Origin: Candidatus Pantoea soli
Lineage (GTDB): Bacteria > Pseudomonadota > Gammaproteobacteria > Enterobacterales > Enterobacteriaceae
NCBI RefSeq assembly: GCF_007833795.1
Contig: NZ_CP032702.1
Location: 2,170,001-2,234,000 of the forward strand
Direction of reading: 5' to 3'
Length of the DNA: 64,000 bases
In this document: piece after piece, positions 1 to 64,000 of the stretch
Numbering within the stretch: position 1 is the first letter of the stretch
Layout of the letters: each line of letters begins with the position of its first letter
Translations under genes and position numbers: made by a program
Notes under the pieces: model-generated
Databases searched by the model: none
What the model saw: the letters and a program-made list of their open reading frames with translations, nothing else
Told to the model about the DNA's origin: nothing

Positions 1-804
1 ACCGAAGCAATCGGCCACGTGGTACGCTGCTTTGAGAACGACAATATCATTCACGTTTCCGGCAAAGTGAACCCGGCGGAAGATATTGATGTGATTAACA
101 CGGAGCTGGCGCTGTCGGATCTCGACACCTGCGAACGTGCTATTCAGCGTTGCCAGAAAAAAGCCAAAGGCGGCGACAAAGATGCCAAAGCGGAGCTGGC
201 GGCGCTGGAGAAGTGCCTGCCGCATCTGGAAAATGCCGGTATGCTGCGTTCCCTGAAGCTGGACGCGGAAGAGAAAGCGGCGATCCGCTATCTGAGCTTC
301 CTGACGCTGAAGCCAACCATGTACATCGCCAACGTGAACGAAGACGGTTTTGAAAATAACCCGTATCTCGATCAGGTGCGCGCCATTGCCGAAGCGGAAG
401 GCTCTGTCGTGGTGCCGGTGTGCGCGGCGGTAGAGTCTGACATCGCCGAGCTGGAAGATGAAGAGCGTGACGAATTCATGGCGGAATTGGGTCTGGAAGA
501 ACCGGGCCTGAACCGCGTGATCCGCGCCGGTTATGCCCTGCTCAACCTGCAAACCTATTTTACCGCAGGCGTGAAAGAAGTCCGCGCCTGGACCATCCCG
601 GTGGGTGCCACCGCGCCACAGGCCGCTGGCAAAATCCACACCGATTTTGAAAAAGGCTTTATCCGCGCGCAAACCATCGCCTTTGAAGACTTTGTGGCTT
701 ACAAAGGTGAACAGGGCGCCAAAGAAGCCGGTAAGATGCGTTCAGAAGGCAAAGACTACATCGTCAAAGATGGCGATGTAATGAACTTCCTGTTCAACGT
801 CTGA
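1..804 (+). CDS. ychF: Redox-regulated ATPase YchF (5' truncated)
   Basis: The window opens inside this gene; the frame is open from base 1 and stops at 804, so about 267 C-terminal residues of an expected ~363 are present. YchF/OLA1 is a cytosolic Obg-related P-loop NTPase that prefers ATP and associates with ribosomes. The G1-G4 nucleotide motifs lie upstream of the window. Visible are the helical insert and the C-terminal TGS domain, ending [16 protein letters not shown] as in enterobacterial YchF. The ending is nearly invariant in the family, so the call is secure. A strong terminator follows immediately. Confidence 0.97.
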
Positions 805-821
805 GCCCCTGATCTGCCCGT

Positions 822-853
822 GAAAATCCACGCCCCGGCGTGGATTTTTTTTT
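822..853 (+). terminator. Rho-independent terminator of ychF
   Basis: An 11-bp stem, AAATCCACGCC pairing with GGCGTGGATTT around a two-base loop, runs into a continuous T tract. It lies about 18 bases after the ychF stop. Confidence 0.9.
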
Positions 854-1031
854 GCCCCTTCCGCTAAGCTGCGGTTTCGCCTGTTCGCCACCCTGCCGTT
901 ACGCCCTTCTGTGCTGTCCTTTTGTCCTCAACCCGGACTATTTTGCTTGCCACACCGGCGGCTCCTGTGTATTTATATTCAATTATTTTGCATAACTTAT
1001 CCCTTTGTTACTTTTTACCAGGAGAAGCACC

Positions 1032-1793
1032 ATGTTAAAACGTTCAGCCCTGCTGGGTCTGCTGCTGGCCCTGTCGGTGACCGCTGCGCAGGCGACAACC
1101 TACGTCGTCGGTTCCGGTGGCACCTATCGCCCGTTTGAATTTGAAAACGCGCAAAAGCAGCTGGAAGGGTTTGATATCGATATCATTAAAGCAGTTGCCA
1201 AAGCCGAAAACTTCGACATAAAGCTGGTGAATACGCCGTGGGAAGGCATTTTTGCCACGCTGAATTCCGGCGACCGCGACATCATCATTTCGGGCATTAC
1301 GATCACTGACAAGCGGAAACAGATGGTGGATTTCTCCGCGCCTTATTTCCCTGCCGAACAGGCCATTGTGGTGCCCGCCGCGTCAAACGTGGACTCGCTG
1401 AATGCGCTGAAGTCCCTTAACGTCGGCGTCGTGAATTCCAGCACCGGCGACATCGTGGTTTCCGATGTGCTGGGCAAAAACAGCACCGCCATCCGGCGCT
1501 TCGACAATACGCCGCTGATGCTGCAGGAGCTGTATGAAGATGGCATCGGCGCGGCGGTGGGTGACGTGGGCGTAGTGAAATACTACATCAAGACCCATCC
1601 GGAGAAGCAGTTCCGCCTGGTTTCAGATGCCCGCTTCCAGCGGCAGTATTTTGGGATCGCGGTGGCCAAAGGCAATGATGAACTGCGCGATAAGATCAAC
1701 GCCGGCCTGAAAAAAATCATTGCGGATGGCACTTACGCCAAAATCTACGCCAGCTGGTTTGATAACAACGTACCGCAACTGCCCACTGAATAA
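1032..1793 (+). CDS. Periplasmic substrate-binding protein of a polar amino-acid ABC transporter
   Basis: This 253-aa protein belongs to the SBP family 3 (PF00497) of amino-acid importers. It delivers a polar amino acid to the permease encoded next. The first ~22 residues form a Sec signal peptide (MLKRSALLGLLLALSV..AQA, cleavage before TTYVV). The family motif GTYRPFEFENAQ..LEGFDIDI follows. An in-frame TTG at 1005 would also open the frame, but the ATG at 1032 has a good AGGAGA ribosome site and puts the signal peptide at the N-terminus. It is first in a three-gene operon with permease and ATPase. The substrate (His, Arg, Glu/Gln or an opine) cannot be read from the sequence. Confidence 0.93.
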   Translation: MLKRSALLGLLLALSVTAAQATTYVVGSGGTYRPFEFENAQKQLEGFDIDIIKAVAKAENFDIKLVNTPWEGIFATLNSGDRDIIISGITITDKRKQMVDFSAPYFPAEQAIVVPAASNVDSLNALKSLNVGVVNSSTGDIVVSDVLGKNSTAIRRFDNTPLMLQELYEDGIGAAVGDVGVVKYYIKTHPEKQFRLVSDARFQRQYFGIAVAKGNDELRDKINAGLKKIIADGTYAKIYASWFDNNVPQLPTE

Positions 1794-1837
1794 TTTTCCG
1801 CGGCCACGCCTTTGCGTGGCGCAACAGGACGCTTGTT

Positions 1838-2602
1838 ATGACCGGATTTCGCTGGGAAATTATCCAGGAGTACCTGCCGCTGTTTGTTGACGGCGCAATC
1901 ATGACCCTTAAATGCACCCTGATCTGTGTCATCACCGGCACATTATGGGGACTGGCGCTGGGCCTCGGGCGGCTGGCATCGGCACCGCATGGCCCGTGGA
2001 AATACCTTTTGCACTACGGCATACAGTGGCCGGTGCGCATTTACATCAGCGCCTTCCGGGGTACACCGCTGTTTGTCCAGATCATGGTGGTGCATTTTGC
2101 GCTGGTGCCGCTGTTCATCAACCCGCGTGATGGTGTGCTGGTGACGAATGGCCTGATGTCAGCGGACTTTGCCCGCACGCTGCGCGCCGATTACGGTGCG
2201 TTTCTCTCCTGCGTGGTGGCAATCACGCTAAATGCCGGGGCCTATGTTTCGGAAATTTTCCGTGCCGGCATTCAGTCTATCGACCGCGGCCAGATGGAGG
2301 CGTCACGTTCCCTCGGGATGTCGTACGGGCGCACGCTGCGCCGCGTCATTCTGCCGCAGGCGTTTCGCCGGATGCTGCCGCCGCTGGGCAACAATGCCAT
2401 TGCTATCGTAAAAGATTCTTCGCTGGCGTCGGCTATCGGACTGGCCGATCTGGCCTATGCGGCCCGGACAGTTTCGGGGGCTTATGCCACCTACTGGGAG
2501 CCGTATCTGGTGATTTCGCTGGTGTACTGGGTCTTCACTTTCCTGCTTTCACTGCTGGTTCGTTACATGGAAAAGAGGTTCGGCAAAAGTGATTCACGTT
2601 GA
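1838..2602 (+). CDS. Amino-acid ABC transporter permease (HisM/GlnP type)
   Basis: This 254-aa inner-membrane protein has about five hydrophobic helices and the EAA loop characteristic of the family ([20 protein letters not shown], with the conserved Gly and downstream [13 protein letters not shown]). It would dimerise to form the translocation pore for the preceding binding protein. The N-terminal segment [17 protein letters not shown] and [11 protein letters not shown] are typical of polar amino-acid permeases. It is slightly longer than the usual 220-240 aa because of a central insert around residues 85-115. It overlaps the ATPase gene by 14 bases, which suggests translational coupling. 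Confidence 0.93.
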
Positions 2603-3311
2603 AAACCTACAGAAAAATTTCGGTGAGAACGCGGTGCTCAAAGGCATCAGCTGTGACATTGCCGAACAGGAAGTGCTGTGCGTCATCGGCCCTTCCGGCT
2701 CCGGAAAAAGCACCTTTCTGCGCTGCCTGAATGGCCTTGAGAGTATTGAAGGCGGCCGGGTGGTGGTGAACGGGTTTGAGGTGCAAAGTACCAAAACCAA
2801 CCTGAACCGGATGCGTGAACATGTCGGCATGGTGTTTCAGCGTTTTAATCTGTTCCCGCACATGACGGTGCTGGAAAACCTGATCATGGCACCGATGGAT
2901 GTACGCAAACTGTCGCGAAAGCACGCCACCGAACGGGCCAGAACGCTGCTGGAAAAAGTTGGTCTGACCGACAAAATCGATGCCTACCCCAACAGCCTTT
3001 CTGGCGGTCAGCAGCAGCGTGTGGCCATTGCCCGTGCGCTGGCCATGGAGCCCGCAATCATGCTGTTTGATGAGCCCACTTCAGCGCTGGATCCTGAGCT
3101 GGTAGGCGAAGTACTCAGCGTGATGAAAATGCTGGCGCAGGAAGGCATGACCATGGTGATCGTGACGCATGAGATGAACTTCGCGCGCGAAGTCGCCGAT
3201 CGCGTGATGTTTATGGATCAGGGGATCATCCAGGAGCTGGATACGCCTGAGGTGATTTTCAGCCAGCCCGTCAATCCGCGCACCCGCGCTTTCCTCAGTA
3301 AGGTCCTGTAG
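2589..3311 (+). CDS. Amino-acid ABC transporter ATP-binding protein (GlnQ/HisP type)
   Basis: This 240-aa cytoplasmic ATPase energises the transporter. All motifs are present: Walker [10 protein letters not shown] (about residues 34-42), Q-loop [14 protein letters not shown] signature LSGGQQQR, Walker [14 protein letters not shown] and the switch His in IVTHEM. The start is GTG at 2589, inside the permease gene; it gives the family's usual N-terminus [18 protein letters not shown]. It is the last gene of the operon. The next gene starts 140 bases downstream with an unrelated function. Confidence 0.95.
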
Positions 3312-3451
3312 CGGCGGGCCGGCTCGCCGGGCGTGACCTCTCGCCCGGCCGTATCTGCTGGCGCTCAGCAATGTCATTTGCTTGCATCGCCGCAAAAAGA
3401 ATCTGAAGATAACGGTTTGGCTTCTTTGATGCGGATACTCCCTTTTACGCC

Positions 3452-4432
3452 ATGAAAACCTTTCTGATTATTGTCCCGGATGGCGGCATGCTGTTCGAAG
3501 CGGCGGGCATCGCCGATATCCTGATGCAGGCAAATCAGTTTCTGCCGGCAGGGCCCGATCAGCCGCGCTACCGTATCAGCCTCGCCACCACCCAGTCGCA
3601 CCCGGTGATCCACGGCATGTCGGGTCTGAACCTGCTGGCCGATCTCAAACTCGCAGAGCTGGATCCGCGTGCCGCCTGGGACACCATCATGATCACCGGC
3701 CGCGGCACCAACCCGGAAGAAGGCGCCATGGTGGTGGACTTTATCCGGCTGGCCGCACCGCAGGCACGCCGCGTGGTGTCGGTTTGCGGAGCCTCCCTGC
3801 TGCTGGCCGAGGCCGGGCTGCTGGACGGACGCCGCGCCACCAGCCACTGGCGGCTGCTGGAAACGCTGCAGACGCGCTATCCGCGCGTGCAGGTAGAAAG
3901 CGGTCCGCTCTATATTCAGGATGGCGCAGTCTGGACATCCGGCGGCGTCAGCTCCGGCTTTGACCTGACGCTGGCGCTGGTGGAAGAGGATTTCGGTTTC
4001 AGCGTAGCGCGCGATATTGCGCAGGACATGGTGATGTACCTGCGCCGTCCCGGCGGCCAGATGCAGTTCAGCCGTTTTCACCTGCAAACCGCCAGCGACG
4101 CGGGCCCCGTCAGTCAGCTGCAGGCCTGGATCGCTGACCATCTGGCGGAAGATCTGTCGGTGGAGAAACTGGCCGATCGGGTAGCGATGAGCCCGCGTAA
4201 TTTTACCCGCGTGTTTACCCGCGAAACCGGCGTCCCGCCGGCGCGCTACGTCGCAGAGGCGCGTCTGGCCGCTGCACGGCAGCGTCTGGAGCAGAGCAGC
4301 GATACGCTGGAGCGTATCGCCGTGGCCACCGGCTTTGGCAGCAGCATCAATCTGCGCCGCAGCTTTGAACGCCAGCTGCAGCTGACGCCGGGTGAATACC
4401 GCCAGCGCTTCCACATGCGCAAAATGGCGTAA
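3452..4432 (+). CDS. GlxA-family transcriptional regulator (DJ-1/PfpI + AraC HTH)
   Basis: This 326-aa regulator has an N-terminal DJ-1/PfpI-like class I amidotransferase fold (residues ~1-190, with the nucleophile-elbow region VCGASLLLAEAGLLDGRRATSHW). A C-terminal AraC/XylS double helix-turn-helix spans about 215-326 (SVEKLADRVAMSPRNFTRVF; LERIAVATGFGSSINLRR). Members of this family regulate catabolic genes for nitrogenous compounds; the DJ-1 domain is thought to be a ligand sensor. It stands between the ABC transporter and a GAPDH gene with its own short leader. Which neighbour it controls is unknown. Confidence 0.9.
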   Translation: MKTFLIIVPDGGMLFEAAGIADILMQANQFLPAGPDQPRYRISLATTQSHPVIHGMSGLNLLADLKLAELDPRAAWDTIMITGRGTNPEEGAMVVDFIRLAAPQARRVVSVCGASLLLAEAGLLDGRRATSHWRLLETLQTRYPRVQVESGPLYIQDGAVWTSGGVSSGFDLTLALVEEDFGFSVARDIAQDMVMYLRRPGGQMQFSRFHLQTASDAGPVSQLQAWIADHLAEDLSVEKLADRVAMSPRNFTRVFTRETGVPPARYVAEARLAAARQRLEQSSDTLERIAVATGFGSSINLRRSFERQLQLTPGEYRQRFHMRKMA

Positions 4433-4510
4433 AGTGATCCTTTTTTGGCGTTTACGCCAGCACGCGCCAGGCCTATTGTGACTGCAGTTACTTCACAAAA
4501 GGAGTCAGTC

Positions 4511-5521
4511 ATGATTAAGGCAGGCATTAACGGTTTTGGCCGTATCGGACGTAACGTCTTCCGCGCCGCACTCGGCAGCGACGATATCGAGATCGTCGCC
4601 ATCAACGACCTGACCGACAGCAGCACGCTGGCGCATTTGCTGAAACACGATTCCCTGCTGGGCCGGCTGCCGGCCGAGGTCTCTGCCGGCGAAGGTGAGC
4701 TGCGCATTGACGGCAAAGCCGTGCGCGTCTTCAGTGAACGCGACCCGTCCCGCATTCGCTGGGCCGAGGCCGGGGTCGATATCGTCATTGAGGCCACCGG
4801 TTTCTTCACGGAGCGCGATAAAGCGGCAGTGCACATTACGCACGGCGGCGCCAAACGCGTGATTATCTCTGCCCCGGGCAAAAATGACGACCTGACTATT
4901 GTCATGGGCGTTAACGACCAGCGCTACGATCCGCAGCAGCACTATGTGGTGAGTAACGGCAGCTGCACCACCAACGGCCTGGCCCCGGCGGCGCAGGTGC
5001 TGCATCAGGCATTTGGCATTGAGCACGGCCTGATGAATACCACCCATGCTTATACCAACAGCCAGGCGCTGCACGATCAGCCGGAGAAAGATCTGCGCGG
5101 TGCGCGTGCGGCGGCGCTGTCGATTGTGCCTTACTCCAGCGGTGCGGCGAAAGCGCTGGGCCGGGTGATCCCGGAACTGGAAGGACGCCTGACCGGTTAT
5201 TCGCTGCGCGTGCCGGTGCCGGTGGTATCCATTGTTGACCTTACCGTGACGCTGAAGCGCGATGTGACGGCGGAAGAGGTGAACGCGGCATTTAAAGCGG
5301 CCGCCGCTGAGGGCCCGCTGCAGGGCATTCTGGGCTACAGTGACGAACCCCTGGTCTCCAGCGATTATCAGGGCGATGCACGTTCGTCCATCATCGACGG
5401 GCTCTCCACCCTGGTGATTGGCGGCAATCTGGTAAAAATCCTCGCCTGGTACGATAACGAGTGGGGCTTCTCAAACCGGCTGCTGGATCTGGCACGGCTG
5501 ATGGCCCGGCGCGGGCTGTAA
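4511..5521 (+). CDS. Type I glyceraldehyde-3-phosphate dehydrogenase, accessory paralogue
   Basis: This 336-aa enzyme catalyses phosphorylating oxidation of glyceraldehyde-3-phosphate. It shows the Rossmann start INGFGRIGRNVFRA, an acidic NAD-discriminating site (AINDLTDS, Asp at ~33), the catalytic Cys in SCTTN, the catalytic His in TTHAYTN and the end WYDNEWGFSNR. The frame is open from 4445, but the ATG at 4511 follows AAAGGAG and gives the canonical N-terminus. The sequence differs from enterobacterial housekeeping GapA (for example SNGSCTTNGLAP rather than SNASCTTNCLAP), so this is probably a second, Bacillus-like GAPDH beside gapA elsewhere. It is monocistronic. Confidence 0.92.
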   Translation: MIKAGINGFGRIGRNVFRAALGSDDIEIVAINDLTDSSTLAHLLKHDSLLGRLPAEVSAGEGELRIDGKAVRVFSERDPSRIRWAEAGVDIVIEATGFFTERDKAAVHITHGGAKRVIISAPGKNDDLTIVMGVNDQRYDPQQHYVVSNGSCTTNGLAPAAQVLHQAFGIEHGLMNTTHAYTNSQALHDQPEKDLRGARAAALSIVPYSSGAAKALGRVIPELEGRLTGYSLRVPVPVVSIVDLTVTLKRDVTAEEVNAAFKAAAAEGPLQGILGYSDEPLVSSDYQGDARSSIIDGLSTLVIGGNLVKILAWYDNEWGFSNRLLDLARLMARRGL

Positions 5522-5571
5522 GATGCGGCGGCGGCCCGCTGCGGCCGCCGCGCTAAAGCAGGATGCGCAGG

Positions 5572-6375
5572 TTATGGCGTGTCCCGCGCCAGGTAGAACA
5601 CCACGTGCATACCCGGCGTCTGCGCGATCTGCAGCAACGTGTAGGTAAAGGCATTTGGCCTGCCCGCAATATCAATGATGGTCTTGTTGCCCGACCCCAT
5701 TTTGCTGACGTCGTGATAATTCCACAGCGTGCGAAACGCATCGCTGCGCGCCAGCAGATCCGCGATCACGGTTTCAAACGCCTGTGGCTGATTACTGGCA
5801 GCGTAGCTGGCGCGAAAAGCAGAGAGCGTCTGGCGTGCCGCCTGTTCCCAGTCATGAATACGCGTGCGGTAGGCGTCGCTGAGGAACATCAGTTTCAGGG
5901 TGTTGCGATCCTCACAGGCCAGGGTGGACCAGTCAACGATCAGCGACTGAGCCGCGCGGTTCCAGTAAACGATATCCATATTGGCACGGCGCACAAAAGC
6001 CGGATGCGGATCGAGCGCATCCACCATCGCCATCACCTCCGCAGGCAACTCCTGATGAAGCGGCTGCGGGTGCGCATTGCCAAAAATCAGCGTTTCCAGA
6101 TATTGCTGCGCGGCAGCCGAAAGCTGCAGCACTTTGCCAATGCGCTGCACGGCGGCAAGCGAAATGCTGATATCGCGCCCCTGCTCCAGCCAGGTGTACC
6201 AGCTGACGCTGACGGCCGCCAGCTGCGCCACCTCTTCCCGGCGCAGCCCCGGCACGCGGCGGTTAAGCGGGCTGAAGCCGTAAAGCTGCGGATCAACCCG
6301 CGCCCGCTGGTTGGTCAGAAAGTGTTTTATATCCTGATTGCGCGCTGCTGAGCGCCGGGTATGACTGTCAGTCAT
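5572..6375 (-). CDS. XRE-family regulator with MmyB-like ligand-binding domain
   Basis: This 267-aa DNA-binding protein has an HTH around residues 40-85 (PGLRREEVAQLAAVSVSWYTWLEQG), the diagnostic N-terminus of MmyB/ClgR-like regulators. A C-terminal PAS-like ligand domain (MLTR_LBD) follows, with the typical NMDIVYWN and NTLKLMF elements. In MmyB homologues the C-domain binds fatty-acid-like ligands. The gene is divergent from an MFS transporter 87 bases away, an arrangement that normally means the regulator controls the exporter and itself. The ligand is not deducible. Confidence 0.88.
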   Translation of the reverse strand: MTDSHTRRSAARNQDIKHFLTNQRARVDPQLYGFSPLNRRVPGLRREEVAQLAAVSVSWYTWLEQGRDISISLAAVQRIGKVLQLSAAAQQYLETLIFGNAHPQPLHQELPAEVMAMVDALDPHPAFVRRANMDIVYWNRAAQSLIVDWSTLACEDRNTLKLMFLSDAYRTRIHDWEQAARQTLSAFRASYAASNQPQAFETVIADLLARSDAFRTLWNYHDVSKMGSGNKTIIDIAGRPNAFTYTLLQIAQTPGMHVVFYLARDTP

Positions 6376-6462
6376 AGGATAAACCGCCCCATTTTTTGCT
6401 CACTGATTGCCATTTACTATCGTCGGCAAGATTACGGCATCACACCGGAGTAAAGCAAAAGT

Positions 6463-7632
6463 ATGTCTGCAGAACCCTCTCTCGCTGACCCAACCGTCAC
6501 CGCGTCCGCGCGCATCCGTCTGGTGACCATGTTCACCGGCATCGTCACGCTGGTGGTGGTGATGGGCATGGGCCGTTTTTCCTTGACACCGCAGATCCCC
6601 CTGATGATTGCTGACGGCCATTTGTCGCTCTCCAGCGCGGGCGTATTGGCCGCCATGAACTACATTGGCTATCTGGCCGGTGCCCTGCACGTCTGTCGCC
6701 TGCGCCAGCATCATGCGCGCTTTCTGAAAACCGGTTTGCTGCTTACGGCGCTGGTGACCCTGCTGTCGGGCTTCACCAGCGATTTCCTGCTGCAGAGCGT
6801 TTATCGCTTTCTCGCGGGCGTTGGCGGTGCCTGGGCGCTGATTCTGGTGACGTCATGGACGCAGCGGGTGCTGGCTCAGCAACAGGCGCCGCGCATGTCG
6901 GCCGCCGTGTTTACCGGCCCGGGTGTGGGTATTACGCTGACCGGCATCCTCGCCGGCGCGATGACGCTGTTGCAGGTACAGGATGACACGGCGTGGCGGG
7001 TCTATGGCCTGGTGGCGCTGGCCGGCGCGCTTGGTGTATGGCGCGCGCTGCCCGATACGCTGCCCGCCGGTATGCCCTCCTCGTCTGCCACGCTGAGCCC
7101 GGCGCTGAAAAAGCTGCTGGTGGCCTATACGCTGGCAGGCTTTGGCTACATTTTGCCGGCGACGTTTCTGTCGCAGATGGCGCACAGCCGGTTTGCAGAG
7201 GGCGGCCAGGCGGCGCTGTTCTGGCCGCTGTTTGGCATGGCGGCGATTGCCGGTGTGCTGCTGGTGATCGCTTTCGCCGCGCGGATCAACACCCGACTGA
7301 CGCTGGCGGCGGTCATGATGGTGCAGGGGGCCGGCGTAGCGACAGTGGTTCTGCTGCCCACCGCCGGCGGGTTACTGCTGGCAACGGTGGTGATCGGCCT
7401 GGCGTTTCTGTCGATTATGCAGCTTTCGATGCGGCTGGCGCGGGAATCCGCCGGCGGACACCTTGCCCGTACCGTTGCCGTGCTGACCTGCGGTTACGCC
7501 AGCGGACAGCTGGTTGGCCCGCTGGTCTCGTCGGCCAGCGTGCAGTTTTTCGCCTCGCTGCAGCCGGCACTGTGGCTGGCGGCTGCCGGTCTGGTGGCGG
7601 GCGGCAGCGTCATCCTGCGTACACGCTTCTGA
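6463..7632 (+). CDS. YbfB/YjiJ-family MFS transporter
   Basis: This 389-aa inner-membrane protein has about 12 predicted helices. It starts with a short cytoplasmic segment followed by FTGIVTLVVVMGMGRFSLTPQIPLMI. The GMGRF..TPQIPLM pattern early in TM1 and NYIGYLAGAL in TM2 are characteristic of the YbfB/YjiJ family. Substrates of this family are not established. It is divergent from the MmyB-like regulator, with which it shares an 87-base promoter region. The ribosome site GGAG lies 10 bases upstream of the ATG. Confidence 0.88.
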   Translation: MSAEPSLADPTVTASARIRLVTMFTGIVTLVVVMGMGRFSLTPQIPLMIADGHLSLSSAGVLAAMNYIGYLAGALHVCRLRQHHARFLKTGLLLTALVTLLSGFTSDFLLQSVYRFLAGVGGAWALILVTSWTQRVLAQQQAPRMSAAVFTGPGVGITLTGILAGAMTLLQVQDDTAWRVYGLVALAGALGVWRALPDTLPAGMPSSSATLSPALKKLLVAYTLAGFGYILPATFLSQMAHSRFAEGGQAALFWPLFGMAAIAGVLLVIAFAARINTRLTLAAVMMVQGAGVATVVLLPTAGGLLLATVVIGLAFLSIMQLSMRLARESAGGHLARTVAVLTCGYASGQLVGPLVSSASVQFFASLQPALWLAAAGLVAGGSVILRTRF

Positions 7633-7689
7633 AGCAGGCCGCGCCTCACCGGCCGCCACAGGGCGGCCGATGCAAAGGCAACCGCGGCG

Positions 7690-9099
7690 TTACTCTATAC
7701 CCATCGCATTTTTCAGGGTAAAGAACAGGTCGGTCTGATCGGTCAGGCCGACGACATTTGCCGCATGCGGGCCATAGGCAGCAATGCGCAGCTGCGTGCC
7801 GGTATGTTCCTGCGAATCCTCTTCACTGTTGCCGTAGCTGAGCGTCATGACCGCACCGTCTTTGGTGTTCAGTGCCTGTGTCAGTCCCGGCGCTTTGGTG
7901 CCGTTTTCGACGATCTGGCTGCTGTGTGCATGATCGGCGGTCACCACCACCAGCGTGTCGCCGTGTTCACGGGCGAACGCCAGCGCCTGCTGTACCGCTT
8001 CGTCGAGATCCACGGTTTCGCCAATCTGACCACAGGGGTTGGCGGCGTGATCCTGCTTATCAATCGAGGCGCCTTCCACCTGCAGGAAAAACCCTTTGTC
8101 ATTTTTACTCAGTAAATCGAGCGCTTTACGCGTCATCTGCGCCAGCGTCGGTACGGAAGCCGCCCGATCTTTATTGACCTCGCAGGTGACCACCGGCTTG
8201 TCCAGGTTGCCATGATAGCTGGCTTTGGGGCCGATCCAGCGCACTGGCATATTCCCTTCAGAAAACAGGCCCAGCAGCGGCGTATTCTGGTCGGCCTGCT
8301 GCACCGCATTGAGGGACGCGAGGTTATCAACCAGCTGGAAACCGCGTGCCTGCGCCTGTTCCCGCAGGGTTTTACCCTGATAGTCACCGGCTCTGGCAAG
8401 CTCATTAAACGTTTTTGCGCCGCCGCCCAGCGTGACATCCGGTCGGGTTTTCAGCATCTGTTCGCTGATGGATCCTTTGCCGCCCTGCTCCAGCGCGTTG
8501 GTCGGGCAAAGCTCGCTGGTTTTTTCCGGACCGTAACATTTGCGTGACGTGACGTGCGCCATCAGCGCGGCCGGCGTGGCATCCTGCAGCTCAGCGGTGG
8601 AGACGTTACCGGTGGCTTTCCCTGCCGCTTTTGCCAGTTCCAGCAGCGTCACCTGATCCTGCCCCTTCACATCCACGCCAATAGCACCGTTGTAGGATTT
8701 TGTGCCGGTGGCCCAGGCCGTGGCGGAAGCCGCGGAATCCGTCACGTAATTCGGTTTATGGGTTTTCTTGTCCAGCGAATAGTGCGTGTACTGTCCGGTG
8801 AGCGGCAGCGCATCAATGCCCGGGAAAAAGCCGCCGGCACCCATTGCCAGGTTGCGTGCGGCCGTGATCTCCGAATCGCCCATGCCATCGCCAATCAGCA
8901 GAATGACATTCTTCGCGGTGGCGCTGGAGAGTGACGCTTTGAGCATCTCCGTTTGATCGCTGCTCAGCCGGCGCGCCCCGCCGTGCTGCGTGATATCGCC
9001 GGTCGCGGCGCGCGAATACGTTGGGGTGTTCTCCGCCACAGCGGAAGTGGCAATCAGCGAAGCCAGCAGAGAGACCGTAAACAGGGGTAAGCGTTTCAT
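7690..9099 (-). CDS. phoA: Alkaline phosphatase PhoA
   Basis: This 469-aa periplasmic metallo-phosphomonoesterase liberates phosphate from organic esters. Residues 1-22 are a signal peptide ([22 protein letters not shown]). The nucleophile Ser is in [17 protein letters not shown]. Metal-ligand regions [23 protein letters not shown] and [10 protein letters not shown] are all present, so it should be catalytically competent. The frame extends upstream to 9228, but the ATG at 9099 has TAAGGAC ahead of it and produces the signal peptide. A tandem Pho box sits 39-67 bases upstream, consistent with PhoB control. Confidence 0.97.
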
Positions 9100-9137
9100 T
9101 TGAGCGTCCTTATTCGTAAAGTTAACAAATGTTTCTG

Positions 9138-9166
9138 CGGACAAGTCTGCGACAATGCGGTGACAC
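9138..9166 (-). promoter_or_regulatory. Tandem Pho box (PhoB sites) of phoA
   Basis: On the minus strand, three 7-bp units GTGTCAC, TTGTCGC and TTGTCCG recur every 11 bp with 4-bp spacers. This is the geometry of PhoB direct repeats (consensus CTGTCAT). It lies just upstream of the phoA start. The outermost unit is also half of an 18-bp inverted repeat, GTGACAC-TTTT-GTGTCAC (9160-9177). Confidence 0.8.
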
Positions 9167-9273
9167 TTTTGTGTCACTACCGGAATGATTTGATGACAGA
9201 ACCGCCACTTCGCACAGGGTTGCAGCAATCTGCGCAGAGCTTAAGCGAATAGAAAAAAAGGAGAAAATAGCGC

Positions 9274-9302
9274 TTGACCCTTTTCGGGTAACTCCCTATA
9301 GT
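9274..9302 (+). promoter_or_regulatory. Sigma-70 promoter of tRNA-Ser
   Basis: A -35 TTGACC and a -10 TATAGT are separated by 17 bp, followed by a GC-rich discriminator AGCGCCCC. This is typical of stringently controlled stable-RNA promoters. The expected start is near 9309, about 33 bases ahead of the mature tRNA. Confidence 0.85.
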
Positions 9303-9341
9303 AGCGCCCCGTTGACCCAGTGCGGTTAGCGAACAAAATGT

Positions 9342-9429
9342 GGTGAGGTGTCCGAGTGGCTGAAGGAGCACGCCTGGAAAGTGTGTATACGGCAACGTAT
9401 CGGGGGTTCGAATCCCCCCCTCACCGCCA
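9342..9429 (+). tRNA. tRNA-Ser (anticodon GGA)
   Basis: An 88-nt class II tRNA with acceptor stem GGTGAGG/CCTCACC, D-loop, anticodon loop CCTGGAAAG (anticodon GGA), a long variable arm TGTATACGGCAACGTA, T-loop GTTCGAATC and encoded discriminator plus CCA. It matches the enterobacterial serW/serX type. Its 3' end is the left attachment site of the adjoining prophage and remains intact. Confidence 0.97.
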
Positions 9430-9438
9430 TCATTTATA
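9417..9438 (+). repeat. attL core (tRNA-Ser 3' end)
   Basis: The 22-bp core begins in the C run of the T-arm and continues through CTCACCGCCA into TCATTTATA. It is repeated exactly at 25253-25274. It regenerates an intact tRNA 3' end, as expected for a tRNA-targeting integrase. Confidence 0.9.
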
Positions 9439-9522
9439 GGACGTTGAGCGGACAAACCCGCGTGTAGACTGAATCCAAAGACTACATAAAGACAACGGAA
9501 CTACAAAAGCAGTACAAAAAAG

Positions 9523-9541
9523 TGCACGTGAAATGCACGCG
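9523..9541 (+). promoter_or_regulatory. Putative integrase arm-type sites, left
   Basis: Two direct units, TGCACGTG and TGCACGCG, have starts 11 bp apart and lie about 85 bp inside the left core. The same pair occurs near the right core at 25168-25186. This symmetric placement near both cores is what arm-type binding sites of tyrosine integrases look like; binding itself is inferred. Confidence 0.65.
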
Positions 9542-9558
9542 CATCTCAGATGCAAAGA

Positions 9559-9588
9559 AAAAGCCTTTGGTTAACGCCAGAGGCTTTT
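9559..9588. terminator. Bidirectional terminator downstream of tRNA-Ser/attL
   Basis: AAAAGCCTTTGG and CCAGAGGCTTTT form a 12-bp stem (one G-T pair) around TTAACG, with A and T tracts on both sides. It can stop tRNA transcription from the left and phage transcription from the right. It may replace the tRNA gene's own terminator, now displaced beyond attR (25282-25308). Confidence 0.75.
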
Positions 9589-9676
9589 CTGTTTGTGTCT
9601 AATTGCAACGCAATATTTCAAGGTACTGCAATCCAATCGCAACACCCTTTTGCTTTATATGTGCTTTTCCTGTCGC

Positions 9677-9925
9677 TCAGATCGCCGGCCGGAATTCGTC
9701 GTCATCTTCCAAAATCGTCGCGGTGACTTTACCCAGCACGATGATGCCCTCCAGCCCCTCCCCGTCGATCGTCTCGCCATCCTGAGTTATTAGGCCAGAA
9801 GCGAACAGTTTTCCCACCATCGGGTAACCGTCGTACTGGAACGCCACATCGTCGCCAGGTTTCATCTTGACGCCGATGTCAACGATGACGAAACCGTCAG
9901 GAGTCTCAATGCGGAAAGCGCTCAT
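9677..9925 (-). CDS. Small prophage protein resembling an S24/UmuD C-terminal domain
   Basis: The product has 82 aa. The pattern MKPGDDVAFQYDGYPMVGKL..GIIVLGKVTA resembles the beta-barrel core of LexA/UmuD (S24) domains. The Ser-Lys catalytic pair is not evident, so any protease role is doubtful. The ATG at 9925 overlaps the upstream gene's stop as ATGA and is preferred over an upstream codon at 9955. A LexA-type box precedes the two-gene operon. Compared with a related fragment at 11922-11996, the last ~10 codons are frameshifted: the alternative frame restores the ending ERQEKHI. The C-terminus is therefore probably degenerate. Function unknown. Confidence 0.65.
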   Translation of the reverse strand: MSAFRIETPDGFVIVDIGVKMKPGDDVAFQYDGYPMVGKLFASGLITQDGETIDGEGLEGIIVLGKVTATILEDDDEFRPAI

Positions 9926-10161
9926 CTCACATACCCTATGTTGCGCAGGGCCCACGTCTTGTTCTCTCCACCATCCGTGACGAGTTCGAAGAAGAATGTC
10001 TGATAGCGCTTAATCCACCAGTTGCACTCCTCCAGAGGCCAGTGATGGTTGTACTTTTCGAGAGCTAGCCGAAAGTCGTTGGTTGTCACTATCCGCCGGC
10101 TTTTGGCGTCCAGCTTGATCGCATCTTTGAAAGCTGTGGTGATTTCATAATCTCGTGGCAT
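9922..10161 (-). CDS. Hypothetical prophage protein, first gene of an SOS-box operon
   Basis: A 79-aa basic/aromatic soluble protein (DFRLALEKYNHHWPLEECNWWIKRYQTFFFEL) with no signal peptide or membrane segment. I do not recognise the family. It starts at an ATG 22 bases downstream of a LexA-like palindrome. Its stop overlaps the next gene by four bases (ATGA), so the two are co-translated. Position next to attL and the LexA-type site suggest an SOS-induced prophage accessory gene. Confidence 0.65.
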   Translation of the reverse strand: MPRDYEITTAFKDAIKLDAKSRRIVTTNDFRLALEKYNHHWPLEECNWWIKRYQTFFFELVTDGGENKTWALRNIGYVR

Positions 10162-10182
10162 AAGTGTGCCTTAAGAAAATTA

Positions 10183-10198
10183 CTGTATATAAACGCAG
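10183..10198 (-). promoter_or_regulatory. LexA-like SOS box
   Basis: CTGTATATAAACGCAG matches the CTGT-N8-ACAG operator with one mismatch (GCAG for ACAG). It lies within a longer ACTG...CAGT palindrome, 22 bases upstream of the minus-strand gene at 9922-10161. Confidence 0.65.
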
Positions 10199-10543
10199 TA
10201 ATATTGAGGTGTGTTTTTGGCAAGCCGCTGCGGTTCTGATTTTTGTAAAGCCTGTACTGGTGCCGTAGTTAGGTCTGGATAAGCAAAGCGCAGGCGGTTA
10301 AGCTTTAGCCACCCCCACCCCGTAGCCTGCTCAGATCGGCGCGGTCTACCTCTGCCCCGTCGCCGGGGCTTTTTTATATCTGATGCATGGGTTTCGGTAT
10401 GTGGGAAGGGATTGGCGGGAAAGGGAATTTAGGTAGCGTGATAGCTAGAACTCAGACTATTACCTAAGGGCAATGTGGGCTATCATGGCCTGTATGTTCA
10501 ATTTAAATTCAAATCCTTATGTCAGATAAAGTGGAAATATTCA
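10199..10543. other. Intergenic region with a GC hairpin terminator
   Basis: About 345 bases lie between the SOS operon and the acyltransferase. The only clear element is GCCCCG-TCGC-CGGGGC followed by TTTTTT (10354-10376, plus-strand terminator), with no plausible coding frame upstream of it. It may be a leftover of a deleted tRNA-like or late-operon end. The following ~170 bases should hold the acyltransferase promoter, but I cannot pick one with confidence. Confidence 0.5.
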
Positions 10544-11653
10544 ATGCTTGAAAATGAAAATAAGAACATGGATATCCAGGCATTGAGAGGGATTGCCATT
10601 TTAATGGTCATATATGCCCATATTAAAGGTAGATTCCCAATGCCGTCTTTTTATGAGGAGTCATTCAAGTATATCACCGTATGGTCAGGGGTTGATATAT
10701 TCCTTGCTATATCTGGTTTTTTAATGTGCATGACATTAAATAGAGATATTTCCAAAAGCGGCAAGAATATAAGCACGTACCTCAACTTTTGGATTAGACG
10801 AATATTCAGATTGATGCCGGCCTTGATTTTTTGGGTGTTGGTTTATGTTGTTGTCACATCCTATGCTAATGAGCGATGGTTTCCCAATCCCGAAAACCTA
10901 ACGCCTTTAATAAAGTCAACATTATTAGGATATGCAAACATATACTGGTCGCATGGTGTAGTAAACAGAATTTCGCTTGGGCCGCAGGATATGTCCGACA
11001 TGTTCGCTGTTACTTGGTCCTTGTCGCTTGAATGGCAACTATATCTTATCATTTCCCTATCAATTTTTACTCTCAGTAAAAACAAATCACAAATTGCTTT
11101 TGTTTTCATAGTTCTAGCATCATTGTTGATGCCAACCAATGAAAGGCAAAATACTGAGTATATTTGGTGGTTTAGGCCAGGAGCATTCATGCTGGGGGCT
11201 ATCACTTACTATCATATAGATAAGATAAAAATAATTAACAACTTAAGATTGCCATGCGTAATCATAAGCTTGTTAATTTTTCTGTTTATCCCTTATCTAT
11301 TTGAAGATCACTATGTGATACCTGTTATTAGTGCGCTTTCAGCATTAATCCTTATGTCTGCGATAGGAAAACCCATCTTAAGCAATGGGGTTGTAGGTAG
11401 GTTGCTTGTGTGGATAGGAGAGAGATCTTATTCAGTATATTTGTGTCATTACGCGATTATACACTTAATATCAAAGTTTATATTTATCAACACATCAGCT
11501 GACTTCTACAACTCAACATCAGGAACAATACTTATGTTAACCATGTTCATTGTGTTAACATCCATAGCATCAGATATCTCGTACCGGGTGTTCGAGCGAA
11601 AACTAATAAGAATCGTCAAGATTTTAATGCTTAAAAGAAGCGAGACGAACTAG
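10544..11653 (+). CDS. Acyltransferase family 3 (OafA/YrhL-like), prophage cargo
   Basis: This 369-aa integral membrane O-acyltransferase (PF01757) starts NMDIQALRGIAILMVIYAH, with the family signature RGIAILMV..H and the downstream SGVDIFLAISGFLM. About ten hydrophobic helices follow. Such enzymes acetylate O-antigen or other surface sugars; phage-borne versions cause seroconversion and block reinfection. The ATG at 10544 is chosen over an upstream codon at 10475 because it puts the motif about 20 residues from the N-terminus. Codon use is markedly AT-rich compared with the host genes, a sign of transfer. The target sugar is unknown. Confidence 0.85.
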   Translation: MLENENKNMDIQALRGIAILMVIYAHIKGRFPMPSFYEESFKYITVWSGVDIFLAISGFLMCMTLNRDISKSGKNISTYLNFWIRRIFRLMPALIFWVLVYVVVTSYANERWFPNPENLTPLIKSTLLGYANIYWSHGVVNRISLGPQDMSDMFAVTWSLSLEWQLYLIISLSIFTLSKNKSQIAFVFIVLASLLMPTNERQNTEYIWWFRPGAFMLGAITYYHIDKIKIINNLRLPCVIISLLIFLFIPYLFEDHYVIPVISALSALILMSAIGKPILSNGVVGRLLVWIGERSYSVYLCHYAIIHLISKFIFINTSADFYNSTSGTILMLTMFIVLTSIASDISYRVFERKLIRIVKILMLKRSETN

Positions 11654-11832
11654 ATAGATGCATCTGGAGGTGCGGTAAATTTTCCATATTTTTCATCATA
11701 TTTAAATTGTGGGCCAACCTGGCTATCATTAGGAAGGCTCACGGCACTGTATTGCGCTGGCAATTCAAGACTATCATCTTCACTAAGCGCAACAGATAGA
11801 ATTTCGCCTTGAGATATAATTGCGACTCTCAT
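11650..11832 (-). CDS. Small phage tail-fibre-associated protein (hypothetical)
   Basis: A 60-aa protein starting MRVAIISQGEILSVAL and ending with FKYDEKYGKFTAPPDAS. The closing GxxYDxxxxxFTAPP pattern resembles the N-domain of phage tail-fibre assembly/DUF4376-type proteins. It follows, on the same strand, a fragment that looks like the end of a tail fibre (11849-11920), the usual fibre-chaperone order. Its stop overlaps that of the convergent acyltransferase by four bases. Probably a surviving piece of the tail-fibre module. Confidence 0.5.
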   Translation of the reverse strand: MRVAIISQGEILSVALSEDDSLELPAQYSAVSLPNDSQVGPQFKYDEKYGKFTAPPDASI

Positions 11833-11848
11833 TATGAAAACTACCAAA

Positions 11849-11920
11849 TTATGACAACCCATTTGCACCAGCCTCGCCGGTAAATGAGCCGCCACCATTT
11901 ATTGAGAATGCCCCCTGCCT
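11849..11920 (-). pseudogene. Remnant of a tail-fibre C-terminus
   Basis: On the minus strand the frame reads QGAFSINGGGSFTGEAGANGL before a TAA stop. This Gly/Ser/Thr-rich end resembles phage fibre termini. There is no upstream coding continuation: the frame runs straight into an S24-like gene remnant. It lies directly upstream of the small fibre-associated gene. Confidence 0.4.
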
Positions 11921-11921
11921 T

Positions 11922-11996
11922 AAATGTGCTTTTCCTGACGCTCAAATCGTCGGACGTACTCGTCGTAATCTTCCACAATTTTCGCGGTGACTTCTG
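11922..11996 (-). pseudogene. 3' remnant of a second S24-like gene copy
   Basis: The minus strand encodes VTAKIVEDYDEYVRRFERQ followed by EKHI and stop. It is clearly homologous over ~72 bp (roughly 80% identical by eye) to the end of the gene at 9677-9925 plus its frameshifted tail (9659-9729). Only the last ~25 codons remain; upstream the sequence diverges. It marks an old duplication or recombination. Confidence 0.6.
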
Positions 11997-12141
11997 TAAA
12001 CCTTGCGTTGCTCCATAAAAATCACCCTAAGTCATAAGTTCTTCTTAACGCTTTCATCACGTCATGCATATAATGTCTTAACCATGACACGGTTAGCCGC
12101 ATTGCACCTGGCGGCTTTTGATAATTGCGAGACAGCAACTG

Positions 12142-13230
12142 ATGCAACTCACTGGTGATGAAAGTAATTCTTTATATATAGTGAAGGCTATTGGAATAAT
12201 CGCTGTAGTTTTAGGTCACTATGCTGACTTCTTGACGGTTTATAAGCCCTATTACTTTCACATGCCACTATTTTTTTTCATTGGTGGCATTACCCTGCGA
12301 GACAAAGCTGATTCCATTTATATTATGAAAGTAATCAAATCCAACGCAATATATCTTGTAACAAGGTACATTATTATAGGTGTAATTACTATTGGATTAA
12401 TTCACTTGGGACTTAATTCTTTCCCTAACCCCTTCGCACCTGGTTTATTTGGCAACATCAAAGCAGCATATTCACAGAATATGCATAACAATCAACTATT
12501 CTTGGTTGCATGGTTCCTTGTTGCTTACACATTGGCAATAGCATTATGCAGTGTAATAGTTTTAATATTGAACAGGTCGCGGATAACAACGAAAACAAAA
12601 AAAGTTTCCATATTTTTGATTTCTATATTTTTTGGTTTTATTTCCATATCCGTATTATCGCATGACTACAACGCAACAAAAAATCAAATATATAACATTC
12701 TGGCTCAGGTCATGTGCGGATCAATGTACGTGCTATTTGGATACTTATTAAGGAGAGTGATCTTCTCCGTCCGTTCTTTGAGTATTTTACTTTTTATTTC
12801 TATACTTTTGCCTGCAATAATCGATATTTTTAAAGCTACGCCAATGATCATGTCATGGAGTAAGTACAATGACGGATTTGTTCTTACAACGATTATCGCT
12901 TGCATGATTATATATTCAATATTTATCATAAGCAACGTCTTTTCAAATGCATTGCGAAGAGAGAGTATTATTATAATGATAGGGAAGAACACTCGCCCTA
13001 TCATGACATGGCACCTAAGCATTTTCATTTTTTTAGATATATTCATATCTTTTACGAAATCACATAGACCATTGAACTCTTACGGGGTGTTTGATCATTT
13101 CCATAACGAATATTCAATGTGCGTTTACGTTCTATCGGGGGTGCTGATACCTCTATTTTTCGTGCATTTTAACTTTATCCATATGATAATGACATGGATA
13201 AGGGATAAGCAAACAAATGAGGCAAACTAA
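12142..13230 (+). CDS. Acyltransferase-3-like membrane protein (fucose-4-O-acetylase-like), prophage cargo
   Basis: A ~362-aa multi-pass membrane protein with ten or so helices. The N-terminal pattern SLYIVKAIGIIAVVLGHY followed by FHMPLFFFIGGITL is typical of the COG3594/acyltransferase-3 group that O-acetylates sugars. The frame is also open from a TTG at 12118, but that codon sits inside a small hairpin (AGCCGC..GCGGCT, 12095-12116), so the ATG at 12142 is preferred. Base composition is very AT-rich, like the first acyltransferase. Downstream genes overlap or abut, forming a plus-strand cargo cassette ending at a terminator at 14817. Confidence 0.75.
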   Translation: MQLTGDESNSLYIVKAIGIIAVVLGHYADFLTVYKPYYFHMPLFFFIGGITLRDKADSIYIMKVIKSNAIYLVTRYIIIGVITIGLIHLGLNSFPNPFAPGLFGNIKAAYSQNMHNNQLFLVAWFLVAYTLAIALCSVIVLILNRSRITTKTKKVSIFLISIFFGFISISVLSHDYNATKNQIYNILAQVMCGSMYVLFGYLLRRVIFSVRSLSILLFISILLPAIIDIFKATPMIMSWSKYNDGFVLTTIIACMIIYSIFIISNVFSNALRRESIIIMIGKNTRPIMTWHLSIFIFLDIFISFTKSHRPLNSYGVFDHFHNEYSMCVYVLSGVLIPLFFVHFNFIHMIMTWIRDKQTNEAN

Positions 13231-13510
13231 CATGCTTGTAAACTCTGCACACCTCGCAGTTGCGAAGCGATGCGGTAAGGCGATCTTGTATTTATTTATC
13301 TTGGCTTTGACGTGTATACTTTGGCAGTTGATCGTGCAAAATTTTGACGAGCAGCGCAAATGGAAGGAGTATTCCCTAGATAATAATTGCTACATTTCCT
13401 CCCAGCTTGATGATGGCAATGGAAGCGATGAGCATGGCGGTCGCCTTGCCACCAATCCTTTACCTAAGGAGTGGTCCTGCGACAATGGCTTAAAATTTAA
13501 GCGCTACTAA
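13217..13510 (+). CDS. Small single-pass membrane protein in the prophage cargo cassette
   Basis: A 97-aa protein with one transmembrane helix (AILYLFILALTCILWQLIV, about residues 22-41) and a hydrophilic C-terminal half containing two Cys (NNCYISS, EWSCDNG), which might form a disulphide outside the membrane. It overlaps the acyltransferase stop by 14 bases and ends 10 bases before the next gene, so the three are probably one transcript. No family recognised. A second ATG at 13232 is possible. Confidence 0.65.
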   Translation: MRQTNMLVNSAHLAVAKRCGKAILYLFILALTCILWQLIVQNFDEQRKWKEYSLDNNCYISSQLDDGNGSDEHGGRLATNPLPKEWSCDNGLKFKRY

Positions 13511-13520
13511 TGGAGTTAAG

Positions 13521-14813
13521 GTGAAAAATCGGATTAAGGCACTTCTTGCCTCTTTGGCCTTTATGGCATCGTTATCAGCGAATGCCCTCGATTACCAAGA
13601 AACCATTCTTGGTAAAACGACGACCATAACTGCTTCCAACTATGCAGACTTACCAGAAGCAATCACTGAGGCCAATAAAAGCGGAGGGACTATCATCCTT
13701 GCGCCTGACGTTCCGCGCGGTGAAATGCCGGTAAGGCCTAACGATAAGACCCGCATCGTTGACCAGCGCTACAATGGCGGCATTGATATTGTGCGCGGAA
13801 ATCATCCGCGACTGGAAGGTTTGTGGCCCCAATATAGTAATCTTGGTGTAGGTCTGGGAAAAAATTTCGTCATCAGTGACGTAGTTCCTTACGATGCCAA
13901 GGTTGAGTCATGGAAAGGCGAGCCAATGGTCGCTAATGCTGACAACCCTAACCGGCATCAGGATTCTCACGAATACTCCAATTCGCACAACCACTACCAG
14001 AACTTCCTCAGTGAAGTGTGGACATTCTCCCCAACAGTAAACGGCGTATCTATCTGGGGCGATAGTGGTGCCTTCTACCCCGGAGCTAAAACGTGGGGCG
14101 GATTCCTGTCAGCTCGCTCCTGGCCTGTTCACTGGGATAAATATGTACCAGAAGGAACGCCATCTTTTGAAGATAAAGACTTTGACGCTCAACTGGTCGG
14201 CCTTGAAATTGACGTGCTAAATGGCGGCTTGCCGAACGGCCAGATTTCCGAAAAAATCGGTCGACCTCTGTCTAAGTCTGGCATGCAGATTGTTGGCTTC
14301 GGCAAAACTAACACCGCAGCTATTGAGCTGCGCTCTGAAGATTCAGATGACATTTCGAAAAAGCCTGGGGAACGCCGCGGGACGTGGCATTACGGGATTA
14401 TTGCTTATAACTCCCTGAACCCAGACTCCACCCTCATTTACTCAGCTACCCCGGCGGGTAAGACTGGTCTTGACTTCGAGCAGACGCATTATTCAGACAG
14501 TGCCATCAAAATAAATTCTGAAGGTCCGAAAACGGGCATCAGCTTTACACATTATGATGGCGGACAGATTTACTCCAAAGGCCGCGAACTATTCATTCAG
14601 CCGGGACAGGAAGGACTCACAATTGCTGCGCCTAATGGCGAGCCAGTATGGCGCTTTGGTGTGGGTGGAAGCGTTTGGTTTAAGGGCTTTAACCTTATGA
14701 AAGTGGGGATACCAGTGGGTATTGTTTTACTGGTCGTCTTCGTATTTATGTTGCTTCAAATCTTTTCTCTGCGTCGTCAGGTTGCTGAGATCAGGCGTTT
14801 AGTTAAGCGATAA
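13521..14813 (+). CDS. Exported, membrane-anchored tailspike-like protein (prophage cargo)
   Basis: A 430-aa protein with a GTG start behind GGAGTTAAG. Residues 1-23 form a signal peptide (RIKALLASLAFMASLSANA). The body has short repeating strands (SNYADLPEAITEANKSGGTIIL; GLEIDVLNGG; KTGISFTHYDGGQIYSKG) like beta-helical/beta-rich receptor-binding domains of phage tail proteins. The end has one transmembrane helix (VGIPVGIVLLVVFVFMLLQI) and a basic cytoplasmic tail (RRQVAEIRRLVKR). A tail-like domain with signal peptide and membrane anchor is not a virion part. It would be displayed in the periplasm. A role in surface-polysaccharide modification or superinfection exclusion is inferred from its acyltransferase neighbours. 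Confidence 0.75.
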   Translation: MKNRIKALLASLAFMASLSANALDYQETILGKTTTITASNYADLPEAITEANKSGGTIILAPDVPRGEMPVRPNDKTRIVDQRYNGGIDIVRGNHPRLEGLWPQYSNLGVGLGKNFVISDVVPYDAKVESWKGEPMVANADNPNRHQDSHEYSNSHNHYQNFLSEVWTFSPTVNGVSIWGDSGAFYPGAKTWGGFLSARSWPVHWDKYVPEGTPSFEDKDFDAQLVGLEIDVLNGGLPNGQISEKIGRPLSKSGMQIVGFGKTNTAAIELRSEDSDDISKKPGERRGTWHYGIIAYNSLNPDSTLIYSATPAGKTGLDFEQTHYSDSAIKINSEGPKTGISFTHYDGGQIYSKGRELFIQPGQEGLTIAAPNGEPVWRFGVGGSVWFKGFNLMKVGIPVGIVLLVVFVFMLLQIFSLRRQVAEIRRLVKR

Positions 14814-14816
14814 AAT

Positions 14817-14838
14817 AAGGGGGCAAAGCCCCCTTTTC
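14817..14838 (+). terminator. Terminator of the cargo cassette
   Basis: AAGGGGGC-AAA-GCCCCCTT forms a strong 8-bp stem followed by a short T run. It begins a few bases after the anchored protein's stop and separates it from the convergent tail genes. Confidence 0.8.
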
Positions 14839-14840
14839 AC

Positions 14841-14978
14841 TTATTTCGCCTCAAGGCTTTCAAGTCGATCCGCTATTTGCTGTAGTGATTTGATAATTGG
14901 GCTTACAAATTGTTCATAACGTAAGCCTAGAGTTCCATCCTCGCCTTCAACATATCCGCCAAAATCATCTATCCCCAT
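14841..14978 (-). CDS. 45-aa tail-fibre C-terminal-like peptide
   Basis: A small frame, ATG at 14978, preceded by AAGGAC. The peptide reads DGTLGLRYEQFVSPIIKSLQ and ends with a short coiled coil (IADRLESLEAK). The GLRYEQF..PLIKA..EL pattern is the classic C-terminus of phage tail proteins carrying an intramolecular chaperone (peptidase S74) end. Here only that end is present, so it is either a free-standing helper or, more likely, a remnant. It directly follows the tail-tip gene. Confidence 0.5.
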   Translation of the reverse strand: MGIDDFGGYVEGEDGTLGLRYEQFVSPIIKSLQQIADRLESLEAK

Positions 14979-14993
14979 TTATCCATAAGGTCC

Positions 14994-16010
14994 TTAACTT
15001 CCTGTGGTATTGATCGTGGCATTTGCCGGGATGTCCTGCTGCCCCTCCAGCTGGCTGAAGGTGAAGGTGAAGGTGTACCATCGTACCGGATTTGTCACCG
15101 CGCCGTCGTTCGTTTCCACGGCTGATACCAGCGACCCTGAAAAGGTTGCGTCAGTTGTCACGCTCCCGGATGCCGTGCTGTACGTTACGTTAATTGTGAA
15201 AGTAACCGCGTGTGGCAGGACCAGATTTTTGAAGTAGTCGAACTCGGCCTGCTTTACGATCTTTATCGCCATCTGACCGCCGGAATAACTTCCGCTAACA
15301 ACTTTATTAGCGGTGGCGGACTGGATCGGAAAGTCGCTGGCTTCGTTCTGCCCCGGCACCTCCTGCCCGTCCACATCATCAAAGCCGTAGCCCTCGACGA
15401 TCTGAGGAATTACCTCTCCAGGCTGATAAACCTGATATTCGGCACCAGCTAACGACCCGAGGCTGGACTCAGAATAGCGCACTGAATCGAAGTCATAGCT
15501 ACCGATACCGATGCACATCCACTCCGTAACGTACTTCAGGCCGCCGTCAGTGGCTGTCTGGGATACATACTCGAACACCGACTCCTGAATAAGATCCGGG
15601 AATGAGCGTACCTGACCGTAAATGTCCGGCTTGGCTTTATAAACGCGCGCGGTGTTTGTCTGTCCGGTCAGAGAATTGTTCGGCGAGTCGACAGAGTTTC
15701 CACCGTTGTTAGCAATGGCGGGCTTGGGCATCAGAAAAGAAAATACCTGCCCAACAACCTTAAATATTGGGCTCAGGATGTCGCCTACTACCCCTTTTGG
15801 CTGATCGAATATCTGAATGTGGTCCAGCTCTGACAGCTCGAAATTCAGCTCGTCATCCTCTTCCAGTTTCACGCCATTACGCACAATAAGCACGTCACGG
15901 TGCAGCGCGGTGTCATTCTCTGTCAGCCAGGCATAAAAAAAGGTGCCGTTAGGCACCCTGTAACGCTCTTTCGGCGTTCCGGGAAATCGCTGCAGCTCAA
16001 CCAGCGCCAT
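14994..16010 (-). CDS. TipJ/host-specificity-like phage tail-tip protein (probably truncated)
   Basis: A 338-aa protein with an N-terminal segment typical of tail-tip J-like proteins (DILSPIFKVVGQVFSFLMPKP; SLTGQTNTARVYKAKPDIYG; VFEYV), then two beta-rich stretches ending FTFTFSQLEGQQ. Full-length J/TipJ proteins are usually well over 800 aa and end in fibronectin-like and receptor-binding regions, absent here. It overlaps the NlpC/P60 gene by 14 bases, as in intact tail modules. The missing C-terminal part and the stray 45-aa tail end downstream suggest an internal deletion. Confidence 0.75.
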   Translation of the reverse strand: MALVELQRFPGTPKERYRVPNGTFFYAWLTENDTALHRDVLIVRNGVKLEEDDELNFELSELDHIQIFDQPKGVVGDILSPIFKVVGQVFSFLMPKPAIANNGGNSVDSPNNSLTGQTNTARVYKAKPDIYGQVRSFPDLIQESVFEYVSQTATDGGLKYVTEWMCIGIGSYDFDSVRYSESSLGSLAGAEYQVYQPGEVIPQIVEGYGFDDVDGQEVPGQNEASDFPIQSATANKVVSGSYSGGQMAIKIVKQAEFDYFKNLVLPHAVTFTINVTYSTASGSVTTDATFSGSLVSAVETNDGAVTNPVRWYTFTFTFSQLEGQQDIPANATINTTGS

Positions 16011-16413
16011 ATCTGAAGTACTCCACTTTAGTGAATGCCCGCTGGATCAGCATTAGTGAATCCTGTCTTACGCTACCGTTTTCGCCTCGCGAGTGTAGCG
16101 CCTGACGCTGGAGAATCAGCCCAACATGTGCCGGCTGCGCACCGGTATAGCCAACGAATATCCCGCTCTCTGCAGGATGCGGCACCTGCTGCCAGAAAAC
16201 CACGTCACCTTGATAGCAGGTGAAGAAGTCAGCGCCGGATTCGTAGTCAGGCGTCTGGTGCAGTTCAATCCCTAGCACCTGCCGGTAGTAGAGAACCACC
16301 AGCCCCCAGCAGTCCACGGCATCAGTCGTGCAGGCACGGTTCGCCCATGGCACGCCGATCATGCGCGCAATAAAATCAGAGGTACTGCAGTCCGGTGTAT
16401 TCTCGCGAGTCAT
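15997..16413 (-). CDS. NlpC/P60-family (C40) tail-tip cysteine peptidase
   Basis: A 138-aa phage tail-assembly hydrolase. The catalytic Cys is in AVDCWGLV and the His in QPAHVGLIL. GDVVFWQ..ESGIFVGY fits the family core, which cleaves peptidoglycan peptides during genome entry. The ATG at 16413 is preferred over an upstream in-frame codon at 16545, because the latter would place a long unrelated leader ahead of the domain and overlap the DUF1833 gene much further. It sits between DUF1833 and the TipJ-like gene, the standard order in lambdoid and related tails. Confidence 0.85.
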   Translation of the reverse strand: MTRENTPDCSTSDFIARMIGVPWANRACTTDAVDCWGLVVLYYRQVLGIELHQTPDYESGADFFTCYQGDVVFWQQVPHPAESGIFVGYTGAQPAHVGLILQRQALHSRGENGSVRQDSLMLIQRAFTKVEYFRYGAG

Positions 16414-16846
16414 AAAGGCGGCCAACGTTGTTATTGAGTGGGTTGGTAACGGACAGCGTAACGGAGGCGCTTTCCGCATCGATATCCACCGTTTTGACGT
16501 ACAGTTGCCATGATTTAATCGGTACTGACACGTCGCCACTGTCAAATATCTGCCGAGTGACAGTGATCGCTGTTAAGCGTGATGCACCCTTCCATTGCTT
16601 CATTAGAGCTTTGACGTAGGACGATACGCGGCCAAGTTTTACAGTCACATCGATTACTGGTATGCCGCTCTGCTGGCTTTCCTCAACTTCAAACCTTGCA
16701 GGCTGGTAAACCACGCCGCCGAGCGTTTTGTTGTAGAACTGCTTATCGACGAGGCGCACATAACCGAATGACGGGTGATAAAAGGTCAACGTGTCATACA
16801 AACCGCGCGTCGGCCGCTGTTGCTTATATTCTCTGAATGACGGCAT
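16376..16846 (-). CDS. DUF1833-family phage tail protein
   Basis: A 156-aa soluble protein of the DUF1833 family found in tail-tip modules just upstream of the C40 peptidase (features RLVDKQFYNKTLGGVVYQPARFEVEE and VTNPLNNNVGRLYD). It is presumably a minor structural or assembly component. It overlaps the peptidase gene by 38 bases. Immediately upstream on the same strand lie the last ~15 codons (ending DPESLPRVP, TGATG overlap) of another tail gene whose remainder is deleted. Confidence 0.8.
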   Translation of the reverse strand: MPSFREYKQQRPTRGLYDTLTFYHPSFGYVRLVDKQFYNKTLGGVVYQPARFEVEESQQSGIPVIDVTVKLGRVSSYVKALMKQWKGASRLTAITVTRQIFDSGDVSVPIKSWQLYVKTVDIDAESASVTLSVTNPLNNNVGRLYDSREYTGLQYL

Positions 16847-16885
16847 CAGGGCACCCTCGGCAGAGACTCTGGATCACGATTATCT

Positions 16886-17053
16886 GGATACCCGGTGCGC
16901 ACTTTCCAGCTGCAGGAGGACGATGTTGCCGTGGGCTATGACCTCTTCCGCCGAGACCTGAATACCTATCACGAATGCATGCTGACCGGTAACTGGGGCG
17001 GCATCGAAGAAATCACGCGCCCGGACTGGGCCAAAAGGAAGGATTACGCATGA
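16886..17053 (+). pseudogene. 3' fragment of a RecE-like (PD-(D/E)XK) exonuclease gene
   Basis: The plus strand reads GYPVRTFQLQEDDV..GYDLFRRDLNTYHECMLTGNWGGI..ITRPDWAKRKDYA and stops at 17053, overlapping the recT ATG. The LF..L..Y.EC...W.GI...PDWA pattern is that of the C-terminus of RecE/DUF3799 exonucleases, which pair with RecT. All of the nuclease core is missing. Upstream sequence is tail module in the opposite orientation. It marks the deletion junction. Confidence 0.75.
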
Positions 17054-17949
17054 GCAACGAAATAACGCACGCGCCGGTCAACGAGGCCGACACTAAAGCG
17101 GCAATCTTCAGCCCGAGCGGTTTGCAGAAGCTGCAGGCGTTCGCTGAGGTTATGGCGCTGGGAAAAGCCAGCGTCCCGGCCCACCTGGCGGGCAAGCCGG
17201 CGGACTGCCTCGCTATCGCGCTGCAGGCTGCGCAGTGGGGAATGAACCCCTACGCGGTAGCGCAGAAAACGCATCTCGTAAACGGCACGCTGGGTTACGA
17301 GACACAACTGGTAAACGCCGTCATCACCAGCTCTACGGCCGTACAGGGTCGCTTCAAATATGAGTACGGTGGCGACTGGGAGAAGTTCAAGCCCGGAGCG
17401 GCTAACGCGGCGAATGAACGCGGCCTGTTTGTACGGGTCGGTGCCGTGCTGCGCGGCGAGACGGAAATCACCTGGGGCGAGCCGCTGTTTCTGGAGTACG
17501 TCACCACGCGTAACTCCCCGCTCTGGAAAACGGCGCCAAAGCAGCAGCTGGCTTATCTGGCCGTCAAATACTGGGCGCGCCTCTACTGCCCTGACGTCAT
17601 CCTCGGCGTTTACACCCCGGATGAGTTTGAGCCAGCGCAGCGCGCGGAACGCGACGTCACCCCGGCGCGCAGCCGTGCAGATCTGAACAACCTGATCAAC
17701 AGCAAGCCCGAAGCACAGCAGCCCGAGCGCGAAATTAACCCGGCGACGAACACCAGTGCGCCAGCGCGCACGCCGGATGAACTGCTTGCTGATTTCACCA
17801 CTGCTGCAGCTGAAGCGGAAAACGTTGCCGGTCTGGACCGCTGCTACAAATACGCGGCACGCATACTGGCGAATGAGGCTGAAACACTCGAAAAAGCCAC
17901 CGATGTTTACCTGCTGCGCAAAGCGGAGCTGGACGAGGCGGCAGTCTGA
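17050..17949 (+). CDS. recT: RecT-family single-strand annealing protein
   Basis: A 299-aa phage recombinase that anneals complementary single strands in homologous recombination. The core is intact: SGLQKLQAFAEVMALGKASVPAHLAGKPADCLAIALQA, WGMNPYAVAQKTHLVNGTLGYETQLVNAVI and PLWKTAPKQQLAYLAVKYWARLYCPDVILGVYTPDE, all hallmark RecT stretches. A low-complexity tail (residues ~205-245) and a helical end follow. The ATG overlaps the stop of the truncated recE, so translation was coupled to a now-lost partner. It may still be made from a fortuitous promoter. Confidence 0.93.
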   Translation: MSNEITHAPVNEADTKAAIFSPSGLQKLQAFAEVMALGKASVPAHLAGKPADCLAIALQAAQWGMNPYAVAQKTHLVNGTLGYETQLVNAVITSSTAVQGRFKYEYGGDWEKFKPGAANAANERGLFVRVGAVLRGETEITWGEPLFLEYVTTRNSPLWKTAPKQQLAYLAVKYWARLYCPDVILGVYTPDEFEPAQRAERDVTPARSRADLNNLINSKPEAQQPEREINPATNTSAPARTPDELLADFTTAAAEAENVAGLDRCYKYAARILANEAETLEKATDVYLLRKAELDEAAV

Positions 17950-17962
17950 CTCTGGGAGGAGT

Positions 17963-18193
17963 ATGCAAACATCCGACTATAAGCGCCGTGGTAACCAAAT
18001 CAGCCTCGGCCGTCGCTGGACAGTAGACGAGTTAGAGCAACTGAAAGAGCTTGCAGCAACCACCCCACCCAAAGTTATAGCCCGGAAGCTTAACCGCTCA
18101 TACGAATCTGTACGCCAGCGGGCCAGCCGCAGCCGTATACGTTTTCTGGAAGAGCGAAGCAAAGTTATCACCGGCACTAAATCAAATTTATGA
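17963..18193 (+). CDS. Small SANT/Myb-like helix-turn-helix prophage protein
   Basis: A 76-aa basic protein. RRWTVDELEQLKELA..PPKVIARKLNRSYESVRQRASR is a single Trp-based three-helix DNA-binding unit of the SANT/Myb or HTH_23 kind. The ATG at 17963 has GGGAGGAG in front and follows recT by 13 bases, so it is likely co-transcribed. It probably binds DNA as an accessory regulator; target unknown. Confidence 0.75.
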   Translation: MQTSDYKRRGNQISLGRRWTVDELEQLKELAATTPPKVIARKLNRSYESVRQRASRSRIRFLEERSKVITGTKSNL

Positions 18194-18203
18194 CACAAAA
18201 ACA

Positions 18204-18219
18204 CTGTACATATAAACAG
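18204..18219 (+). promoter_or_regulatory. LexA SOS box upstream of the coiled-coil gene
   Basis: CTGTACATATAAACAG is a perfect CTGT-N8-ACAG operator. It overlaps a possible -10 (TATAAA) spaced 16 bp from TATGAC. Downstream is a leader with an 8-bp inverted repeat (ATGTGCTT/AAGCACAT, 18253-18277) and then the gene at 18357. Confidence 0.75.
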
Positions 18220-18356
18220 TATTTTGCTGTTAATTATCTTTGTTAGAGCGTAATGTGCTTATGTAAGGCAAGCACATAACCTGCTGACGATAAATGGTTT
18301 TAATCGCTGTAGGCCAATAAAAACGATTTGGTAATTTCATATATAAGGAATCAAAT

Positions 18357-18776
18357 ATGGCTGACACAACTCAATTAGCACAACAGGCTATCGATAGCGT
18401 AAACCAGCTGAAGGAAATGGCTGATCAGGCAGTACAAAACCAGGCAGCGTATGAGGAGCTGTATGAAGAAAATACCCGCCTCAATTCAGAGGTAGACTTG
18501 CTGAACGAAAACCTCACTAACCTGGATGAAGTTTTCCACCAGAAGGTCATCGAAGAAGACGATTACCTGAGTTATGCAGAGGATATGCTGAAAGATATCA
18601 GCAACATGATCGACAAAGGTGAGCTTGATCCTCTTTCGATTGAAAAAGCGGAAACCCTACGCTTAACTCTGCAGGTTGTTGCATCCATCCGAAGCAGCAA
18701 TCATGAAAACCATCCCCGCCGACCTGGTGATTCGCCTAAGCGGACGCTGCGTCAGGTTGCCGGTTACGATGATTGA
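18357..18776 (+). CDS. Coiled-coil prophage protein under an SOS box
   Basis: A 139-aa acidic protein. Residues ~5-70 predict a long helical coiled coil (AYEELYEENTRLNSEVDLLNENL), followed by a helical middle and a basic Arg/Lys/Pro tail. I do not recognise the family; similar small coiled-coil proteins occur in lambdoid early regions. AAGGAAT precedes the ATG. The gene is 138 bases downstream of a perfect LexA site and ends just before a strong terminator, so it forms a single-gene SOS unit. Confidence 0.7.
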   Translation: MADTTQLAQQAIDSVNQLKEMADQAVQNQAAYEELYEENTRLNSEVDLLNENLTNLDEVFHQKVIEEDDYLSYAEDMLKDISNMIDKGELDPLSIEKAETLRLTLQVVASIRSSNHENHPRRPGDSPKRTLRQVAGYDD

Positions 18777-18792
18777 TCTGATTAAAACTTTT

Positions 18793-18816
18793 AAGCCGCC
18801 TCCGGGCGGTTTTTTG
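18793..18816 (+). terminator. Rho-independent terminator
   Basis: CCGCC-TCCG-GGCGG followed by TTTTTT, 20 bases after the stop of the coiled-coil gene. Confidence 0.85.
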
Positions 18817-18994
18817 TTGCCTGCGCTCAGCGATGTTTGGCGCATCAGGTCGCTCGGCGGCACAGGAGATGAAGATGAGTGGACATTGCGATAACTGCGG
18901 CTCCCGGAAATCTTCCGGCTACAGCACCAACTGTCATGAGGAGGCCTATATCGCTTTCGAGCAAGTGACCTGCCCCCAGGATTAGATACAACCT

Positions 18995-19828
18995 TCAGTT
19001 AGTAATGTCGGTTGGTTTTTCTTCATATTTCCCGTCTCGCCAGCCTGCTGCAAATTCAGCTGGCGTCTGGTAATCCAGAGATGAATGTGGTCGACACTCG
19101 TTATAATCCTGCCGCCAGTCATTAATGATTTCCCGGGCATGAAGAATATCGCTGAACCAGTGTTCATTCAGACATTCATCCCGGAAGCGGCCATTGAAGC
19201 TCTCAATAAATCCGTTCTGCGTTGGCTTGCCTGGCTGGATTAAGCGCAACTCAACACCATGTTCAAAGGCCCATTGATCCAGCGCACGGCAGGTAAACTC
19301 CGGACCCTGATCAGTTCTTATCGTTGCAGGATAGCCACGAAACAGCGCAATGCTGTCCAGAATGCGTGTCACCTGAACGCCTGTAATCCCGAATGCCGTG
19401 GTGATCGTCAGACACTCCTTCGTGAAATCATCCACGCAGGTCAGACACTTAACCCGGCGGCCGCTGGCAAGAGCATCCATGACAAAATCCATTGACCATG
19501 TCAGGTTCGGCGCATCCGGACGAAGAAGCGGAAGCCGCTCAGTCGCCAGCCCCTTGCGGCGTCGCCTGCGCTTTACACCCAGGCCGTTGAGATGATAGAT
19601 GCGGTATACCCGCTTGTGGTTGACGTGAAGGCCTTCCCGGCGCAGTAACTGCCAGATGCGCCGGTAGCCAAAGCGGCGGCGTTCAAGTGCCAGCTCTGTA
19701 ATGCGTAGGGACAGCAACGCGTCAGCAGCCGGACGCTGAGCCGAATAACGGCAGGTCGACAGGGGCAAGCCTGCCAGCCTGCAGGCACGACGTTGCGACA
19801 GACCTGCGGCCTCACACATGACTTCCAC
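18995..19828 (-). CDS. IS3-family transposase OrfB (DDE integrase core)
   Basis: This 277-aa product carries an HTH_21 region ([27 protein letters not shown]) and then the rve core. The catalytic residues lie in [10 protein letters not shown] and [10 protein letters not shown] (first Asp), TDQGPEF (second Asp) and [21 protein letters not shown] (Glu). It is normally made as an OrfAB fusion by -1 frameshifting from OrfA; the frames overlap near 19830-19870. It cuts and joins the IS ends. Confidence 0.93.
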
Positions 19829-19851
19829 GGCTTCCCGCTTCTGGTCTGTCG

Positions 19852-20115
19852 TCAGAACTTTCGGCCCAGAGCCACCTGAAGCGCCTCCTTATCCAGCATG
19901 GCTTCAGCGAGCAGCTTCTTGAGGCGGGCATTCTCCTCTTCAAGCGACTTGAGCCGCTTCACTTCGGGGACTTCCATGCCGCCAAACTTCTTGCGCCAGG
20001 TGTAGAAGGTGGCGTCTGAAATAGCATGCTTGCGGCAGAGTTCCCGGGCCGAAACCCCGGCTTCTGCCTCGCGGAGAATACTGATGATCTGTTCGTCGGA
20101 AAATCGCTTCTTCAT
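19852..20115 (-). CDS. IS3-family transposase OrfA (HTH/leucine zipper)
   Basis: An 87-aa protein, [43 protein letters not shown], an HTH_8/transposase_8 domain, followed by a heptad Leu/Lys coil ([20 protein letters not shown]). It binds the IS ends and supplies the N-terminus of the OrfAB fusion. It starts 71 bases inside the right terminus. Confidence 0.93.
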
Positions 20116-20325
20116 GGGGACGTCCTCATGTGACTTATGAAGACATTACTAACATCACGGTGTATTAATCAACGGGGAGCAGGTCACAAGCTCCAGTGAT
20201 ACACTTTAGAAAAGATTTCATGGCTAAAGCGTGGGAGCAAGAGCGTAAAAGAAAGCCGTTAGCAACACTTGAATGCGTAGAGGTAATGAGGTACAAGCAA
20301 TAAAAACACAGCAATCGGCAAACTA

Positions 20326-20832
20326 ATGAACGCAGTTATAAGCCCATGTAATCAATACCGATATAGGTTAGATCGAGAAGTCGCCGCTGAAGGTAAGGTT
20401 ATCGCTTATTTTGGAGTAAATCCTTCATATGCAGACGCATCTATAGACGATAACACCGTAATAAGAATGCGCAGTTTTACTCTGAGTCATCAAGGAAAGC
20501 GATTTATAGTAGGGAATGTATTTTCCTATCGCTCCACAAATGTCCGTAAGTTAGCGTCAACTAATGATTGCTTCGGCTTAGAGCATAAATTTTATCTTAA
20601 CCAAATCATTGATGAGGCAGATATATTAGTCCCTTGCTGGGGCAGCAGAAATAAACTTCCTCAAAATTTGCGTCAGCACTTAGATAGCATGTTGAGATTA
20701 CTTCTTTCTTCAGGAAAGCCGGTTTACTCATTCGGGCTTACGGCAACGGGTGATCCAAGGCATCCTTTGATGTTAGCTGGCTCAACAAAGCTTATCCCAT
20801 GGGAATACAAGCCAACATGTCTCACAATATAG
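20326..20832 (+). CDS. DUF1643 domain protein
   Basis: A 168-aa soluble protein. It shows the DUF1643 hallmarks: YRYRLDR, IAYFGVNPSYADASIDDNTVIRMR, GNVFSYRSTNVRKL, DILVPCWGSRNK and FGLTATGDPRHPLML. The family occurs in phages and near restriction or DNA-modification genes and has no proven activity; its GVNPS..D..T and W.G motifs recall uracil-DNA-glycosylase-like folds (inference). The start is ATG at 20326, 22 bases after the interrupted small gene. It overlaps the next gene. Confidence 0.85.
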   Translation: MNAVISPCNQYRYRLDREVAAEGKVIAYFGVNPSYADASIDDNTVIRMRSFTLSHQGKRFIVGNVFSYRSTNVRKLASTNDCFGLEHKFYLNQIIDEADILVPCWGSRNKLPQNLRQHLDSMLRLLLSSGKPVYSFGLTATGDPRHPLMLAGSTKLIPWEYKPTCLTI

Positions 20833-21056
20833 CAGTACGCAGCAAAGAAGAGAGCGACAGGATGAACCTCGATTTAGCGGCTTCTGGCATTGCTTATAAA
20901 GAGCGCATGAACATGCCTGTCATTGCGTACGAAGTGGAGATGCAGAAGCCGGAAGCGCTGCAGGCGTACTTTCAGGAGCGCTTGAGATTCTACAGGGAAG
21001 AGTCGACGTGGTTCCCACGGGGAACGGCCCCGGTTTATCAGAAGGAGGAGAAGTAG
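20817..21056 (+). CDS. Hypothetical prophage protein
   Basis: A 79-aa charged, helical soluble protein (ERMNMPVIAYEVEMQKPEALQAYFQERL), with no recognisable family. The chosen ATG at 20817 overlaps the DUF1643 stop by 16 bases; an upstream in-frame codon at 20799 is less likely. The gene lies in a tightly packed plus-strand run typical of a phage early left operon. Confidence 0.6.
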   Translation: MSHNIAVRSKEESDRMNLDLAASGIAYKERMNMPVIAYEVEMQKPEALQAYFQERLRFYREESTWFPRGTAPVYQKEEK

Positions 21057-21059
21057 GCT

Positions 21060-21377
21060 GTGAAATGGATTTTATTCTTGGGGCTGTTGTTGTCTGGGGT
21101 ATCACTGGCAGATGATCGGTCGTTCGAAACGCCAGAGGCTAAATGCCTGAATGACCATACTATCCCTTTCATTGAAACGGACATCCCGCCAAAAAAAGTC
21201 GTCGATGAAGCTTATATTATCTGTAAGCCTGAGTTGGATGAGTGGAAAAAATCACAGGAAGTATTGCCTGATGAAATGAAGCAGCGTATGCGCAAAGAGT
21301 TGTATGACTTTTACATCAGGATGATTGATATACGACGAAAATATGAAGCCAAGAAAACCGCAGAAGCCGCCCACTGA
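21060..21377 (+). CDS. Small exported prophage protein
   Basis: A 105-aa protein starting with GTG behind AAGGAGGAG. Residues 1-17 (MKWILFLGLLLSGVSLA) are a signal peptide, and the mature part is a ~88-aa charged protein with two Cys (AKCLNDH, IICKPEL) that could form a disulphide in the periplasm. The C-terminus is helical and basic. I do not recognise the family. A periplasmic product within an early-gene operon is unusual and suggests a host-interaction or exclusion role (inference). Its end lies within a terminator hairpin. Confidence 0.65.
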   Translation: MKWILFLGLLLSGVSLADDRSFETPEAKCLNDHTIPFIETDIPPKKVVDEAYIICKPELDEWKKSQEVLPDEMKQRMRKELYDFYIRMIDIRRKYEAKKTAEAAH

Positions 21378-21390
21378 GGCGGTTTTTTAT
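21365..21390 (+). terminator. Terminator overlapping the end of the exported-protein gene
   Basis: CCGCC-CACTGA-GGCGG followed by TTTTTT. It overlaps the last codons and stop of the preceding gene. Confidence 0.75.
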
Positions 21391-21412
21391 TGCCTGAACA
21401 TTGGAGATAACC

Positions 21413-21625
21413 ATGAATTTTCCAGACCCAGCAGATGAAGCAGCAGAACGCGAGCAGCAGCTTATAGCACTGGCGCTGGCGAACCGGCCTGTTCCTCAGA
21501 TGACTTACACAGGTGAATGCCATTACTGCGAGGAGCCAATAGATAAGGGGCATTTTTGCAGCGATGAATGCCGAACTGACCATGAGCGCATACAGCATGC
21601 TCTTCGCAACCAAAAGGTGGCATGA
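21413..21625 (+). CDS. Small zinc-ribbon prophage protein
   Basis: A 70-aa protein. The C-terminal half has CHYCEEPIDKGHFCSDEC, a treble-clef/zinc-ribbon of the DUF2116 type; the N-terminal half is acidic and helical (EAAEREQQLIALAL). The ATG at 21413 has TTGGAG upstream and is preferred over a codon at 21401. It overlaps the next gene as ATGA. It probably binds nucleic acid or a protein partner. Confidence 0.75.
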   Translation: MNFPDPADEAAEREQQLIALALANRPVPQMTYTGECHYCEEPIDKGHFCSDECRTDHERIQHALRNQKVA

Positions 21626-21846
21626 CGCCGCAAACTGAAAACGCACTAAGGGCCGTAGCGCGTAAGTGCAGGAGCGAAATCCTCAAAGCCATAGATGGCA
21701 GGCCCAAGTCAGAACACGACCGCATCATAACTACCCTTCTCGACAAACACGCTAAAACCGTTCAATGCCTCCCGCCAGGCACATTTCCAGCGAAGCGCTG
21801 GCTGTCCTTCTATGTGCGGCAGGTAGATAAGGAGATAAGACAGTGA
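21622..21846 (+). CDS. Hypothetical prophage protein
   Basis: A 74-aa basic, helical protein (RAVARKCRSEILKAI; FPAKRWLSFYVRQVDKEIRQ), no recognised family. It overlaps the zinc-ribbon gene by 4 bases and the methyltransferase gene by 4 bases (ATG inside the stop region), so all three are translationally coupled. Confidence 0.65.
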   Translation: MTPQTENALRAVARKCRSEILKAIDGRPKSEHDRIITTLLDKHAKTVQCLPPGTFPAKRWLSFYVRQVDKEIRQ

Positions 21847-23705
21847 AATACGGCTCTGTTTGCAGTGGCATAGAGGCTGCCAGTGTTGCCTGGGAGTCAC
21901 TGGGCTGGAAACCTGCATGGTTCAGTGAAATAGAACCTTTCCCCTCTGCCGTGCTGGCGCACCACTGGCCTGAAGTGAGTAACCTGGGTGACATGACAGC
22001 CATCGCAGCGCGGATTGCTGCTGGCGAAGTGGAAGCCCCGGATATTCTGGTTGGGGGGACACCTTGCCAGGCCTTTTCAGTGGCCGGTCTTCGAAACGGG
22101 CTCGAAGACGCGCGCGGCCAGTTAACTCTTTCATTCGTGGAATTAGCCAATGCAATCGACACGCGACGAAACGACAATAATCAGCCACCTGCCCTTATCG
22201 TCTGGGAAAACGTCCCAGGCGTCCTCAGCAGTAAAGACAACGCCTTCGGATGCTTTCTTGCAGGTCTTGCCGGAGAAAGCAGTGAATTGCTCGCGCCAGG
22301 GGGAAAATGGTCAAACGCTGGTTGTGTGTATGGACCCGCGCGCATTGTCGCCTGGCGAGTGCTTGACGCTCAATTTTTCGGAGTGGCACAACGCCGCAAA
22401 CGTGTGTTCGTTGTCGCAAGTGCTCGAAACGGATTTGATCCCGCAGCGGTACTTTTTGAGTTCGAAGGCATGCGCCGGGATACTCCGCCGCGCCGCGAAC
22501 CGCAATCGTCGGTTGCCGCCCTTACTGAAAACGGCGTTGGAACGTGTGGCGCAGACGACAACCAAGGACAAGCAGGACACCTGATCGCTTTTGGCGGCGG
22601 AAACACATCCGGGAGCATTGACGTGGCAGCATGCCTTACGGCAAAGGGGCAACGACAGGATTTTGATGTAGAAACTTTCGCTCTGGCGTTTGCAGAAAAT
22701 AGCCGTGGCGAACTGCGCTTCCAAAATGGCGATGGAAATATTACCGGCCCACTTTCTACCGGCGGTGGAAAGCCTGGGCAGGGAATGCCAGCGATTATTT
22801 CCGAACCGTTCACTATCGCAATCCGAGGGCGCGCAGAGGGTTCTAGCGTTGAGGTGAGTAACGACGGCACGTCTAACGCGCTTCTGACTCCAAACGGCGG
22901 ACGTGCGGGAATGGGCGTTGGTGCGATTGGGTGGGGTATGCAAGTTCGTCGATTAACGCCAGTAGAATGCGAGCGCCTTCAGGGCTTCCCGGATGATCAC
23001 ACTCTGATTTCATGGCGTGGCAAAGACGCTACTGACTGCCCGGATGGCCCGCGCTACCGCGCCATTGGTAACAGCATGGCCGTGCCGGTAATGCGATGGA
23101 TAGGCGAACGCATAGCCGCTGCCCTGCCGATAGTGAAAACTATTGGCGATTATGGCGGCAGCACCACCCCGCCCGAACACCGCGACAGCTGGCAGACACC
23201 ACCAGAGATTTTCGCTGCGCTAAACCGCGATTTCCGCTTTGTGGCTGATGTGGCCGCCAGTGCGCAAAACCACCTGCTGCCGGTTTACTTCACCGAACAG
23301 GATGATGCGCTGGCGCAGGACTGGGCCGGGCGTCTGCCAATCGGGTTTGCCTGGTGCAATCCGCCCTATAGCGACATTTCTCCCTGGGTGAAGAAAGCCG
23401 CGGAGGAATGCCGTAAAGGGATCGGCACCGTGATGCTTGTTCCCGCCGATACGTCTGTCGGCTGGTTTAGCCTGGCGCGCGGTTCATGCACCGAGGTGCG
23501 TTTCATTATCGACGGTCGTCTTTCCTTTATAAGGGCCGATACAGGCAAACCGGTCAACGGCAACAACAAAGGATCGATGCTGCTGATCTGGAATCCGTTC
23601 GCCTCTGATTTTGGCATTACCGGGTATGTCTCACGCGACACGCTGATGGCGATCGGAAGGAAGTTACTGTCCGACCGGGAGCCAGCAGACGAGCGCGCCG
23701 CATGA
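21843..23705 (+). CDS. Fused DNA cytosine-C5 and adenine-N6 methyltransferase
   Basis: A 620-aa two-enzyme protein. Residues 1-~430 are a C5-cytosine methyltransferase: motif I CSGIEAASVAWESLGW, IV GGTPCQAFSVAG with the catalytic Cys, VI WENVPG, VIII AQRRKRVFVVA, IX VRRLTPVECERLQGFP and X IGNSMAVPVM. Residues ~445-600 are a phage Dam-type N6-adenine methyltransferase (PF05869): WQTPPEIFAAL, FRFVADVAAS and catalytic AWCNPPYSDISPW. It probably protects phage DNA from restriction. No cognate endonuclease is nearby. Target sequences cannot be read. The long insert between motifs VIII and IX (~residues 215-350) would be the target-recognition region. Confidence 0.92.
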   Translation: MKYGSVCSGIEAASVAWESLGWKPAWFSEIEPFPSAVLAHHWPEVSNLGDMTAIAARIAAGEVEAPDILVGGTPCQAFSVAGLRNGLEDARGQLTLSFVELANAIDTRRNDNNQPPALIVWENVPGVLSSKDNAFGCFLAGLAGESSELLAPGGKWSNAGCVYGPARIVAWRVLDAQFFGVAQRRKRVFVVASARNGFDPAAVLFEFEGMRRDTPPRREPQSSVAALTENGVGTCGADDNQGQAGHLIAFGGGNTSGSIDVAACLTAKGQRQDFDVETFALAFAENSRGELRFQNGDGNITGPLSTGGGKPGQGMPAIISEPFTIAIRGRAEGSSVEVSNDGTSNALLTPNGGRAGMGVGAIGWGMQVRRLTPVECERLQGFPDDHTLISWRGKDATDCPDGPRYRAIGNSMAVPVMRWIGERIAAALPIVKTIGDYGGSTTPPEHRDSWQTPPEIFAALNRDFRFVADVAASAQNHLLPVYFTEQDDALAQDWAGRLPIGFAWCNPPYSDISPWVKKAAEECRKGIGTVMLVPADTSVGWFSLARGSCTEVRFIIDGRLSFIRADTGKPVNGNNKGSMLLIWNPFASDFGITGYVSRDTLMAIGRKLLSDREPADERAA

Positions 23706-23727
23706 CAGCCACCAGAAAGAAGCCGAC

Positions 23728-23802
23728 ATGGGCTGGATTATCACTAATCTGGCCCTTTTTATTTGTATCGTGCTGGCCTGGCTATGGCCGCCAAAGGAGT
23801 AG
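23728..23802 (+). CDS. Possible 24-aa single-pass membrane peptide
   Basis: The frame starting ATGGGCTGG encodes GWIITNLALFICIVLAWLW then PPKE and a stop. It is one transmembrane helix with a short charged tail, like small phage membrane peptides. It fits exactly between the methyltransferase and the excisionase genes. A competing frame from the ATG at 23702 (38 aa, also hydrophobic in the middle, overlapping the methyltransferase stop as ATGA) covers the same bases. Only one is likely real. Confidence 0.4.
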   Translation: MGWIITNLALFICIVLAWLWPPKE

Positions 23803-23804
23803 AT

Positions 23805-24011
23805 ATGAGCCTTGATGTAATGCCCATTTCAGCATACTGCCAAACCACAGGAGAATCGGAGGAAGCCATTAACAAACGGATACAAAGGAAGATCTGGAGG
23901 ATGGGAGTTCACGTATTAAAAGTGGACGGCGTCCGGGAGCGCTGGATAGATACAGAAGAGGTGAACCGATGGGCAAGAAGCAGCAAGGATCCGCTTTACC
24001 GCGCGGAATAA
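23805..24011 (+). CDS. Excisionase-like small DNA-binding protein
   Basis: A 68-aa protein with a winged-helix excisionase pattern (MPISAYCQTTGESEEAINKRIQ; W..GVHVLKVDGVRERWIDTEEVNRWAR). It would bend attachment-site DNA and direct the integrase to excision. The ATG at 23805 has AAGGAG upstream. It overlaps the integrase gene by 43 bases, the typical xis-int arrangement. Confidence 0.8.
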   Translation: MSLDVMPISAYCQTTGESEEAINKRIQRKIWRMGVHVLKVDGVRERWIDTEEVNRWARSSKDPLYRAE

Positions 24012-25147
24012 CAGTGCGGCGCCATAAGACTGGCGAAACGCTGCAGCTGACATTTACGTTTAATGGCGTCCTGTGCAGAGAGCCATTATCGGGAATGGAG
24101 GTGAATGCACGAAACATAAAATACGCCGAGCGGTTTCTGGGAGAGATTCAGAACCGCATCGCGTCGGGGGATTTTAACTACCTGCAGTACTTCCCCCGCT
24201 CAAAAAAGGCCGCGCTGTTTGGGCATCAGAAGAAGAAAAAGACGGTAAAGGACTACCTGGAGGAATATCTGGTTATCAGCGAGAACCGGAACCTGTCACC
24301 CTCTACGCTGGACGGCTACAGGAAGTGCCTGCGCGCGCTGAGGGTGCTTCACAATATCTACGTGACGGAGCTAACGCCGGCGGCACTTAAAAGCTGGGTA
24401 TCGACACAGAAGACAAAGCTGAAGACCATCCGAAACCGCCTCTCATTTTTGCGCAGCGCCATTGATGAAGCTGTGACGGATGGGCTTATCAATGACAACC
24501 CTGTCGCTCACATCAGCGCATCGCGTTACTTCTCGGTGGAATATGGGAACACTGAAGAGTACGAGGTGGATCCGTTTACGCCTTCTGAAATCAGCATTAT
24601 CTATATGTACTGCCGCTTTCCACAATGGAAGGCTACCTTCCAGTTTGCGTTCAACACAGGCGTACGGCCTTCTGAGCTCTGTGCTTTACGGTGGCGGGAT
24701 ATAGACTTCGAGAGGAAAACAGCCTTTGTACAGAATGCCGTTGTTGAAGGGGTGGAGAAATCGACGAAGACACGCGCCGGCACAAGGAAGATAGATTTAA
24801 ACGAAGAGGCGATAGCAGCTCTGAATATCCAGAAGCAGTTCACGCAATTGAAGAATGAGTTTGTTTTCGAGGATCCGCGAACTGGCGAGCCATGGGCCGG
24901 CTCTGATGCTATCCGCCAGAAAGCGTGGCGCATCATCATGCGGGAATCAAAGTTAAGGTACCGAAACCCTTATCAGACACGTCATACCTTCGCCACTATG
25001 CACATCAGCTCAGGGGCAAACCTTTTCTGGCTTTGTAAGCAAATGGGACACAAAGGCCCGGATATGCTGTTCAGAAATTACGGCTCGTACCTGGTTGACT
25101 ACGATGGCCATCTGTCGAAGCCGGGGATCAAAACCGGAAGCGAATAA
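23969..25147 (+). CDS. int: Tyrosine-family phage integrase
   Basis: A 392-aa site-specific recombinase. It has an N-terminal arm-binding domain of the DUF3596 type (ALPRGITVRRHKTGETLQLTF), a SAM-like core-binding domain (~90-180) and a catalytic domain with Arg in NTGVRPSELCALRW, Lys near KSTKTRAGTRKI, R-x-x-H in YQTRHTFATM, His in MGHKGPDM and the Tyr nucleophile in FRNYGSY. All catalytic residues are present. It lies ~105 bases from attR and is expected to use the tRNA-Ser 3' end as target. Confidence 0.95.
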   Translation: MGKKQQGSALPRGITVRRHKTGETLQLTFTFNGVLCREPLSGMEVNARNIKYAERFLGEIQNRIASGDFNYLQYFPRSKKAALFGHQKKKKTVKDYLEEYLVISENRNLSPSTLDGYRKCLRALRVLHNIYVTELTPAALKSWVSTQKTKLKTIRNRLSFLRSAIDEAVTDGLINDNPVAHISASRYFSVEYGNTEEYEVDPFTPSEISIIYMYCRFPQWKATFQFAFNTGVRPSELCALRWRDIDFERKTAFVQNAVVEGVEKSTKTRAGTRKIDLNEEAIAALNIQKQFTQLKNEFVFEDPRTGEPWAGSDAIRQKAWRIIMRESKLRYRNPYQTRHTFATMHISSGANLFWLCKQMGHKGPDMLFRNYGSYLVDYDGHLSKPGIKTGSE

Positions 25148-25167
25148 CGGGGCAATTTGAAGAAAAA

Positions 25168-25186
25168 TGCACGTGTAGTGCACGTG
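25168..25186 (+). promoter_or_regulatory. Putative integrase arm-type sites, right
   Basis: TGCACGTG-TAG-TGCACGTG, two perfect direct units with starts 11 bp apart, 67 bp inside the right core. It mirrors the pair at 9523-9541. Confidence 0.65.
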
Positions 25187-25252
25187 AAAAAGGATCCTTT
25201 TATGAAACCATTATCTATCATAAGGTTACGAAGATATGAACGCGGGTTCGAA

Positions 25253-25274
25253 CCCCTCACCGCCATCATTTATA
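25253..25274 (+). repeat. attR core
   Basis: A 22-bp exact copy of 9417-9438. The flanking T-arm-like bases GGGTTCGAA differ slightly (three bases shorter) from the tRNA side. Beyond it lies what should be the original tRNA downstream region with its terminator. Confidence 0.88.
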
Positions 25275-25645
25275 TAGAAGTGCCCGGTTAACAGCCGGGC
25301 ATTTTTATTTGCATTTCGCGCATACCGCGGGGGGATGAGAACCCCCGACCCGGGGTTCGACAACGGGCGCAGCCCGTTGGACAGTGGAGCCTGCGACGCT
25401 GCCCGCAGGGTGAGCGAAGCGACAAAACGGCAGGAGTGCCGTTTTGCAGCGCCGGCGCGCGCCCGAAGGGCCCGGCACAGGGATGTGCCGGGTGACATCA
25501 ATCCCCCCTCACCGCCATCATTTAGATAGAAGTGCCCGGTTAACAGCCGGGCATTTTTATTTGCATTTCGCGCATACCGCGGGGGGATGAGCACCCCCGA
25601 CCCGGGGTTCGACAACGGGCGCAGCCCGCTGGACAGCGGAGCCTG
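25257..25645. repeat. Duplicated 137-bp tRNA-3'-end/terminator unit
   Basis: Bases 25257-25393 and 25509-25645 are near-identical (about four differences). Each begins with the tRNA-Ser end CTCACCGCCATCATTTA, carries a terminator hairpin, and ends in a GC-rich segment with short palindromes (CAACGGGCGCAGCCCGTTG). The 115 bases between (25394-25508) hold further hairpins (AAAACGGCAGGAGTGCCGTTTT). No gene is credible here; open frames across the repeats are by-products of composition. Probably a leftover of a tRNA-gene duplication or an earlier integration. Confidence 0.8.
25282..25308 (+). terminator. Original tRNA-Ser terminator, now beyond attR
   Basis: GCCCGG-TTAACA-GCCGGGC (short G/C stem) followed by ATTTTTATTT. 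It is duplicated at about 25534-25560. In the pre-integration chromosome it would lie directly behind tRNA-Ser. Confidence 0.75.
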
Positions 25646-25660
25646 GCGTCATTTTCCGCG

Positions 25661-26335
25661 CTATTCGGTTTCCACTGCGCGGATCAGCTCCGCGCCCTGA
25701 TGATGAATATTCCCTACCGCCGCACTCACCGGATGCCAGCTGAAATCCTGCTCAGGCACTGCGGCGTCGCGGGCAATCTCCTGTGCCCTTTCCGCACTGG
25801 TCTCTTCGCTGAGCCACTCATGCACCGCATCGGCGCGCAGCACCAGCGGGCGGCGGTCGTGAATATCCACCATGCCTTTATCGCTGGATGCGGTGACAAT
25901 AACAAAACCTTCTTTATCGTGAGCCTGGTCAAAAGGCGCTTTGCCGATGGCCGCGAAAAACAGCGGCTGTCTGTGCTGATGATAAATAAAATAGGGCTGC
26001 TTTTTATTGCCCGTTTTTTTCCATTCATACCAGCCGTCCGCCGGCACAACAGCGCGCCCGTGCTGCCATAGCGGCTTAAACATGCGCCCGGTGGCCGCCG
26101 TTTCTCCCCGGGCGTTGATCAGCGGCGGCTTGTGCCACCACGCCGGGCCGTAACCCCAGAAAACCGGATCGAAATGCATCTCTCCCTCGCGCGCGTTAAG
26201 CAGCAACACCCGCGTGCCGGGCGCAACGTTAAATCGCCCTATCGGCTGCGGATCGAACTGAATGTCATCCGGCGCCAGCCCGAGTGAGGCGAAATAGTCA
26301 TCTCTGCTGCTGTACTGCGCAAAGCGTCCACACAC
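25661..26335 (-). CDS. yedK: SRAP-domain protein YedK (abasic-site DNA-protein crosslinker)
   Basis: A 224-aa HMCES/YedK homologue. It shields abasic sites in single-stranded DNA by a thiazolidine link to the N-terminal Cys. The key Cys follows the start directly if translation begins at the GTG at 26335: AGGAGG lies six bases upstream, and the protein then reads M-CGRFAQ. A GTG two codons earlier would bury the Cys, so it is rejected. The active-site Asn region RFNVAPGT, Glu in VPADGWYEW and His in DIHDRRPLVL are present. E. coli YedK is 222 aa. Confidence 0.93.
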   Translation of the reverse strand: MCGRFAQYSSRDDYFASLGLAPDDIQFDPQPIGRFNVAPGTRVLLLNAREGEMHFDPVFWGYGPAWWHKPPLINARGETAATGRMFKPLWQHGRAVVPADGWYEWKKTGNKKQPYFIYHQHRQPLFFAAIGKAPFDQAHDKEGFVIVTASSDKGMVDIHDRRPLVLRADAVHEWLSEETSAERAQEIARDAAVPEQDFSWHPVSAAVGNIHHQGAELIRAVETE

Positions 26336-26457
26336 AAACACCTCCTGTTCGGGGTTAACACGGGTTGCTTTTATCGCGCGGCATGTCGCCTGTCAGACTG
26401 ATCCACGTCGGCCTGAACGGCCCGGCAGAATAGCAGATGAGCAGAGCTCGGCATGCG

Positions 26458-27456
26458 TCACGCTGCGCTATCCGTCTGCGCGTCATGAGGCATCGCCAGG
26501 CCATTTTTGTGGCGTACAATGTCCGCCATGACCGCCAGCGCAATCTCAGCGGGCGTTTTACTGCCAATATCCAGCCCCACTGGCGCATGAATCCGCTGCA
26601 GCTGCGCCGGCGTGAGTTCACCAATTTGCGCCAGCCGCGCCTTGCGCTTTTCGCTGTTGAGATGGGAGCCCATCGCGCCAAGATAAAACGCCGGCAGATT
26701 GACGGCTTCCATCATTGTCAGATCGTCGATACGCGGATCGTGCGTCAGCGACAGGATCGCCGTGCCGGGATGGCAGCCTTCACGCTCCAGATAGCGTGCC
26801 GGAAACTGGCGCACCAGCTTCACACCGGGAGCCAGCTCGGCGGCCATATTTTCCAGCACCTCGTCGCGATGCTCACACACCAGGGTTTCAAAGCCGAGCG
26901 CCAGCGCAAAATTGGCGCAGAAAACGGCAACGCTGGAGAGCCCGCCGATCACCAGACGCGGCGCGGCGCTCAGCGTCAGCACGATATCGTCATGACTGAT
27001 GTGGGTCAGGGTGCGGCGGGTATAGGGTGCTGTCTCCAGCGACTGACAGGGATATGGCAGCGTCAGACGTTTAGTGATGGCGCGTGCGCCGGTCAGCGCA
27101 TCCTCCAGCTGCTGTAAATAGCGCAGCGTGGCCGCACCGGCAGGCAGCTTCTCTACCAGAATATCCAGCACGCCACCGCACGGCAGTGCGCGATCGGGGG
27201 CGAAGCCGCCGTCACCGTAACGCACCCGCTGGCTGGCCGCACTGAACGCCTGTTCACGGATGCGCGCCACGAAACTCTCCTCCACGCAGCCGCCGGATAG
27301 CGATCCGCAGTAACGGCCTGCGCCATCAATCACCATCATGGCACCAGGCGGACGTGGCGACGATCCATAGGTGCTGAGCACCGTACACAGCCAGACGGTC
27401 TGCGCTTCTGCCCAGTGTTGCGCGGTTCTGACCACCTGCACATCAAGATTCTGCAT
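26458..27456 (-). CDS. XdhC/CoxI-family protein
   Basis: A 332-aa protein. The N-terminal XdhC_CoxI domain has VLSTYGSSPRPPGAMMV and SLSGGCVEESF. The C-terminal Rossmann-type XdhC_C domain has RLVIGGLSSVAVFCANFALALGF and AFYLGAMGSHLNSEKR. XdhC proteins sulphurate and insert molybdenum cofactor into xanthine-dehydrogenase-type enzymes. No such hydroxylase is nearby, so the client is unknown. The ATG at 27456 follows AAGGGG and is preferred over a codon at 27522. Confidence 0.88.
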   Translation of the reverse strand: MQNLDVQVVRTAQHWAEAQTVWLCTVLSTYGSSPRPPGAMMVIDGAGRYCGSLSGGCVEESFVARIREQAFSAASQRVRYGDGGFAPDRALPCGGVLDILVEKLPAGAATLRYLQQLEDALTGARAITKRLTLPYPCQSLETAPYTRRTLTHISHDDIVLTLSAAPRLVIGGLSSVAVFCANFALALGFETLVCEHRDEVLENMAAELAPGVKLVRQFPARYLEREGCHPGTAILSLTHDPRIDDLTMMEAVNLPAFYLGAMGSHLNSEKRKARLAQIGELTPAQLQRIHAPVGLDIGSKTPAEIALAVMADIVRHKNGLAMPHDAQTDSAA

Positions 27457-27598
27457 CCCCTTCTCCCTGCCTGTGCGGTTGTAACCCGCGCCCGATGCGC
27501 GGTGCGCTGTATGAATAACCACTATAGTTCATTCTCGCGATGCCGCCTGCTGCACGACGCGCAGCCTGAAGGAAAGGGGTTTGCGCAGCCGGCAGGAT

Positions 27599-27623
27599 CA
27601 AAAAACCCGGCCGGAGCCGGGTT
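27599..27623 (-). terminator. Terminator of phoH
   Basis: On the minus strand AACCCGGC-TCC-GGCCGGGTT is followed by TTTTTG, 23 bases after the phoH stop. Confidence 0.85.
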
Positions 27624-27645
27624 ATGGTCAGAGCGTCAATCCGCG

Positions 27646-28434
27646 TTAGCTGTAAGCATGCAGCGTACGCTGGCACAGGGCCGACCGTACGCAGTCGTCT
27701 TTGCCGAAACGCACTACCCCTACCATCTCATCCTCTTCGAAGCGCGACAGCGCATCGGCCAGTCCGGATTTGACGCTGGATGGCAGGTCGCACTGGGTGA
27801 TATCCCCGTTGACGATAACGGTGACATTTTCCCCCAGGCGGGTCAGGAACATCTTCATCTGCGCAGCGGTAACGTTTTGTGCCTCATCAAGGATCACCAC
27901 CGCATTTTCAAACGTGCGTCCGCGCATATAGGCGAAGGGCGCGATCTCTACCTTAGCGATTTCGGGTCGCAGGCAGTACTGCATAAAGGAAGCGCCGAGA
28001 CGTTTAACCAGAACGTCATAAACCGGTCGGAAGTACGGGGCGAATTTTTCGGCAATATCCCCTGGAAGGAAGCCGAGATCTTCATCCGCCTGTAGCACCG
28101 GGCGCGTCACAATGATCCTTTCGATATCCTTATTGATCAGGGCCTCAGCTGCTTTCGCAGCGCTGATCCAGGTTTTACCGCAGCCGGCTTCACCGGTTGC
28201 GAATATCAGCTGTTTCGTTTCTATGGCGTTGAGATAGTGCGCCTGAGCATCATTCCGGGCTTCAATTGGTGAACGATCGCGCACATCGCGCGCCATGCCA
28301 ATCGCATCCAGCCCACTCATCTGCACCAGCGAAGTGACCGATTCTTCTTCACGCTGACGATGACTGCGAGAGTCATTACGAAGCACCCGACGAGCTTCAC
28401 GACGCGCTTTGATCACTGCTTTCTGTCTTCCCAT
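27646..28434 (-). CDS. phoH: Phosphate-starvation-inducible ATPase PhoH
   Basis: A 262-aa cytosolic P-loop ATPase. Walker A GEAGCGKT, Walker B VVILDEAQN and the motif NGDITQCDLP identify PhoH, a superfamily-1-helicase-related ATPase of uncertain RNA-related function. Gene order putA-putP-efeUOB-phoH is the enterobacterial one. The N-terminal ~45 residues are basic (KAVIKARREARRVLRNDSRS). I searched the upstream region for a Pho box and did not see a convincing one. Confidence 0.93.
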   Translation of the reverse strand: MGRQKAVIKARREARRVLRNDSRSHRQREEESVTSLVQMSGLDAIGMARDVRDRSPIEARNDAQAHYLNAIETKQLIFATGEAGCGKTWISAAKAAEALINKDIERIIVTRPVLQADEDLGFLPGDIAEKFAPYFRPVYDVLVKRLGASFMQYCLRPEIAKVEIAPFAYMRGRTFENAVVILDEAQNVTAAQMKMFLTRLGENVTVIVNGDITQCDLPSSVKSGLADALSRFEEDEMVGVVRFGKDDCVRSALCQRTLHAYS

Positions 28435-29009
28435 AGTGGCACCTTACAGTTGGTTTCACGAATCGCGACGGATCTCCCGCGGCGATGACTTGAACGCTTT
28501 AGAGGTTTTTGTGGCTTCCTTGTAAGCCGTATTGAGACAGCGGGAAAAGTGTGCGACAACGCCGAGACGCTGACGCGCACCGGTAGAGATTCAACATTGG
28601 TTCAGAATGGATGAATGAAAAAAGAAGGAGATTTTTCGCCGGAAGGTTATCCCCCGCAGCGAACTGCGCGTGCAAACGTCTATTTAACTGTCCGTTAAAG
28701 GACCGGGTCATGCGCGAACTCCAGTGGGCTAAGCCACACGACTAACAACGCTTATGATTAAAGTGAATCATATTAGTGGTAATTTGCAACAGCAATTTTA
28801 CCGCTGATGAAAGAAAAGGATTTCTCTTTCACCTGCGCGCCGCCGCGATAAATTACATTCTCATTAAAAAACAGGGTGATAGTTTATTCAGGCTGACATA
28901 TATTTTTTCAGAACTTTCACCCGCAGATGACGAAGCGCGGGAAATTTAAGCAGAATTAAACAATTACGCCCGGTAACATTGCGTCAGCCGGGCGTTGCTT
29001 ATTAATTAA
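28435..29009. other. 575-bp AT-rich intergenic region between efeB and phoH
   Basis: No credible gene. It must hold the phoH promoter. At 28973-28996 an inverted repeat CGCCCGG...CCGGGCG lies just behind efeB and could act as its terminator, though the T run is weak. A 70-codon minus-strand frame (28499-28711) has no ribosome site or recognisable sequence and I do not call it. Confidence 0.55.
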
Positions 29010-30287
29010 TCAGGCCTGCAGCAGCGACTGGCCCAGATAATGGTTTTCATCCGGTACGCCGGGCAGAACAAAAAAGTATCCGCCGCCGGTCGGGCGAATA
29101 TATTCTTCCAGCGCTTCACCGTTCAGCCGTTTTTGCACGGTAATAAACCCTTTGGTTAAATCATGCTGGTAACAGATAAACAGCAGCCCCATATCCAGCT
29201 GCCCGGCCGCGGTAATACCGGCTGAATAACTGTAACCACGGCGCAGCATCAGGCTGCTGGCGGTGTCGGGCGTGCGGGGGTTAGCCAGCCGGATATGGGC
29301 ATCCAGCGCGATCACCCTGCCCTCAGGATCGTTACGGTAATCCGGTACATCATGCTCATGCTGCATGCCAAGCGGCGCACCGGATAACTTTTCCCGGCCG
29401 AAGATGGTTTGCTGCTCGCCCAGCGGCGTGCGATCCCACATTTCTACGTGAAAGCGGATAATGCGTACCGCCTGGTAGCTGCCACCGCGCGCCCACGCCG
29501 GCTCCGGCTGATCGGCAGTGACCCACAGCATCTGATTCATCAGCGCGGCATCGTGCGTATCCGGATTCGCGGTACCATCCCGGAAGCCCAGCAGATTTAT
29601 CGGCGTCTCTTTGCCCCGGCTGCGCGCGGCGTGATCGGGGATAAAACCCTCGCGTCGCCAGCGCACCGCCAGCAGATCTGGCGTATGCTTGATGATATCG
29701 CGCAGCGCATGAATCACCGTATCCTGGGTGTTAGCGCAGATTTGCAGCAGCAGATCGCCATGGCACTGCGCAGCATCCAGCGAATCATTAGGAAAGCGCG
29801 TCATGCTCTGCAGCTGCGCGGGTTTATGCGCGCTCAGGCCAAAGCGTTCATCAAACAGCGAACTGCCGACCGAGAGGGTTATCGTCAGGTTATCCGGCAC
29901 AATGGTGGCGCCAAGAATACCGGAATCCAGCGGCGGCAGTCTGGCATCACGCGCCGCAGGTGCCGGTCCGCCATGGGTAAGAAAGGCAAAGCGCTGCGTC
30001 AGCAGACGAAACAGCCGTTCCAGTTCCGCTTTGTCCGTTGCCAGTACGTCGAACGCCACCAGCATCATCGCCGCCTGCTGTGGCGTCAGAATGCCCGCCT
30101 GATGCTCACCATAAAAAGGTTGCACCTGCTGGCGCGCATCCGGTGGTACCGTACCCGGTGAAAAATCTGCTGCGGCAGCGCCGTGGAACGGGCAGCCGCC
30201 ACCCAGCGCCGCAGCGCCGCCAATCATGCCCAAACCCTGCAGCAGACGGCGACGCGACGGCTGAGCCACGTCATGGTGTTTACTCAT
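29010..30287 (-). CDS. efeB: EfeB, Tat-exported heme (DyP-type) peroxidase of the EfeUOB system
   Basis: A 425-aa periplasmic dye-decolorising peroxidase. The twin-arginine signal is [21 protein letters not shown]. The DyP motif GFRDGTANP (catalytic Asp), heme-ligand His region [13 protein letters not shown] and MLRRGYSY are present. It oxidises ferrous iron or heme for uptake through EfeU. It lies three bases after efeO, so the two are co-transcribed. Confidence 0.95.
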
Positions 30288-30289
30288 GA

Positions 30290-31408
30290 TTAATCCAGAC
30301 CCAGCGTGCCGCGCAACAGTGAGAGATCTTCCGCCAGCGTGGTAATGGGCCCTTTCAGCGCATTACGATCGGTGGTGGTCAGTTTTTCATAGGATTCAAA
30401 CCCGTCCGGCGTGCGGTAGCGGGCGAGGATGCCATCCACTTTCTTAAAGTTCGCATCCACTTTCGCCAGCAGCGCCGGATTGGCTTTTTCCAGCAAGGGC
30501 CGCAGCAGATCCACAATTTTCTGTGCGCCATCAATGTTGGCCTGGAAATCTGAGAGATCGGTCCGGCTGTAGCGATCCTCTTCGCCGGAAATTTTACTGG
30601 CGGCGACCTCTTCAATCAGGCCCGCCGCGCCGCCTGCCACTTTCGCCGGCGGGAAGGCCAGCTGGCTGATACGGGTTTGCAGCGCCAGCACATCCTGATT
30701 CAGCTTCGCGGTGATGTTCTCTGCGCCTTTTGTGGTGCCATCGGCAAACAGGATTTTCTCCAGACGGTGGAAGCCGGTGAATTTGGGATCGTCGGCTTTT
30801 TTCTCAAAATCATCTTCGCGCGCGTCAATGCTGCCATCCAGATCAGAGAAGAGTTCGGCGATCGGCTCAATGCGCTCATAGTGCACGCGCGCCGGCGCAT
30901 ACAGCGCTTTGGCTTTTTCCAGCTCACCGGCGTTGATCGCTGCGGTAAATGCCTGGGTGGCCGTCACCAGCGCGCTGACTTCGCTCATCACATAGACTTT
31001 GTAGTCGGCAATCGGCCCGACCAGCTGCAGCACATCCGGTTTGCCAGCGGCAGCCGTTTGCTGCGCACCGCCCACCACCAGCTTGCCTTTTGGATTGGTG
31101 AGCAGGCCGCAGGTCATTTCATAATCGCCGGCTTCCAGCGTGGCGGTGAGCTTCTGGCTGAAGCCGGGCGCGATATTTTCACGCTCTTCCACCACCATGA
31201 CTCCTTTCAGGATTTCCCACTCCAGCGCTTTCTGGCTTTGGTTCCTGATAATGAACTGCGTTTTGCCTGCCGGCACGTTAAGCGTCATCGGCTCGCACTG
31301 TTTGTCAGTCACGGTGACGGTGACCTGCGGGATCTCTGCAGCCGCAACCGTCCCGGAGAGCGCCAGCAGAGAGATCAGCAGCGCCTTACGGCGAAAATGA
31401 ATCGTCAT
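30290..31408 (-). CDS. efeO: EfeO, periplasmic iron-binding component
   Basis: A 372-aa periplasmic protein. The signal peptide is [20 protein letters not shown], then an N-terminal cupredoxin-like domain (~25-125, [23 protein letters not shown]), then the M75 imelysin-like domain with the conserved HxxE-like metal site [17 protein letters not shown] and [12 protein letters not shown]. It hands iron to EfeU. The ATG at 31408 is chosen over a codon 135 bases upstream because it starts the signal peptide. It follows efeU by 50 bases. Confidence 0.95.
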
Positions 31409-31458
31409 GGTGTTATCCCTGTTAAATGAAGGAGCAGGCGCGCGCAGCGCCTGAAAAA

Positions 31459-32298
31459 TTACCGTGTGGCGCGCGCGGCGCCGGTCGCCGGTCGGGCCGG
31501 GAAAAAGAACAGCAGCAGCGCCGGAACCAGATACATCAGCCACATCGCCACTTCGCTGACGCTAGGCGCTTCCTGGTAACCGAGAATACCTTCCAGCAGC
31601 GTGCCGATAACGGAGTGCGTGGAAAGCAGATTGCTGAAGTCAAAAGCCGTGCTCTGGAAGTGATTCCATAAACCCGCTTCGTGGAAGGCGCGGATCGCTC
31701 CGGCAGCCAGTCCGGCGGCCACCAGCAGCATAAACAGGCTGGTCCAGCGGAAAAAGTGCGCAAGGTTAAGACGGATACCGCCATAGTAGAGCAGCATGCC
31801 GATGACCACAGCGCTCAGCAGCCCCAGCACGGCGCCGGCGGGCGGCGCATAGCCAACATCCTGGGTGAACGCTGCCAGCAGGAAGAACACGGACTCCAGC
31901 CCTTCGCGCGCCACGGCGAGAAAGACCATCAGTACCAGCGGGAAGCCGCTGCCGCCTGATTTCTGCAGCGCCTGGTCAACCGATTTTTCCAGCGTGGCTT
32001 TCATATTGCGCGCTACGTTACGCATCCAGAACACCATGGAGGTCAGGATCACCACCGCGATCACCGCAACAATGCCCTCAAACAGCTCCTGCTGTTTCTG
32101 CGGAAACTCGCCGGTGGTGGCGTTGATAAACAGTCCCAGCGCCAGACAGAGCGCAGCCGCGATAAACACGCCGGCCCACATGGCCGGGAACCAGCGGGTA
32201 CGCTGAGTACGTTTCAGGTAGCTGGCTATCAGGCTGACAATAAGCGCAGCTTCCAGCCCTTCACGCAACATGATGAGAAACGGAACAAACATCACCAA
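31459..32298 (-). CDS. efeU: EfeU, ferrous-iron permease (Ftr1 family)
   Basis: A 279-aa, seven-helix inner-membrane iron transporter. Two REGLE iron-binding motifs are present: [12 protein letters not shown] in TM1 and [10 protein letters not shown] in TM4. It is first gene of efeUOB, with a Fur-type operator 55-73 bases upstream. Length matches E. coli EfeU (276 aa); the frame is intact, unlike the frameshifted K-12 copy. Confidence 0.95.
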
Positions 32299-32352
32299 CC
32301 TCTTAAATGTTTAGCGGGGTAAACCTAAGGTAAAAATACGTAAAGTGCGAAC

Positions 32353-32371
32353 GATATCGATTATCATTACC
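32353..32371 (-). promoter_or_regulatory. Fur box of efeUOB
   Basis: On the minus strand GGTAATGATAATCGATATC matches 16 of 19 positions of the Fur consensus GATAATGATAATCATTATC. Its position 55 bases upstream of efeU fits iron-repressed control. Confidence 0.88.
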
Positions 32372-32502
32372 GCGCCAGAAAATACAAGTCACTGTGCGAA
32401 ATTAATTGTGTTTTGCGCTGAGCGGCAGTCCGCTCCGTGCCGCGGAACCCCTGCGCGGGCGAAGCGGTGGCAAAACAGCGGCGCTCTGCGATTAAGCGGA
32501 CA

Positions 32503-32534
32503 TAAAAAAACCCGCATCACAGCCGTGATGCGGG
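32503..32534 (-). terminator. Terminator of putP
   Basis: On the minus strand CCCGCATCAC-GGC(T)-GTGATGCGGG is followed by TTTTTTT, 20 bases after the putP stop. It separates putP from the efe control region. Confidence 0.92.
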
Positions 32535-32553
32535 TGCTTTTTCCCGGATGCGG

Positions 32554-34038
32554 TTATTTGGCGTGATACTCCGCCTCAGCTGCAGCGAAGCGCTGCTGTG
32601 CTGCCACGGAGGGCGCCCGGCCCAGCAGGCTGAACACCACGATCGCTATGCTGGCGAAGATAAAGCCCGGAATAATTTCATACAGTTCGGCGTAGCCGTA
32701 CTGCTTCCACAGCAGCACGGTGGCGGCGCCAATGACCATACCGGCCAGCGCACCGTTGCGCGTCATGCGCTTCCAGCACACGCCAAACAGCACCACCGGG
32801 CCAAAGGCGGCCCCAAAGCCCGCCCAGGCATAGCTCACCAGGCCCAGCACGCGGTTTTCCGGGTTCGCCGCCAGCGCAATCGCAATCAGCGCAATCAGCA
32901 GCACCATCAGTCGACCGACCCACACCAGCTCTTTCTGGCTGGCGTTTTTGCGCAGGAACCCTTTATACAGATCTTCCGTCAGCGCGCTGGAACATACCAG
33001 CAGCTGGCAGCTCAGGGTCGACATCACCGCCGCCAGAATCGCCGACAGCAGAATACCGGCAATCCACGGATTAAACAGAATACGTGCCAGCTCAATGAAC
33101 ACCCGCTCGCCGTTCTGGCTGACGCCCGCGGCCTGCTCCGGATGGTTCTGGAAATATGCGATGCCAAAGAAGCCTACCGCCACGGCCCCGGCCAGACACA
33201 GGATCATCCACGTCATACCGATACGACGCGCAGTGCGAATGGAACGGTGAGAATCCGCTGCCATGAAACGCGCCAGAATATGCGGCTGGCCAAAGTAGCC
33301 AAGGCCCCAGCCCAGCAGGGAAATGACCGCCACAAAGTTAAGCCCTTTCAGCATGTTGAGGTTCTCCATGCTCTTGGCTTCAATTACCGCCAGGGAGTCA
33401 TCGAGGCCGCCGACCGCGATAATGACAATCACCGGCGTCAGGATCAGGGCAAAAATCATCAGGCTGGCCTGCACGGTATCGGTCCAGCTCACCGCCAGGA
33501 AACCGCCCACCAGCGTATAGAGAATCGTGGCGGCCGCCCCGGCCCACAGCGCGGTCTGGTAATCCATGCCAAAGGTGCTTTCAAACAACCGCGCCCCGGC
33601 TACCACGCCCGACGCACAGTAAATGGTGAAGAAAATCAGGATCACGACCGCCGAAATCACACGCAGCAGCTTGCTGCGATCTTCAAAGCGGCTGGAGAAG
33701 AAGTCCGGCAGCGTCAGGGCATTGTCATGATGCTCGGTCTGCACGCGCAGCCGGCCCGCAACGATCTTCCAGTTCAGCCAGGCCCCTGCGGTCAGACCGA
33801 TGGCAATCCAGCTTTCAGAAATGCCGGAAAGGAAAATCGCGCCCGGCAGGCCCATCAGCAGCCAGCCGCTCATGTCCGATGCGCCCGCCGATAAGGCGGT
33901 GACCAGGCTGCCGAGGCTGCGACCGCCCAGGATATAATCGTCAAAATTTTTGGTTGATCGGTATGCGATAAACCCAATTAACACCATCCCAAGGATGTAA
34001 ATGACAAAGGTCACCAGCATCGGTGTGCTTACACTCAT
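32554..34038 (-). CDS. putP: PutP, Na+/proline symporter
   Basis: A 494-aa inner-membrane protein of the sodium:solute symporter family (SSF), about 13 helices. Signature stretches include GFIAYRSTKNFDDYILGGRSLGSLVTALSAGASDMSGW and ILSAILAAVMSTLSCQLLVCSSALTEDLY, the latter carrying Na+-site Ser/Thr residues. It imports proline for PutA and is divergent from putA across a shared operator region, the classical put arrangement. Confidence 0.97.
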   Translation of the reverse strand: MSVSTPMLVTFVIYILGMVLIGFIAYRSTKNFDDYILGGRSLGSLVTALSAGASDMSGWLLMGLPGAIFLSGISESWIAIGLTAGAWLNWKIVAGRLRVQTEHHDNALTLPDFFSSRFEDRSKLLRVISAVVILIFFTIYCASGVVAGARLFESTFGMDYQTALWAGAAATILYTLVGGFLAVSWTDTVQASLMIFALILTPVIVIIAVGGLDDSLAVIEAKSMENLNMLKGLNFVAVISLLGWGLGYFGQPHILARFMAADSHRSIRTARRIGMTWMILCLAGAVAVGFFGIAYFQNHPEQAAGVSQNGERVFIELARILFNPWIAGILLSAILAAVMSTLSCQLLVCSSALTEDLYKGFLRKNASQKELVWVGRLMVLLIALIAIALAANPENRVLGLVSYAWAGFGAAFGPVVLFGVCWKRMTRNGALAGMVIGAATVLLWKQYGYAELYEIIPGFIFASIAIVVFSLLGRAPSVAAQQRFAAAEAEYHAK

Positions 34039-34480
34039 ACTCTCTCCACTTATTATTTAATCTCGTAAGAGAAATCTTTGACCTGCGCTATCGGAACGGG
34101 ATAGCAGACAGGGCTTTACCGCATCCAGAGAAAGCGATTTCCCTTGAGGCGCGGTATCCTGCCGCAAAGGTGCGGCGCGCACAATGCATTTAACACAGCT
34201 GTTACCTGGGTTTCACCTGACTTTCATCTTTCCATGCTCACAGGTTGCGCCTGCTCACATTTCGGTTGCACCAGGCAGCCTTTTTTCCAGCGTCTTTTCA
34301 AACCGGTTGCAACATTGGCCGAAATCTTGCAGCAAGTTTTGTGCCGCTTTTAAACGGTTAACGAAAAAGTTGCCTGAAAACATGCTATCCGGGTCACATT
34401 TAACACGGTTGCACAAAGTTGCAACATGAGTGATAGTGCAGCCCACGCTGAAGTTGATTACATTCGAGGACGAGGAAATC
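34039..34480. promoter_or_regulatory. put control region with four GTTGCA operators
   Basis: The 442-bp divergent region contains GTTGCA at 34265, 34306, 34408 and 34418. GTTGCA is the consensus bound by the PutA ribbon-helix-helix domain in E. coli. The last two sites are 10 bp apart, one helical turn, next to the putA start. PutA without membrane/proline signal would repress both genes. No other gene is visible. Confidence 0.8.
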
Positions 34481-37400
34481 ATGGGAACCACCACCATGGG
34501 GGTGAAGCTGGATGAAGCCACCCGCGACCGCATTAAACTGGCTGCCAGTAAAATTGATCGCACGCCGCACTGGCTGATTAAGCAGGCCATTTTCAACTAC
34601 CTGTCGCAGCTGGAAGCGGGTGAAGCCGTACCGGAAATCCCGCTTCAGCTTAGTGAGGCTGAGGGCGCCGACAGCGCGCCGGAAGAGACCGTGCAGCCTT
34701 TCCTCGACTTCGCCGAACACATTCTGCCGCAATCGGTCACGCGCGCGGCCATCACCGCCGCCTGGCGCCGCCCGGAGACCGACGCGGTGCCCATACTGCT
34801 GGAGCAGGCGCGTCTGCCTGCCCCGCTGGCGGAAAAAACGCATCAGCTGGCGTACAGCCTTGCCGACAAGCTGCGGCACCAGAAAGGTGCAACCGGACGC
34901 GCCGGTATGGTGCAAAGCCTGCTGCAGGAGTTCTCTCTCTCCTCACAGGAAGGCGTTGCGCTGATGTGCCTGGCGGAAGCGCTGCTGCGTATTCCGGATA
35001 AACCCACGCGCGACGCGCTGATCCGCGACAAAATCAGCAACGGCAACTGGCAGTCGCACCTTGGCCGCAGCCCGTCGATGTTTGTGAATGCCGCGACCTG
35101 GGGCCTGCTGTTCACCGGACGCCTGGTCTCGACGCACAATGAAGCCCACCTCTCCACCTCGCTCAACCGGATTATTGGTAAAAGCGGTGAGCCGCTGATC
35201 CGTAAAGGCGTGGATATGGCGATGCGCCTGATGGGCGAGCAGTTTGTGACCGGCGAAACCATCGCGGAAGCGCTGGCCAATGCGCGCAAGCTGGAAGAAA
35301 AAGGGTTCCGCTACTCCTATGACATGCTGGGCGAAGCGGCGCTGACCGCCGCCGACGCCAAAGCCTATCTGGTCTCTTACCAGCAGGCGATTCACGCCAT
35401 TGGTAAAGCCTCTAACGGCCGCGGCATTTATGAAGGCCCGGGCATCTCCATTAAACTGTCGGCGCTGCATCCGCGCTACAGCCGCGCGCAGTATGACCGC
35501 GTGATGGAAGAGCTTTATCCGATCCTGAAATCGCTGACGCTGCTGGCGCGCTCTTATGACATCGGTATCAACATTGATGCTGAAGAGGCAGACCGCCTTG
35601 AGCTGTCGCTCGATCTGCTGGAAAAACTCTGCTTTGAGCCGGAGCTGGAAGGCTGGAACGGTATCGGCTTCGTGATCCAGGCCTACCAGAAACGCTGTCC
35701 GTTTGTGATTGATGCGTTGGTCGACCTGGCGCAGCGCAGCCGCCGCCGTCTGATGATTCGCCTGGTTAAAGGGGCTTACTGGGACAGCGAAATCAAGCGC
35801 GCGCAGATGGAGGGGCTGGAAGGCTATCCGGTTTACACCCGCAAGGTGTACACCGACATCTCCTATATCGCCTGCGCCCGCAAACTGCTGGCGGTACCGA
35901 ATCTGATCTATCCGCAGTTCGCCACCCACAATGCCCATACGCTGGCGGCCATTTATCAGCTGGCGGGAAATAACTACTATCCGGGCCAGTATGAGTTCCA
36001 GTGCCTGCACGGCATGGGTGAGCCGCTGTATGAGCAGGTCGTGGGCAAAGTGGCCGACGGCAAGCTGAACCGGCCGTGCCGCATCTATGCGCCGGTGGGA
36101 ACGCATGAAACGCTGCTGGCCTATCTGGTACGTCGCCTGCTGGAAAACGGGGCCAACACTTCCTTTGTTAACCGCATCGCCGATACCAGTCTGCCGATTG
36201 ATGAACTGGTAGCCGACCCGGTTGCCGCCGTAGAGAAGATGGGGGCCAGCGAAGGTGCCGTCGGCCTGCCGCATCCGAAGATCCCGCTGCCGCGCGATCT
36301 GTACGGGGACAAACGGGTTAACTCTGCCGGTCTCGACCTGGCCAATGAACACCGTCTCGCTTCGCTCTCCAGCGCCCTGCTGAGCAGTGCCAGCCAGCCG
36401 TGGAGCGCTGCACCGCTGATTGACGCTGAACCGGATGAAGGCGAAAGCCGTCCGGTGATCAACCCTGCTGCGCCGGCGGATGTGGTGGGCAGCGTCCGTG
36501 ACGCCACGCCGGCGGAAGTCTCACGCGCGCTGGATGCCGCCGTCAATGCCGGCCCAATCTGGTTCGCCACGCCGCCGCAGGAGCGCGCTGCCATTCTGGA
36601 ACGTGCCGCTCAGGTAATGGAAGATCAGATGCAGCAACTGATTGGCCTGCTGGTGCGTGAGGCCGGGAAAACCTACAACAACGCCATTGCTGAAGTGCGC
36701 GAAGCGGTGGATTTCCTCTACTACTACGCGGGCATGGTGCGCGATGATTTCGATAACGAAACGCATCGTCCGCTGGGGCCGGTGGTGTGTATCAGTCCGT
36801 GGAACTTCCCGCTGGCGATCTTTACCGGTCAGATTGCTGCCGCGCTGGCGGCGGGTAACAGCGTGCTGGCCAAGCCGGCCGAGCAGACGCCCCTGATCGC
36901 CGCTCAGGCGGTACAGATTTTACTGGATGCCGGCGTACCGGCTGGCGTACTGCAGCTGCTGCCGGGCGATGGCGAAACCGTTGGTGCGCAGCTGACGGGT
37001 GACGAGCGCGTCCGCGGCGTCATGTTCACCGGTTCGACCGCGGTGGCGACCCTGCTGCAGCGCAATCTGGCTGGCCGGCTCGATCCACAGGGACGCCCGA
37101 CGCCGCTGATTGCCGAAACCGGCGGCATGAACGCCATGATTGTTGACTCGTCTGCCCTGACCGAACAGGTGGTGGTGGATATTGTCGCGTCGGCCTTCGA
37201 CAGTGCCGGTCAGCGCTGCTCGGCGCTGCGCCTGCTGTGCATCCAGGACGATGTCGCTGACCACACGCTGAAAATGCTGCGCGGGGCGATGGCCGAGTGC
37301 CGGATGGGCAATCCTGAGCGTCTCTCCACGGATATTGGCCCGGTGATTGATGCCGAAGCAAAAGCCAATATTGAACGCCACATTCAGGCGATGCGTAACA

Positions 37401-38425
37401 AAGGCTTCACCGTGTACCAGGCGGTGCAGGCGCATCCGCAGGACAGCAAAGAGTGGCAGAGCGGCACCTTTATCAAACCGACGCTGATTGAGCTGGATCA
37501 GGTCAGCGATCTCGATAAGGAGATTTTTGGCCCGGTGCTGCACGTGGTGCGCTTCACCCGCAACAGCCTGCCGCAGCTGATCGATCAGATCAACGCACTC
37601 GGCTATGGCCTGACGCTGGGTGTGCATACCCGTATTGATGAGACGATTGCTCAGGTGACTGCCGGAGCGCGAGTGGGCAACCTGTACGTTAACCGCAATA
37701 TGGTGGGTGCGGTGGTCGGCGTGCAGCCGTTTGGCGGCGAAGGCCTGTCCGGCACCGGTCCGAAAGCCGGTGGACCGCTTTACCTGTATCGTCTGCTGGC
37801 GAACCGTCCGGATGGCGCGCTACGCCTGACCTTTGATCGTCAGGATGCGGAGCGTCCGGTGGACAGCAGCGCGCGGGCACAGCTGCTGACTGCCCATCAG
37901 GCTCTGCAGAATTGGGCGCAGGATAAACCGGAGCTGCTGGCGCTGTGCCAGCGTTACGAAACGCTGGCACAGGCCGGAACCGTCCGCCTGCTGCCGGGGC
38001 CAACCGGCGAGCGCAACACCTTTACCCTGCTGCCGCGCGATCGCGTACTGTGCATCAGTGATAACCAGCAGGACGCGCTGATCCAGCTGGCGGCCGTGAC
38101 CAGCGTTGGCAGCCAGGCCCTGTGGCAGGATGATGCACTGCATCGTGACCTGCGCAACGCCCTGCCTGCCGCGGTGCAGCAGCGTATCGAACTGGCGCGT
38201 GACGTGCTGGCGGCGGAATTCGACGCGGTGATTTACCACGGCGATGCCGACCAACTGCGCAGCCTGTGTGAACAGATTGCCGCACGTGACGGCGCGATTG
38301 TCTCGGTGCAGGGTTTTGCCCGCGGCGAAACCAATCTGCTGCTGGAGCGTCTGCTGATCGAACGTTCGCTGAGTGTGAACACGGCTGCGGCCGGCGGAAA
38401 CGCCAGCCTGATGACCATCGGTTAA
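34481..38425 (+). CDS. putA: PutA, bifunctional proline dehydrogenase / glutamate-semialdehyde dehydrogenase and put repressor
   Basis: A 1314-aa trifunctional flavoprotein. Residues 1-47 are a ribbon-helix-helix DNA-binding domain (TTTMGVKLDEATRDRIKLAA). FAD-dependent proline dehydrogenase spans ~250-610 (GPGISIKLSALHPRY, LMIRLVKGAYWDSEI). Aldehyde dehydrogenase spans ~650-1120 (ETGGMN Glu and FDSAGQRCSALR catalytic Cys). A C-terminal domain closes the substrate channel. It oxidises proline to glutamate at the membrane and represses put genes when proline is scarce. The ATG at 34481 gives the canonical enterobacterial start; E. coli PutA is 1320 aa. Confidence 0.98.
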   Translation: MGTTTMGVKLDEATRDRIKLAASKIDRTPHWLIKQAIFNYLSQLEAGEAVPEIPLQLSEAEGADSAPEETVQPFLDFAEHILPQSVTRAAITAAWRRPETDAVPILLEQARLPAPLAEKTHQLAYSLADKLRHQKGATGRAGMVQSLLQEFSLSSQEGVALMCLAEALLRIPDKPTRDALIRDKISNGNWQSHLGRSPSMFVNAATWGLLFTGRLVSTHNEAHLSTSLNRIIGKSGEPLIRKGVDMAMRLMGEQFVTGETIAEALANARKLEEKGFRYSYDMLGEAALTAADAKAYLVSYQQAIHAIGKASNGRGIYEGPGISIKLSALHPRYSRAQYDRVMEELYPILKSLTLLARSYDIGINIDAEEADRLELSLDLLEKLCFEPELEGWNGIGFVIQAYQKRCPFVIDALVDLAQRSRRRLMIRLVKGAYWDSEIKRAQMEGLEGYPVYTRKVYTDISYIACARKLLAVPNLIYPQFATHNAHTLAAIYQLAGNNYYPGQYEFQCLHGMGEPLYEQVVGKVADGKLNRPCRIYAPVGTHETLLAYLVRRLLENGANTSFVNRIADTSLPIDELVADPVAAVEKMGASEGAVGLPHPKIPLPRDLYGDKRVNSAGLDLANEHRLASLSSALLSSASQPWSAAPLIDAEPDEGESRPVINPAAPADVVGSVRDATPAEVSRALDAAVNAGPIWFATPPQERAAILERAAQVMEDQMQQLIGLLVREAGKTYNNAIAEVREAVDFLYYYAGMVRDDFDNETHRPLGPVVCISPWNFPLAIFTGQIAAALAAGNSVLAKPAEQTPLIAAQAVQILLDAGVPAGVLQLLPGDGETVGAQLTGDERVRGVMFTGSTAVATLLQRNLAGRLDPQGRPTPLIAETGGMNAMIVDSSALTEQVVVDIVASAFDSAGQRCSALRLLCIQDDVADHTLKMLRGAMAECRMGNPERLSTDIGPVIDAEAKANIERHIQAMRNKGFTVYQAVQAHPQDSKEWQSGTFIKPTLIELDQVSDLDKEIFGPVLHVVRFTRNSLPQLIDQINALGYGLTLGVHTRIDETIAQVTAGARVGNLYVNRNMVGAVVGVQPFGGEGLSGTGPKAGGPLYLYRLLANRPDGALRLTFDRQDAERPVDSSARAQLLTAHQALQNWAQDKPELLALCQRYETLAQAGTVRLLPGPTGERNTFTLLPRDRVLCISDNQQDALIQLAAVTSVGSQALWQDDALHRDLRNALPAAVQQRIELARDVLAAEFDAVIYHGDADQLRSLCEQIAARDGAIVSVQGFARGETNLLLERLLIERSLSVNTAAAGGNASLMTIG

Positions 38426-38443
38426 CGCATTCTCTCTCCCAGC

Positions 38444-38471
38444 GGGCGGCCCATCCGGGCCGCCCTTTTTT
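38444..38471. terminator. Bidirectional-position terminator between putA and the acyltransferase
   Basis: GGGCGGCCC-ATCC-GGGCCGCCC followed by TTTTTTAT. It ends putA; the convergent gene stops inside its T tract. Confidence 0.88.
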
Positions 38472-39552
38472 ATGCCGCTGATTTACTGCGTTTCCAGCCA
38501 ATCAGCGTCGGGAAGATAAACAGCGACTGCCCCAGCCCGCGGTTGGTCAGCGACCATACCGCCACCGAACACAGCGAACAGATGCCCACAATCGCTACCG
38601 GGTAGAAGCAGGCCCACAGCAGCGAAAACCACGCCTGTTCAAACAGATGATGGCGCTGTGCAAACAGAATCGCTGACATGCCAAAGAACTCAATGAAAAT
38701 GCGGTGGATTACGTAGATCTGCAGCGTGTTACGCCCCACCCAGTTCATCCAGCGCATGGAAAAATGCTGGTTCAGCCAGCGGCAGGCCGCCACGCTGAAC
38801 AACACCGCCAGAGTGCACATAAACAGGCTCTTATCGAGACCAAAAATCACATGAATGCCGGCCAGCGCCGCCAGCAGCGACCAGGGCAGAACGTTTTCGC
38901 GGCGCAGTTCACTCAGGCGCAGCATCAGCGGCCCGCGGAAGGCACCGAGCAGGAAAAACAGGAAATATTGCGCCAGACTCTGCGGCCCCCAGTACGGAAT
39001 GATTTTTTCCGCCGCCAGGTAGTTCAGCACCACCGCCACCGCCAGCAGCGCCACTTTATGCTGACGGAAAATCCTCGCGCACAGGAAGTACAGCGCCAGG
39101 CCGTAGAGATACCAGGAGGTGCTCATCGCCATAAAGGTCAGCTTGAGAAACTCCAGCAGTGAACCGGCATAGGCGGCGTTCAGGTTTTGCGAAATGCGCT
39201 GACCGGTGATCTCGGTTGAGATACCCACAATCGACCACCACTGAATAAAGCCCCACAAAATATAGAGATAGAACAGGTTGGTGATGCGGCTGGTAAACAC
39301 CTGTTTCCAGGGCCGGTTGAGAATGCCATTGGTCGCCAGTAAACCGGAGACAAAGAAAAAGGCGGGCATACGCAGCGGGGATAATACAGTATTAAACTGC
39401 ACCCATATTTCTGCCGGTATCCAGCCTGCACTCAAATAATTAACGGTCGTTTCAAATCCGGGTAATACGGTGTGATACAACACCACCAGCAATATGCAGG
39501 CCCCTTTCAGGGTATTGACCCATGCAATATCTTCTTTCCTGGCGTTATTCAT
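38470..39552 (-). CDS. Acyltransferase family 3 membrane protein
   Basis: A 360-aa, ~10-helix inner-membrane protein (PF01757). It begins DIAWVNTLKGACILLVVLYH, the family's NTLKG..ILLVV..H start with the catalytic-type His. MPAFFFVSGLLA and NTLQIYVIHRIFIEF follow. It likely transfers an acyl or succinyl group to a periplasmic or surface glycan. It resembles a chromosomal, not phage-borne, member, with host-like base composition. It is monocistronic and convergent with putA. The substrate is unknown. Confidence 0.85.
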   Translation of the reverse strand: MNNARKEDIAWVNTLKGACILLVVLYHTVLPGFETTVNYLSAGWIPAEIWVQFNTVLSPLRMPAFFFVSGLLATNGILNRPWKQVFTSRITNLFYLYILWGFIQWWSIVGISTEITGQRISQNLNAAYAGSLLEFLKLTFMAMSTSWYLYGLALYFLCARIFRQHKVALLAVAVVLNYLAAEKIIPYWGPQSLAQYFLFFLLGAFRGPLMLRLSELRRENVLPWSLLAALAGIHVIFGLDKSLFMCTLAVLFSVAACRWLNQHFSMRWMNWVGRNTLQIYVIHRIFIEFFGMSAILFAQRHHLFEQAWFSLLWACFYPVAIVGICSLCSVAVWSLTNRGLGQSLFIFPTLIGWKRSKSAA

Positions 39553-39966
39553 AAATATGACTCCCGCTGCTGTGTAGGACGTAGAGAAAAAGCGTGATAT
39601 GCGGTGCTGACGCGGTTATGGTTTTTAAACGATTATTCAACAAGCCCATCGCACTGACTCTAGCGAAAGTCTTAAAACTTTTTTACTGGCCCTGATATAA
39701 CAATACTTTACAGTAGCGGAGGCGCATTGACCGGCTGCAGGCACAGCGTTTTCCTGTGGAATTTCAGCCAGCCACGCCCTGCCCGGCTCGCGGTTACGCT
39801 GCGCTAACGGGAAAATAAATTAAGAACATTCCGCCGCCTGACCAGCCAGGATAAAATTCACTTTTGCGCCGCCATAAAATAGATGCAGCAAAAGGTTAAT
39901 CTTATATTTAATGAATATGTTAGTGGCGAGAAGAATAAAAAAGGGCCGGTGAGCCGGCCCCTGAAA
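39553..39966. other. 414-bp intergenic region with the tcyN terminator
   Basis: No gene is visible. At 39937-39960 the minus strand has GGGCCGG-CTCA-CCGGCCC followed by TTTTTT, the terminator of the tcyJLN operon. The remainder is AT-rich and should contain the acyltransferase promoter. Confidence 0.75.
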
Positions 39967-40719
39967 TTAAGGATTGAGGAATTTATCCAGGAACTGCCGG
40001 GTGCGCGGTTGCTGCGGATCGCTGAACAGGGCTTTGGCCGCACCCTGCTCCACAATCCGTCCCTGATCCATGAAGATGGCGCGGTCGGCCACGTCACGCG
40101 CAAAGCTCATCTCATGCGTCACGATCACCATGGTGCGTTTTTCCTGCGCCAGTGCGCGAATGGTACTGAGCACTTCGCCCACCAGCTCCGGATCCAGCGC
40201 GGAGGTGGGTTCATCAAACAGAATCACCTCCGGGCGCATCGCCAGCGCCCGGGCAATCGCCACGCGCTGCTGCTGGCCGCCGGAGAGACGGCGCGGATAG
40301 CTCTCCTCTTTGCCGTGCAGGCCCACTTTTTCCAGCAGGCTGCGCGCGCGCGCCACCGCTTCCGCTTTCGGCTCGCCTTTGACGATCACCGGCCCCTCAA
40401 TGATGTTCTCCAGCACGGAACGATGCGGGAACAGGTTAAAGTTCTGGAAGACAAACCCCACCTGCTGCCGCAGCTGCCGCACTTTTTCTTTCTGCTTATT
40501 CAGCCCCAGGCTGGCATCGATGGTAATGTTGCCTACCGTGACCTGGCCGCTTTCCGGTACTTCCAGCAGATTAATGCTGCGCAGCAGCGTGGTTTTACCG
40601 GAGCCGCTGGGACCGATAATCGCCACCACTTCGCCCGGCGCGACCTCAAGATCAATGCCGTGCAGCACCGTCTGGCCGTTAAACTGCTTGACCAGCTGAC
40701 GTACTTCTATCGCACTCAT
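39967..40719 (-). CDS. tcyN: TcyN, L-cystine ABC transporter ATP-binding protein
   Basis: A 250-aa cytoplasmic ATPase (YecC). Walker [10 protein letters not shown], signature LSGGQQQR, Walker [14 protein letters not shown] and the switch in IVTHEMSF are present. It drives cystine (and diaminopimelate) uptake together with TcyL and TcyJ. It overlaps tcyL by four bases (ATGA). Confidence 0.96.
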
Positions 40720-41384
40720 TTTGCCTCCCGATCCTGACGATTCACGTGCGCTTCCAGGCGATTCTGCAGTGCTGACAGCACCGTTGCCATGACCCAGTAA
40801 ATCAGCGAGGCCGCCAGATACATGGTGAACACTTCCAGCGTACGCGACGTAATAAGCTGCGCCTGACGGAACAGCTCCGGCACCTGAATGGTGGCCGCCA
40901 GCGAGGTGTCCTTCACCAGACTGATAAAGCTGTTACCGAGCGGCGGCAGCGCGGTGCGTGCCGCCTGCGGCAGAATCACCCGGCGCAGCGTTTGCCAGCG
41001 CGTCATGCCGATACTGGCCGCCGCTTCCCACTGGCCGCGCTCAATGGCGGCGATGGCACCGCGCAGCGATTCGGAGGCATAGGCAGCGGTGTTGAGCGAC
41101 AGGCCAATCATGGCGGAGGGAATCGGATCGAGTTCAATGCCAAACTGCGGCAGGCCGTAGTAAATCATAAACAGCTGGGCAATCAGCGGCGTACCGCGAA
41201 AGATCGACACGTAAAACCGCGCCAGCCCCTTCACCGGCCAGAAGTGTGACAGGCGCATCAGCGCCAGCACAAAGCCCAGCACCAGGCCGAAGAACATGCC
41301 GCCGATACTCAGCTGCAGCGTAAACAGCGCGCCTTTAAGCAGAAAAGGTGCTGAATCCAGCACCAGTTGGAGACTTTCCTGCAT
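40716..41384 (-). CDS. tcyL: TcyL, L-cystine ABC transporter permease
   Basis: A 222-aa inner-membrane permease (YecS). It starts MQESLQLVLDSAPFLLKGA, closely matching the E. coli protein, which fixes the ATG at 41384 rather than a codon 27 bases upstream. The EAA loop is [22 protein letters not shown]. The ATG overlaps the tcyJ stop (TAATG). Confidence 0.96.
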   Translation of the reverse strand: MQESLQLVLDSAPFLLKGALFTLQLSIGGMFFGLVLGFVLALMRLSHFWPVKGLARFYVSIFRGTPLIAQLFMIYYGLPQFGIELDPIPSAMIGLSLNTAAYASESLRGAIAAIERGQWEAAASIGMTRWQTLRRVILPQAARTALPPLGNSFISLVKDTSLAATIQVPELFRQAQLITSRTLEVFTMYLAASLIYWVMATVLSALQNRLEAHVNRQDREAK

Positions 41385-42184
41385 TATTTCGTTACGTCCG
41401 CACCAAACCACTTGTCAGAAAGACGGGTCAGCGAGCCATCTTTCTGCATGTCGGCGATGGCGGCGTTGATCGCTTTCAGCAGATCGTCATTGCCTTTGCG
41501 CAGCGCCACACCGGCTTCCAGACGGGAGAACGCCGGGCCAGCCACCGCCATGGTGTTGCCGGTTTTCTTCACCAGATCCAGTGCAGCCAGGCGATCAACC
41601 AGAATGGCGTCAACGCGGCCGGAACGCAGATCCTGATATTTGGTCGGGTCATCATCATAGGTACGGATATCCACGCCTTTGACGTTGTCGCGCAGCCACT
41701 GCTCATAGTTTGAGCCCAGACCCACGCCCACTTTCTTGCCGGCGAGATCGGCCGGTTTGCTGATGGTGCCGGCATTTTTCTTCAGCGTCAGCGCCTGTAC
41801 GCCGGAAATGGTATACGGCGTGGAGAAATCATACTTTTTCTTACGCTCGTCGGAGATGGTGACCTGGTTGATCACCACGTCAATACGTTTCGAGTCCAGC
41901 GAAGCCAGCATTCCGTCCCACTTGGTGGGTTTCAGCGCGGCTTTTACGCCCAGGTGCTGCGCCAGCGCCTGCGCGAACTCCACTTCAAATCCGGTAAGCT
42001 TGCCGTTTTCATCCTGGAAGCTGAACGGCGGATAAGTGCCTTCCAGTCCCACGCGCAGCTCGCCTTTGCTTTTCACCTGCGCCAGCAGATCCTCTGCCGC
42101 GAAGGTTTTCACGTTAACGCCCGCAACCAGCGCGACCGCCATCATTCCCATCACCAGCTGGCGACGAATCGGAGAGAAAATCAT
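41384..42184 (-). CDS. tcyJ: TcyJ (FliY), periplasmic cystine-binding protein
   Basis: A 266-aa SBP family 3 protein. The signal peptide is RRQLVMGMMAVALVAGVNVKTFA, and the mature start EDLLAQVKSKGELRVGLEGTYPPFSFQDENGKLTGFEVE is diagnostic. It captures cystine for TcyLN. Its location next to dcyD and fliZ gave the older name fliY, but it is not a flagellar part. The leader upstream contains an inverted repeat GCCTGGC..GCCAGGC (42233-42258) and TATAAT at 42278-42283 on the minus strand. Confidence 0.96.
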   Translation of the reverse strand: MIFSPIRRQLVMGMMAVALVAGVNVKTFAAEDLLAQVKSKGELRVGLEGTYPPFSFQDENGKLTGFEVEFAQALAQHLGVKAALKPTKWDGMLASLDSKRIDVVINQVTISDERKKKYDFSTPYTISGVQALTLKKNAGTISKPADLAGKKVGVGLGSNYEQWLRDNVKGVDIRTYDDDPTKYQDLRSGRVDAILVDRLAALDLVKKTGNTMAVAGPAFSRLEAGVALRKGNDDLLKAINAAIADMQKDGSLTRLSDKWFGADVTK

Positions 42185-42303
42185 AATTACCCCATTTATT
42201 GTGATGTGTTGTGATTGTTGTGTGCCTGCTTAGCCTGGCGCGATGCACGGTGCCAGGCGTGAATCCCTAACCGCCGGATTATAATCTTTTTTTTGCGCTT
42301 GTC

Positions 42304-43290
42304 TCAGACCGAAGGATGATAAGCAAATAACGCCGGTGCGCCGCCGGTATGCACAAACAGCAGCGGACCTTCGCGGCGGAAGCGGTTCTGACTGATGCCG
42401 TCAATCAGGCCCGCCATGGCTTTGCCGGTGTAGACCGGATCCAGCATGATGCCTTCCAGCCGCGCCAGCAGCCGTACTGCCTCCATGCCTTCGTCATTGG
42501 GCTCGCCATAGCGCGGAGCAAAGTACTCATCCCACAGCGTGACCGGCGCCTGCGCGCTGACCTCCAGCTGCGCGGCCAGCGGGGCACGAATGCGCTCGAC
42601 CACCGGCAGCTGCGCGTCAACAGTGCGCGAAACGGTGACCCCGACCAGTTCGGTGGCAGGCAGCAGCTGCTCCAGCCCGACCGCCAGCCCGGCGTGGGTG
42701 CCGCCGCTGCCGGAAGCCACCACAACCGCAGCAAAATCGACCACGCCTTCGCTCTGATGCGCGATCTCCTGCGCACACTCCACGTAGCCAAGCGCACCGA
42801 GTACGCTGGAGCCGCCTACCGGCACCACATACGGGCGAAAGCCCTGGGCTTCAAGGCGCTCCGCCTGCGCGGCCAGCTGCGCGGCGGGATCGTGCAGCGC
42901 GTCGACGACGATCGCGTCAACATCCATCAGATCCAGCAGCAGGCGGTTGCCGTTGGTCAGGTAATTTTCGGCGGTGGTGCCCAGTGGGTTTTCCAGCAGC
43001 GCTACGCATTTGAGGCCAAGACGCGCCGCAACGGCGGCCGTCTGCCGGACGTGGTTGGACTGAATCGCGCCGGCGGTCAGCAGCACATCGGCGCCTTCAC
43101 GCAGCGCTTCCGCCGCCAGAAACTCCAGCTTGCGCAGTTTATTCCCGCCAAGTGCGACCGGCGTAACGTCATCGCGTTTGATAAAGATATCGCGTCCGAG
43201 ATAGTCAGACAGGCGTGGCAGATGTTCTAACGGCGTGGGCGCACCGAGAAGTTCAAGACGGGGGAACTGGTGCAAAAGATGCAGGGACAA
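42304..43290 (-). CDS. dcyD: DcyD, D-cysteine desulfhydrase
   Basis: A 328-aa PLP enzyme that breaks D-cysteine to pyruvate, sulphide and ammonia. The PLP Lys is in [13 protein letters not shown], the phosphate-binding loop in [14 protein letters not shown], and the end [13 protein letters not shown] is conserved. A TTG at 43290 is taken as start: GGAGG lies five bases upstream, and [12 protein letters not shown] then aligns with the E. coli N-terminus PLHNLTRFPRLE. An ATG four codons earlier (43302) is possible but has no ribosome site. It links to cystine uptake next door. Confidence 0.93.
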
Positions 43291-43422
43291 TGCAGCCTCC
43301 ATTCGGGCAATGTGCAGTTATCCATACAGTGTTGCAGAAGATGACGCAGGGCGCATCCGGAATTACGCGCCGATGGCCGCCGGCGGCTGACAGGCAGGTC
43401 AGCCACCGGGGCGAAATCACGC

Positions 43423-43926
43423 TCAGCTGCGCTGCCAGCCTAAAAACTGATCATATTTACGCAGCGCGATGCGGTAGTTGTTGTTACCGGCATCGGGCAA
43501 ATCATTCTCCAGACATTCATGCCAGCTATTGCCCCGTAATCTTTCGGCCGGGAAATTTTTCGCTTTCAGCATGTCATCCAGACGACGCAGTCGTACCACA
43601 TATTCACGAATCGTACTGTGACTCATTTCGGTCTGCTCAAACAGATATTGTTTGAACGCCATAATGTCGAAGTAATTCGGATGGGTATTACAAAAAATAT
43701 CGCTGCAGAAACGGCACAGTGCCGTCAGTTCTGGCTGAAGTTTCATCCAGACCTGATCATCAATCATCTGGTCCATCCGTGCGATGGCCTCTTTATTGAT
43801 GATCTGGCCACGGAATACTAACGCCATGCGATCTAAAACTTTGCCACAATGTGAACAGTTGCTCTGGCTGTGTTTATAGTCTTTAAGATAGCGACTTAAC
43901 GGTCTGGCTTTGACTTTGGCTCCCAT
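43423..43926 (-). CDS. fliZ: FliZ, flagellar regulator / RpoS antagonist
   Basis: A 167-aa DNA-binding regulator related to core-binding domains of tyrosine recombinases. Conserved stretches are RPLSRYLKDYKHSQSNCSHC, ALCRFC, FKQYLFEQTEMS and TIREYVVRLRRL, closely matching E. coli FliZ (183 aa; here the C-terminus is shorter). FliZ represses sigma-S promoters and sustains flagellar expression. It lies 49 bases after fliA in the same operon. Confidence 0.95.
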   Translation of the reverse strand: MGAKVKARPLSRYLKDYKHSQSNCSHCGKVLDRMALVFRGQIINKEAIARMDQMIDDQVWMKLQPELTALCRFCSDIFCNTHPNYFDIMAFKQYLFEQTEMSHSTIREYVVRLRRLDDMLKAKNFPAERLRGNSWHECLENDLPDAGNNNYRIALRKYDQFLGWQRS

Positions 43927-43975
43927 TGCTGAGTCCCCGGTGTTATTATTTTTGGTTCCCCAGGAACTGAGTCCA

Positions 43976-44698
43976 TCAGCGCGCTCCCGTTAACCGGGCT
44001 CGCAGGCGTTTGATCGCCTGACTGTGCAACTGGCTGACGCGGGATTCTCCCACTTCAAGCACCGCGCCAATCTCTTTCAGGTTCAGTTCTTCCTGGTAGT
44101 ACAGTGTGAGCACCAATTTTTCGCGTTCGGGCAGCGCCTCGATCGCTTCAATCACGCGTTCACGCAGGTTTCCTTCCATTAACTGATGCAGCGGGTTAGC
44201 TTCCTCATGGCCCTCTGTCACCAGTTCCGCACTGTCGCCGTGTTCTTCCCGATACTCGTCGTAGGAGAAGAGCTGACTATTATTGGTATCCAGCAGAATC
44301 TGCCGGTACTCTTCCAGTGATACATTCAGACGCTCAGCCACTTCCTGCTCGGTCGCCGCGCGCCCCAGCGCCTGCTCTACCTGATGCATAGCGCCGGCCA
44401 CCTCACGTGCGTTGCGTCGCACGCTGCGGGGAGCCCAGTCGCGGCTGCGCAACTCATCCAGCATTGCCCCTCTGATGCGTTGTACTGCGTAGGTGGTAAA
44501 GGCGGTGCCCTGCAGCGCGTCATAGCGCTCCACGGCATTCAGTAAACCGATGCCACCCGCCTGTAACAAATCATCAAGCTCAACGCTGGCTGGCAGACGT
44601 ACCTGCAGACGCAGCGCTTCATGCCGCACCAGAGGGACGTAGCGCTGCCAGAGCGAATGTTTATCCATCACGCCGTCGGCGGTATAGAGATCGTTCAC
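43976..44698 (-). CDS. fliA: FliA, flagellar sigma factor 28
   Basis: A 240-aa sigma factor directing class 3 flagellar genes. It begins with GTG, as in E. coli. Residues 10-110 are almost identical to the enterobacterial protein (VMDKHSLWQRYVPLVRHEAL; sigma region 2 GIGLLNAVERYD). Region 4 ends KEIGAVLEVGESRVSQLHSQ. The C-terminal third is more diverged. A sigma-28-type promoter lies just upstream, so FliA probably autoregulates. At least five further sigma-28-like promoters in this window are candidate targets. Confidence 0.98.
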   Translation of the reverse strand: MNDLYTADGVMDKHSLWQRYVPLVRHEALRLQVRLPASVELDDLLQAGGIGLLNAVERYDALQGTAFTTYAVQRIRGAMLDELRSRDWAPRSVRRNAREVAGAMHQVEQALGRAATEQEVAERLNVSLEEYRQILLDTNNSQLFSYDEYREEHGDSAELVTEGHEEANPLHQLMEGNLRERVIEAIEALPEREKLVLTLYYQEELNLKEIGAVLEVGESRVSQLHSQAIKRLRARLTGAR

Positions 44699-44722
44699 GT
44701 TGACTACCCTGCGTTAATTAAG

Positions 44723-44749
44723 TTATCGGCATGATTATCCAATTCTGTA
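44723..44749 (-). promoter_or_regulatory. Sigma-28 promoter of fliAZ
   Basis: On the minus strand TACAGAAT-N11-GCCGATAA, with a perfect -10 and a 5/8 -35 match to TAAAGTTT-N11-GCCGATAA. It is followed by CTTAATTAACGCAGGG, resembling the Salmonella fliA class 3 promoter. The -10 is 25 bases upstream of the GTG. Confidence 0.8.
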
Positions 44750-44841
44750 GAGGTTTCGATTGGCAGAATAGGCAGGCAAAAGCAAGGTTATTTCAGATTT
44801 GTAATGAATGGCGGTGGATCGCACCGCCAGCGCGGGATCGA

Positions 44842-45810
44842 TCAGCGCAGGTTGCGCAGGCGCTGCCTTGTGCCGGGCGGCACGGCGTCCCACAGTACGC
44901 AGGTTTTGCCCTCCAGCGCCTGATAAAAGAGGCTAATGGACGCGTCGCTCTCCAGCGCGTGATTAAACAGCACCTGACCCGTTTCCGCATCAATGCTTAT
45001 CATTTTATTGATAAACAACCGCTGCAGATCGCTGCGCAGAAATAAGCCGTTATCCACGCTGTTATCGGCGAGAAAGCCCTCTTCGTTCTCCTGGGTGTCA
45101 ATATGACAGGCTTCCACCCACGGCCAGCTGTGCCGCTCCGTTAAGCGCGTACCGGTAATAATACAGGCCCCGTAGCGCGCCCTGACGGCGGAACTGAACT
45201 CTGCCTGGCTGGCGCGCTGCAGCACCCGGGCTTTCACCCGCCGCCCGACCTCGGTGCCGGGCATCACCGCCGCCGGCATTTTCTGCTGCGGCGTGCTCAG
45301 CACCACCAGAAACTGAATGCGGCGCGACAGCGGAAAACAGGGATGCGCCTGCCGGTCAAACAGCTGCCAGTACTCCTCTTCTTCGGTCTGACGCATCAGC
45401 ACCAGCTTGTAGCCACGGCTGCTCAGCAGATTCTGTGCCGCAGCGGAGCTGGGATCGAGCATGGCGTAGACCTGCGTTTCGCCAATCACCTTCCAGCGTC
45501 CGCTCTTGCGTCCGTCGTCATTGCGCCGGAAATAGAGAAACGTCTGGCCGGTCTTCAGATAGTGCTCAAAGCGGCGCAGATAATTTTTGCGTTCATTATC
45601 ATCAGAAACAATCAGCAGGTCTTCCAGCGGACTGTTGAGCTCCTGCTGGGCGAAGACCGCGCGGATGATCAGATGACGGTAGCTGGTGGACGGGCTCAGC
45701 AGGCCGCGCGCGGTGAGTTCCTTCTCTTCCGGGTGCTGCTGCGCGTAGCGCAGGGCAATCTCCTCGAAGGTCAGCAGCTCACCCGGTAACAAGTCATAAT
45801 TGAAGCGCAT
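44842..45810 (-). CDS. HNH_2-type nuclease-domain protein with a sigma-28-like promoter
   Basis: A 322-aa protein. The C-terminal ~100 residues form an HNH_2 domain (RYGACIITGTRLTERHSWPWVEACHI...NSVDNGLFLRSDLQRLF), the fold used by many orphan restriction-type endonucleases. The N-terminal ~200 residues are unrecognised, helical then beta (QTFLYFRRNDDGR). The ATG at 45810 follows GGGG by five bases. There is no methyltransferase partner. It stands between fliA and the rfb genes, with GCCGATAA at the right -10 spacing 59 bases upstream, so it may be a class 3 flagellar-regulon gene. Function unknown. Confidence 0.78.
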   Translation of the reverse strand: MRFNYDLLPGELLTFEEIALRYAQQHPEEKELTARGLLSPSTSYRHLIIRAVFAQQELNSPLEDLLIVSDDNERKNYLRRFEHYLKTGQTFLYFRRNDDGRKSGRWKVIGETQVYAMLDPSSAAAQNLLSSRGYKLVLMRQTEEEEYWQLFDRQAHPCFPLSRRIQFLVVLSTPQQKMPAAVMPGTEVGRRVKARVLQRASQAEFSSAVRARYGACIITGTRLTERHSWPWVEACHIDTQENEEGFLADNSVDNGLFLRSDLQRLFINKMISIDAETGQVLFNHALESDASISLFYQALEGKTCVLWDAVPPGTRQRLRNLR

Positions 45811-45868
45811 AGACACCCCAGAAAAAGAAAAAAGTACGACGAAAAAATTCGAGTGGTTCTGAGTGGTG

Positions 45869-45895
45869 TTATCGGCAGAGCGCCGGTGAGCTGTA
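45869..45895 (-). promoter_or_regulatory. Putative sigma-28 promoter of the HNH gene
   Basis: On the minus strand TACAGCTC-N11-GCCGATAA; the -10 is perfect and the -35 matches 5 of 8. The -35 starts TACAG like the fliA promoter of this genome. Confidence 0.65.
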
Positions 45896-46129
45896 ATCCG
45901 GCGGTGATTTTGCGACGCTTGTCATGCCGCACCAGCAATCCGCCGTCGCCGGCCAGGCAGATTTGCATTAACGCAGCATGAAACCCCGGCCAGCCCCCTG
46001 CGCCCTGTACCGCTTATCCCCGGCATTACCGGCTTTTTTACTGGTTATTCGCGCCATCAATTCCCCGCTTCCCCCCTTATTCTCAGGGCATCGCTCTGCG
46101 GGTAGCAGAGAACAGGAATAAGGAAGGCG

Positions 46130-46999
46130 ATGATGAAAGGTATAGTGCTGGCGGGTGGCACCGGCTCCCGTTTACACCCCGTGACCTGCGGCGTGTCGAA
46201 ACAGCTATTGCCGGTATATGACAAACCGATGATCTACTATCCACTTTCCGTCCTGATGCTGGCCGGTATTCAGGATATTCTGGTCATCACCACGCCGGAC
46301 GACCTGCCCGCGTTTCAGCGCCTGCTGGGAGACGGCAGCCATTTTGGCGTGAATCTGCAGTATGCCGTGCAGCCCTCGCCGGACGGCCTGGCGCAGGCGT
46401 TTATCATCGGCGAATCCTTTATTGCGGGTGAACGCTGCGCGCTGGTGCTGGGCGACAATATCTTCTTTGGTCAGAGCTTTGGCCGAACGCTGGAAGAGGT
46501 GGTGGCACGTCCTCAGGGTGCCACCGTGTTTGGTTACCGCGTGATGGACCCGGAGCGTTTTGGCGTGGTGGCGTTTGATAAGCAGTACCGCGCGGTGTCG
46601 ATCGAAGAAAAACCGGCGCAGCCGAAATCGAGTTTCGCGGTCACCGGCCTCTATTTCTACGATAAAAACGTCTGTGCCATGGCGCGCGAGGTGCGTCCGT
46701 CACCGCGCGGCGAGCTGGAAATTACCACGCTCAACCAGATGTATCTGGAGGACGGCCTGCTGAATGTTGAAGTGCTGGGCCGCGGTTTTGCCTGGCTCGA
46801 CACCGGCACCCACGATAGCCTGCTGGAAGCCTCTCACTTCATTCACACCATTGAAAAACGTCAGGGTTTTAAAATCGCCTGTCTGGAAGAGATTGCCTGG
46901 CGCAAAGGCTGGATTGGCAGTGAAGCAGTGCTGCAGCGTGCATCTTACCTGAGCAAAACCCAATACGGCCAGTATCTGCGACTGCTGGTGGAGGAGTGA
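46130..46999 (+). CDS. rfbA: RfbA/RmlA, glucose-1-phosphate thymidylyltransferase
   Basis: A 289-aa enzyme making dTDP-glucose from glucose-1-phosphate and dTTP. The nucleotide-binding start is [46 protein letters not shown] and [21 protein letters not shown] are diagnostic. Start is the first of two adjacent ATGs behind AAGGAAGG. It is first gene of rfbACD, one base from rfbC. No rfbB (4,6-dehydratase) is in the window; a copy elsewhere must supply the intermediate. Confidence 0.96.
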
Positions 47000-47000
47000 G

Positions 47001-47549
47001 ATGGACGTTATCGCGACCAGAATTGCCGATGTAAAAATCATTCAGCCCGCCGTGTTTGGCGATGCGCGCGGTTTCTTTCTGGAAACCTTCGAAAAGCGTC
47101 GCTACCAGCAGTTACTGGATATCGATCTTGATTTTGTGCAGGACAACTATTCCCGTTCAGCACAGCATGTCCTGCGCGGCCTGCACTTTCAGAAAACCCA
47201 GCCGCAGGGCAAGCTGGTGCGGGTGGTGCGCGGTGAAGTGTTTGATGTGGCCGTGGACATTCGTCCTGACTCACCCACTTTTGGCCAGTGGGAAGGCATT
47301 GTGCTTTCTGAAACCAATAAAACCCAGCTGTGGATCCCGCCGGGACTGGCGCACGGCTTCGTGGTGCTGTCTGAGATCGCCGATTTTGAATACAAATGTA
47401 CTGATTACTACGCGCCACAGGATGAAGCCTGTCTGATGTGGAACGATCCTGATATCGCCATTCAATGGCCTGTAACCCTGCCGCAGCTTTCGGCAAAAGA
47501 TCAACAAGGACTTTCTCTGCAGGAGTTAGTGCAATGCGCGTTTTGTTAA
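47001..47549 (+). CDS. rfbC: RfbC/RmlC, dTDP-4-dehydrorhamnose 3,5-epimerase
   Basis: A 182-aa cupin enzyme. Catalytic His is in VLRGLHFQ, followed by GKLVRVVRGEVFDVAVDIR, LWIPPGLAHGFVVLSE and the Tyr region YYAPQDEACL. It epimerises dTDP-4-keto-6-deoxyglucose toward L-rhamnose. GGAGGAGTGAG lies before the ATG, immediately after the rfbA stop. It overlaps rfbD by 16 bases. Confidence 0.96.
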   Translation: MDVIATRIADVKIIQPAVFGDARGFFLETFEKRRYQQLLDIDLDFVQDNYSRSAQHVLRGLHFQKTQPQGKLVRVVRGEVFDVAVDIRPDSPTFGQWEGIVLSETNKTQLWIPPGLAHGFVVLSEIADFEYKCTDYYAPQDEACLMWNDPDIAIQWPVTLPQLSAKDQQGLSLQELVQCAFC

Positions 47550-48415
47550 CCGGTGCTTACGGCCAGCTTGGCCGGAGTTTGCTGGATCGGGTACCGGCTG
47601 CGTGGGTGCTGCTGGCCTGCGGCTCGGCGGAATTAGACATTACCGATCGTGCTGCGGTTGAGCGGGTGGTGAAGAAATTCCGCCCTGATGTGATCCTAAA
47701 CGCGGCGGCTTATACCGCCGTGGATAAAGCAGAAACCGATCGCGTCCGGGCAATGAAGGTCAACGCCATTGGTCCGGAAAACCTCGCGCTGGCGGCGCGT
47801 GATGTGGGGGCCCGCCTGATCCACATCTCAACCGATTATGTGTTTGATGGCAGCAAAAAAACGCCTTACCTTGAAAGCGATCAGCCCTGCCCGATTAACT
47901 TCTACGGCCTGAGCAAGTGGGAAGGTGAAAAGCGGGTGTTTGCCGTGCTGCCGCAGGCGATCGTGATTCGCACGTCGTGGGTGTTCAGCGAATACGGTTC
48001 TAACTTCGTGAAGACCATGCTGCGTCTTGCCGCCACGCGCACTGAGCTCAGCGTGGTGAATGATCAGGTGGGATGCCCGACCTACGCCGGCGATCTGGCG
48101 ATGGCGATGATCGCGCTGGCCAGCGCGGAACAGGCGCAGGGGATCTACCATTACTGCGGCGATGTGGCCGTCAGCTGGTGTGAATTTGCCCAGGCTATCT
48201 TCGTGGTGACGCAGCAGGATACCGTGGTAAAAGGCATCAGCAGTGGGCAATACCCGACGGCTGCCGTGCGGCCGCTGAATAGCGTGATGAACTGCACGCG
48301 TCTGCAAGAGGCCGGCGTGACGCCTTCCGACTGGCAAGCCTGCCTGCTGCTGGCCCGTCTCTCCCTCTCTTCCGTCTTTACCCCGCCCGAACCGGGTGTG
48401 AAGGTGCTGCACTAA
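47534..48415 (+). CDS. rfbD: RfbD/RmlD, dTDP-4-dehydrorhamnose reductase
   Basis: A 293-aa short-chain dehydrogenase producing dTDP-L-rhamnose. The Rossmann motif is LTGAYGQLGRS, then NAAAYTAVDKAE, STDYVFDG and the catalytic YGLSKWEGE (Y-x3-K). The ATG at 47534, inside the end of rfbC with GGAG upstream, is chosen. It is the last gene of the operon; downstream are tandem terminator-bearing repeats. The order A-C-D without B differs from the common rfbBDAC clusters. Confidence 0.95.
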   Translation: MRVLLTGAYGQLGRSLLDRVPAAWVLLACGSAELDITDRAAVERVVKKFRPDVILNAAAYTAVDKAETDRVRAMKVNAIGPENLALAARDVGARLIHISTDYVFDGSKKTPYLESDQPCPINFYGLSKWEGEKRVFAVLPQAIVIRTSWVFSEYGSNFVKTMLRLAATRTELSVVNDQVGCPTYAGDLAMAMIALASAEQAQGIYHYCGDVAVSWCEFAQAIFVVTQQDTVVKGISSGQYPTAAVRPLNSVMNCTRLQEAGVTPSDWQACLLLARLSLSSVFTPPEPGVKVLH

Positions 48416-48421
48416 GGCCAG

Positions 48422-48840
48422 AAAAGGGCGTCTCAGACGCCCTGCAATTCGTGCTTCCGCAACGAATCCGTTTCCTGATGCGGTCGCGCCCGGCGACGTT
48501 TCCCCTGCCGCCGTCTTCACCCTGACCGCGCCGGATACCCGGCACCGACATAAAAAAGGGCGTATCAGACGCCCTGCAATCCGCGCATCCGCGGCGAATC
48601 CATTTTCTGATACGGTCGCACCCGGCGGCATTTCCCCTGCTGCCGTCTTCACCCTGACCGCGCCGGATGTCCTGTCCCATGCAAAAAAGCGTCTCAGACA
48701 CCCGGCAATCCGCGCATCCGCGGCGAATCCGTTTCCTGATACGGTCGCGCCCGGCAACGTTTTCCCTGCCGCCGTCTTCACTCTGGCCGCGCCGGATACC
48801 CGGCACCGACATAAAAAAAGGGCGTCTCAGACGCCCTGTG
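48422..48840. repeat. Three ~131-bp tandem repeats with terminator-like hairpins
   Basis: Units begin near 48422, 48552 and 48683, with a fourth partial at 48812. Each starts with a hairpin of the type AAAGGGCGTCTCAGACGCCC and continues with shared ~110-bp sequence (CGAATCCGTTTCCTGAT, GCCGTCTTCACCCTGACCGCGCCGGAT). They fill the space between convergent rfbD and the aminotransferase gene. The third hairpin is damaged (GCGTCTCAGACACCC). Not a CRISPR: repeats are long and have no unique spacers. They act at least as terminators in both directions. Confidence 0.85.
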
Positions 48841-48841
48841 G

Positions 48842-49990
48842 TCAGCTCACCAGCGGCAAATCGGTTTTCTGATGCTGATGTGCCAGGCTGCGTATCATCG
48901 CCACAATACTCTCAACCACCTCCAGCGCCAGCCCCGGGAACACCGGCAGGCAGAGCACGCGACTGGACATGCGCTGCGCCACAGGCAGCATTGTTTCATC
49001 GGCGCTGGCCAAATTGCGATACATCGGGAAGCTGGTGATAAGCGGATAGAAGTAGCGGCGGGCAATGATATTTTGCTCACGCAGATGCTCATAGAGCGCG
49101 TCGCGGCTTACCGGATACGCATCGGTCACCATCACCGGCAGATAGGAGTAATTCCACTCCACGCCGGCCGGAATCGTCAGCAGCTCAATGCCGTCAATCT
49201 CTGCCAGCAGCTGATGATAATGCGCCTGAATACGGGCGCGTTCCGCTAAGGCGCTGTCGATATGCTTCAGCTGCAGCAGACCAAACGCGGCCTGCACTTC
49301 ATTCATTTTGCCGTTAATGCCGGTCGCCACAATGGTGGTCTCATCGGCAAAGCCGAAGTTTTTCAGGTAATCAATGCGCTTTTTCATTTTGGCGTCACGG
49401 CAAATAATGGCACCGCCTTCAATGGTATTAAACGCTTTGGTGGCGTGGAAACTCAGTATCGAAAGATCGCCATAATTGAGGATGCTGTTGCCCTCTTTCC
49501 GCACGCCAAAGGCATGCGCCGCGTCATAGATCACCTTCAGCCCGTAGAGATCGGCAATGCGCTGGATTTTGTCAACGTCACAGGGATTGCCATAGCAGTG
49601 CACCGGCAGGATGGCCGTGGTCTGCGGGGTGATCGCCTGTTCAATTTTGCTCGCATCGATGTTGCAGCTGTGCGGATCGATATCCACAAACACCGGCGTT
49701 AAGCCATTCCACAGCAGCGAATGCGAGGTGGCAACAAAGGAGTAAGGCGTCGTGATCACTTCACCGGTGATACGCAACGCCTGCAGCGCCGTCAGCAGTG
49801 CCAGCGTCCCGTTGGTAAACAGGCACAGGTGTTCAACGCCCAGATAGCGCGCCAGCTCCTGTTCCAGCTGCTGGTGAAAAGGCCCGCCGTTGGTCAGAAT
49901 TTTATTCTGCCAGATCGCCTCCAGATACGGCACAAACTCCTCCAGCGGCGGCAACAGCGGGCTGGTAATATAAACGGGTTTCGTATTCAT
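48842..49990 (-). CDS. DegT/DnrJ/EryC1-family sugar aminotransferase
   Basis: A 382-aa PLP enzyme that transaminates a nucleotide-activated keto-sugar, probably dTDP-4-keto-6-deoxyglucose, to a 4-amino-4,6-dideoxy sugar. The internal aldimine Lys is in SFHATKAFNTIEGGAI; other family marks are LFTNGTLALLTALQAL, TTPYSFVATSHSLLWNGLTPVFVDID and ILPVHCYGNPCD. GAGGTAAAAGT precedes the ATG. It is transcribed with, or behind, the large glycosyltransferase (185-base gap). Together with rfbA it could make viosamine-like sugars as in Pseudomonas syringae flagellin glycans (inference). Confidence 0.9.
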   Translation of the reverse strand: MNTKPVYITSPLLPPLEEFVPYLEAIWQNKILTNGGPFHQQLEQELARYLGVEHLCLFTNGTLALLTALQALRITGEVITTPYSFVATSHSLLWNGLTPVFVDIDPHSCNIDASKIEQAITPQTTAILPVHCYGNPCDVDKIQRIADLYGLKVIYDAAHAFGVRKEGNSILNYGDLSILSFHATKAFNTIEGGAIICRDAKMKKRIDYLKNFGFADETTIVATGINGKMNEVQAAFGLLQLKHIDSALAERARIQAHYHQLLAEIDGIELLTIPAGVEWNYSYLPVMVTDAYPVSRDALYEHLREQNIIARRYFYPLITSFPMYRNLASADETMLPVAQRMSSRVLCLPVFPGLALEVVESIVAMIRSLAHQHQKTDLPLVS

Positions 49991-50175
49991 ACTTTTACCT
50001 CAGCGGCGTCAGGGGATTACGCCTGCCCGCAGTCGAAGGTGATTAATAAGGGTGCAGGTTGCAGACACGATTGCAGCAACCTTTGCCAGTCATGGAGTGA
50101 GCAGCCGCTTCTTTCTGCGTCCCCACTCACCCGCCGCCTGGCGACCTGCTGCTGCCAGCAGGCCGGTTATCCGGT

Positions 50176-53100
50176 TTACTGTGTCCAGGCCGCGGCCCAG
50201 GCACGCAGATTTTCCCCGTCGAGCATCCAGTGCTGGCGGATCTCCTGCTGCAGCGTGGCGCCCATGCGCGCGCTGGCCTGCGGATCGGCAAGGTGCATGT
50301 TGATGGCGTCCACCCACTCTTTATGGCGGTTTTTCACCCGCGTCACCGTCAAATCTCCGCGGTAACACGCCACGTCGCTGCAAATCACCGGAATACCACA
50401 GGCACCGTACTCCATCAGGCGCAGGTTACTTTTGCAGGTGTTGAAGAAGTTATCTTCGACCGGTGCCAGCGCTAAATCGAGATTCAGCGAAGCCAGTTTG
50501 GCCGGGTAGCGCTCAATCTCGACGCCATGGTGATATTCATGAATATAGGGCTGTAGTTTGGCCGGGCACATGCCAAAGAAGACCCACTCCACCTGATCTT
50601 TGAAATGGCGTACCACATCCACAATCATCTCCAGATCGCCGGTATGGCTGGAGCCACCGGCCCAGCCGACGCGCGGTTTTTTCCCCTGCCCGCGCAGGGA
50701 CTGGAGCTGCCCCCACCAGTCATGCGACAGGCGGTTTTTCCGCACCACGATATCGGGATGCATGCCGGCAAACGCCTCTGCCAGCGGCTCGGTGGAGACC
50801 ACAAAGCGGTCCACATAGCTCAGACTGCGGCGCATCAGCTTTTTCACATCGTTACCAAACTGTGCACGGTGGTGATTCTTCAGCGGGATATTGGGCAGAT
50901 AGTCATCCAGCTCATAAATTTTGAACGCCTGACTGTGCCGGCTGATGTTATCCAGCCACTCATGGAATTCCGGATCAATGCGGCGCTGGAACACCAGCGT
51001 GTCAGGGGCATAGCGCTGCAGCTCTGCGACATTGATCAGTGCAGTGGAAAGTTTGCCGTCAACCAGCCCTTCTGCCCGCATCGCTTCGAAAGGCTTGATG
51101 ATGCGGTAGTAACCACAGCCGGCAAAGTCGGCCATATACGGCATCACCACCGGCAGCGGTCGCCACGACAGCGGTCGCCACGTCAGTTCACTGTCAGAGG
51201 AGATGCTAAAGTTCACGTTATTCAGCGTGAGGTTCGGGTTGTAGGCCGGATCCTGAGCAACCAGCCCGATCCATTTTTGCAGCTGAGCCGTCTCTTCTGC
51301 GCTGCGCGCCGCGCTATCGACCGTCTGCTCCGGATTGATCTGCCGCAGCAGCCGGACATACGGCGTCCAGACCGTCATTAAACCGGCGTCGCGCACCCGC
51401 AGACAAAAATCGATGTCGTCGTAATAGCCTAAGCTTTCATCGAAGCCGTTCAGGGCCTGGAAAACCTCCGTCCGGATCATCATCAGATCGCCGGAAACGG
51501 CGCTGTAGTTCTGATCGGCCTGCAGACGCGTCATGTGCCCGGCCAGCTCGTTGCTGTCCCCATAGAACGGTTCACCCGCCAGGCCATTGATGCCCAGCAC
51601 GTAGCCCGCATGGCGCACCAGGCCGTTGGCATAAATCTGCTTCGCACCGGTGATCGCTACTTCCGGACGCTGTGCATGGTTCAGCAGGTTGTCCAGCCAG
51701 CTGTGATCCAGCACGGCCAGATCGCTGTTCAGCAGCAGCAGATAGTCGCCGCGCGCTTCAGCAGCGGCGGCATTGACCATGCGGGCGCGATGGAATTTGC
51801 CGGCCAGCTGCAGCACGCGAATGCGCGCCGGGTCAATATCCGCCATGCCGCGCAGCCAGTCGTGCTGTGCCTGAGTGCCCCCTTCGGCGGCAACCAGAAT
51901 CAGCTCATAATTCTGCGAAGCGGTTTTTTCCATCAGCGAGGTCACGCAGCTCACCAGGTTCGCCAGGTGGTTGCTGATCACGATCACAATGGAGACCGGT
52001 GCCGGCCGGGCGTGTGCATAGTGCAGCTGATAGGTATTGTGCGGACTCAGGCTGACTGTGGCATCCGCGTAGCCGCGGTGCTGCAGGTGAGTGCGAATAA
52101 TGGCGCGCTCTTCTTCGGCGGGCTGGCGCAGCTCGTGGGTCTGCACCAGCGGCTCGGCAAGGTGGCCGATGACGCCGAAAGGCTGCGTTTCCACGGTGCG
52201 CAGAATCGCGTCGAGTTCAAAACTCACCGGCCAGTGCGGCGCAAAGCCGCCGAGCTGCTGCAGGTACTCCCGGCGATAAAGCCAGTGACTGGCCATTCTG
52301 GCCGGATTGCTGAGCAGCAGATCGAGGTTAAAGTCCGGACGGAATGACGCCCCGACCGGCCGTCCGTTCACCGGATGCACCTCATCTGCATAGATCAGCT
52401 GGCAGTGCGCGACATCCGGCAACACCGTGCCCAGCGCCTGCAAACCGGAAGAGTAAAGCTGGCTGCCGGCACGGATAATCAGCAGCCAGTCAAATCCGCC
52501 GGCGGCGATCAGCGCATTGATCGCCGGGACGATCTGATCGTCGCGCACGTCAATACGCGCTTCCGCCGGCGGGGTAAAGGTCTGGTGCGGCGCAGCCAGC
52601 ACCACCGGATGCAGGGTTAAACCGATAACCGGGCACTGCAGGCTGTTCAGGGTGGTCTGCCACGCCTGCTGGCTGGCGTGACGGGCATCAATCAGCACCC
52701 GGATGTGTGCCGCCGGCTGGTGGGCAAGGTGTTGCGTAATCAGGCGCTGGTCCAGCGGACGCAGCGTACGCTGGCGGAACCAGCGGGCAAAATAGCTTTC
52801 GGTCAGCGCATTTTGCAGCGCGCTGCTGAGGTCAAACGGCTGGAACTGCAGGGGATCGTGCAGCGGTGCGCAGCCGATCCAGCCCGTTTCCAGCGCCGCG
52901 TTATACCAGCCCAGCTGTTTAATCTCTTCCGGTAAACGCTTATGTGACTGGCTGGCGACGGTGCCATCGAGGCGCGCTTCCTGACTAATCTGTTCACGCG
53001 ACACGCGCACCTGCGACAGAGACTGCGGCAGGTAAACCAGATGGCCGTGGCGCAACACGCGCAGATAAATCACCAGATCGGCAATAAACGGCAGTTCTTC

Positions 53101-53682
53101 ATCGACCAGCGTGTGCAGCGCTTTCTTATCTTCCAGCAGCGTGCGCAGCACCGCCGTGCGCATCAGCACCGCACTCGGTTCACCAATGAAGTTGTTCAGC
53201 TGATCGGCCTGCCAGCGCGCCATATCCTGCCCATGAAACACGGCCGCTTCCTGCAGGGGGGAGACGCTGTAGAGTTCATCGTTCAGCGCTTTTCCTGTGG
53301 AATCGATACGGTCACGCTTGCCGGTTGCCATTACCGCTTCCGGCACCTGCTCAAGGGCAGCAACCAGCTGTGACACGGCCTGCGGCAGCAGGATGTCATC
53401 GTCATAAAGAAACTTAACGTATTCACCCTGCGCACGCGAAATCGCCTGGCGGAGGTTGGCGATTTCGCCTAAGGAGGGCTGATGCTTCTGATAAGCGATA
53501 GGGAACCGGCTTTCGGCCCGACAGGCATCGACAATCGCCGCGATTTTATCGTCGGGACGATCGTCGCCGATGATAATTTCGCAGTGAGGATAATCCTGTG
53601 CCAGAGCACTCTTCAGGGCCTGTTCGAACCAGGTGGCCTTATACGCGGGGATGATTATGCTTACCAGAGCGTGCGCGTTCAT
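50176..53682 (-). CDS. 1168-aa multidomain glycosyltransferase (candidate flagellin glycosyltransferase)
   Basis: A cytoplasmic protein with several glycosyltransferase units. Residues ~1-240 are GT2 (VSIIIPAYKATWFEQALKSA; DDD in KFLYDDDILLP). Residues ~330-545 are a degenerate GT-A-like part (LIYADEVHPVNG). Residues ~555-800 are a second GT2 (VSIVIVISNHLANLVSCVTS; LLLNSDLAVLDHSW; GYYDDIDFCLRVRDAG). Residues ~860-1168 are a GT-B-like part (RVGWAGGSSHTGDLEMIV; NLRLMEYGACGIPVI). Such fusions build short glycans on flagellin. Its place directly downstream of three flagellin genes and upstream of an amino-sugar gene supports that role. It is possibly the source of a whole oligosaccharide. Confidence 0.88.
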   Translation of the reverse strand: MNAHALVSIIIPAYKATWFEQALKSALAQDYPHCEIIIGDDRPDDKIAAIVDACRAESRFPIAYQKHQPSLGEIANLRQAISRAQGEYVKFLYDDDILLPQAVSQLVAALEQVPEAVMATGKRDRIDSTGKALNDELYSVSPLQEAAVFHGQDMARWQADQLNNFIGEPSAVLMRTAVLRTLLEDKKALHTLVDEELPFIADLVIYLRVLRHGHLVYLPQSLSQVRVSREQISQEARLDGTVASQSHKRLPEEIKQLGWYNAALETGWIGCAPLHDPLQFQPFDLSSALQNALTESYFARWFRQRTLRPLDQRLITQHLAHQPAAHIRVLIDARHASQQAWQTTLNSLQCPVIGLTLHPVVLAAPHQTFTPPAEARIDVRDDQIVPAINALIAAGGFDWLLIIRAGSQLYSSGLQALGTVLPDVAHCQLIYADEVHPVNGRPVGASFRPDFNLDLLLSNPARMASHWLYRREYLQQLGGFAPHWPVSFELDAILRTVETQPFGVIGHLAEPLVQTHELRQPAEEERAIIRTHLQHRGYADATVSLSPHNTYQLHYAHARPAPVSIVIVISNHLANLVSCVTSLMEKTASQNYELILVAAEGGTQAQHDWLRGMADIDPARIRVLQLAGKFHRARMVNAAAAEARGDYLLLLNSDLAVLDHSWLDNLLNHAQRPEVAITGAKQIYANGLVRHAGYVLGINGLAGEPFYGDSNELAGHMTRLQADQNYSAVSGDLMMIRTEVFQALNGFDESLGYYDDIDFCLRVRDAGLMTVWTPYVRLLRQINPEQTVDSAARSAEETAQLQKWIGLVAQDPAYNPNLTLNNVNFSISSDSELTWRPLSWRPLPVVMPYMADFAGCGYYRIIKPFEAMRAEGLVDGKLSTALINVAELQRYAPDTLVFQRRIDPEFHEWLDNISRHSQAFKIYELDDYLPNIPLKNHHRAQFGNDVKKLMRRSLSYVDRFVVSTEPLAEAFAGMHPDIVVRKNRLSHDWWGQLQSLRGQGKKPRVGWAGGSSHTGDLEMIVDVVRHFKDQVEWVFFGMCPAKLQPYIHEYHHGVEIERYPAKLASLNLDLALAPVEDNFFNTCKSNLRLMEYGACGIPVICSDVACYRGDLTVTRVKNRHKEWVDAINMHLADPQASARMGATLQQEIRQHWMLDGENLRAWAAAWTQ

Positions 53683-53809
53683 TGTCCGTTTTATCCTCAG
53701 CCTTAACGAAAACTTACGTCGTTGTGACGTATTAACAGGCCCAGAATACTGATCAATGCCGGAAACAATCGCGCCATTATCCGGTAAAAAAGCGGTTAAT
53801 CCCGCCCAT

Positions 53810-53834
53810 AAAAAAGGCCCCCGGTTGGGGGCCT
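53810..53834 (-). terminator. Terminator of flagellin copy 1
   Basis: On the minus strand GGCCCCC-AACC-GGGGGCC is followed by TTTTTTAT, about 20 bases after the flagellin stop. Confidence 0.9.
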
Positions 53835-53852
53835 GGTGTCGCTGCGTGAAAC

Positions 53853-54785
53853 TTAACGCAGCAGAGACAGCATGGTCTGTGGCACCTGGTTGGCCTGCGC
53901 CAGTACTGAAGAGCCAGCCTGCTGCAGGATCTGCGAGCGGGACATGTTGGACACTTCGGTCGCGTAGTCAGAATCCTGAATACGGCTGCGCGCTGCAGAC
54001 AGGTTGTTCACCGTGTTGTTCAGGTTGGTGATGGTCGATTCGAAGCGGTTCTGCGACGCACCCAGCAGGCTGCGCTGAGAGTCAACAGACTTGATCGCTG
54101 CGTCGATGTCAGCCAGCGGCGTGGTGCCGGATGCTGCACCCGATGCGCCGCCGGTCACGGCACCTTTCAGCACGTCGAAGCCTTCCGCGCTGGTGGTACG
54201 CGCGGTGCCGTTCACGGTGTCACCGGAGGTCATCGCACGGGTGTTCAGTGCGGTGCCGCTGGTGCCGGCTTTCGCCAGGTTGTAGCCATCGCTGGAGCTG
54301 ATGGTGATAGCGATGGTTTCGCCGTCTTTTGAACCCACCTGGAAGTTGTAGTTGGTTGAGCCGGAACCGGTGTTCAGCACTTTGATGCCGTTGAAGTCGG
54401 TCTGCGACGTCACGCGGTTGATCTCTTCCATACGCTGGTTAACTTCAGCCTGGATGGAGTCGATGTCAGATGCAGAGTTAGAGCTGTTCTGCGCCTGTAC
54501 GGTCAGGTCACGCACACGCTGTAAGTTGTTGTTGATCTCGGACAGCGCGCCTTCAGCGGTCTGTGCCAGAGAGATACCGTCGTTGGCGTTACGTGCAGCA
54601 ACGGTCAGGCCATTAATGTTAGAGGTGAAGCGGTTAGCAATCGCCTGACCTGCAGCATCATCTTTTGCGCTGTTAATACGCAGACCAGAAGAGAGACGCT
54701 CAATCGCCGTGCCCAGAGACGCCTGTGATTTTGACAGGTTGTTCTGAGTCGTCAGCGACAATGTGTTGGTATTAATCACTGCCAT
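53853..54785 (-). CDS. fliC: Flagellin, copy 1
   Basis: A 310-aa filament protein, exported by the flagellar type III system. The N-terminal D0/D1 (AVINTNTLSLTTQNNLSKSQ..IERLSSGLRINSAKDDAAG) and C-terminal D1/D0 (NRFESTITNLNNTVNNLSAA..QVPQTMLSLLR) are canonical. The central part is very short (~residues 150-230) and Ser/Thr-rich (SGTALNTRAMTSGDTVNGTA), so it lacks big surface domains (E. coli FliC is ~498 aa). Identical in protein sequence to copy 3. It has its own sigma-28 promoter and terminator. Ser/Thr in the centre are plausible glycosylation sites (inference). Confidence 0.97.
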   Translation of the reverse strand: MAVINTNTLSLTTQNNLSKSQASLGTAIERLSSGLRINSAKDDAAGQAIANRFTSNINGLTVAARNANDGISLAQTAEGALSEINNNLQRVRDLTVQAQNSSNSASDIDSIQAEVNQRMEEINRVTSQTDFNGIKVLNTGSGSTNYNFQVGSKDGETIAITISSSDGYNLAKAGTSGTALNTRAMTSGDTVNGTARTTSAEGFDVLKGAVTGGASGAASGTTPLADIDAAIKSVDSQRSLLGASQNRFESTITNLNNTVNNLSAARSRIQDSDYATEVSNMSRSQILQQAGSSVLAQANQVPQTMLSLLR

Positions 54786-54852
54786 AGCAAGTTTCCTTTA
54801 TTAAGAGAAATAATTCAGCCCTTCAGGCCTGCGGTTCTTCACCGTATTAAAG

Positions 54853-54879
54853 TTATCGTCAGCTTCCGAAAAAACTTCA
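54853..54879 (-). promoter_or_regulatory. Sigma-28 promoter of flagellin copy 1
   Basis: On the minus strand TGAAGTTT-N11-GACGATAA, 7/8 matches in each box, 68 bases upstream of the ATG. Confidence 0.9.
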
Positions 54880-54982
54880 CTGTTTTTAACCATTATTTCT
54901 CCCCTGCCAGATAAAAAATAAAACCAATTAACTATCAATAAATTAAATATAGTTTTCTGCGTTTTCATCCGGCCGCAGAAAT

Positions 54983-55010
54983 AAAAAAACGGAGCCACTG
55001 GCTCCGTTTT
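54983..55010 (-). terminator. Terminator of flagellin copy 2
   Basis: On the minus strand ACGGAGCC-AGT-GGCTCCGT is followed by TTTTTTAT. Confidence 0.9.
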
Positions 55011-55031
55011 GTTTGCATGCCTGCTGAATAA

Positions 55032-55964
55032 TTAACGCAGCAGAGACAGCATGGTCTGTGGCACCTGGTTGGCCTGCGCCAGTACAGAAGAGCCAGCCTG
55101 CTGCAGGATCTGCGCACGGGACATGTTGGACACTTCGGTCGCGTAGTCAGAATCCTGAATACGGCTGCGCGCTGCAGACAGGTTGTTCACCGTGTTGTTC
55201 AGGTTGGTGATGGTCGATTCAAAGCGGTTCTGCGACGCACCCAGCAGGCTGCGCTGAGAGTCAACAGCTTTGATCGCGGTATCGATGTCAGCCAGCGGCG
55301 TAGAGCCGGATGCTGCACCGGATGCGCCGCCGGTCACGGCACCTTTCAGCACGTCGAAGCCTTCCGCGCTGGTGGTACGTGCGGTGCCGTTCACGGTGTC
55401 ACCGGAGGTCATCGCACGGGTGTTCAGTGCGGTGCCGCTGGTGCCGGCTTTCGCCAGGTTGAACTTATCGCTGGAGTCGATGGTGATAGCGATGGTTTCG
55501 CCGTCTTTTGAACCCACCTGGAAGTTGTAGTTGGTTGAGCCGGAACCGGTGTTCAGCACTTTGATGCCGTTGAAGTCGGTCTGCGACGTCACGCGGTTGA
55601 TCTCTTCCATACGCTGGTTAACTTCAGCCTGGATGGAGTCGATGTCAGATGCAGAGTTAGAGCTGTTCTGCGCCTGTACGGTCAGGTCACGTACACGCTG
55701 TAAGTTGTTGTTGATCTCGGACAGCGCGCCTTCAGCGGTCTGTGCCAGAGAGATACCGTCGTTGGCGTTACGTGCAGCAACGGTCAGGCCATTGATGTTG
55801 GAGGTGAAGCGGTTAGCAATCGCCTGACCTGCAGCATCATCTTTTGCACTGTTAATACGCAGACCAGAAGAGAGACGCTCGATCGCGGTGCCCAGAGAGG
55901 CCTGAGATTTAGACAGGTTGTTCTGAGTGGTCAGTGACAATGTGTTGGTGTTAATAACTGCCAT
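55032..55964 (-). CDS. fliC: Flagellin, copy 2 (variant)
   Basis: 310 aa, the same architecture as copies 1 and 3. It differs from them at seven residues: DSSDKF for SSSDGY in the centre, GSTPL for GTTPL, DTAIKA for DAAIKS, and SRAQ for SRSQ near the C-terminus. It has its own sigma-28 promoter with the best match of the three and its own terminator. The different 5' leader and terminator show that each unit is independently transcribed. The filament could be a mixed polymer. Confidence 0.97.
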   Translation of the reverse strand: MAVINTNTLSLTTQNNLSKSQASLGTAIERLSSGLRINSAKDDAAGQAIANRFTSNINGLTVAARNANDGISLAQTAEGALSEINNNLQRVRDLTVQAQNSSNSASDIDSIQAEVNQRMEEINRVTSQTDFNGIKVLNTGSGSTNYNFQVGSKDGETIAITIDSSDKFNLAKAGTSGTALNTRAMTSGDTVNGTARTTSAEGFDVLKGAVTGGASGAASGSTPLADIDTAIKAVDSQRSLLGASQNRFESTITNLNNTVNNLSAARSRIQDSDYATEVSNMSRAQILQQAGSSVLAQANQVPQTMLSLLR

Positions 55965-56032
55965 GATGTTTATTCCTTAACAGGTAGTGGATTCAGGCCG
56001 AAAGCCCTGGGCGTTCTCGCCGTCGTGAAAAT

Positions 56033-56059
56033 TTATCGGCAGCCGCTTCACAACCTTTA
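56033..56059 (-). promoter_or_regulatory. Sigma-28 promoter of flagellin copy 2
   Basis: On the minus strand TAAAGGTT-N11-GCCGATAA, -35 7/8 and -10 8/8, 69 bases upstream of the ATG. The best sigma-28 match in the window. Confidence 0.93.
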
Positions 56060-56122
56060 ATGATGATTTTGTGAAAAAACGGCGTCAGCGATGTGACTGA
56101 ACAGAATCTGACCAGTGGCCGC

Positions 56123-56150
56123 AAAAAAAAAGCTCCCGAAAGGGAGCTTT
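56123..56150 (-). terminator. Terminator of flagellin copy 3
   Basis: On the minus strand AAAGCTCCC-TTTC-GGGAGCTTTTT followed by further T, 19 bases after the stop. Confidence 0.9.
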
Positions 56151-56168
56151 GTCGGTACGCCGTGCGAA

Positions 56169-57101
56169 TTAACGCAGCAGAGACAGCATGGTCTGTGGTA
56201 CCTGGTTGGCCTGCGCCAGTACTGATGAGCCAGCCTGCTGCAGGATCTGCGAGCGGGACATGTTGGACACTTCGGTCGCGTAGTCAGAATCCTGAATACG
56301 GCTGCGCGCTGCAGACAGGTTGTTCACCGTGTTGTTCAGGTTGGTGATGGTCGATTCGAAGCGGTTCTGCGACGCACCCAGCAGGCTGCGCTGAGAGTCA
56401 ACAGACTTGATCGCTGCGTCGATGTCAGCCAGCGGCGTGGTGCCGGATGCTGCACCCGATGCGCCGCCGGTCACGGCACCTTTCAGCACGTCGAAGCCTT
56501 CCGCGCTGGTGGTACGCGCGGTGCCGTTCACGGTGTCACCGGAGGTCATCGCACGGGTGTTCAGTGCGGTGCCGCTGGTGCCGGCTTTCGCCAGGTTGTA
56601 GCCATCGCTGGAGCTGATGGTGATAGCGATGGTTTCGCCGTCTTTTGAACCCACCTGGAAGTTGTAGTTGGTTGAGCCGGAACCGGTGTTCAGCACTTTG
56701 ATGCCGTTGAAGTCGGTCTGCGACGTCACGCGGTTGATCTCTTCCATACGCTGGTTAACTTCAGCCTGGATGGAGTCGATGTCAGATGCAGAGTTAGAGC
56801 TGTTCTGCGCCTGTACGGTCAGGTCACGCACACGCTGTAAGTTGTTGTTGATCTCGGACAGCGCGCCTTCAGCGGTCTGTGCCAGAGAGATACCGTCGTT
56901 GGCGTTACGTGCAGCAACGGTCAGGCCGTTGATGTTAGAGGTGAAGCGGTTAGCAATCGCCTGACCAGCAGCATCATCTTTTGCGCTGTTAATACGCAGA
57001 CCAGAAGACAGACGCTCAATTGCGGTGCCCAGAGAAGCCTGAGATTTAGACAGGTTATTCTGAGTAGTCAGTGACAGTGTGTTGGTGTTAATAACGGCCA
57101 T
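56169..57101 (-). CDS. fliC: Flagellin, copy 3
   Basis: 310 aa, identical in protein sequence to copy 1 although the DNA differs at scattered synonymous positions, mostly toward the 5' end. Same D0/D1 termini and short Ser/Thr-rich centre. The gene next to fliD occupies the position of fliC in E. coli/Salmonella and is probably the ancestral locus from which the other two were duplicated. Own sigma-28 promoter and terminator. Confidence 0.97.
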   Translation of the reverse strand: MAVINTNTLSLTTQNNLSKSQASLGTAIERLSSGLRINSAKDDAAGQAIANRFTSNINGLTVAARNANDGISLAQTAEGALSEINNNLQRVRDLTVQAQNSSNSASDIDSIQAEVNQRMEEINRVTSQTDFNGIKVLNTGSGSTNYNFQVGSKDGETIAITISSSDGYNLAKAGTSGTALNTRAMTSGDTVNGTARTTSAEGFDVLKGAVTGGASGAASGTTPLADIDAAIKSVDSQRSLLGASQNRFESTITNLNNTVNNLSAARSRIQDSDYATEVSNMSRSQILQQAGSSVLAQANQVPQTMLSLLR

Positions 57102-57171
57102 GAGAAATTCCTTAAATAAAAAGTTGAGGTTCTGTCGGGCTTGTGGCCCGGGGCCATTCAGCTTGCTTTGG

Positions 57172-57198
57172 TTATCGTCGGGGGGTGAAAAAACCTTA
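57172..57198 (-). promoter_or_regulatory. Sigma-28 promoter of flagellin copy 3
   Basis: On the minus strand TAAGGTTT-N11-GACGATAA, 7/8 matches in each box, 71 bases upstream of the ATG. Confidence 0.9.
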
Positions 57199-57270
57199 GA
57201 ATTTTTTTAAACGCCGGAAACAGCCCCTGAACCCTTCTCTATTTGCCTTATTGTTTTTTTTGCCCGGCAC

Positions 57271-57297
57271 TAATATTTTTCCGGTCGCTGCCGATAC
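57271..57297 (+). promoter_or_regulatory. Sigma-28 promoter of fliDST
   Basis: TAATATTT-N11-GCCGATAC, 6/8 and 7/8 matches, 37 bases upstream of fliD and divergent from flagellin copy 3. Confidence 0.82.
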
Positions 57298-57333
57298 CTT
57301 CCCAGTGATAGTCCACTAACTAAGGATCAGAAC

Positions 57334-58737
57334 ATGGCAAGTGTCAGTAATCTTAATGCCGGCAACAGCCTGGGCTTAAGCGATCTCTATGACCAACTGC
57401 AGTCTGCAGAACAGGCTAACCTTACGCCCATCACCACGCAGCAAACCTCGTTCAAAGCGAAGCTGACGGCCTGGGGCGTGGTACAAACTTCGCTGGCGAA
57501 AGTGCAGACCGCAGCCGCCGCGCTGAAAAACACCTCTGCTATTGCTTCCACCAAAGTCAGCAGCACCAATACCGCTTTCACCGCGACGTTAGCTAACTCC
57601 GCCTCGGCGGGCAGCTACTCGGTGGAAGTAACGCAGTTAGCCAAAGCGCAGTCGCTGCTCTCGACCGCCGCCACCAGCAAAGATACCGATCTGGGTGACA
57701 GCAGCCTGGCGTCACGCACCATCACTATCAGTCAGCCTGGCCAGAGCACGCCGATGACGGTGACGCTGAACCAGGATCAGACCAGCCTGGCTGATATTCG
57801 TGATGCGATAAACAAGCAGCAGGGCAGCGTCACCGCCAGCGTGATCAAATCCGATGACAATACCTATTATCTGTCACTGACATCGCGTGATACCGGTGTC
57901 GCGAACCAGATGACGGTCAGCACCAACGATACCAAACTGGCCGGCTACATTGGCTACACCCAGGGCGGCAGCAGCAACGGCATGACCGAACAGGTGCCTG
58001 CCGCCGATGCCAAACTGAGCATCAACGGCGTCGCGATTACCCGCAGCAGCAACACCATTACGGATGCGCCGGAAGGCGTGACGCTGAACCTGACCAAAAC
58101 CAATACCGGCAGCCCGGAGACCCTCTCGGTCACCAAAGATAACGCGCCGATGATTGCCGCGGTTCAGGCTTATGTGGATGCTTACAACTCGCTGCAGACC
58201 ACCATTGCCAACCAGACCAAATATACGGCGGTTGATCCTGGCAGCACCACGCAGAACAGCAGCAACGGTGACCTGCTGGGTGATGGCACCCTTCGTAATA
58301 TCCAGACCAGCCTGCGCTCCAAGCTCTCCAGCAGCGCACAGAGCGGCGGCAGCATTTCGCTGCTGTCACAGATTGGGGTGACGCAGGATGTCAACGGCAA
58401 GCTGACGGTAGATAACACCAAGCTCAGTAACGCCCTTGATCAGAAAGCGGCGGACGTGGTGTCGTTCCTGTCAGGCGATGGCAAAACCACCGGCTTTGCC
58501 ACCCAGACCAGCAATTACCTGGATCAGGTGCTCGGGACGGATGGCTCGGTGCAGAACGCGACCGACGGCATTAACAAATCGCTGAAAAAATTATCTGACG
58601 ACTACGATCGCGTTAACGCACAGATTACCGCCACTATGGCGCGCTATAAGACTCAGTTCACGAACCTGAACACGCTGGTTTCGTCGATGACACAGACGCA
58701 AAACTATCTGACGCAGCAGTTCGCCAATATGAGCTAA
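57334..58737 (+). CDS. fliD: FliD, flagellar filament cap (HAP2)
   Basis: A 467-aa capping protein that folds flagellin at the filament tip. The N-terminus MASVSNLNAGNSLGLSDLYDQLQSAEQ and the C-terminal coiled coil (KKLSDDYDRVNAQITATMARYKTQFTNLNTLVSSM) are typical. The central beta domains carry repeated Ser/Thr. It starts the fliDST operon; divergent from fliC copy 3. Confidence 0.97.
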   Translation: MASVSNLNAGNSLGLSDLYDQLQSAEQANLTPITTQQTSFKAKLTAWGVVQTSLAKVQTAAAALKNTSAIASTKVSSTNTAFTATLANSASAGSYSVEVTQLAKAQSLLSTAATSKDTDLGDSSLASRTITISQPGQSTPMTVTLNQDQTSLADIRDAINKQQGSVTASVIKSDDNTYYLSLTSRDTGVANQMTVSTNDTKLAGYIGYTQGGSSNGMTEQVPAADAKLSINGVAITRSSNTITDAPEGVTLNLTKTNTGSPETLSVTKDNAPMIAAVQAYVDAYNSLQTTIANQTKYTAVDPGSTTQNSSNGDLLGDGTLRNIQTSLRSKLSSSAQSGGSISLLSQIGVTQDVNGKLTVDNTKLSNALDQKAADVVSFLSGDGKTTGFATQTSNYLDQVLGTDGSVQNATDGINKSLKKLSDDYDRVNAQITATMARYKTQFTNLNTLVSSMTQTQNYLTQQFANMS

Positions 58738-58748
58738 CAGGAGTGAAT

Positions 58749-59150
58749 ATGTACGCAAAAGCGGGAATACAGGCCTACGCACAGGTCGGTGTGGAGAGTG
58801 CCGTGTTAAGTGCCAGCCCACACCAGCTGGTGGTGCTGCTGTTTGATGGTGCACTGAGCGCCATGAAAAAAGCCACTATTCTGATGGAACAGGGTGATAT
58901 TCCCGGTAAAGGTCAGGCGCTGTCCAAAGCCATTAATATCATCACCAATGGTTTACGCGCCGGCCTGAATCATGAAGCTGGCGGCGACATTGCCGCCAAT
59001 CTGGATAATCTGTACGAATACATGACGCGGCGTCTGCTGGAAGCCAACCTGCGCAACGACCCGGAAGCCATTGCCGAAGTGGACCGGCTGCTCAGCAACA
59101 TTGCTGACGCCTGGAAGCAGATTGGCCCGAACGCAGCACAGGAAGCCTGA
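58749..59150 (+). CDS. fliS: FliS, flagellin export chaperone
   Basis: A 133-aa four-helix chaperone that binds the flagellin C-terminus. It starts MYAKAGIQAYAQVGVESAVLSASPHQLVVLLFDGAL, the hallmark PHQL..LLFDGA. The ATG at 58749 has AGGAG five bases upstream and is preferred over a GTG at 58743. It overlaps fliT by one base or more. Conservation of PHQLVVLLFDG supports function with all three flagellins, whose C-termini are nearly identical. Confidence 0.96.
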   Translation: MYAKAGIQAYAQVGVESAVLSASPHQLVVLLFDGALSAMKKATILMEQGDIPGKGQALSKAINIITNGLRAGLNHEAGGDIAANLDNLYEYMTRRLLEANLRNDPEAIAEVDRLLSNIADAWKQIGPNAAQEA

Positions 59151-59512
59151 TGATGAGTGCGCATGACGATCTGGTTCAGGGGTATCAGCAGCTGCTGAAA
59201 CTCAGCAATACCATGCTGGCGCAGGCACGTGACGGGCTGTGGGATGAGCTGGTCGCGGCAGAAACCACCTATGTCAGCCGCGTCATGCACCTTGCCGGCG
59301 ACCGCGATGCCAGCGCCCTGCCCGCTGCGCTGCGTCTGCAGCTGCGTCCGATGCTGAAGCAGGTGATGGACAACGAGGTGGAAATCAGACAGCGGCTGGC
59401 GGCGCGCATGGAAGAGCTGCGCTCGCTGGTGCAGCAGACCTCGCAGCAGCAAAAAGTCACCCACGCCTACGGGCGTTTCTCCAGCCAGGTACTCTATCCC
59501 AACGATCTCTGA
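59150..59512 (+). CDS. fliT: FliT, FliD chaperone and FlhDC antagonist
   Basis: A 120-aa helical protein (DDLVQGYQQLLKLSNTMLAQARDGLWDELVAAE; KQVMDNEVEIRQRLAARMEELRSLV), matching FliT in length and pattern. It chaperones FliD and, when free, inhibits FlhD4C2. Two adjacent ATG codons overlap the fliS stop; either may be used. A hairpin CAGGGAGAG-GCGA-CTCTCCCTG (59523-59544) just behind could end the operon. Confidence 0.93.
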   Translation: MMSAHDDLVQGYQQLLKLSNTMLAQARDGLWDELVAAETTYVSRVMHLAGDRDASALPAALRLQLRPMLKQVMDNEVEIRQRLAARMEELRSLVQQTSQQQKVTHAYGRFSSQVLYPNDL

Positions 59513-59522
59513 TGTGTGCTGA

Positions 59523-59544
59523 CAGGGAGAGGCGACTCTCCCTG
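59523..59544 (+). terminator. Hairpin behind fliT (possible terminator)
   Basis: A 9-bp perfect stem with a four-base loop, followed by CCGTTT rather than a full T tract, so termination efficiency is uncertain. Confidence 0.5.
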
Positions 59545-59693
59545 CCGTTTCCCCCTCCTGCCCCCCGCCGTTAAACGCATAAATACCCGCAAAAACCCGG
59601 GCTGTTCGCGCCCTTGATTTGTGTCTGCTGTGGCACAGTGACTGCACATCTGGCAGGCCTGCCGGCTTCACATTCCTCTGATAAGGTAACAAG

Positions 59694-60368
59694 ATGCTTG
59701 AGATTGCGGATTTAAAAGTGTTTTTCCAGGAGCCTGAAGTACAGCAACAGATTGACAGCGCCTGGGATAAAGTGGGTGATGCGCTGGCGGAAGCGCAGGC
59801 GGCGCTGCCGGAAGAGCTGGCCATGGCGCGCCGGGAGCTGTCGTTTCACAGCCACGTTAAATGCCTGGGCTATCTCTGCTGGCTGCTGGAGCATAACCAT
59901 GTGGCGGGCGACATCATTGAGATTGGCGTCTGGAAAGGGAAATCCACTGCGTTTATGAGTGAGATTTGCCAGCACAAACGCCGTATCATCAGCATTGACC
60001 CGATGGAGCTGGCACGGCAGGAGAGCGAACTACGCTTCTACCATGAGCGTCTGTTCCCGGAAGTACACCTGATTCGCGGCTATTCTGAACTCAGTATTGA
60101 ACGGGTACAGGCGCTGAATCCGCGCACCGTTCTGCTGCATATCGACGGCGGGCATGAAGGGCGTCACGTGCTGCTGGATTTCCTGCTCTACTCCCCTACC
60201 GTGATTTCAGGCGGCTTCATTGTGTTTGATGATTACCGCGATCATCAATACTCCCCGCAGGTCGGGCCGGCGGTGGATCTGCTGCGCGCGGGCGGCTATT
60301 TCAACGGTTTTGATGTGGTGGGCAGCCTGCCGGGCTTTGAGAACAGTTACCTGCTGCAGAAACGCTGA
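59694..60368 (+). CDS. TylF/CmcI-type class I SAM-dependent methyltransferase
   Basis: A 224-aa soluble methyltransferase. SAM motif I is IIEIGVWKGKST; IISIDPMEL, LLHIDGGHEGRHVLLDFL and GGFIVFDDYRD follow, the last two containing the acidic metal-binding residues of the macrocin/CmcI sugar or cephem O-methyltransferases. A position directly after fliDST, in place of E. coli amyA, suggests it methylates a sugar of the flagellin glycan, as VioM-type enzymes do elsewhere (inference). AAGGTAAC precedes the ATG. No sigma-28 promoter seen immediately upstream. Confidence 0.85.
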   Translation: MLEIADLKVFFQEPEVQQQIDSAWDKVGDALAEAQAALPEELAMARRELSFHSHVKCLGYLCWLLEHNHVAGDIIEIGVWKGKSTAFMSEICQHKRRIISIDPMELARQESELRFYHERLFPEVHLIRGYSELSIERVQALNPRTVLLHIDGGHEGRHVLLDFLLYSPTVISGGFIVFDDYRDHQYSPQVGPAVDLLRAGGYFNGFDVVGSLPGFENSYLLQKR

Positions 60369-60378
60369 GGCTGGCAGA

Positions 60379-60405
60379 ACGCCCTCGTCCGCAGGATGAG
60401 GGCGT
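60379..60405. terminator. Inverted repeat between convergent genes
   Basis: ACGCCCTC...GAGGGCGT (8-bp stem, 11-base loop) lies between the methyltransferase and yedD stops. The T run is weak. Confidence 0.45.
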
Positions 60406-60412
60406 GCAGCGA

Positions 60413-60874
60413 TTATTTCGCCGCCGTGACCGGTTTCAGAATGGCCGGTTCGATATCCTGAATCACCGCTTCACCGGGGCGCTTCGCCACCTCCTGCAGC
60501 GCCTGCTGGCACTCCATGGTCGGGCGATCGACCTTACGCAGCGTCAGGCCATCATAGTGCAGTTCACCGTTTTCAACCTTCAGCGGCATCACGCGCACCT
60601 GCCGGTTAACGTTAACCCACTCATCACCCAGCCGTGTCAGCTTACCCGGCTTGGCAATGACGCGCTGCCACTGACGGCAATCCAGCGTGTCGCCTTCGGC
60701 GCTGATAATCAGGCTGCCAATGGCCCGATCGCTGATCAGCTCTCCCTGCGGGCCGACGGTCTGCCAGTTGCCCTGCAGCGCAGCGGGCGCCGGCGTCCTG
60801 ACCGCATCTTCATAACTGTTGATTTGCGCACATCCGCTCAGCGCCAGCGCGGCCAGTATCATCCACTTTTTCAT
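60413..60874 (-). CDS. yedD: YedD, lipoprotein
   Basis: A 153-aa outer-membrane-type lipoprotein. The lipobox is LALSGC-A after MKKWMILAA; the +2 residue is Ala, so no Asp retention signal. The core AIGSLIISAEGDTLDCRQWQRVIAKPGKLT matches E. coli YedD closely, also found downstream of fliDST. Function unknown. Confidence 0.92.
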   Translation of the reverse strand: MKKWMILAALALSGCAQINSYEDAVRTPAPAALQGNWQTVGPQGELISDRAIGSLIISAEGDTLDCRQWQRVIAKPGKLTRLGDEWVNVNRQVRVMPLKVENGELHYDGLTLRKVDRPTMECQQALQEVAKRPGEAVIQDIEPAILKPVTAAK

Positions 60875-61022
60875 CTTCGGTCCTCAGACTCGCTTCAATG
60901 GCGGCTACGTTATAATTTTTCCAGTGAGTTACGCAAGGTATCTGCGGCAAAAGCCGCGGTTTCCTGACAAGCCGCGTCGCGCACGTTACACTAGGCGGCA
61001 TGTCAAACAGCAGGTACCCCGA

Positions 61023-61346
61023 ATGAAAACCCCGCAAGAGTATTACGCGCAGGCGCGCAGCATGTTTTTTACCGCCCATCCCGATTTCCAGGCTGCGCTG
61101 GACGAGCTGACCGAAAGCGATGCCAGAGCAGCTAATCTGTCGCTGCGCGAACTGCGCGAGTGGCATGCTGAGCGTATCTATGCGGCCTTTCTGCGACAGA
61201 AAAAGCTGGACGGCATGCTGTTCTCCATTCAGCTGGCCGAACCGGACAAAGCCGTGGCCGCGGAAGCGATTGAAACCTATCTGAAATCTCATGCCGAAGC
61301 GCTGGGTATGACGTGGGAAGCGTTCTGCCTTAAAAACGATCTGTAG
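61023..61346 (+). CDS. DUF6388-like small soluble protein
   Basis: A 107-aa helical protein (TPQEYYAQARSMFFTAHPDFQAALDELT; LRELREWHAERIYAAFLRQKKLDGMLFSIQL; EALGMTWEAFCLKNDL). The pattern resembles DUF6388, a family without assigned function; I am not certain of the family name. The ATG at 61023 is chosen because it begins the conserved part; the frame is also open farther upstream across yedD's promoter. Confidence 0.65.
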   Translation: MKTPQEYYAQARSMFFTAHPDFQAALDELTESDARAANLSLRELREWHAERIYAAFLRQKKLDGMLFSIQLAEPDKAVAAEAIETYLKSHAEALGMTWEAFCLKNDL

Positions 61347-61394
61347 CCGTTCAGCAGCCGGCAAAAGCCCGGCACAACAATTTCGCAGAAAAAG

Positions 61395-61422
61395 TTGTAC
61401 AAGTTGCAAAAAACTGTATAAC
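61395..61422 (+). promoter_or_regulatory. Sigma-70 promoter of a candidate sRNA
   Basis: TTGTAC-N16-TATAAC, upstream of a ~100-base non-coding stretch that ends in a terminator. Predicted start near 61429. Confidence 0.65.
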
Positions 61423-61428
61423 TTAACG

Positions 61429-61528
61429 CTGACGACGACTGTCGTAGATTGTCCTTGAACGAATGGTGCGTTTGCACCGCCTCTGGAAGTGTTGCTGGAT
61501 TTCCACCTCCAGAGGCTCTATTTTTTTC
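61429..61528 (+). ncRNA. Candidate structured small RNA (~100 nt)
   Basis: Between a promoter-like sequence and a T tract lie three consecutive hairpins: ACGAC-GACT-GTCGT (61433-61446), GGTGC-GTTT-GCACC (61465-61478) and a 9-bp terminator stem GCCTCTGGA/TCCAGAGGC (61479-61516) followed by TCTATTTTTTT. There is no convincing coding frame. The arrangement is that of an independently transcribed trans-acting sRNA. It does not match any enterobacterial sRNA I can recall; alternatively it is only a terminator with fortuitous stems. Confidence 0.55.
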
Positions 61529-61615
61529 GTCTGCTGCTCCCCTTGATCGCGATATAGCGTGCGCGCTTTGCCCGCCACAAAAATATTTTCACTTACGCCC
61601 CACCGCCGCTTGCCC

Positions 61616-61631
61616 CTGTTTTTATTTACAG
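61616..61631 (+). promoter_or_regulatory. LexA SOS box of the DinI-family gene
   Basis: A perfect CTGT-N8-ACAG operator (CTGTTTTTATTTACAG), 39 bases upstream of the ATG at 61670. Confidence 0.85.
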
Positions 61632-61669
61632 TATTATGGCGCTCCCACTTTAAAAACTGGATTGCCGTG

Positions 61670-61909
61670 ATGTTTGTGGAACTGATTTATGACAAGCGCA
61701 ACGTGGCCGGCCTGCCGGGCGCACGCGAGATGATTCTGCGCGAGCTGGAGAAGCGCGTGCAGCGTGTCTTCCCGGATGTGGAAGTGCGTGTTAAGCCGAT
61801 GGAGCGAAACGCGATTGAGACAGATATGAGTAAAAACGACAAAGCCACAATTGCGCGGATTGTTGAAGAGATGTTTGATGAAGCCGATATGTGGCTGGTG
61901 GCCGACTAG
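61670..61909 (+). CDS. DinI-family SOS protein
   Basis: A 79-aa protein. MFVELIYDKRNVAGLPGAREMILRELEKRVQRVFPD...DKATIARIVEEMFDEADMWL matches DinI/ImpC, which modulate RecA filaments and UmuD cleavage. The ATG at 61670 is chosen over frames opening farther upstream because it gives the family start. A perfect LexA box lies upstream. Chromosomal dinI and prophage copies look alike; nearby XRE-linked genes make a prophage origin possible. Confidence 0.9.
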   Translation: MFVELIYDKRNVAGLPGAREMILRELEKRVQRVFPDVEVRVKPMERNAIETDMSKNDKATIARIVEEMFDEADMWLVAD

Positions 61910-61927
61910 GCCACCAGAGGAAAGGCG

Positions 61928-62194
61928 TTAGCTTTCCTGCTCGCTGTGGTTAATGGCGATTTCCAGATCCTGAATCACCTGATCAATCTCATCCAGCAGC
62001 TGCCCCTGCTTATTGATCAGCGTGTCGAACCGCGCGGCATACTCTTTATCTTTGTATTCCCCGGCGTCAAACGCCAGCCAGTGGCCGGAAAGGGCTTCGG
62101 TGTTGGTCTGCGCATAGTGGCGCATCTCTTTTAGCTGTGAGGTGACGTCACGCAGGTAGTCAGTTTTGGTCTTGATTGCCTCTGAATCACTCAT
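61928..62194 (-). CDS. Hypothetical coiled-coil protein
   Basis: An 88-aa, strongly helical acidic protein (TDYLRDVTSQLKEMRHYAQTNTEAL; FDTLINKQGQLLDEIDQVIQDLEIAI). It looks like a soluble coiled-coil bundle. No family recognised. AAGGAAAAT precedes the ATG. It converges with the DinI-family gene, 18 bases apart. Confidence 0.65.
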   Translation of the reverse strand: MSDSEAIKTKTDYLRDVTSQLKEMRHYAQTNTEALSGHWLAFDAGEYKDKEYAARFDTLINKQGQLLDEIDQVIQDLEIAINHSEQES

Positions 62195-62345
62195 GTTATT
62201 TTCCTTTTTGCGTTAAAAGCCAGTTAAAATAACGTCTGAATGAATAAGGCTAGCTGAATATAGCGAAGCCGCACTAAGAATAATCGGAAGCGTGTAGCGG
62301 ACCGGAGGTAAAACGGACTTCCCTGTCCTGATTCTATCCCTGTAG

Positions 62346-62975
62346 TTAAGCGTATTTTTTCGCCAGGGCAATCAGCTCATCTTTTGCCGCGCCGCCCAGC
62401 TTCAGCACACCCTGCTCTACGAAGCTAAACGCTTTGGCAAAATCCCGCACGCCGTCCGCCACCTCGTCCCGGACGGCGCTGGCCGCCGTAGCTGGCGCGC
62501 TGGCAGAAGCTGCGTCCTGTGTCGCTGCGGCAGGTGCGCTGGCCGGGGCCGCATCCTGTGTCGCTGCGGCAGGCGCGCTGGCCGGGGCCGCGTCCTGCGT
62601 CGCTGCGGCAGGTGCGCTGGCAGAAGCCGCGTGCGGCTCTGCCGTCACCGGCTGCTGATCCTGACGGATGCCAGGCGTCGCGGCGGTTGAGGCGCCGGCG
62701 CTGGCTGAACCATTGGCCAGCGGATCCTGCGTTGCCAGCTGCTGGTCCAGATCCACCGGTGCATCAGCCGCAGCGGGCTGAGCCGCAACCTGCGGTGCCA
62801 CCGCCGCGCTGTCACCCGGCGTCGCGCTGGCCGCCGGCGCGGCAGCCGGAGCCGGCGTCTCCGGGGTGGCCACGTGCGGTGCGGCCGCGGTCTCATTGGC
62901 GAAACTCTCCAGCGGTGAAAAGTCGTGATCGCTGGCGCTGCTGGTTTTTGCGTTGATAACAGTTTGGTCAGTCAT
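62346..62975 (-). CDS. Ala/Pro-rich repeat protein of an unrecognised operon
   Basis: A 209-aa low-complexity protein: a short N-terminal segment (SSASDHDFSPLESFANET), then a long Ala/Pro/Gln/Thr-rich region including three 13-residue repeats (ASAPAAATQDAAP), then a folded-looking helical end (GVRDFAKAFSFVEQGVLKLG..AKDELIALAKKYA). The ATG at 62975 has AAGGAGAAA upstream. No signal peptide or membrane segment. It is the third gene of a minus-strand group divergent from the XRE regulator. Function unknown. Confidence 0.7.
   Translation of the reverse strand: MTDQTVINAKTSSASDHDFSPLESFANETAAAPHVATPETPAPAAAPAASATPGDSAAVAPQVAAQPAAADAPVDLDQQLATQDPLANGSASAGASTAATPGIRQDQQPVTAEPHAASASAPAAATQDAAPASAPAAATQDAAPASAPAAATQDAASASAPATAASAVRDEVADGVRDFAKAFSFVEQGVLKLGGAAKDELIALAKKYA
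62499..62633. repeat. 39-bp in-frame tandem repeats
   Basis: Three 39-bp units starting at 62499, 62538 and 62577, plus an 18-bp partial at 62616. They encode the 13-residue ASAPAAATQDAA repeats of the Ala/Pro-rich protein. Such repeats can change copy number without shifting the frame. Confidence 0.88.
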
Positions 62976-63033
62976 AGTTTTCTCCTTCATGCTAAATAAA
63001 GACCGCAACCGCCGTTGCGCGGCTGCGATCCGC

Positions 63034-63360
63034 TCAGTGATTCGCATCATGGCCTCCGTTACGTTGTGCTGGCGCGGGCGTTTCTGATGCCGGTGCCGGT
63101 TTGTGTGCCGTAAGAACATCCAGTTTCTTTTGCAGCACAATCAGCTGCCCGGTCAGTTCTGCGACCCGGGCTTCGCGGCGATCGGAGATCGCCCGGTACT
63201 GCTGCCGAATCTCTTCAACGCGCTCGTTAGCGTTGTTGCTGACATAAAGAAACAGAATGGTCATTGCCACACACACCAGCGACAGCAGCAGCAGCAGGCC
63301 TCCCAGCAGCAGATGTCGCCGATGGCTTTTCACCACCCATTCACTGTTTATCTGCACCAT
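63034..63360 (-). CDS. Small membrane protein with periplasmic coiled coil
   Basis: A 108-aa bitopic protein: a short basic N-terminus (VVKSHRRH), one transmembrane helix (LLLGGLLLLLSLVCVAMTILFLYV), then a charged coiled coil (ERVEEIRQQYRAISDRREARVAELTGQLIVLQKKLDVL) and a Pro/Ala-rich tail. The topology recalls inner-membrane spanins or divisome-type proteins, but no family is recognised. Starts: ATG 63360 or the adjacent GTG 63363, both behind GGAGGAG. It overlaps the upstream gene by ~20 bases. Confidence 0.68.
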   Translation of the reverse strand: MVQINSEWVVKSHRRHLLLGGLLLLLSLVCVAMTILFLYVSNNANERVEEIRQQYRAISDRREARVAELTGQLIVLQKKLDVLTAHKPAPASETPAPAQRNGGHDANH

Positions 63361-63730
63361 CACGGTTCTCCTCCAGAGTAGTAATCAGTTGATTGATCTG
63401 ACTGCGGAACTTATCGCTGTGATCGGATTCGGTGGTCGCCAGCAGGATGCCGAGTGCGTTTTTGATTAACCGCAAATCGGTCTCCAGCGATGAGATACGC
63501 CGCAGGTTTTTATCGTGACGAATACGCAACTCATCGTTTTCCTGGCGCATCAGCGCGTGGCTCTCCTTGAGAAGCAGCACCTGCTCTTTGTAGCTGGTGA
63601 TGATCTCGCCGCCTGCGCGATTGCTGGTGACGATAGCGGCAATACCCGCCATTAACGGTTTCCAGAACACCGCTGCCGCGCCCCCGCCGAGAAGCAGTGC
63701 GCCAACGCTGGTGACCAAACTACTCTCCAT
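63341..63730 (-). CDS. Membrane protein with coiled coil, first gene of an XRE-divergent operon
   Basis: A 129-aa protein. An N-terminal hydrophobic segment (LVTSVGALLLGGGAAAVFWKPLMAGIAAIV) is followed by a long heptad region (EQVLLLKESHALMRQENDELRIRHDKNLRRISSLETDLRLI) and an acidic end. AGGTGAGGC precedes the ATG. The gene begins 140 bases from the divergent XRE regulator, whose operators overlap the shared promoter region. No family recognised; phage-like in size and arrangement. Confidence 0.68.
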   Translation of the reverse strand: MESSLVTSVGALLLGGGAAAVFWKPLMAGIAAIVTSNRAGGEIITSYKEQVLLLKESHALMRQENDELRIRHDKNLRRISSLETDLRLIKNALGILLATTESDHSDKFRSQINQLITTLEENRDGADKQ

Positions 63731-63808
63731 GCCTCACCTCTCAACACTGGCAAGTTAGCCGAAGGCTGCACGCTGACCCCCTTGCCAGTCCCGCGGTCAG
63801 CGCCAGAT

Positions 63809-63846
63809 TTAAGTTTACTTTAATCATTTAATTTAAGTATACTTAA
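63809..63846. promoter_or_regulatory. Pair of palindromic repressor operators
   Basis: TTAAGTATACTTAA at 63833-63846 is a perfect 14-bp palindrome. A related site, TTAAGTTTACTTTA, lies at 63809-63822 (12/14 identical). Centres are 24 bp apart. They sit in the 140-bp divergent region upstream of the XRE gene, the expected place for its operators. Confidence 0.75.
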
Positions 63847-63870
63847 GTCAACCATTGAGGAGTTGTCAAG

Positions 63871-64000
63871 ATGATGAATAAAGAATCCACCGGCGAACGT
63901 ATTCGTAACCGACGCAAAGCGCTGGCCCTGACACAACTGGCGCTGGCGAAAGAGATTGGGGTGTCACATGTGGCCGTTTCCCAGTGGGAAAAGGAGGAGA
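63871..64000 (+). CDS. XRE-family (CI-like) repressor, 3' truncated by the window
   Basis: Only the first 43 codons are in the window: NKESTGERIRNRRKALALTQ followed by LALAKEIGVSHVAVSQWEKEE, a clear HTH_3 domain with the recognition helix VSHVAVSQWE. This start is typical of prophage CI-type repressors, usually with a C-terminal S24 domain, which is beyond the end. GAGGAG lies upstream; two adjacent ATGs (63871, 63874) are possible. Divergent from an unrecognised three-gene group. Confidence 0.9.
   Translation, partial: MMNKESTGERIRNRRKALALTQLALAKEIGVSHVAVSQWEKEE

Follow-up and report, generated by a model that had tools for sequence, protein, structure and literature searches.

The window analysed here is a stretch of 64,000 nucleotides from Candidatus Pantoea soli, and the locus of interest extends from fliA to a methyltransferase gene beyond fliD-fliS-fliT. 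Its features are as follows:

43976..44698, minus strand: fliA (sigma-28), the border of the island, named from its translation and position and matching fliA of relatives at 88-98%
44842..45816, minus strand: HNH_2 endonuclease gene of the edn1 type of PMC4875605 (Pfam HNH_2, 31.9 bits)
46130..46999, plus strand: rmlA/rfbA, glucose-1-phosphate thymidylyltransferase (TIGR01207, 501.5 bits, above cut-off)
47001..47549, plus strand: rmlC/rfbC, dTDP-4-dehydrorhamnose 3,5-epimerase (TIGR01221, 254.7 bits, above cut-off)
47531..48415, plus strand: rmlD/rfbD, dTDP-4-dehydrorhamnose reductase (TIGR01214, 327.1 bits, above cut-off)
48422..48873, no strand: 132-bp tandem repeat of 3.4 copies between the convergent rmlD and DegT genes (TRF, sequence)
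48842..49990, minus strand: DegT/DnrJ/EryC1/StrS aminotransferase, VioA/DesI-like (PF01041, 350.5 bits)
50176..53682, minus strand: 1168-aa glycosyltransferase of four modules, D1-D4 (Pfam per module, model, structure matches, profiles, motif table)
53853..54785, minus strand: fliC copy 3, 310 aa, encoding the same protein as copy 1 (ORF, Pfam, copy comparison)
55032..55964, minus strand: fliC copy 2, 310 aa, differing at 7 residues (copy comparison, promoter scan)
56169..57101, minus strand: fliC copy 1, 310 aa (copy comparison)
57334..59512, plus strand: fliD-fliS-fliT (fliD by Pfam; fliS and fliT by translation, position, size and synteny)
59694..60368, plus strand: CmcI/TylF-like methyltransferase (Pfam Methyltransf_24, 68.6 bits; RMNT_CmcI, 33.2; TylF, 30.7)

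This gene set, with its order and coordinates, is confirmed. As the first-pass annotation had stated, rfbA-rfbC-rfbD, a DegT aminotransferase and the 1168-aa glycosyltransferase occupy open frames of the expected families between fliA and fliC, and the methyltransferase following fliDST agrees with its Pfam scores; the gene list for this interval had, however, missed the HNH_2 gene between fliA and rmlA. The fliA genes of relatives were identified by the same name assignment, and synteny shows the adjacency of fliA and fliZ (the latter named via NCBIfam) to be conserved among them. The GC content of the island (58.6%) equals that of the 26-43 kb part of the window (58.7%) and its genes overlap with their neighbours in GC3 (57-72%); therefore, composition was discarded as a marker of foreign DNA and no recent transfer is claimed.

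By gene order and family searches, the insert lies between fliC and fliA and holds a glycosyltransferase along with sugar-biosynthesis genes, as flagellin glycosylation islands do. The survey of De Maayer & Cowan (2016, PMC4875605) reports such islands at the fliA-fliC site in 307 of 2,000 Enterobacteriaceae, sorts them into 42 types and describes rml genes without rmlB, DegT and GT2 enzymes and an HNH gene. The window shares with them the site, the rml set lacking rmlB, the DegT gene, a GT2-family transferase and the HNH gene edn1; it differs in having a methyltransferase past fliDST (outside the interval screened there), no drop in GC and three fliC genes. Since the 2016 survey (PMC4875605) already covers islands at this site, also in Pantoea and Erwinia, the novelty implied earlier is not supported and the find is mostly an ordinary one of a known kind. 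What is new here is the single rmlC, the module make-up of the transferase, the co-occurrence of methyltransferase and transferase, and a conserved sigma-28 site of the HNH gene.

The sugar-supply genes suggest a route to two nucleotide sugars. A whole-genome search returned the locus copy as the sole rmlC match, while the one rmlB above cut-off lies within an ECA-like cluster. RmlA, together with RmlB lent by that cluster, would provide dTDP-4-keto-6-deoxyglucose, which RmlC and RmlD would convert to dTDP-L-rhamnose and the DegT enzyme to dTDP-4-amino-4,6-dideoxyglucose (viosamine). The assignment of the latter as a sugar aminotransferase of DegT type was borne out by PF01041, and the DesI/VioA type is suggested by its best NCBIfam model (PLP_DesI, 298 bits, below the cut-off of 650) and by its closest solved relative, 2po3_A (E 5e-66), which we take to be DesI.

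The glycosyltransferase indeed carries several transferase domains, as Pfam, the predicted structure (pLDDT 91, pTM 0.86 for the full protein), structure matches and profile comparison together support four modules. D1 (residues about 1-290; Pfam, profiles, structure) and D3 (about 557-830) are GT2 modules, D2 (about 310-556) is GT2-like without a DXD motif by the motif table and profile comparison, and D4 (842-1168) is of the GT4/GT-B type. The single-sequence model of D2 alone was poor (pLDDT 43) and left unused, so D2 was classified by profile comparison, in which it matches D3 (probability 95.6-96.6) and neither D1 (4-10) nor D4 (under 1); a second structural comparison gave no row for D2 among the matches listed, which excludes nothing. 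The first and last modules vary among relatives. In Foldseek the model matched best with E. coli K4 chondroitin polymerase and with Pasteurella heparosan synthase, which also have tandem GT-A modules; the likeness is confined to the fold (identities of 11-14% and 10-12% in the rows listed), and the window enzyme differs from them by its extra GT-B module and the module without DXD. A second transferase of this kind was not found in the genome among the matches listed. When a collection of genome contigs was scanned with the transferase, no more than two relatives came up, both weak and partial.

The surroundings of relatives connect the transferase to flagella. For the enterobacteria, 40 stretches were fetched and L078-L104 (27) considered, of which two were excluded because a contig end truncates the transferase (L103) or its frame is broken (L104); flagellar genes adjoin the transferase in 23 of the remaining 25, which is more than expected by chance. 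The location of these genes away from flagella, named beforehand as evidence against the proposal, was thus encountered in two stretches only (L098, L102). Another 13 stretches with partial matches (L105-L117) stand outside the count; flagellar genes occur in 11 of these, the exceptions being L116 and L117 with their broken copies. In Pseudomonadaceae, the transferase matched 67 places across 64 genomes, from which 19 stretches of 17 genomes were hand-picked; these were for the most part the best full-length matches, and the sample therefore favours close relatives. With limits of 36% identity and 900 aligned residues, L192-L197 were excluded (fliC/fliD being present in three of these six) and 11 of the 13 counted stretches are linked to flagellar genes. 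The flagellar linkage of the transferase therefore holds in two families. A VioA-like DegT enzyme (55% or more identical) shares the stretch in 10/25 enterobacterial and 8/13 Pseudomonadaceae cases, and the pair stays together even in L098 and L102. At E 1e-60, the transferase was matched in 32 of 368 other genomes of a class-wide sample, mostly over a part of its length. A database protein (P0043), named from the P. aeruginosa group, is 45% identical over its length.

The best-known functional precedent is Pseudomonas syringae, for which PMC3927599 describes a viosamine island with a 1,173-aa viosamine transferase (VioT), a 372-aa aminotransferase and a methyltransferase, as well as Fgt1, which adds rhamnose to serine. 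The window enzyme (1,168 aa) fits the VioT/OrfN/Fgt type, which is defined by several modules within about 1,170 aa and a place next to fliC or a viosamine island; the accompanying aminotransferase and methyltransferase correspond to those of the viosamine island, which together with fgt1/fgt2 likewise targets flagellin, and a rhamnose supply as in P. syringae is expected in the window too (PMC3927599). P. syringae also has vioS, vioB, vioR and acp, whereas ORF inspection of the window locus found no counterparts. The fliC-adjacent pairing of transferase and VioA-like aminotransferase, like that of the a-type island of P. aeruginosa (orfA/orfN), recurs in Pseudomonadaceae, while the b-type FgtA is fused to a phosphotransferase, a domain not seen in the window enzyme (PMC3927599 Table 1 and PMC11833859). 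The proposed glycosylation logic thus stands as regards flagellar linkage, modular transferase, VioA-like aminotransferase and sole rmlC, but is weaker or unsupported as regards a full modified-viosamine pathway, for which the acyl genes are missing from the locus, and as regards a multi-sugar chain built by the one enzyme.

On this evidence, the island very probably glycosylates flagellin. By analogy with P. syringae and from the enzyme families, the modular transferase would act in the cytoplasm, prior to export, placing a short deoxyhexose glycan on Ser/Thr residues of the 310-aa flagellins, and the CmcI/TylF-like enzyme would O-methylate one of its sugars. Rhamnose is a likely part of this glycan and its methylation is somewhat favoured, while the chances of a viosamine-type sugar are evenly balanced. 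If the proposal is true, rhamnose-type glycans on flagella can alter recognition by host receptors and flagellum-using phages, and the transferase offers a compact case in which to ask how a glycan is determined by a single protein of several modules.

The genes might instead serve to synthesise or modify a surface polysaccharide, either O-antigen or exopolysaccharide, and lie beside flagellar genes by chance, given that many bacteria use rml genes for their O-antigens, as PMC4875605 also says, that sources often name the transferase relatives 'O-antigen biosynthesis protein' and that two relatives are not beside flagellar genes. This is very improbable in view of the linkage counts in both families and of the interval from fliA to yedD, where inspection found no flippase, polymerase or ligase gene; furthermore, L102 resembles a viosamine island, and its P. 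syringae counterpart is unlinked to flagellar genes yet serves flagellin (PMC3927599). A narrower alternative accepts the flagellar target and dispenses with viosamine, the product of the aminotransferase being unused or used elsewhere. According to PMC3927599, VioT refuses unacylated viosamine, the acyl genes are required and viosamine use is doubted for strain 642, which lacks them, as does the window locus. Nevertheless, the recurrent sharing of stretches by the transferase and the VioA-like enzyme, in L098 and L102 as well, speaks against a rhamnose-only glycan, and the genome may carry a gene for an acyl- or formyltransferase outside the locus, making this version rather unlikely.

The methyltransferase may also be a passenger between fliT and yedD, unrelated to the island. 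It lies beyond the fliA-fliC interval and is missing in intact form from 22 of 24 sampled genomes with a full-length transferase relative; moreover, the copy of G131 follows prkA and a yeaH-type gene, and that of G073 is near a chemotaxis-receptor gene. Against this, all four other enterobacterial genomes with the methyltransferase also possess the transferase, intact or broken, as does the only methyltransferase-bearing genome (G677) among 148 Pseudomonadaceae, where the transferase core occurs in 64. Three pairs of the two enzymes in the protein lists appear to share contigs (18,921, 746,580 and 1,705,362 bases). A passenger is hence an unlikely explanation. The methyltransferase is rare: it was matched in 0/368 other genomes of the class-wide sample at E 1e-20, although the protein database has relatives named from Pseudomonas and Xanthomonas. 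The relative G002 has the order fliT, alpha-amylase, methyltransferase, yedD, and the window carries the methyltransferase at the place of this amylase-methyltransferase pair.

The three short flagellins annotated earlier are three 310-aa fliC genes encoding only two distinct proteins: copies 1 and 3 yield the same protein, their 933 nt differing at 18 silent positions, and the middle copy departs at the 7 residues mentioned. The promoter scan places a sigma-28-like site before each fliC, that of copy 2 being a perfect consensus. For rmlACD and the transferase, the scan of the window and of relatives found no conserved sigma-28 site; a degenerate candidate before the transferase (8.5 of 12) was dropped, the scores of relatives being close to background.

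The HNH gene is closely preceded by a sigma-28 site (TACA-N15-GCCGATAA, at 45895, minus strand), which the window shares with all 17 relatives aligned. Matches of 90-91% to this gene suggest that the bacterium is a Pantoea near P. dispersa. The gene keeps a constant distance of 141-144 nt to fliA across 16 distinct loci, and it is missing in 8 of 25 rows reaching fliA, one of them (L090) within the genus. PMC4875605 describes edn1 as a homing endonuclease neighbouring enterobacterial islands, and Pfam finds the corresponding HNH domain here; the shared site moves this reading from a mobile passenger toward a flagellar-regulon gene, which the gene likely is, judging by its upstream sequence. 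It is conceivable, albeit highly speculative, that the fixed middle and swappable end modules let one polypeptide build the whole flagellin glycan, that strains change the sugar by module exchange, and that the sigma-28-controlled HNH protein, made only during flagella building, drives the hot-spot recombination keeping the island variable.

The tandem repeat (48422-48873) found no match in plasmids or in the other loci compared, except those overlapping the same place. Each 132-bp unit contains a GGGCGTCT/AGACGCCC-like hairpin next to an A run (a T run on the minus strand), and the array reads like a stacked terminator.

The island between fliA and the three flagellin genes of Candidatus Pantoea soli (genome G000; 4.63 Mb, completeness rated 100%; window C1:2170001-2234000), with its flanks, is arranged as follows:

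44842-45816, minus strand, HNH_2 gene of the edn1 type, forming one border of the island with fliZ and fliA (also minus)
next, plus strand, rmlA-rmlC-rmlD
48422-48873, terminator-like 132-bp tandem repeat in 3.4 copies, a hairpin in each, between the convergent rmlD and aminotransferase genes
48842-49990, minus strand, DegT aminotransferase
50176-53682, minus strand, 1168-aa glycosyltransferase
next, minus strand, three fliC genes
next, plus strand, fliD-fliS-fliT
59694-60368, plus strand, CmcI/TylF-like methyltransferase

The gene order and families named in the first-pass annotation hold as stated, although the HNH_2 gene had been missed. The tandem repeat had no match in plasmids or among the other comparison loci.

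From these families and their linkage, we infer that flagellin is glycosylated. Most likely, O-glycosylation would take place in the cytoplasm with a rhamnose-based glycan, perhaps containing a viosamine-type sugar, and the glycan would be O-methylated. Pseudomonas syringae serves as the model for such assembly; according to PMC3927599, rhamnose is set on serine by Fgt1, and modified viosamine is added by VioT and methylated by VioM, while strain B728a differs in carrying a methylated deoxyhexose together with an N-acetylhexosamine. The modified-viosamine pathway has acyl genes whose counterparts are missing from the window locus, so that the end sugar is not fixed by this model.

With respect to sugar supply, a genome-wide profile search returned the window gene as the single match to the rmlC family in G000. 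One rmlB above the curated cut-off is present in the genome (C1:139532-140548), directly followed by an RmlA-like gene (70% to the window RmlA) and a DegT gene; from its gene order, this neighbourhood looks like an ECA cluster. Given the one rmlC match and the one above-cut-off rmlB lying elsewhere, dTDP-L-rhamnose would, judged by the rmlC profile, be made only with the window locus, RmlB being shared with the ECA-like cluster. The best curated family for the aminotransferase is DesI (score below its cut-off); among proteins of solved structure, the top relative is 2po3_A, presumably DesI itself. The product of DesI and VioA is dTDP-4-amino-4,6-dideoxyglucose. For VioA, this product is also given in PMC3927599. 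Three further strong DegT matches occur in G000, namely beside the RmlA-like gene, on C2 and on C3, the last appearing ArnB-like from its neighbours of ~660 aa.

Nearly full-length relatives of the transferase were found in 19 of 59 other sampled genomes of the genus (44-48%) and in 5 of the 197 further genomes taken from across the family (41-52%). The anticipated flagellar linkage in relatives was borne out by synteny in 23/25 enterobacterial stretches counted and in 11/13 from the family of genome G417, apparently Pseudomonadaceae, but two enterobacterial stretches depart from it. L098 holds the transferase, an aminotransferase and an ATP-grasp gene but no flagellar genes; upstream of these lies a gene for an EngA-type GTPase. 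L102 (G009:C63:189251-209127) carries a second transferase copy of G009, accompanied by LicD, LuxC, AMP-binding, reductase, PglD-like and DegT genes. This stretch has no flagellar gene and resembles an unlinked island of the viosamine type, from a genome of the window's own genus. In many enterobacterial relatives, a second enzyme (23-32% similar) adjoins the first transferase. The transferase has seven matches in G000, and no second large enzyme of its kind was seen among the matches listed, since the three others there score below 28 bits.

The methyltransferase is rare, with a match in 1/59 other genus genomes and 3/197 other family genomes (255 distinct genomes, as G011 falls in both samples). 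The match is intact in G002 and G131 and broken in G073 and G087; the transferase relative is full-length in the first three and in broken pieces in G087. Full-length transferase relatives are present in 24 genomes, 22 of which have no intact methyltransferase match. The methyltransferase is placed behind prkA and a yeaH-type gene in G131, near a chemotaxis-receptor gene in G073, and in the order fliT, alpha-amylase, methyltransferase, yedD in G002; inspection of window ORFs revealed none of amylase size at the corresponding place.

Such islands have been described earlier. De Maayer and Cowan (2016, PMC4875605) report fliC-fliA inserts bearing glycosylation hallmarks in 307 of 2,000 Enterobacteriaceae screened, including 37/56 Pantoea strains. 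Rhamnose genes occur in the islands of 28 strains (rmlB missing in all but one), DegT aminotransferases and GT2 transferases are also among the island genes, and the HNH gene edn1, found in Pantoea and Erwinia, is treated as a homing endonuclease and a mark of transfer. The window locus fits this description, and no closer one turned up among the papers on such islands listed in an open-licence library.

Judging from its conserved sigma-28 site, its place by fliA and its named hosts, the HNH_2 gene seems to belong to the flagellar regulon rather than to be a mobile passenger. Gene and site span 44842-45895 (minus strand), between the island and fliA. The site, TACA-N15-GCCGATAA, is identical in the window and 17/17 aligned relatives, and its blocks and the gene start are the only ones identical across all 18 rows; a score of at least 11 turns up in ~2% of random 310-bp stretches. 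The gene is present in 17/25 rows reaching fliA, which stand for 16 distinct loci, one of them appearing twice. In each, it points the same way as fliA at a distance of 141-144 nt. It is missing in the other eight rows, one of which (L090) is within the genus. The named sources of its 103 database relatives are Pantoea, Erwinia, Mixta, Paramixta, Izhakiella and one 'Enterobacterales bacterium'. A literature search joining HNH endonuclease with FliA yielded nothing except PMC4875605.

Two of the fliC genes encode identical proteins despite 18 silent differences, while the middle copy has seven residues unlike the other two. Every copy comes with a separate sigma-28-like site, the three scoring 10, 12 and 10 of 12, and terminator-like hairpins, judged by eye, lie behind the genes. 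Far from the island, stretch L075 (5431-7323; G000:C1, ~895.4-897.3 kb) encodes a protein of 630 aa in which both the N- and the C-terminal domain of flagellin are present, and which by these domains is a second, larger flagellin; its gene adjoins two GT2 genes and one for a membrane protein of polysaccharide synthesis. Elsewhere in the window, past tRNA-Ser (9342-9429), translations read by eye at ~18995-25147 resemble an IS3-type transposase, a DNA cytosine methylase and a tyrosine integrase, and this segment is probably a mobile element.
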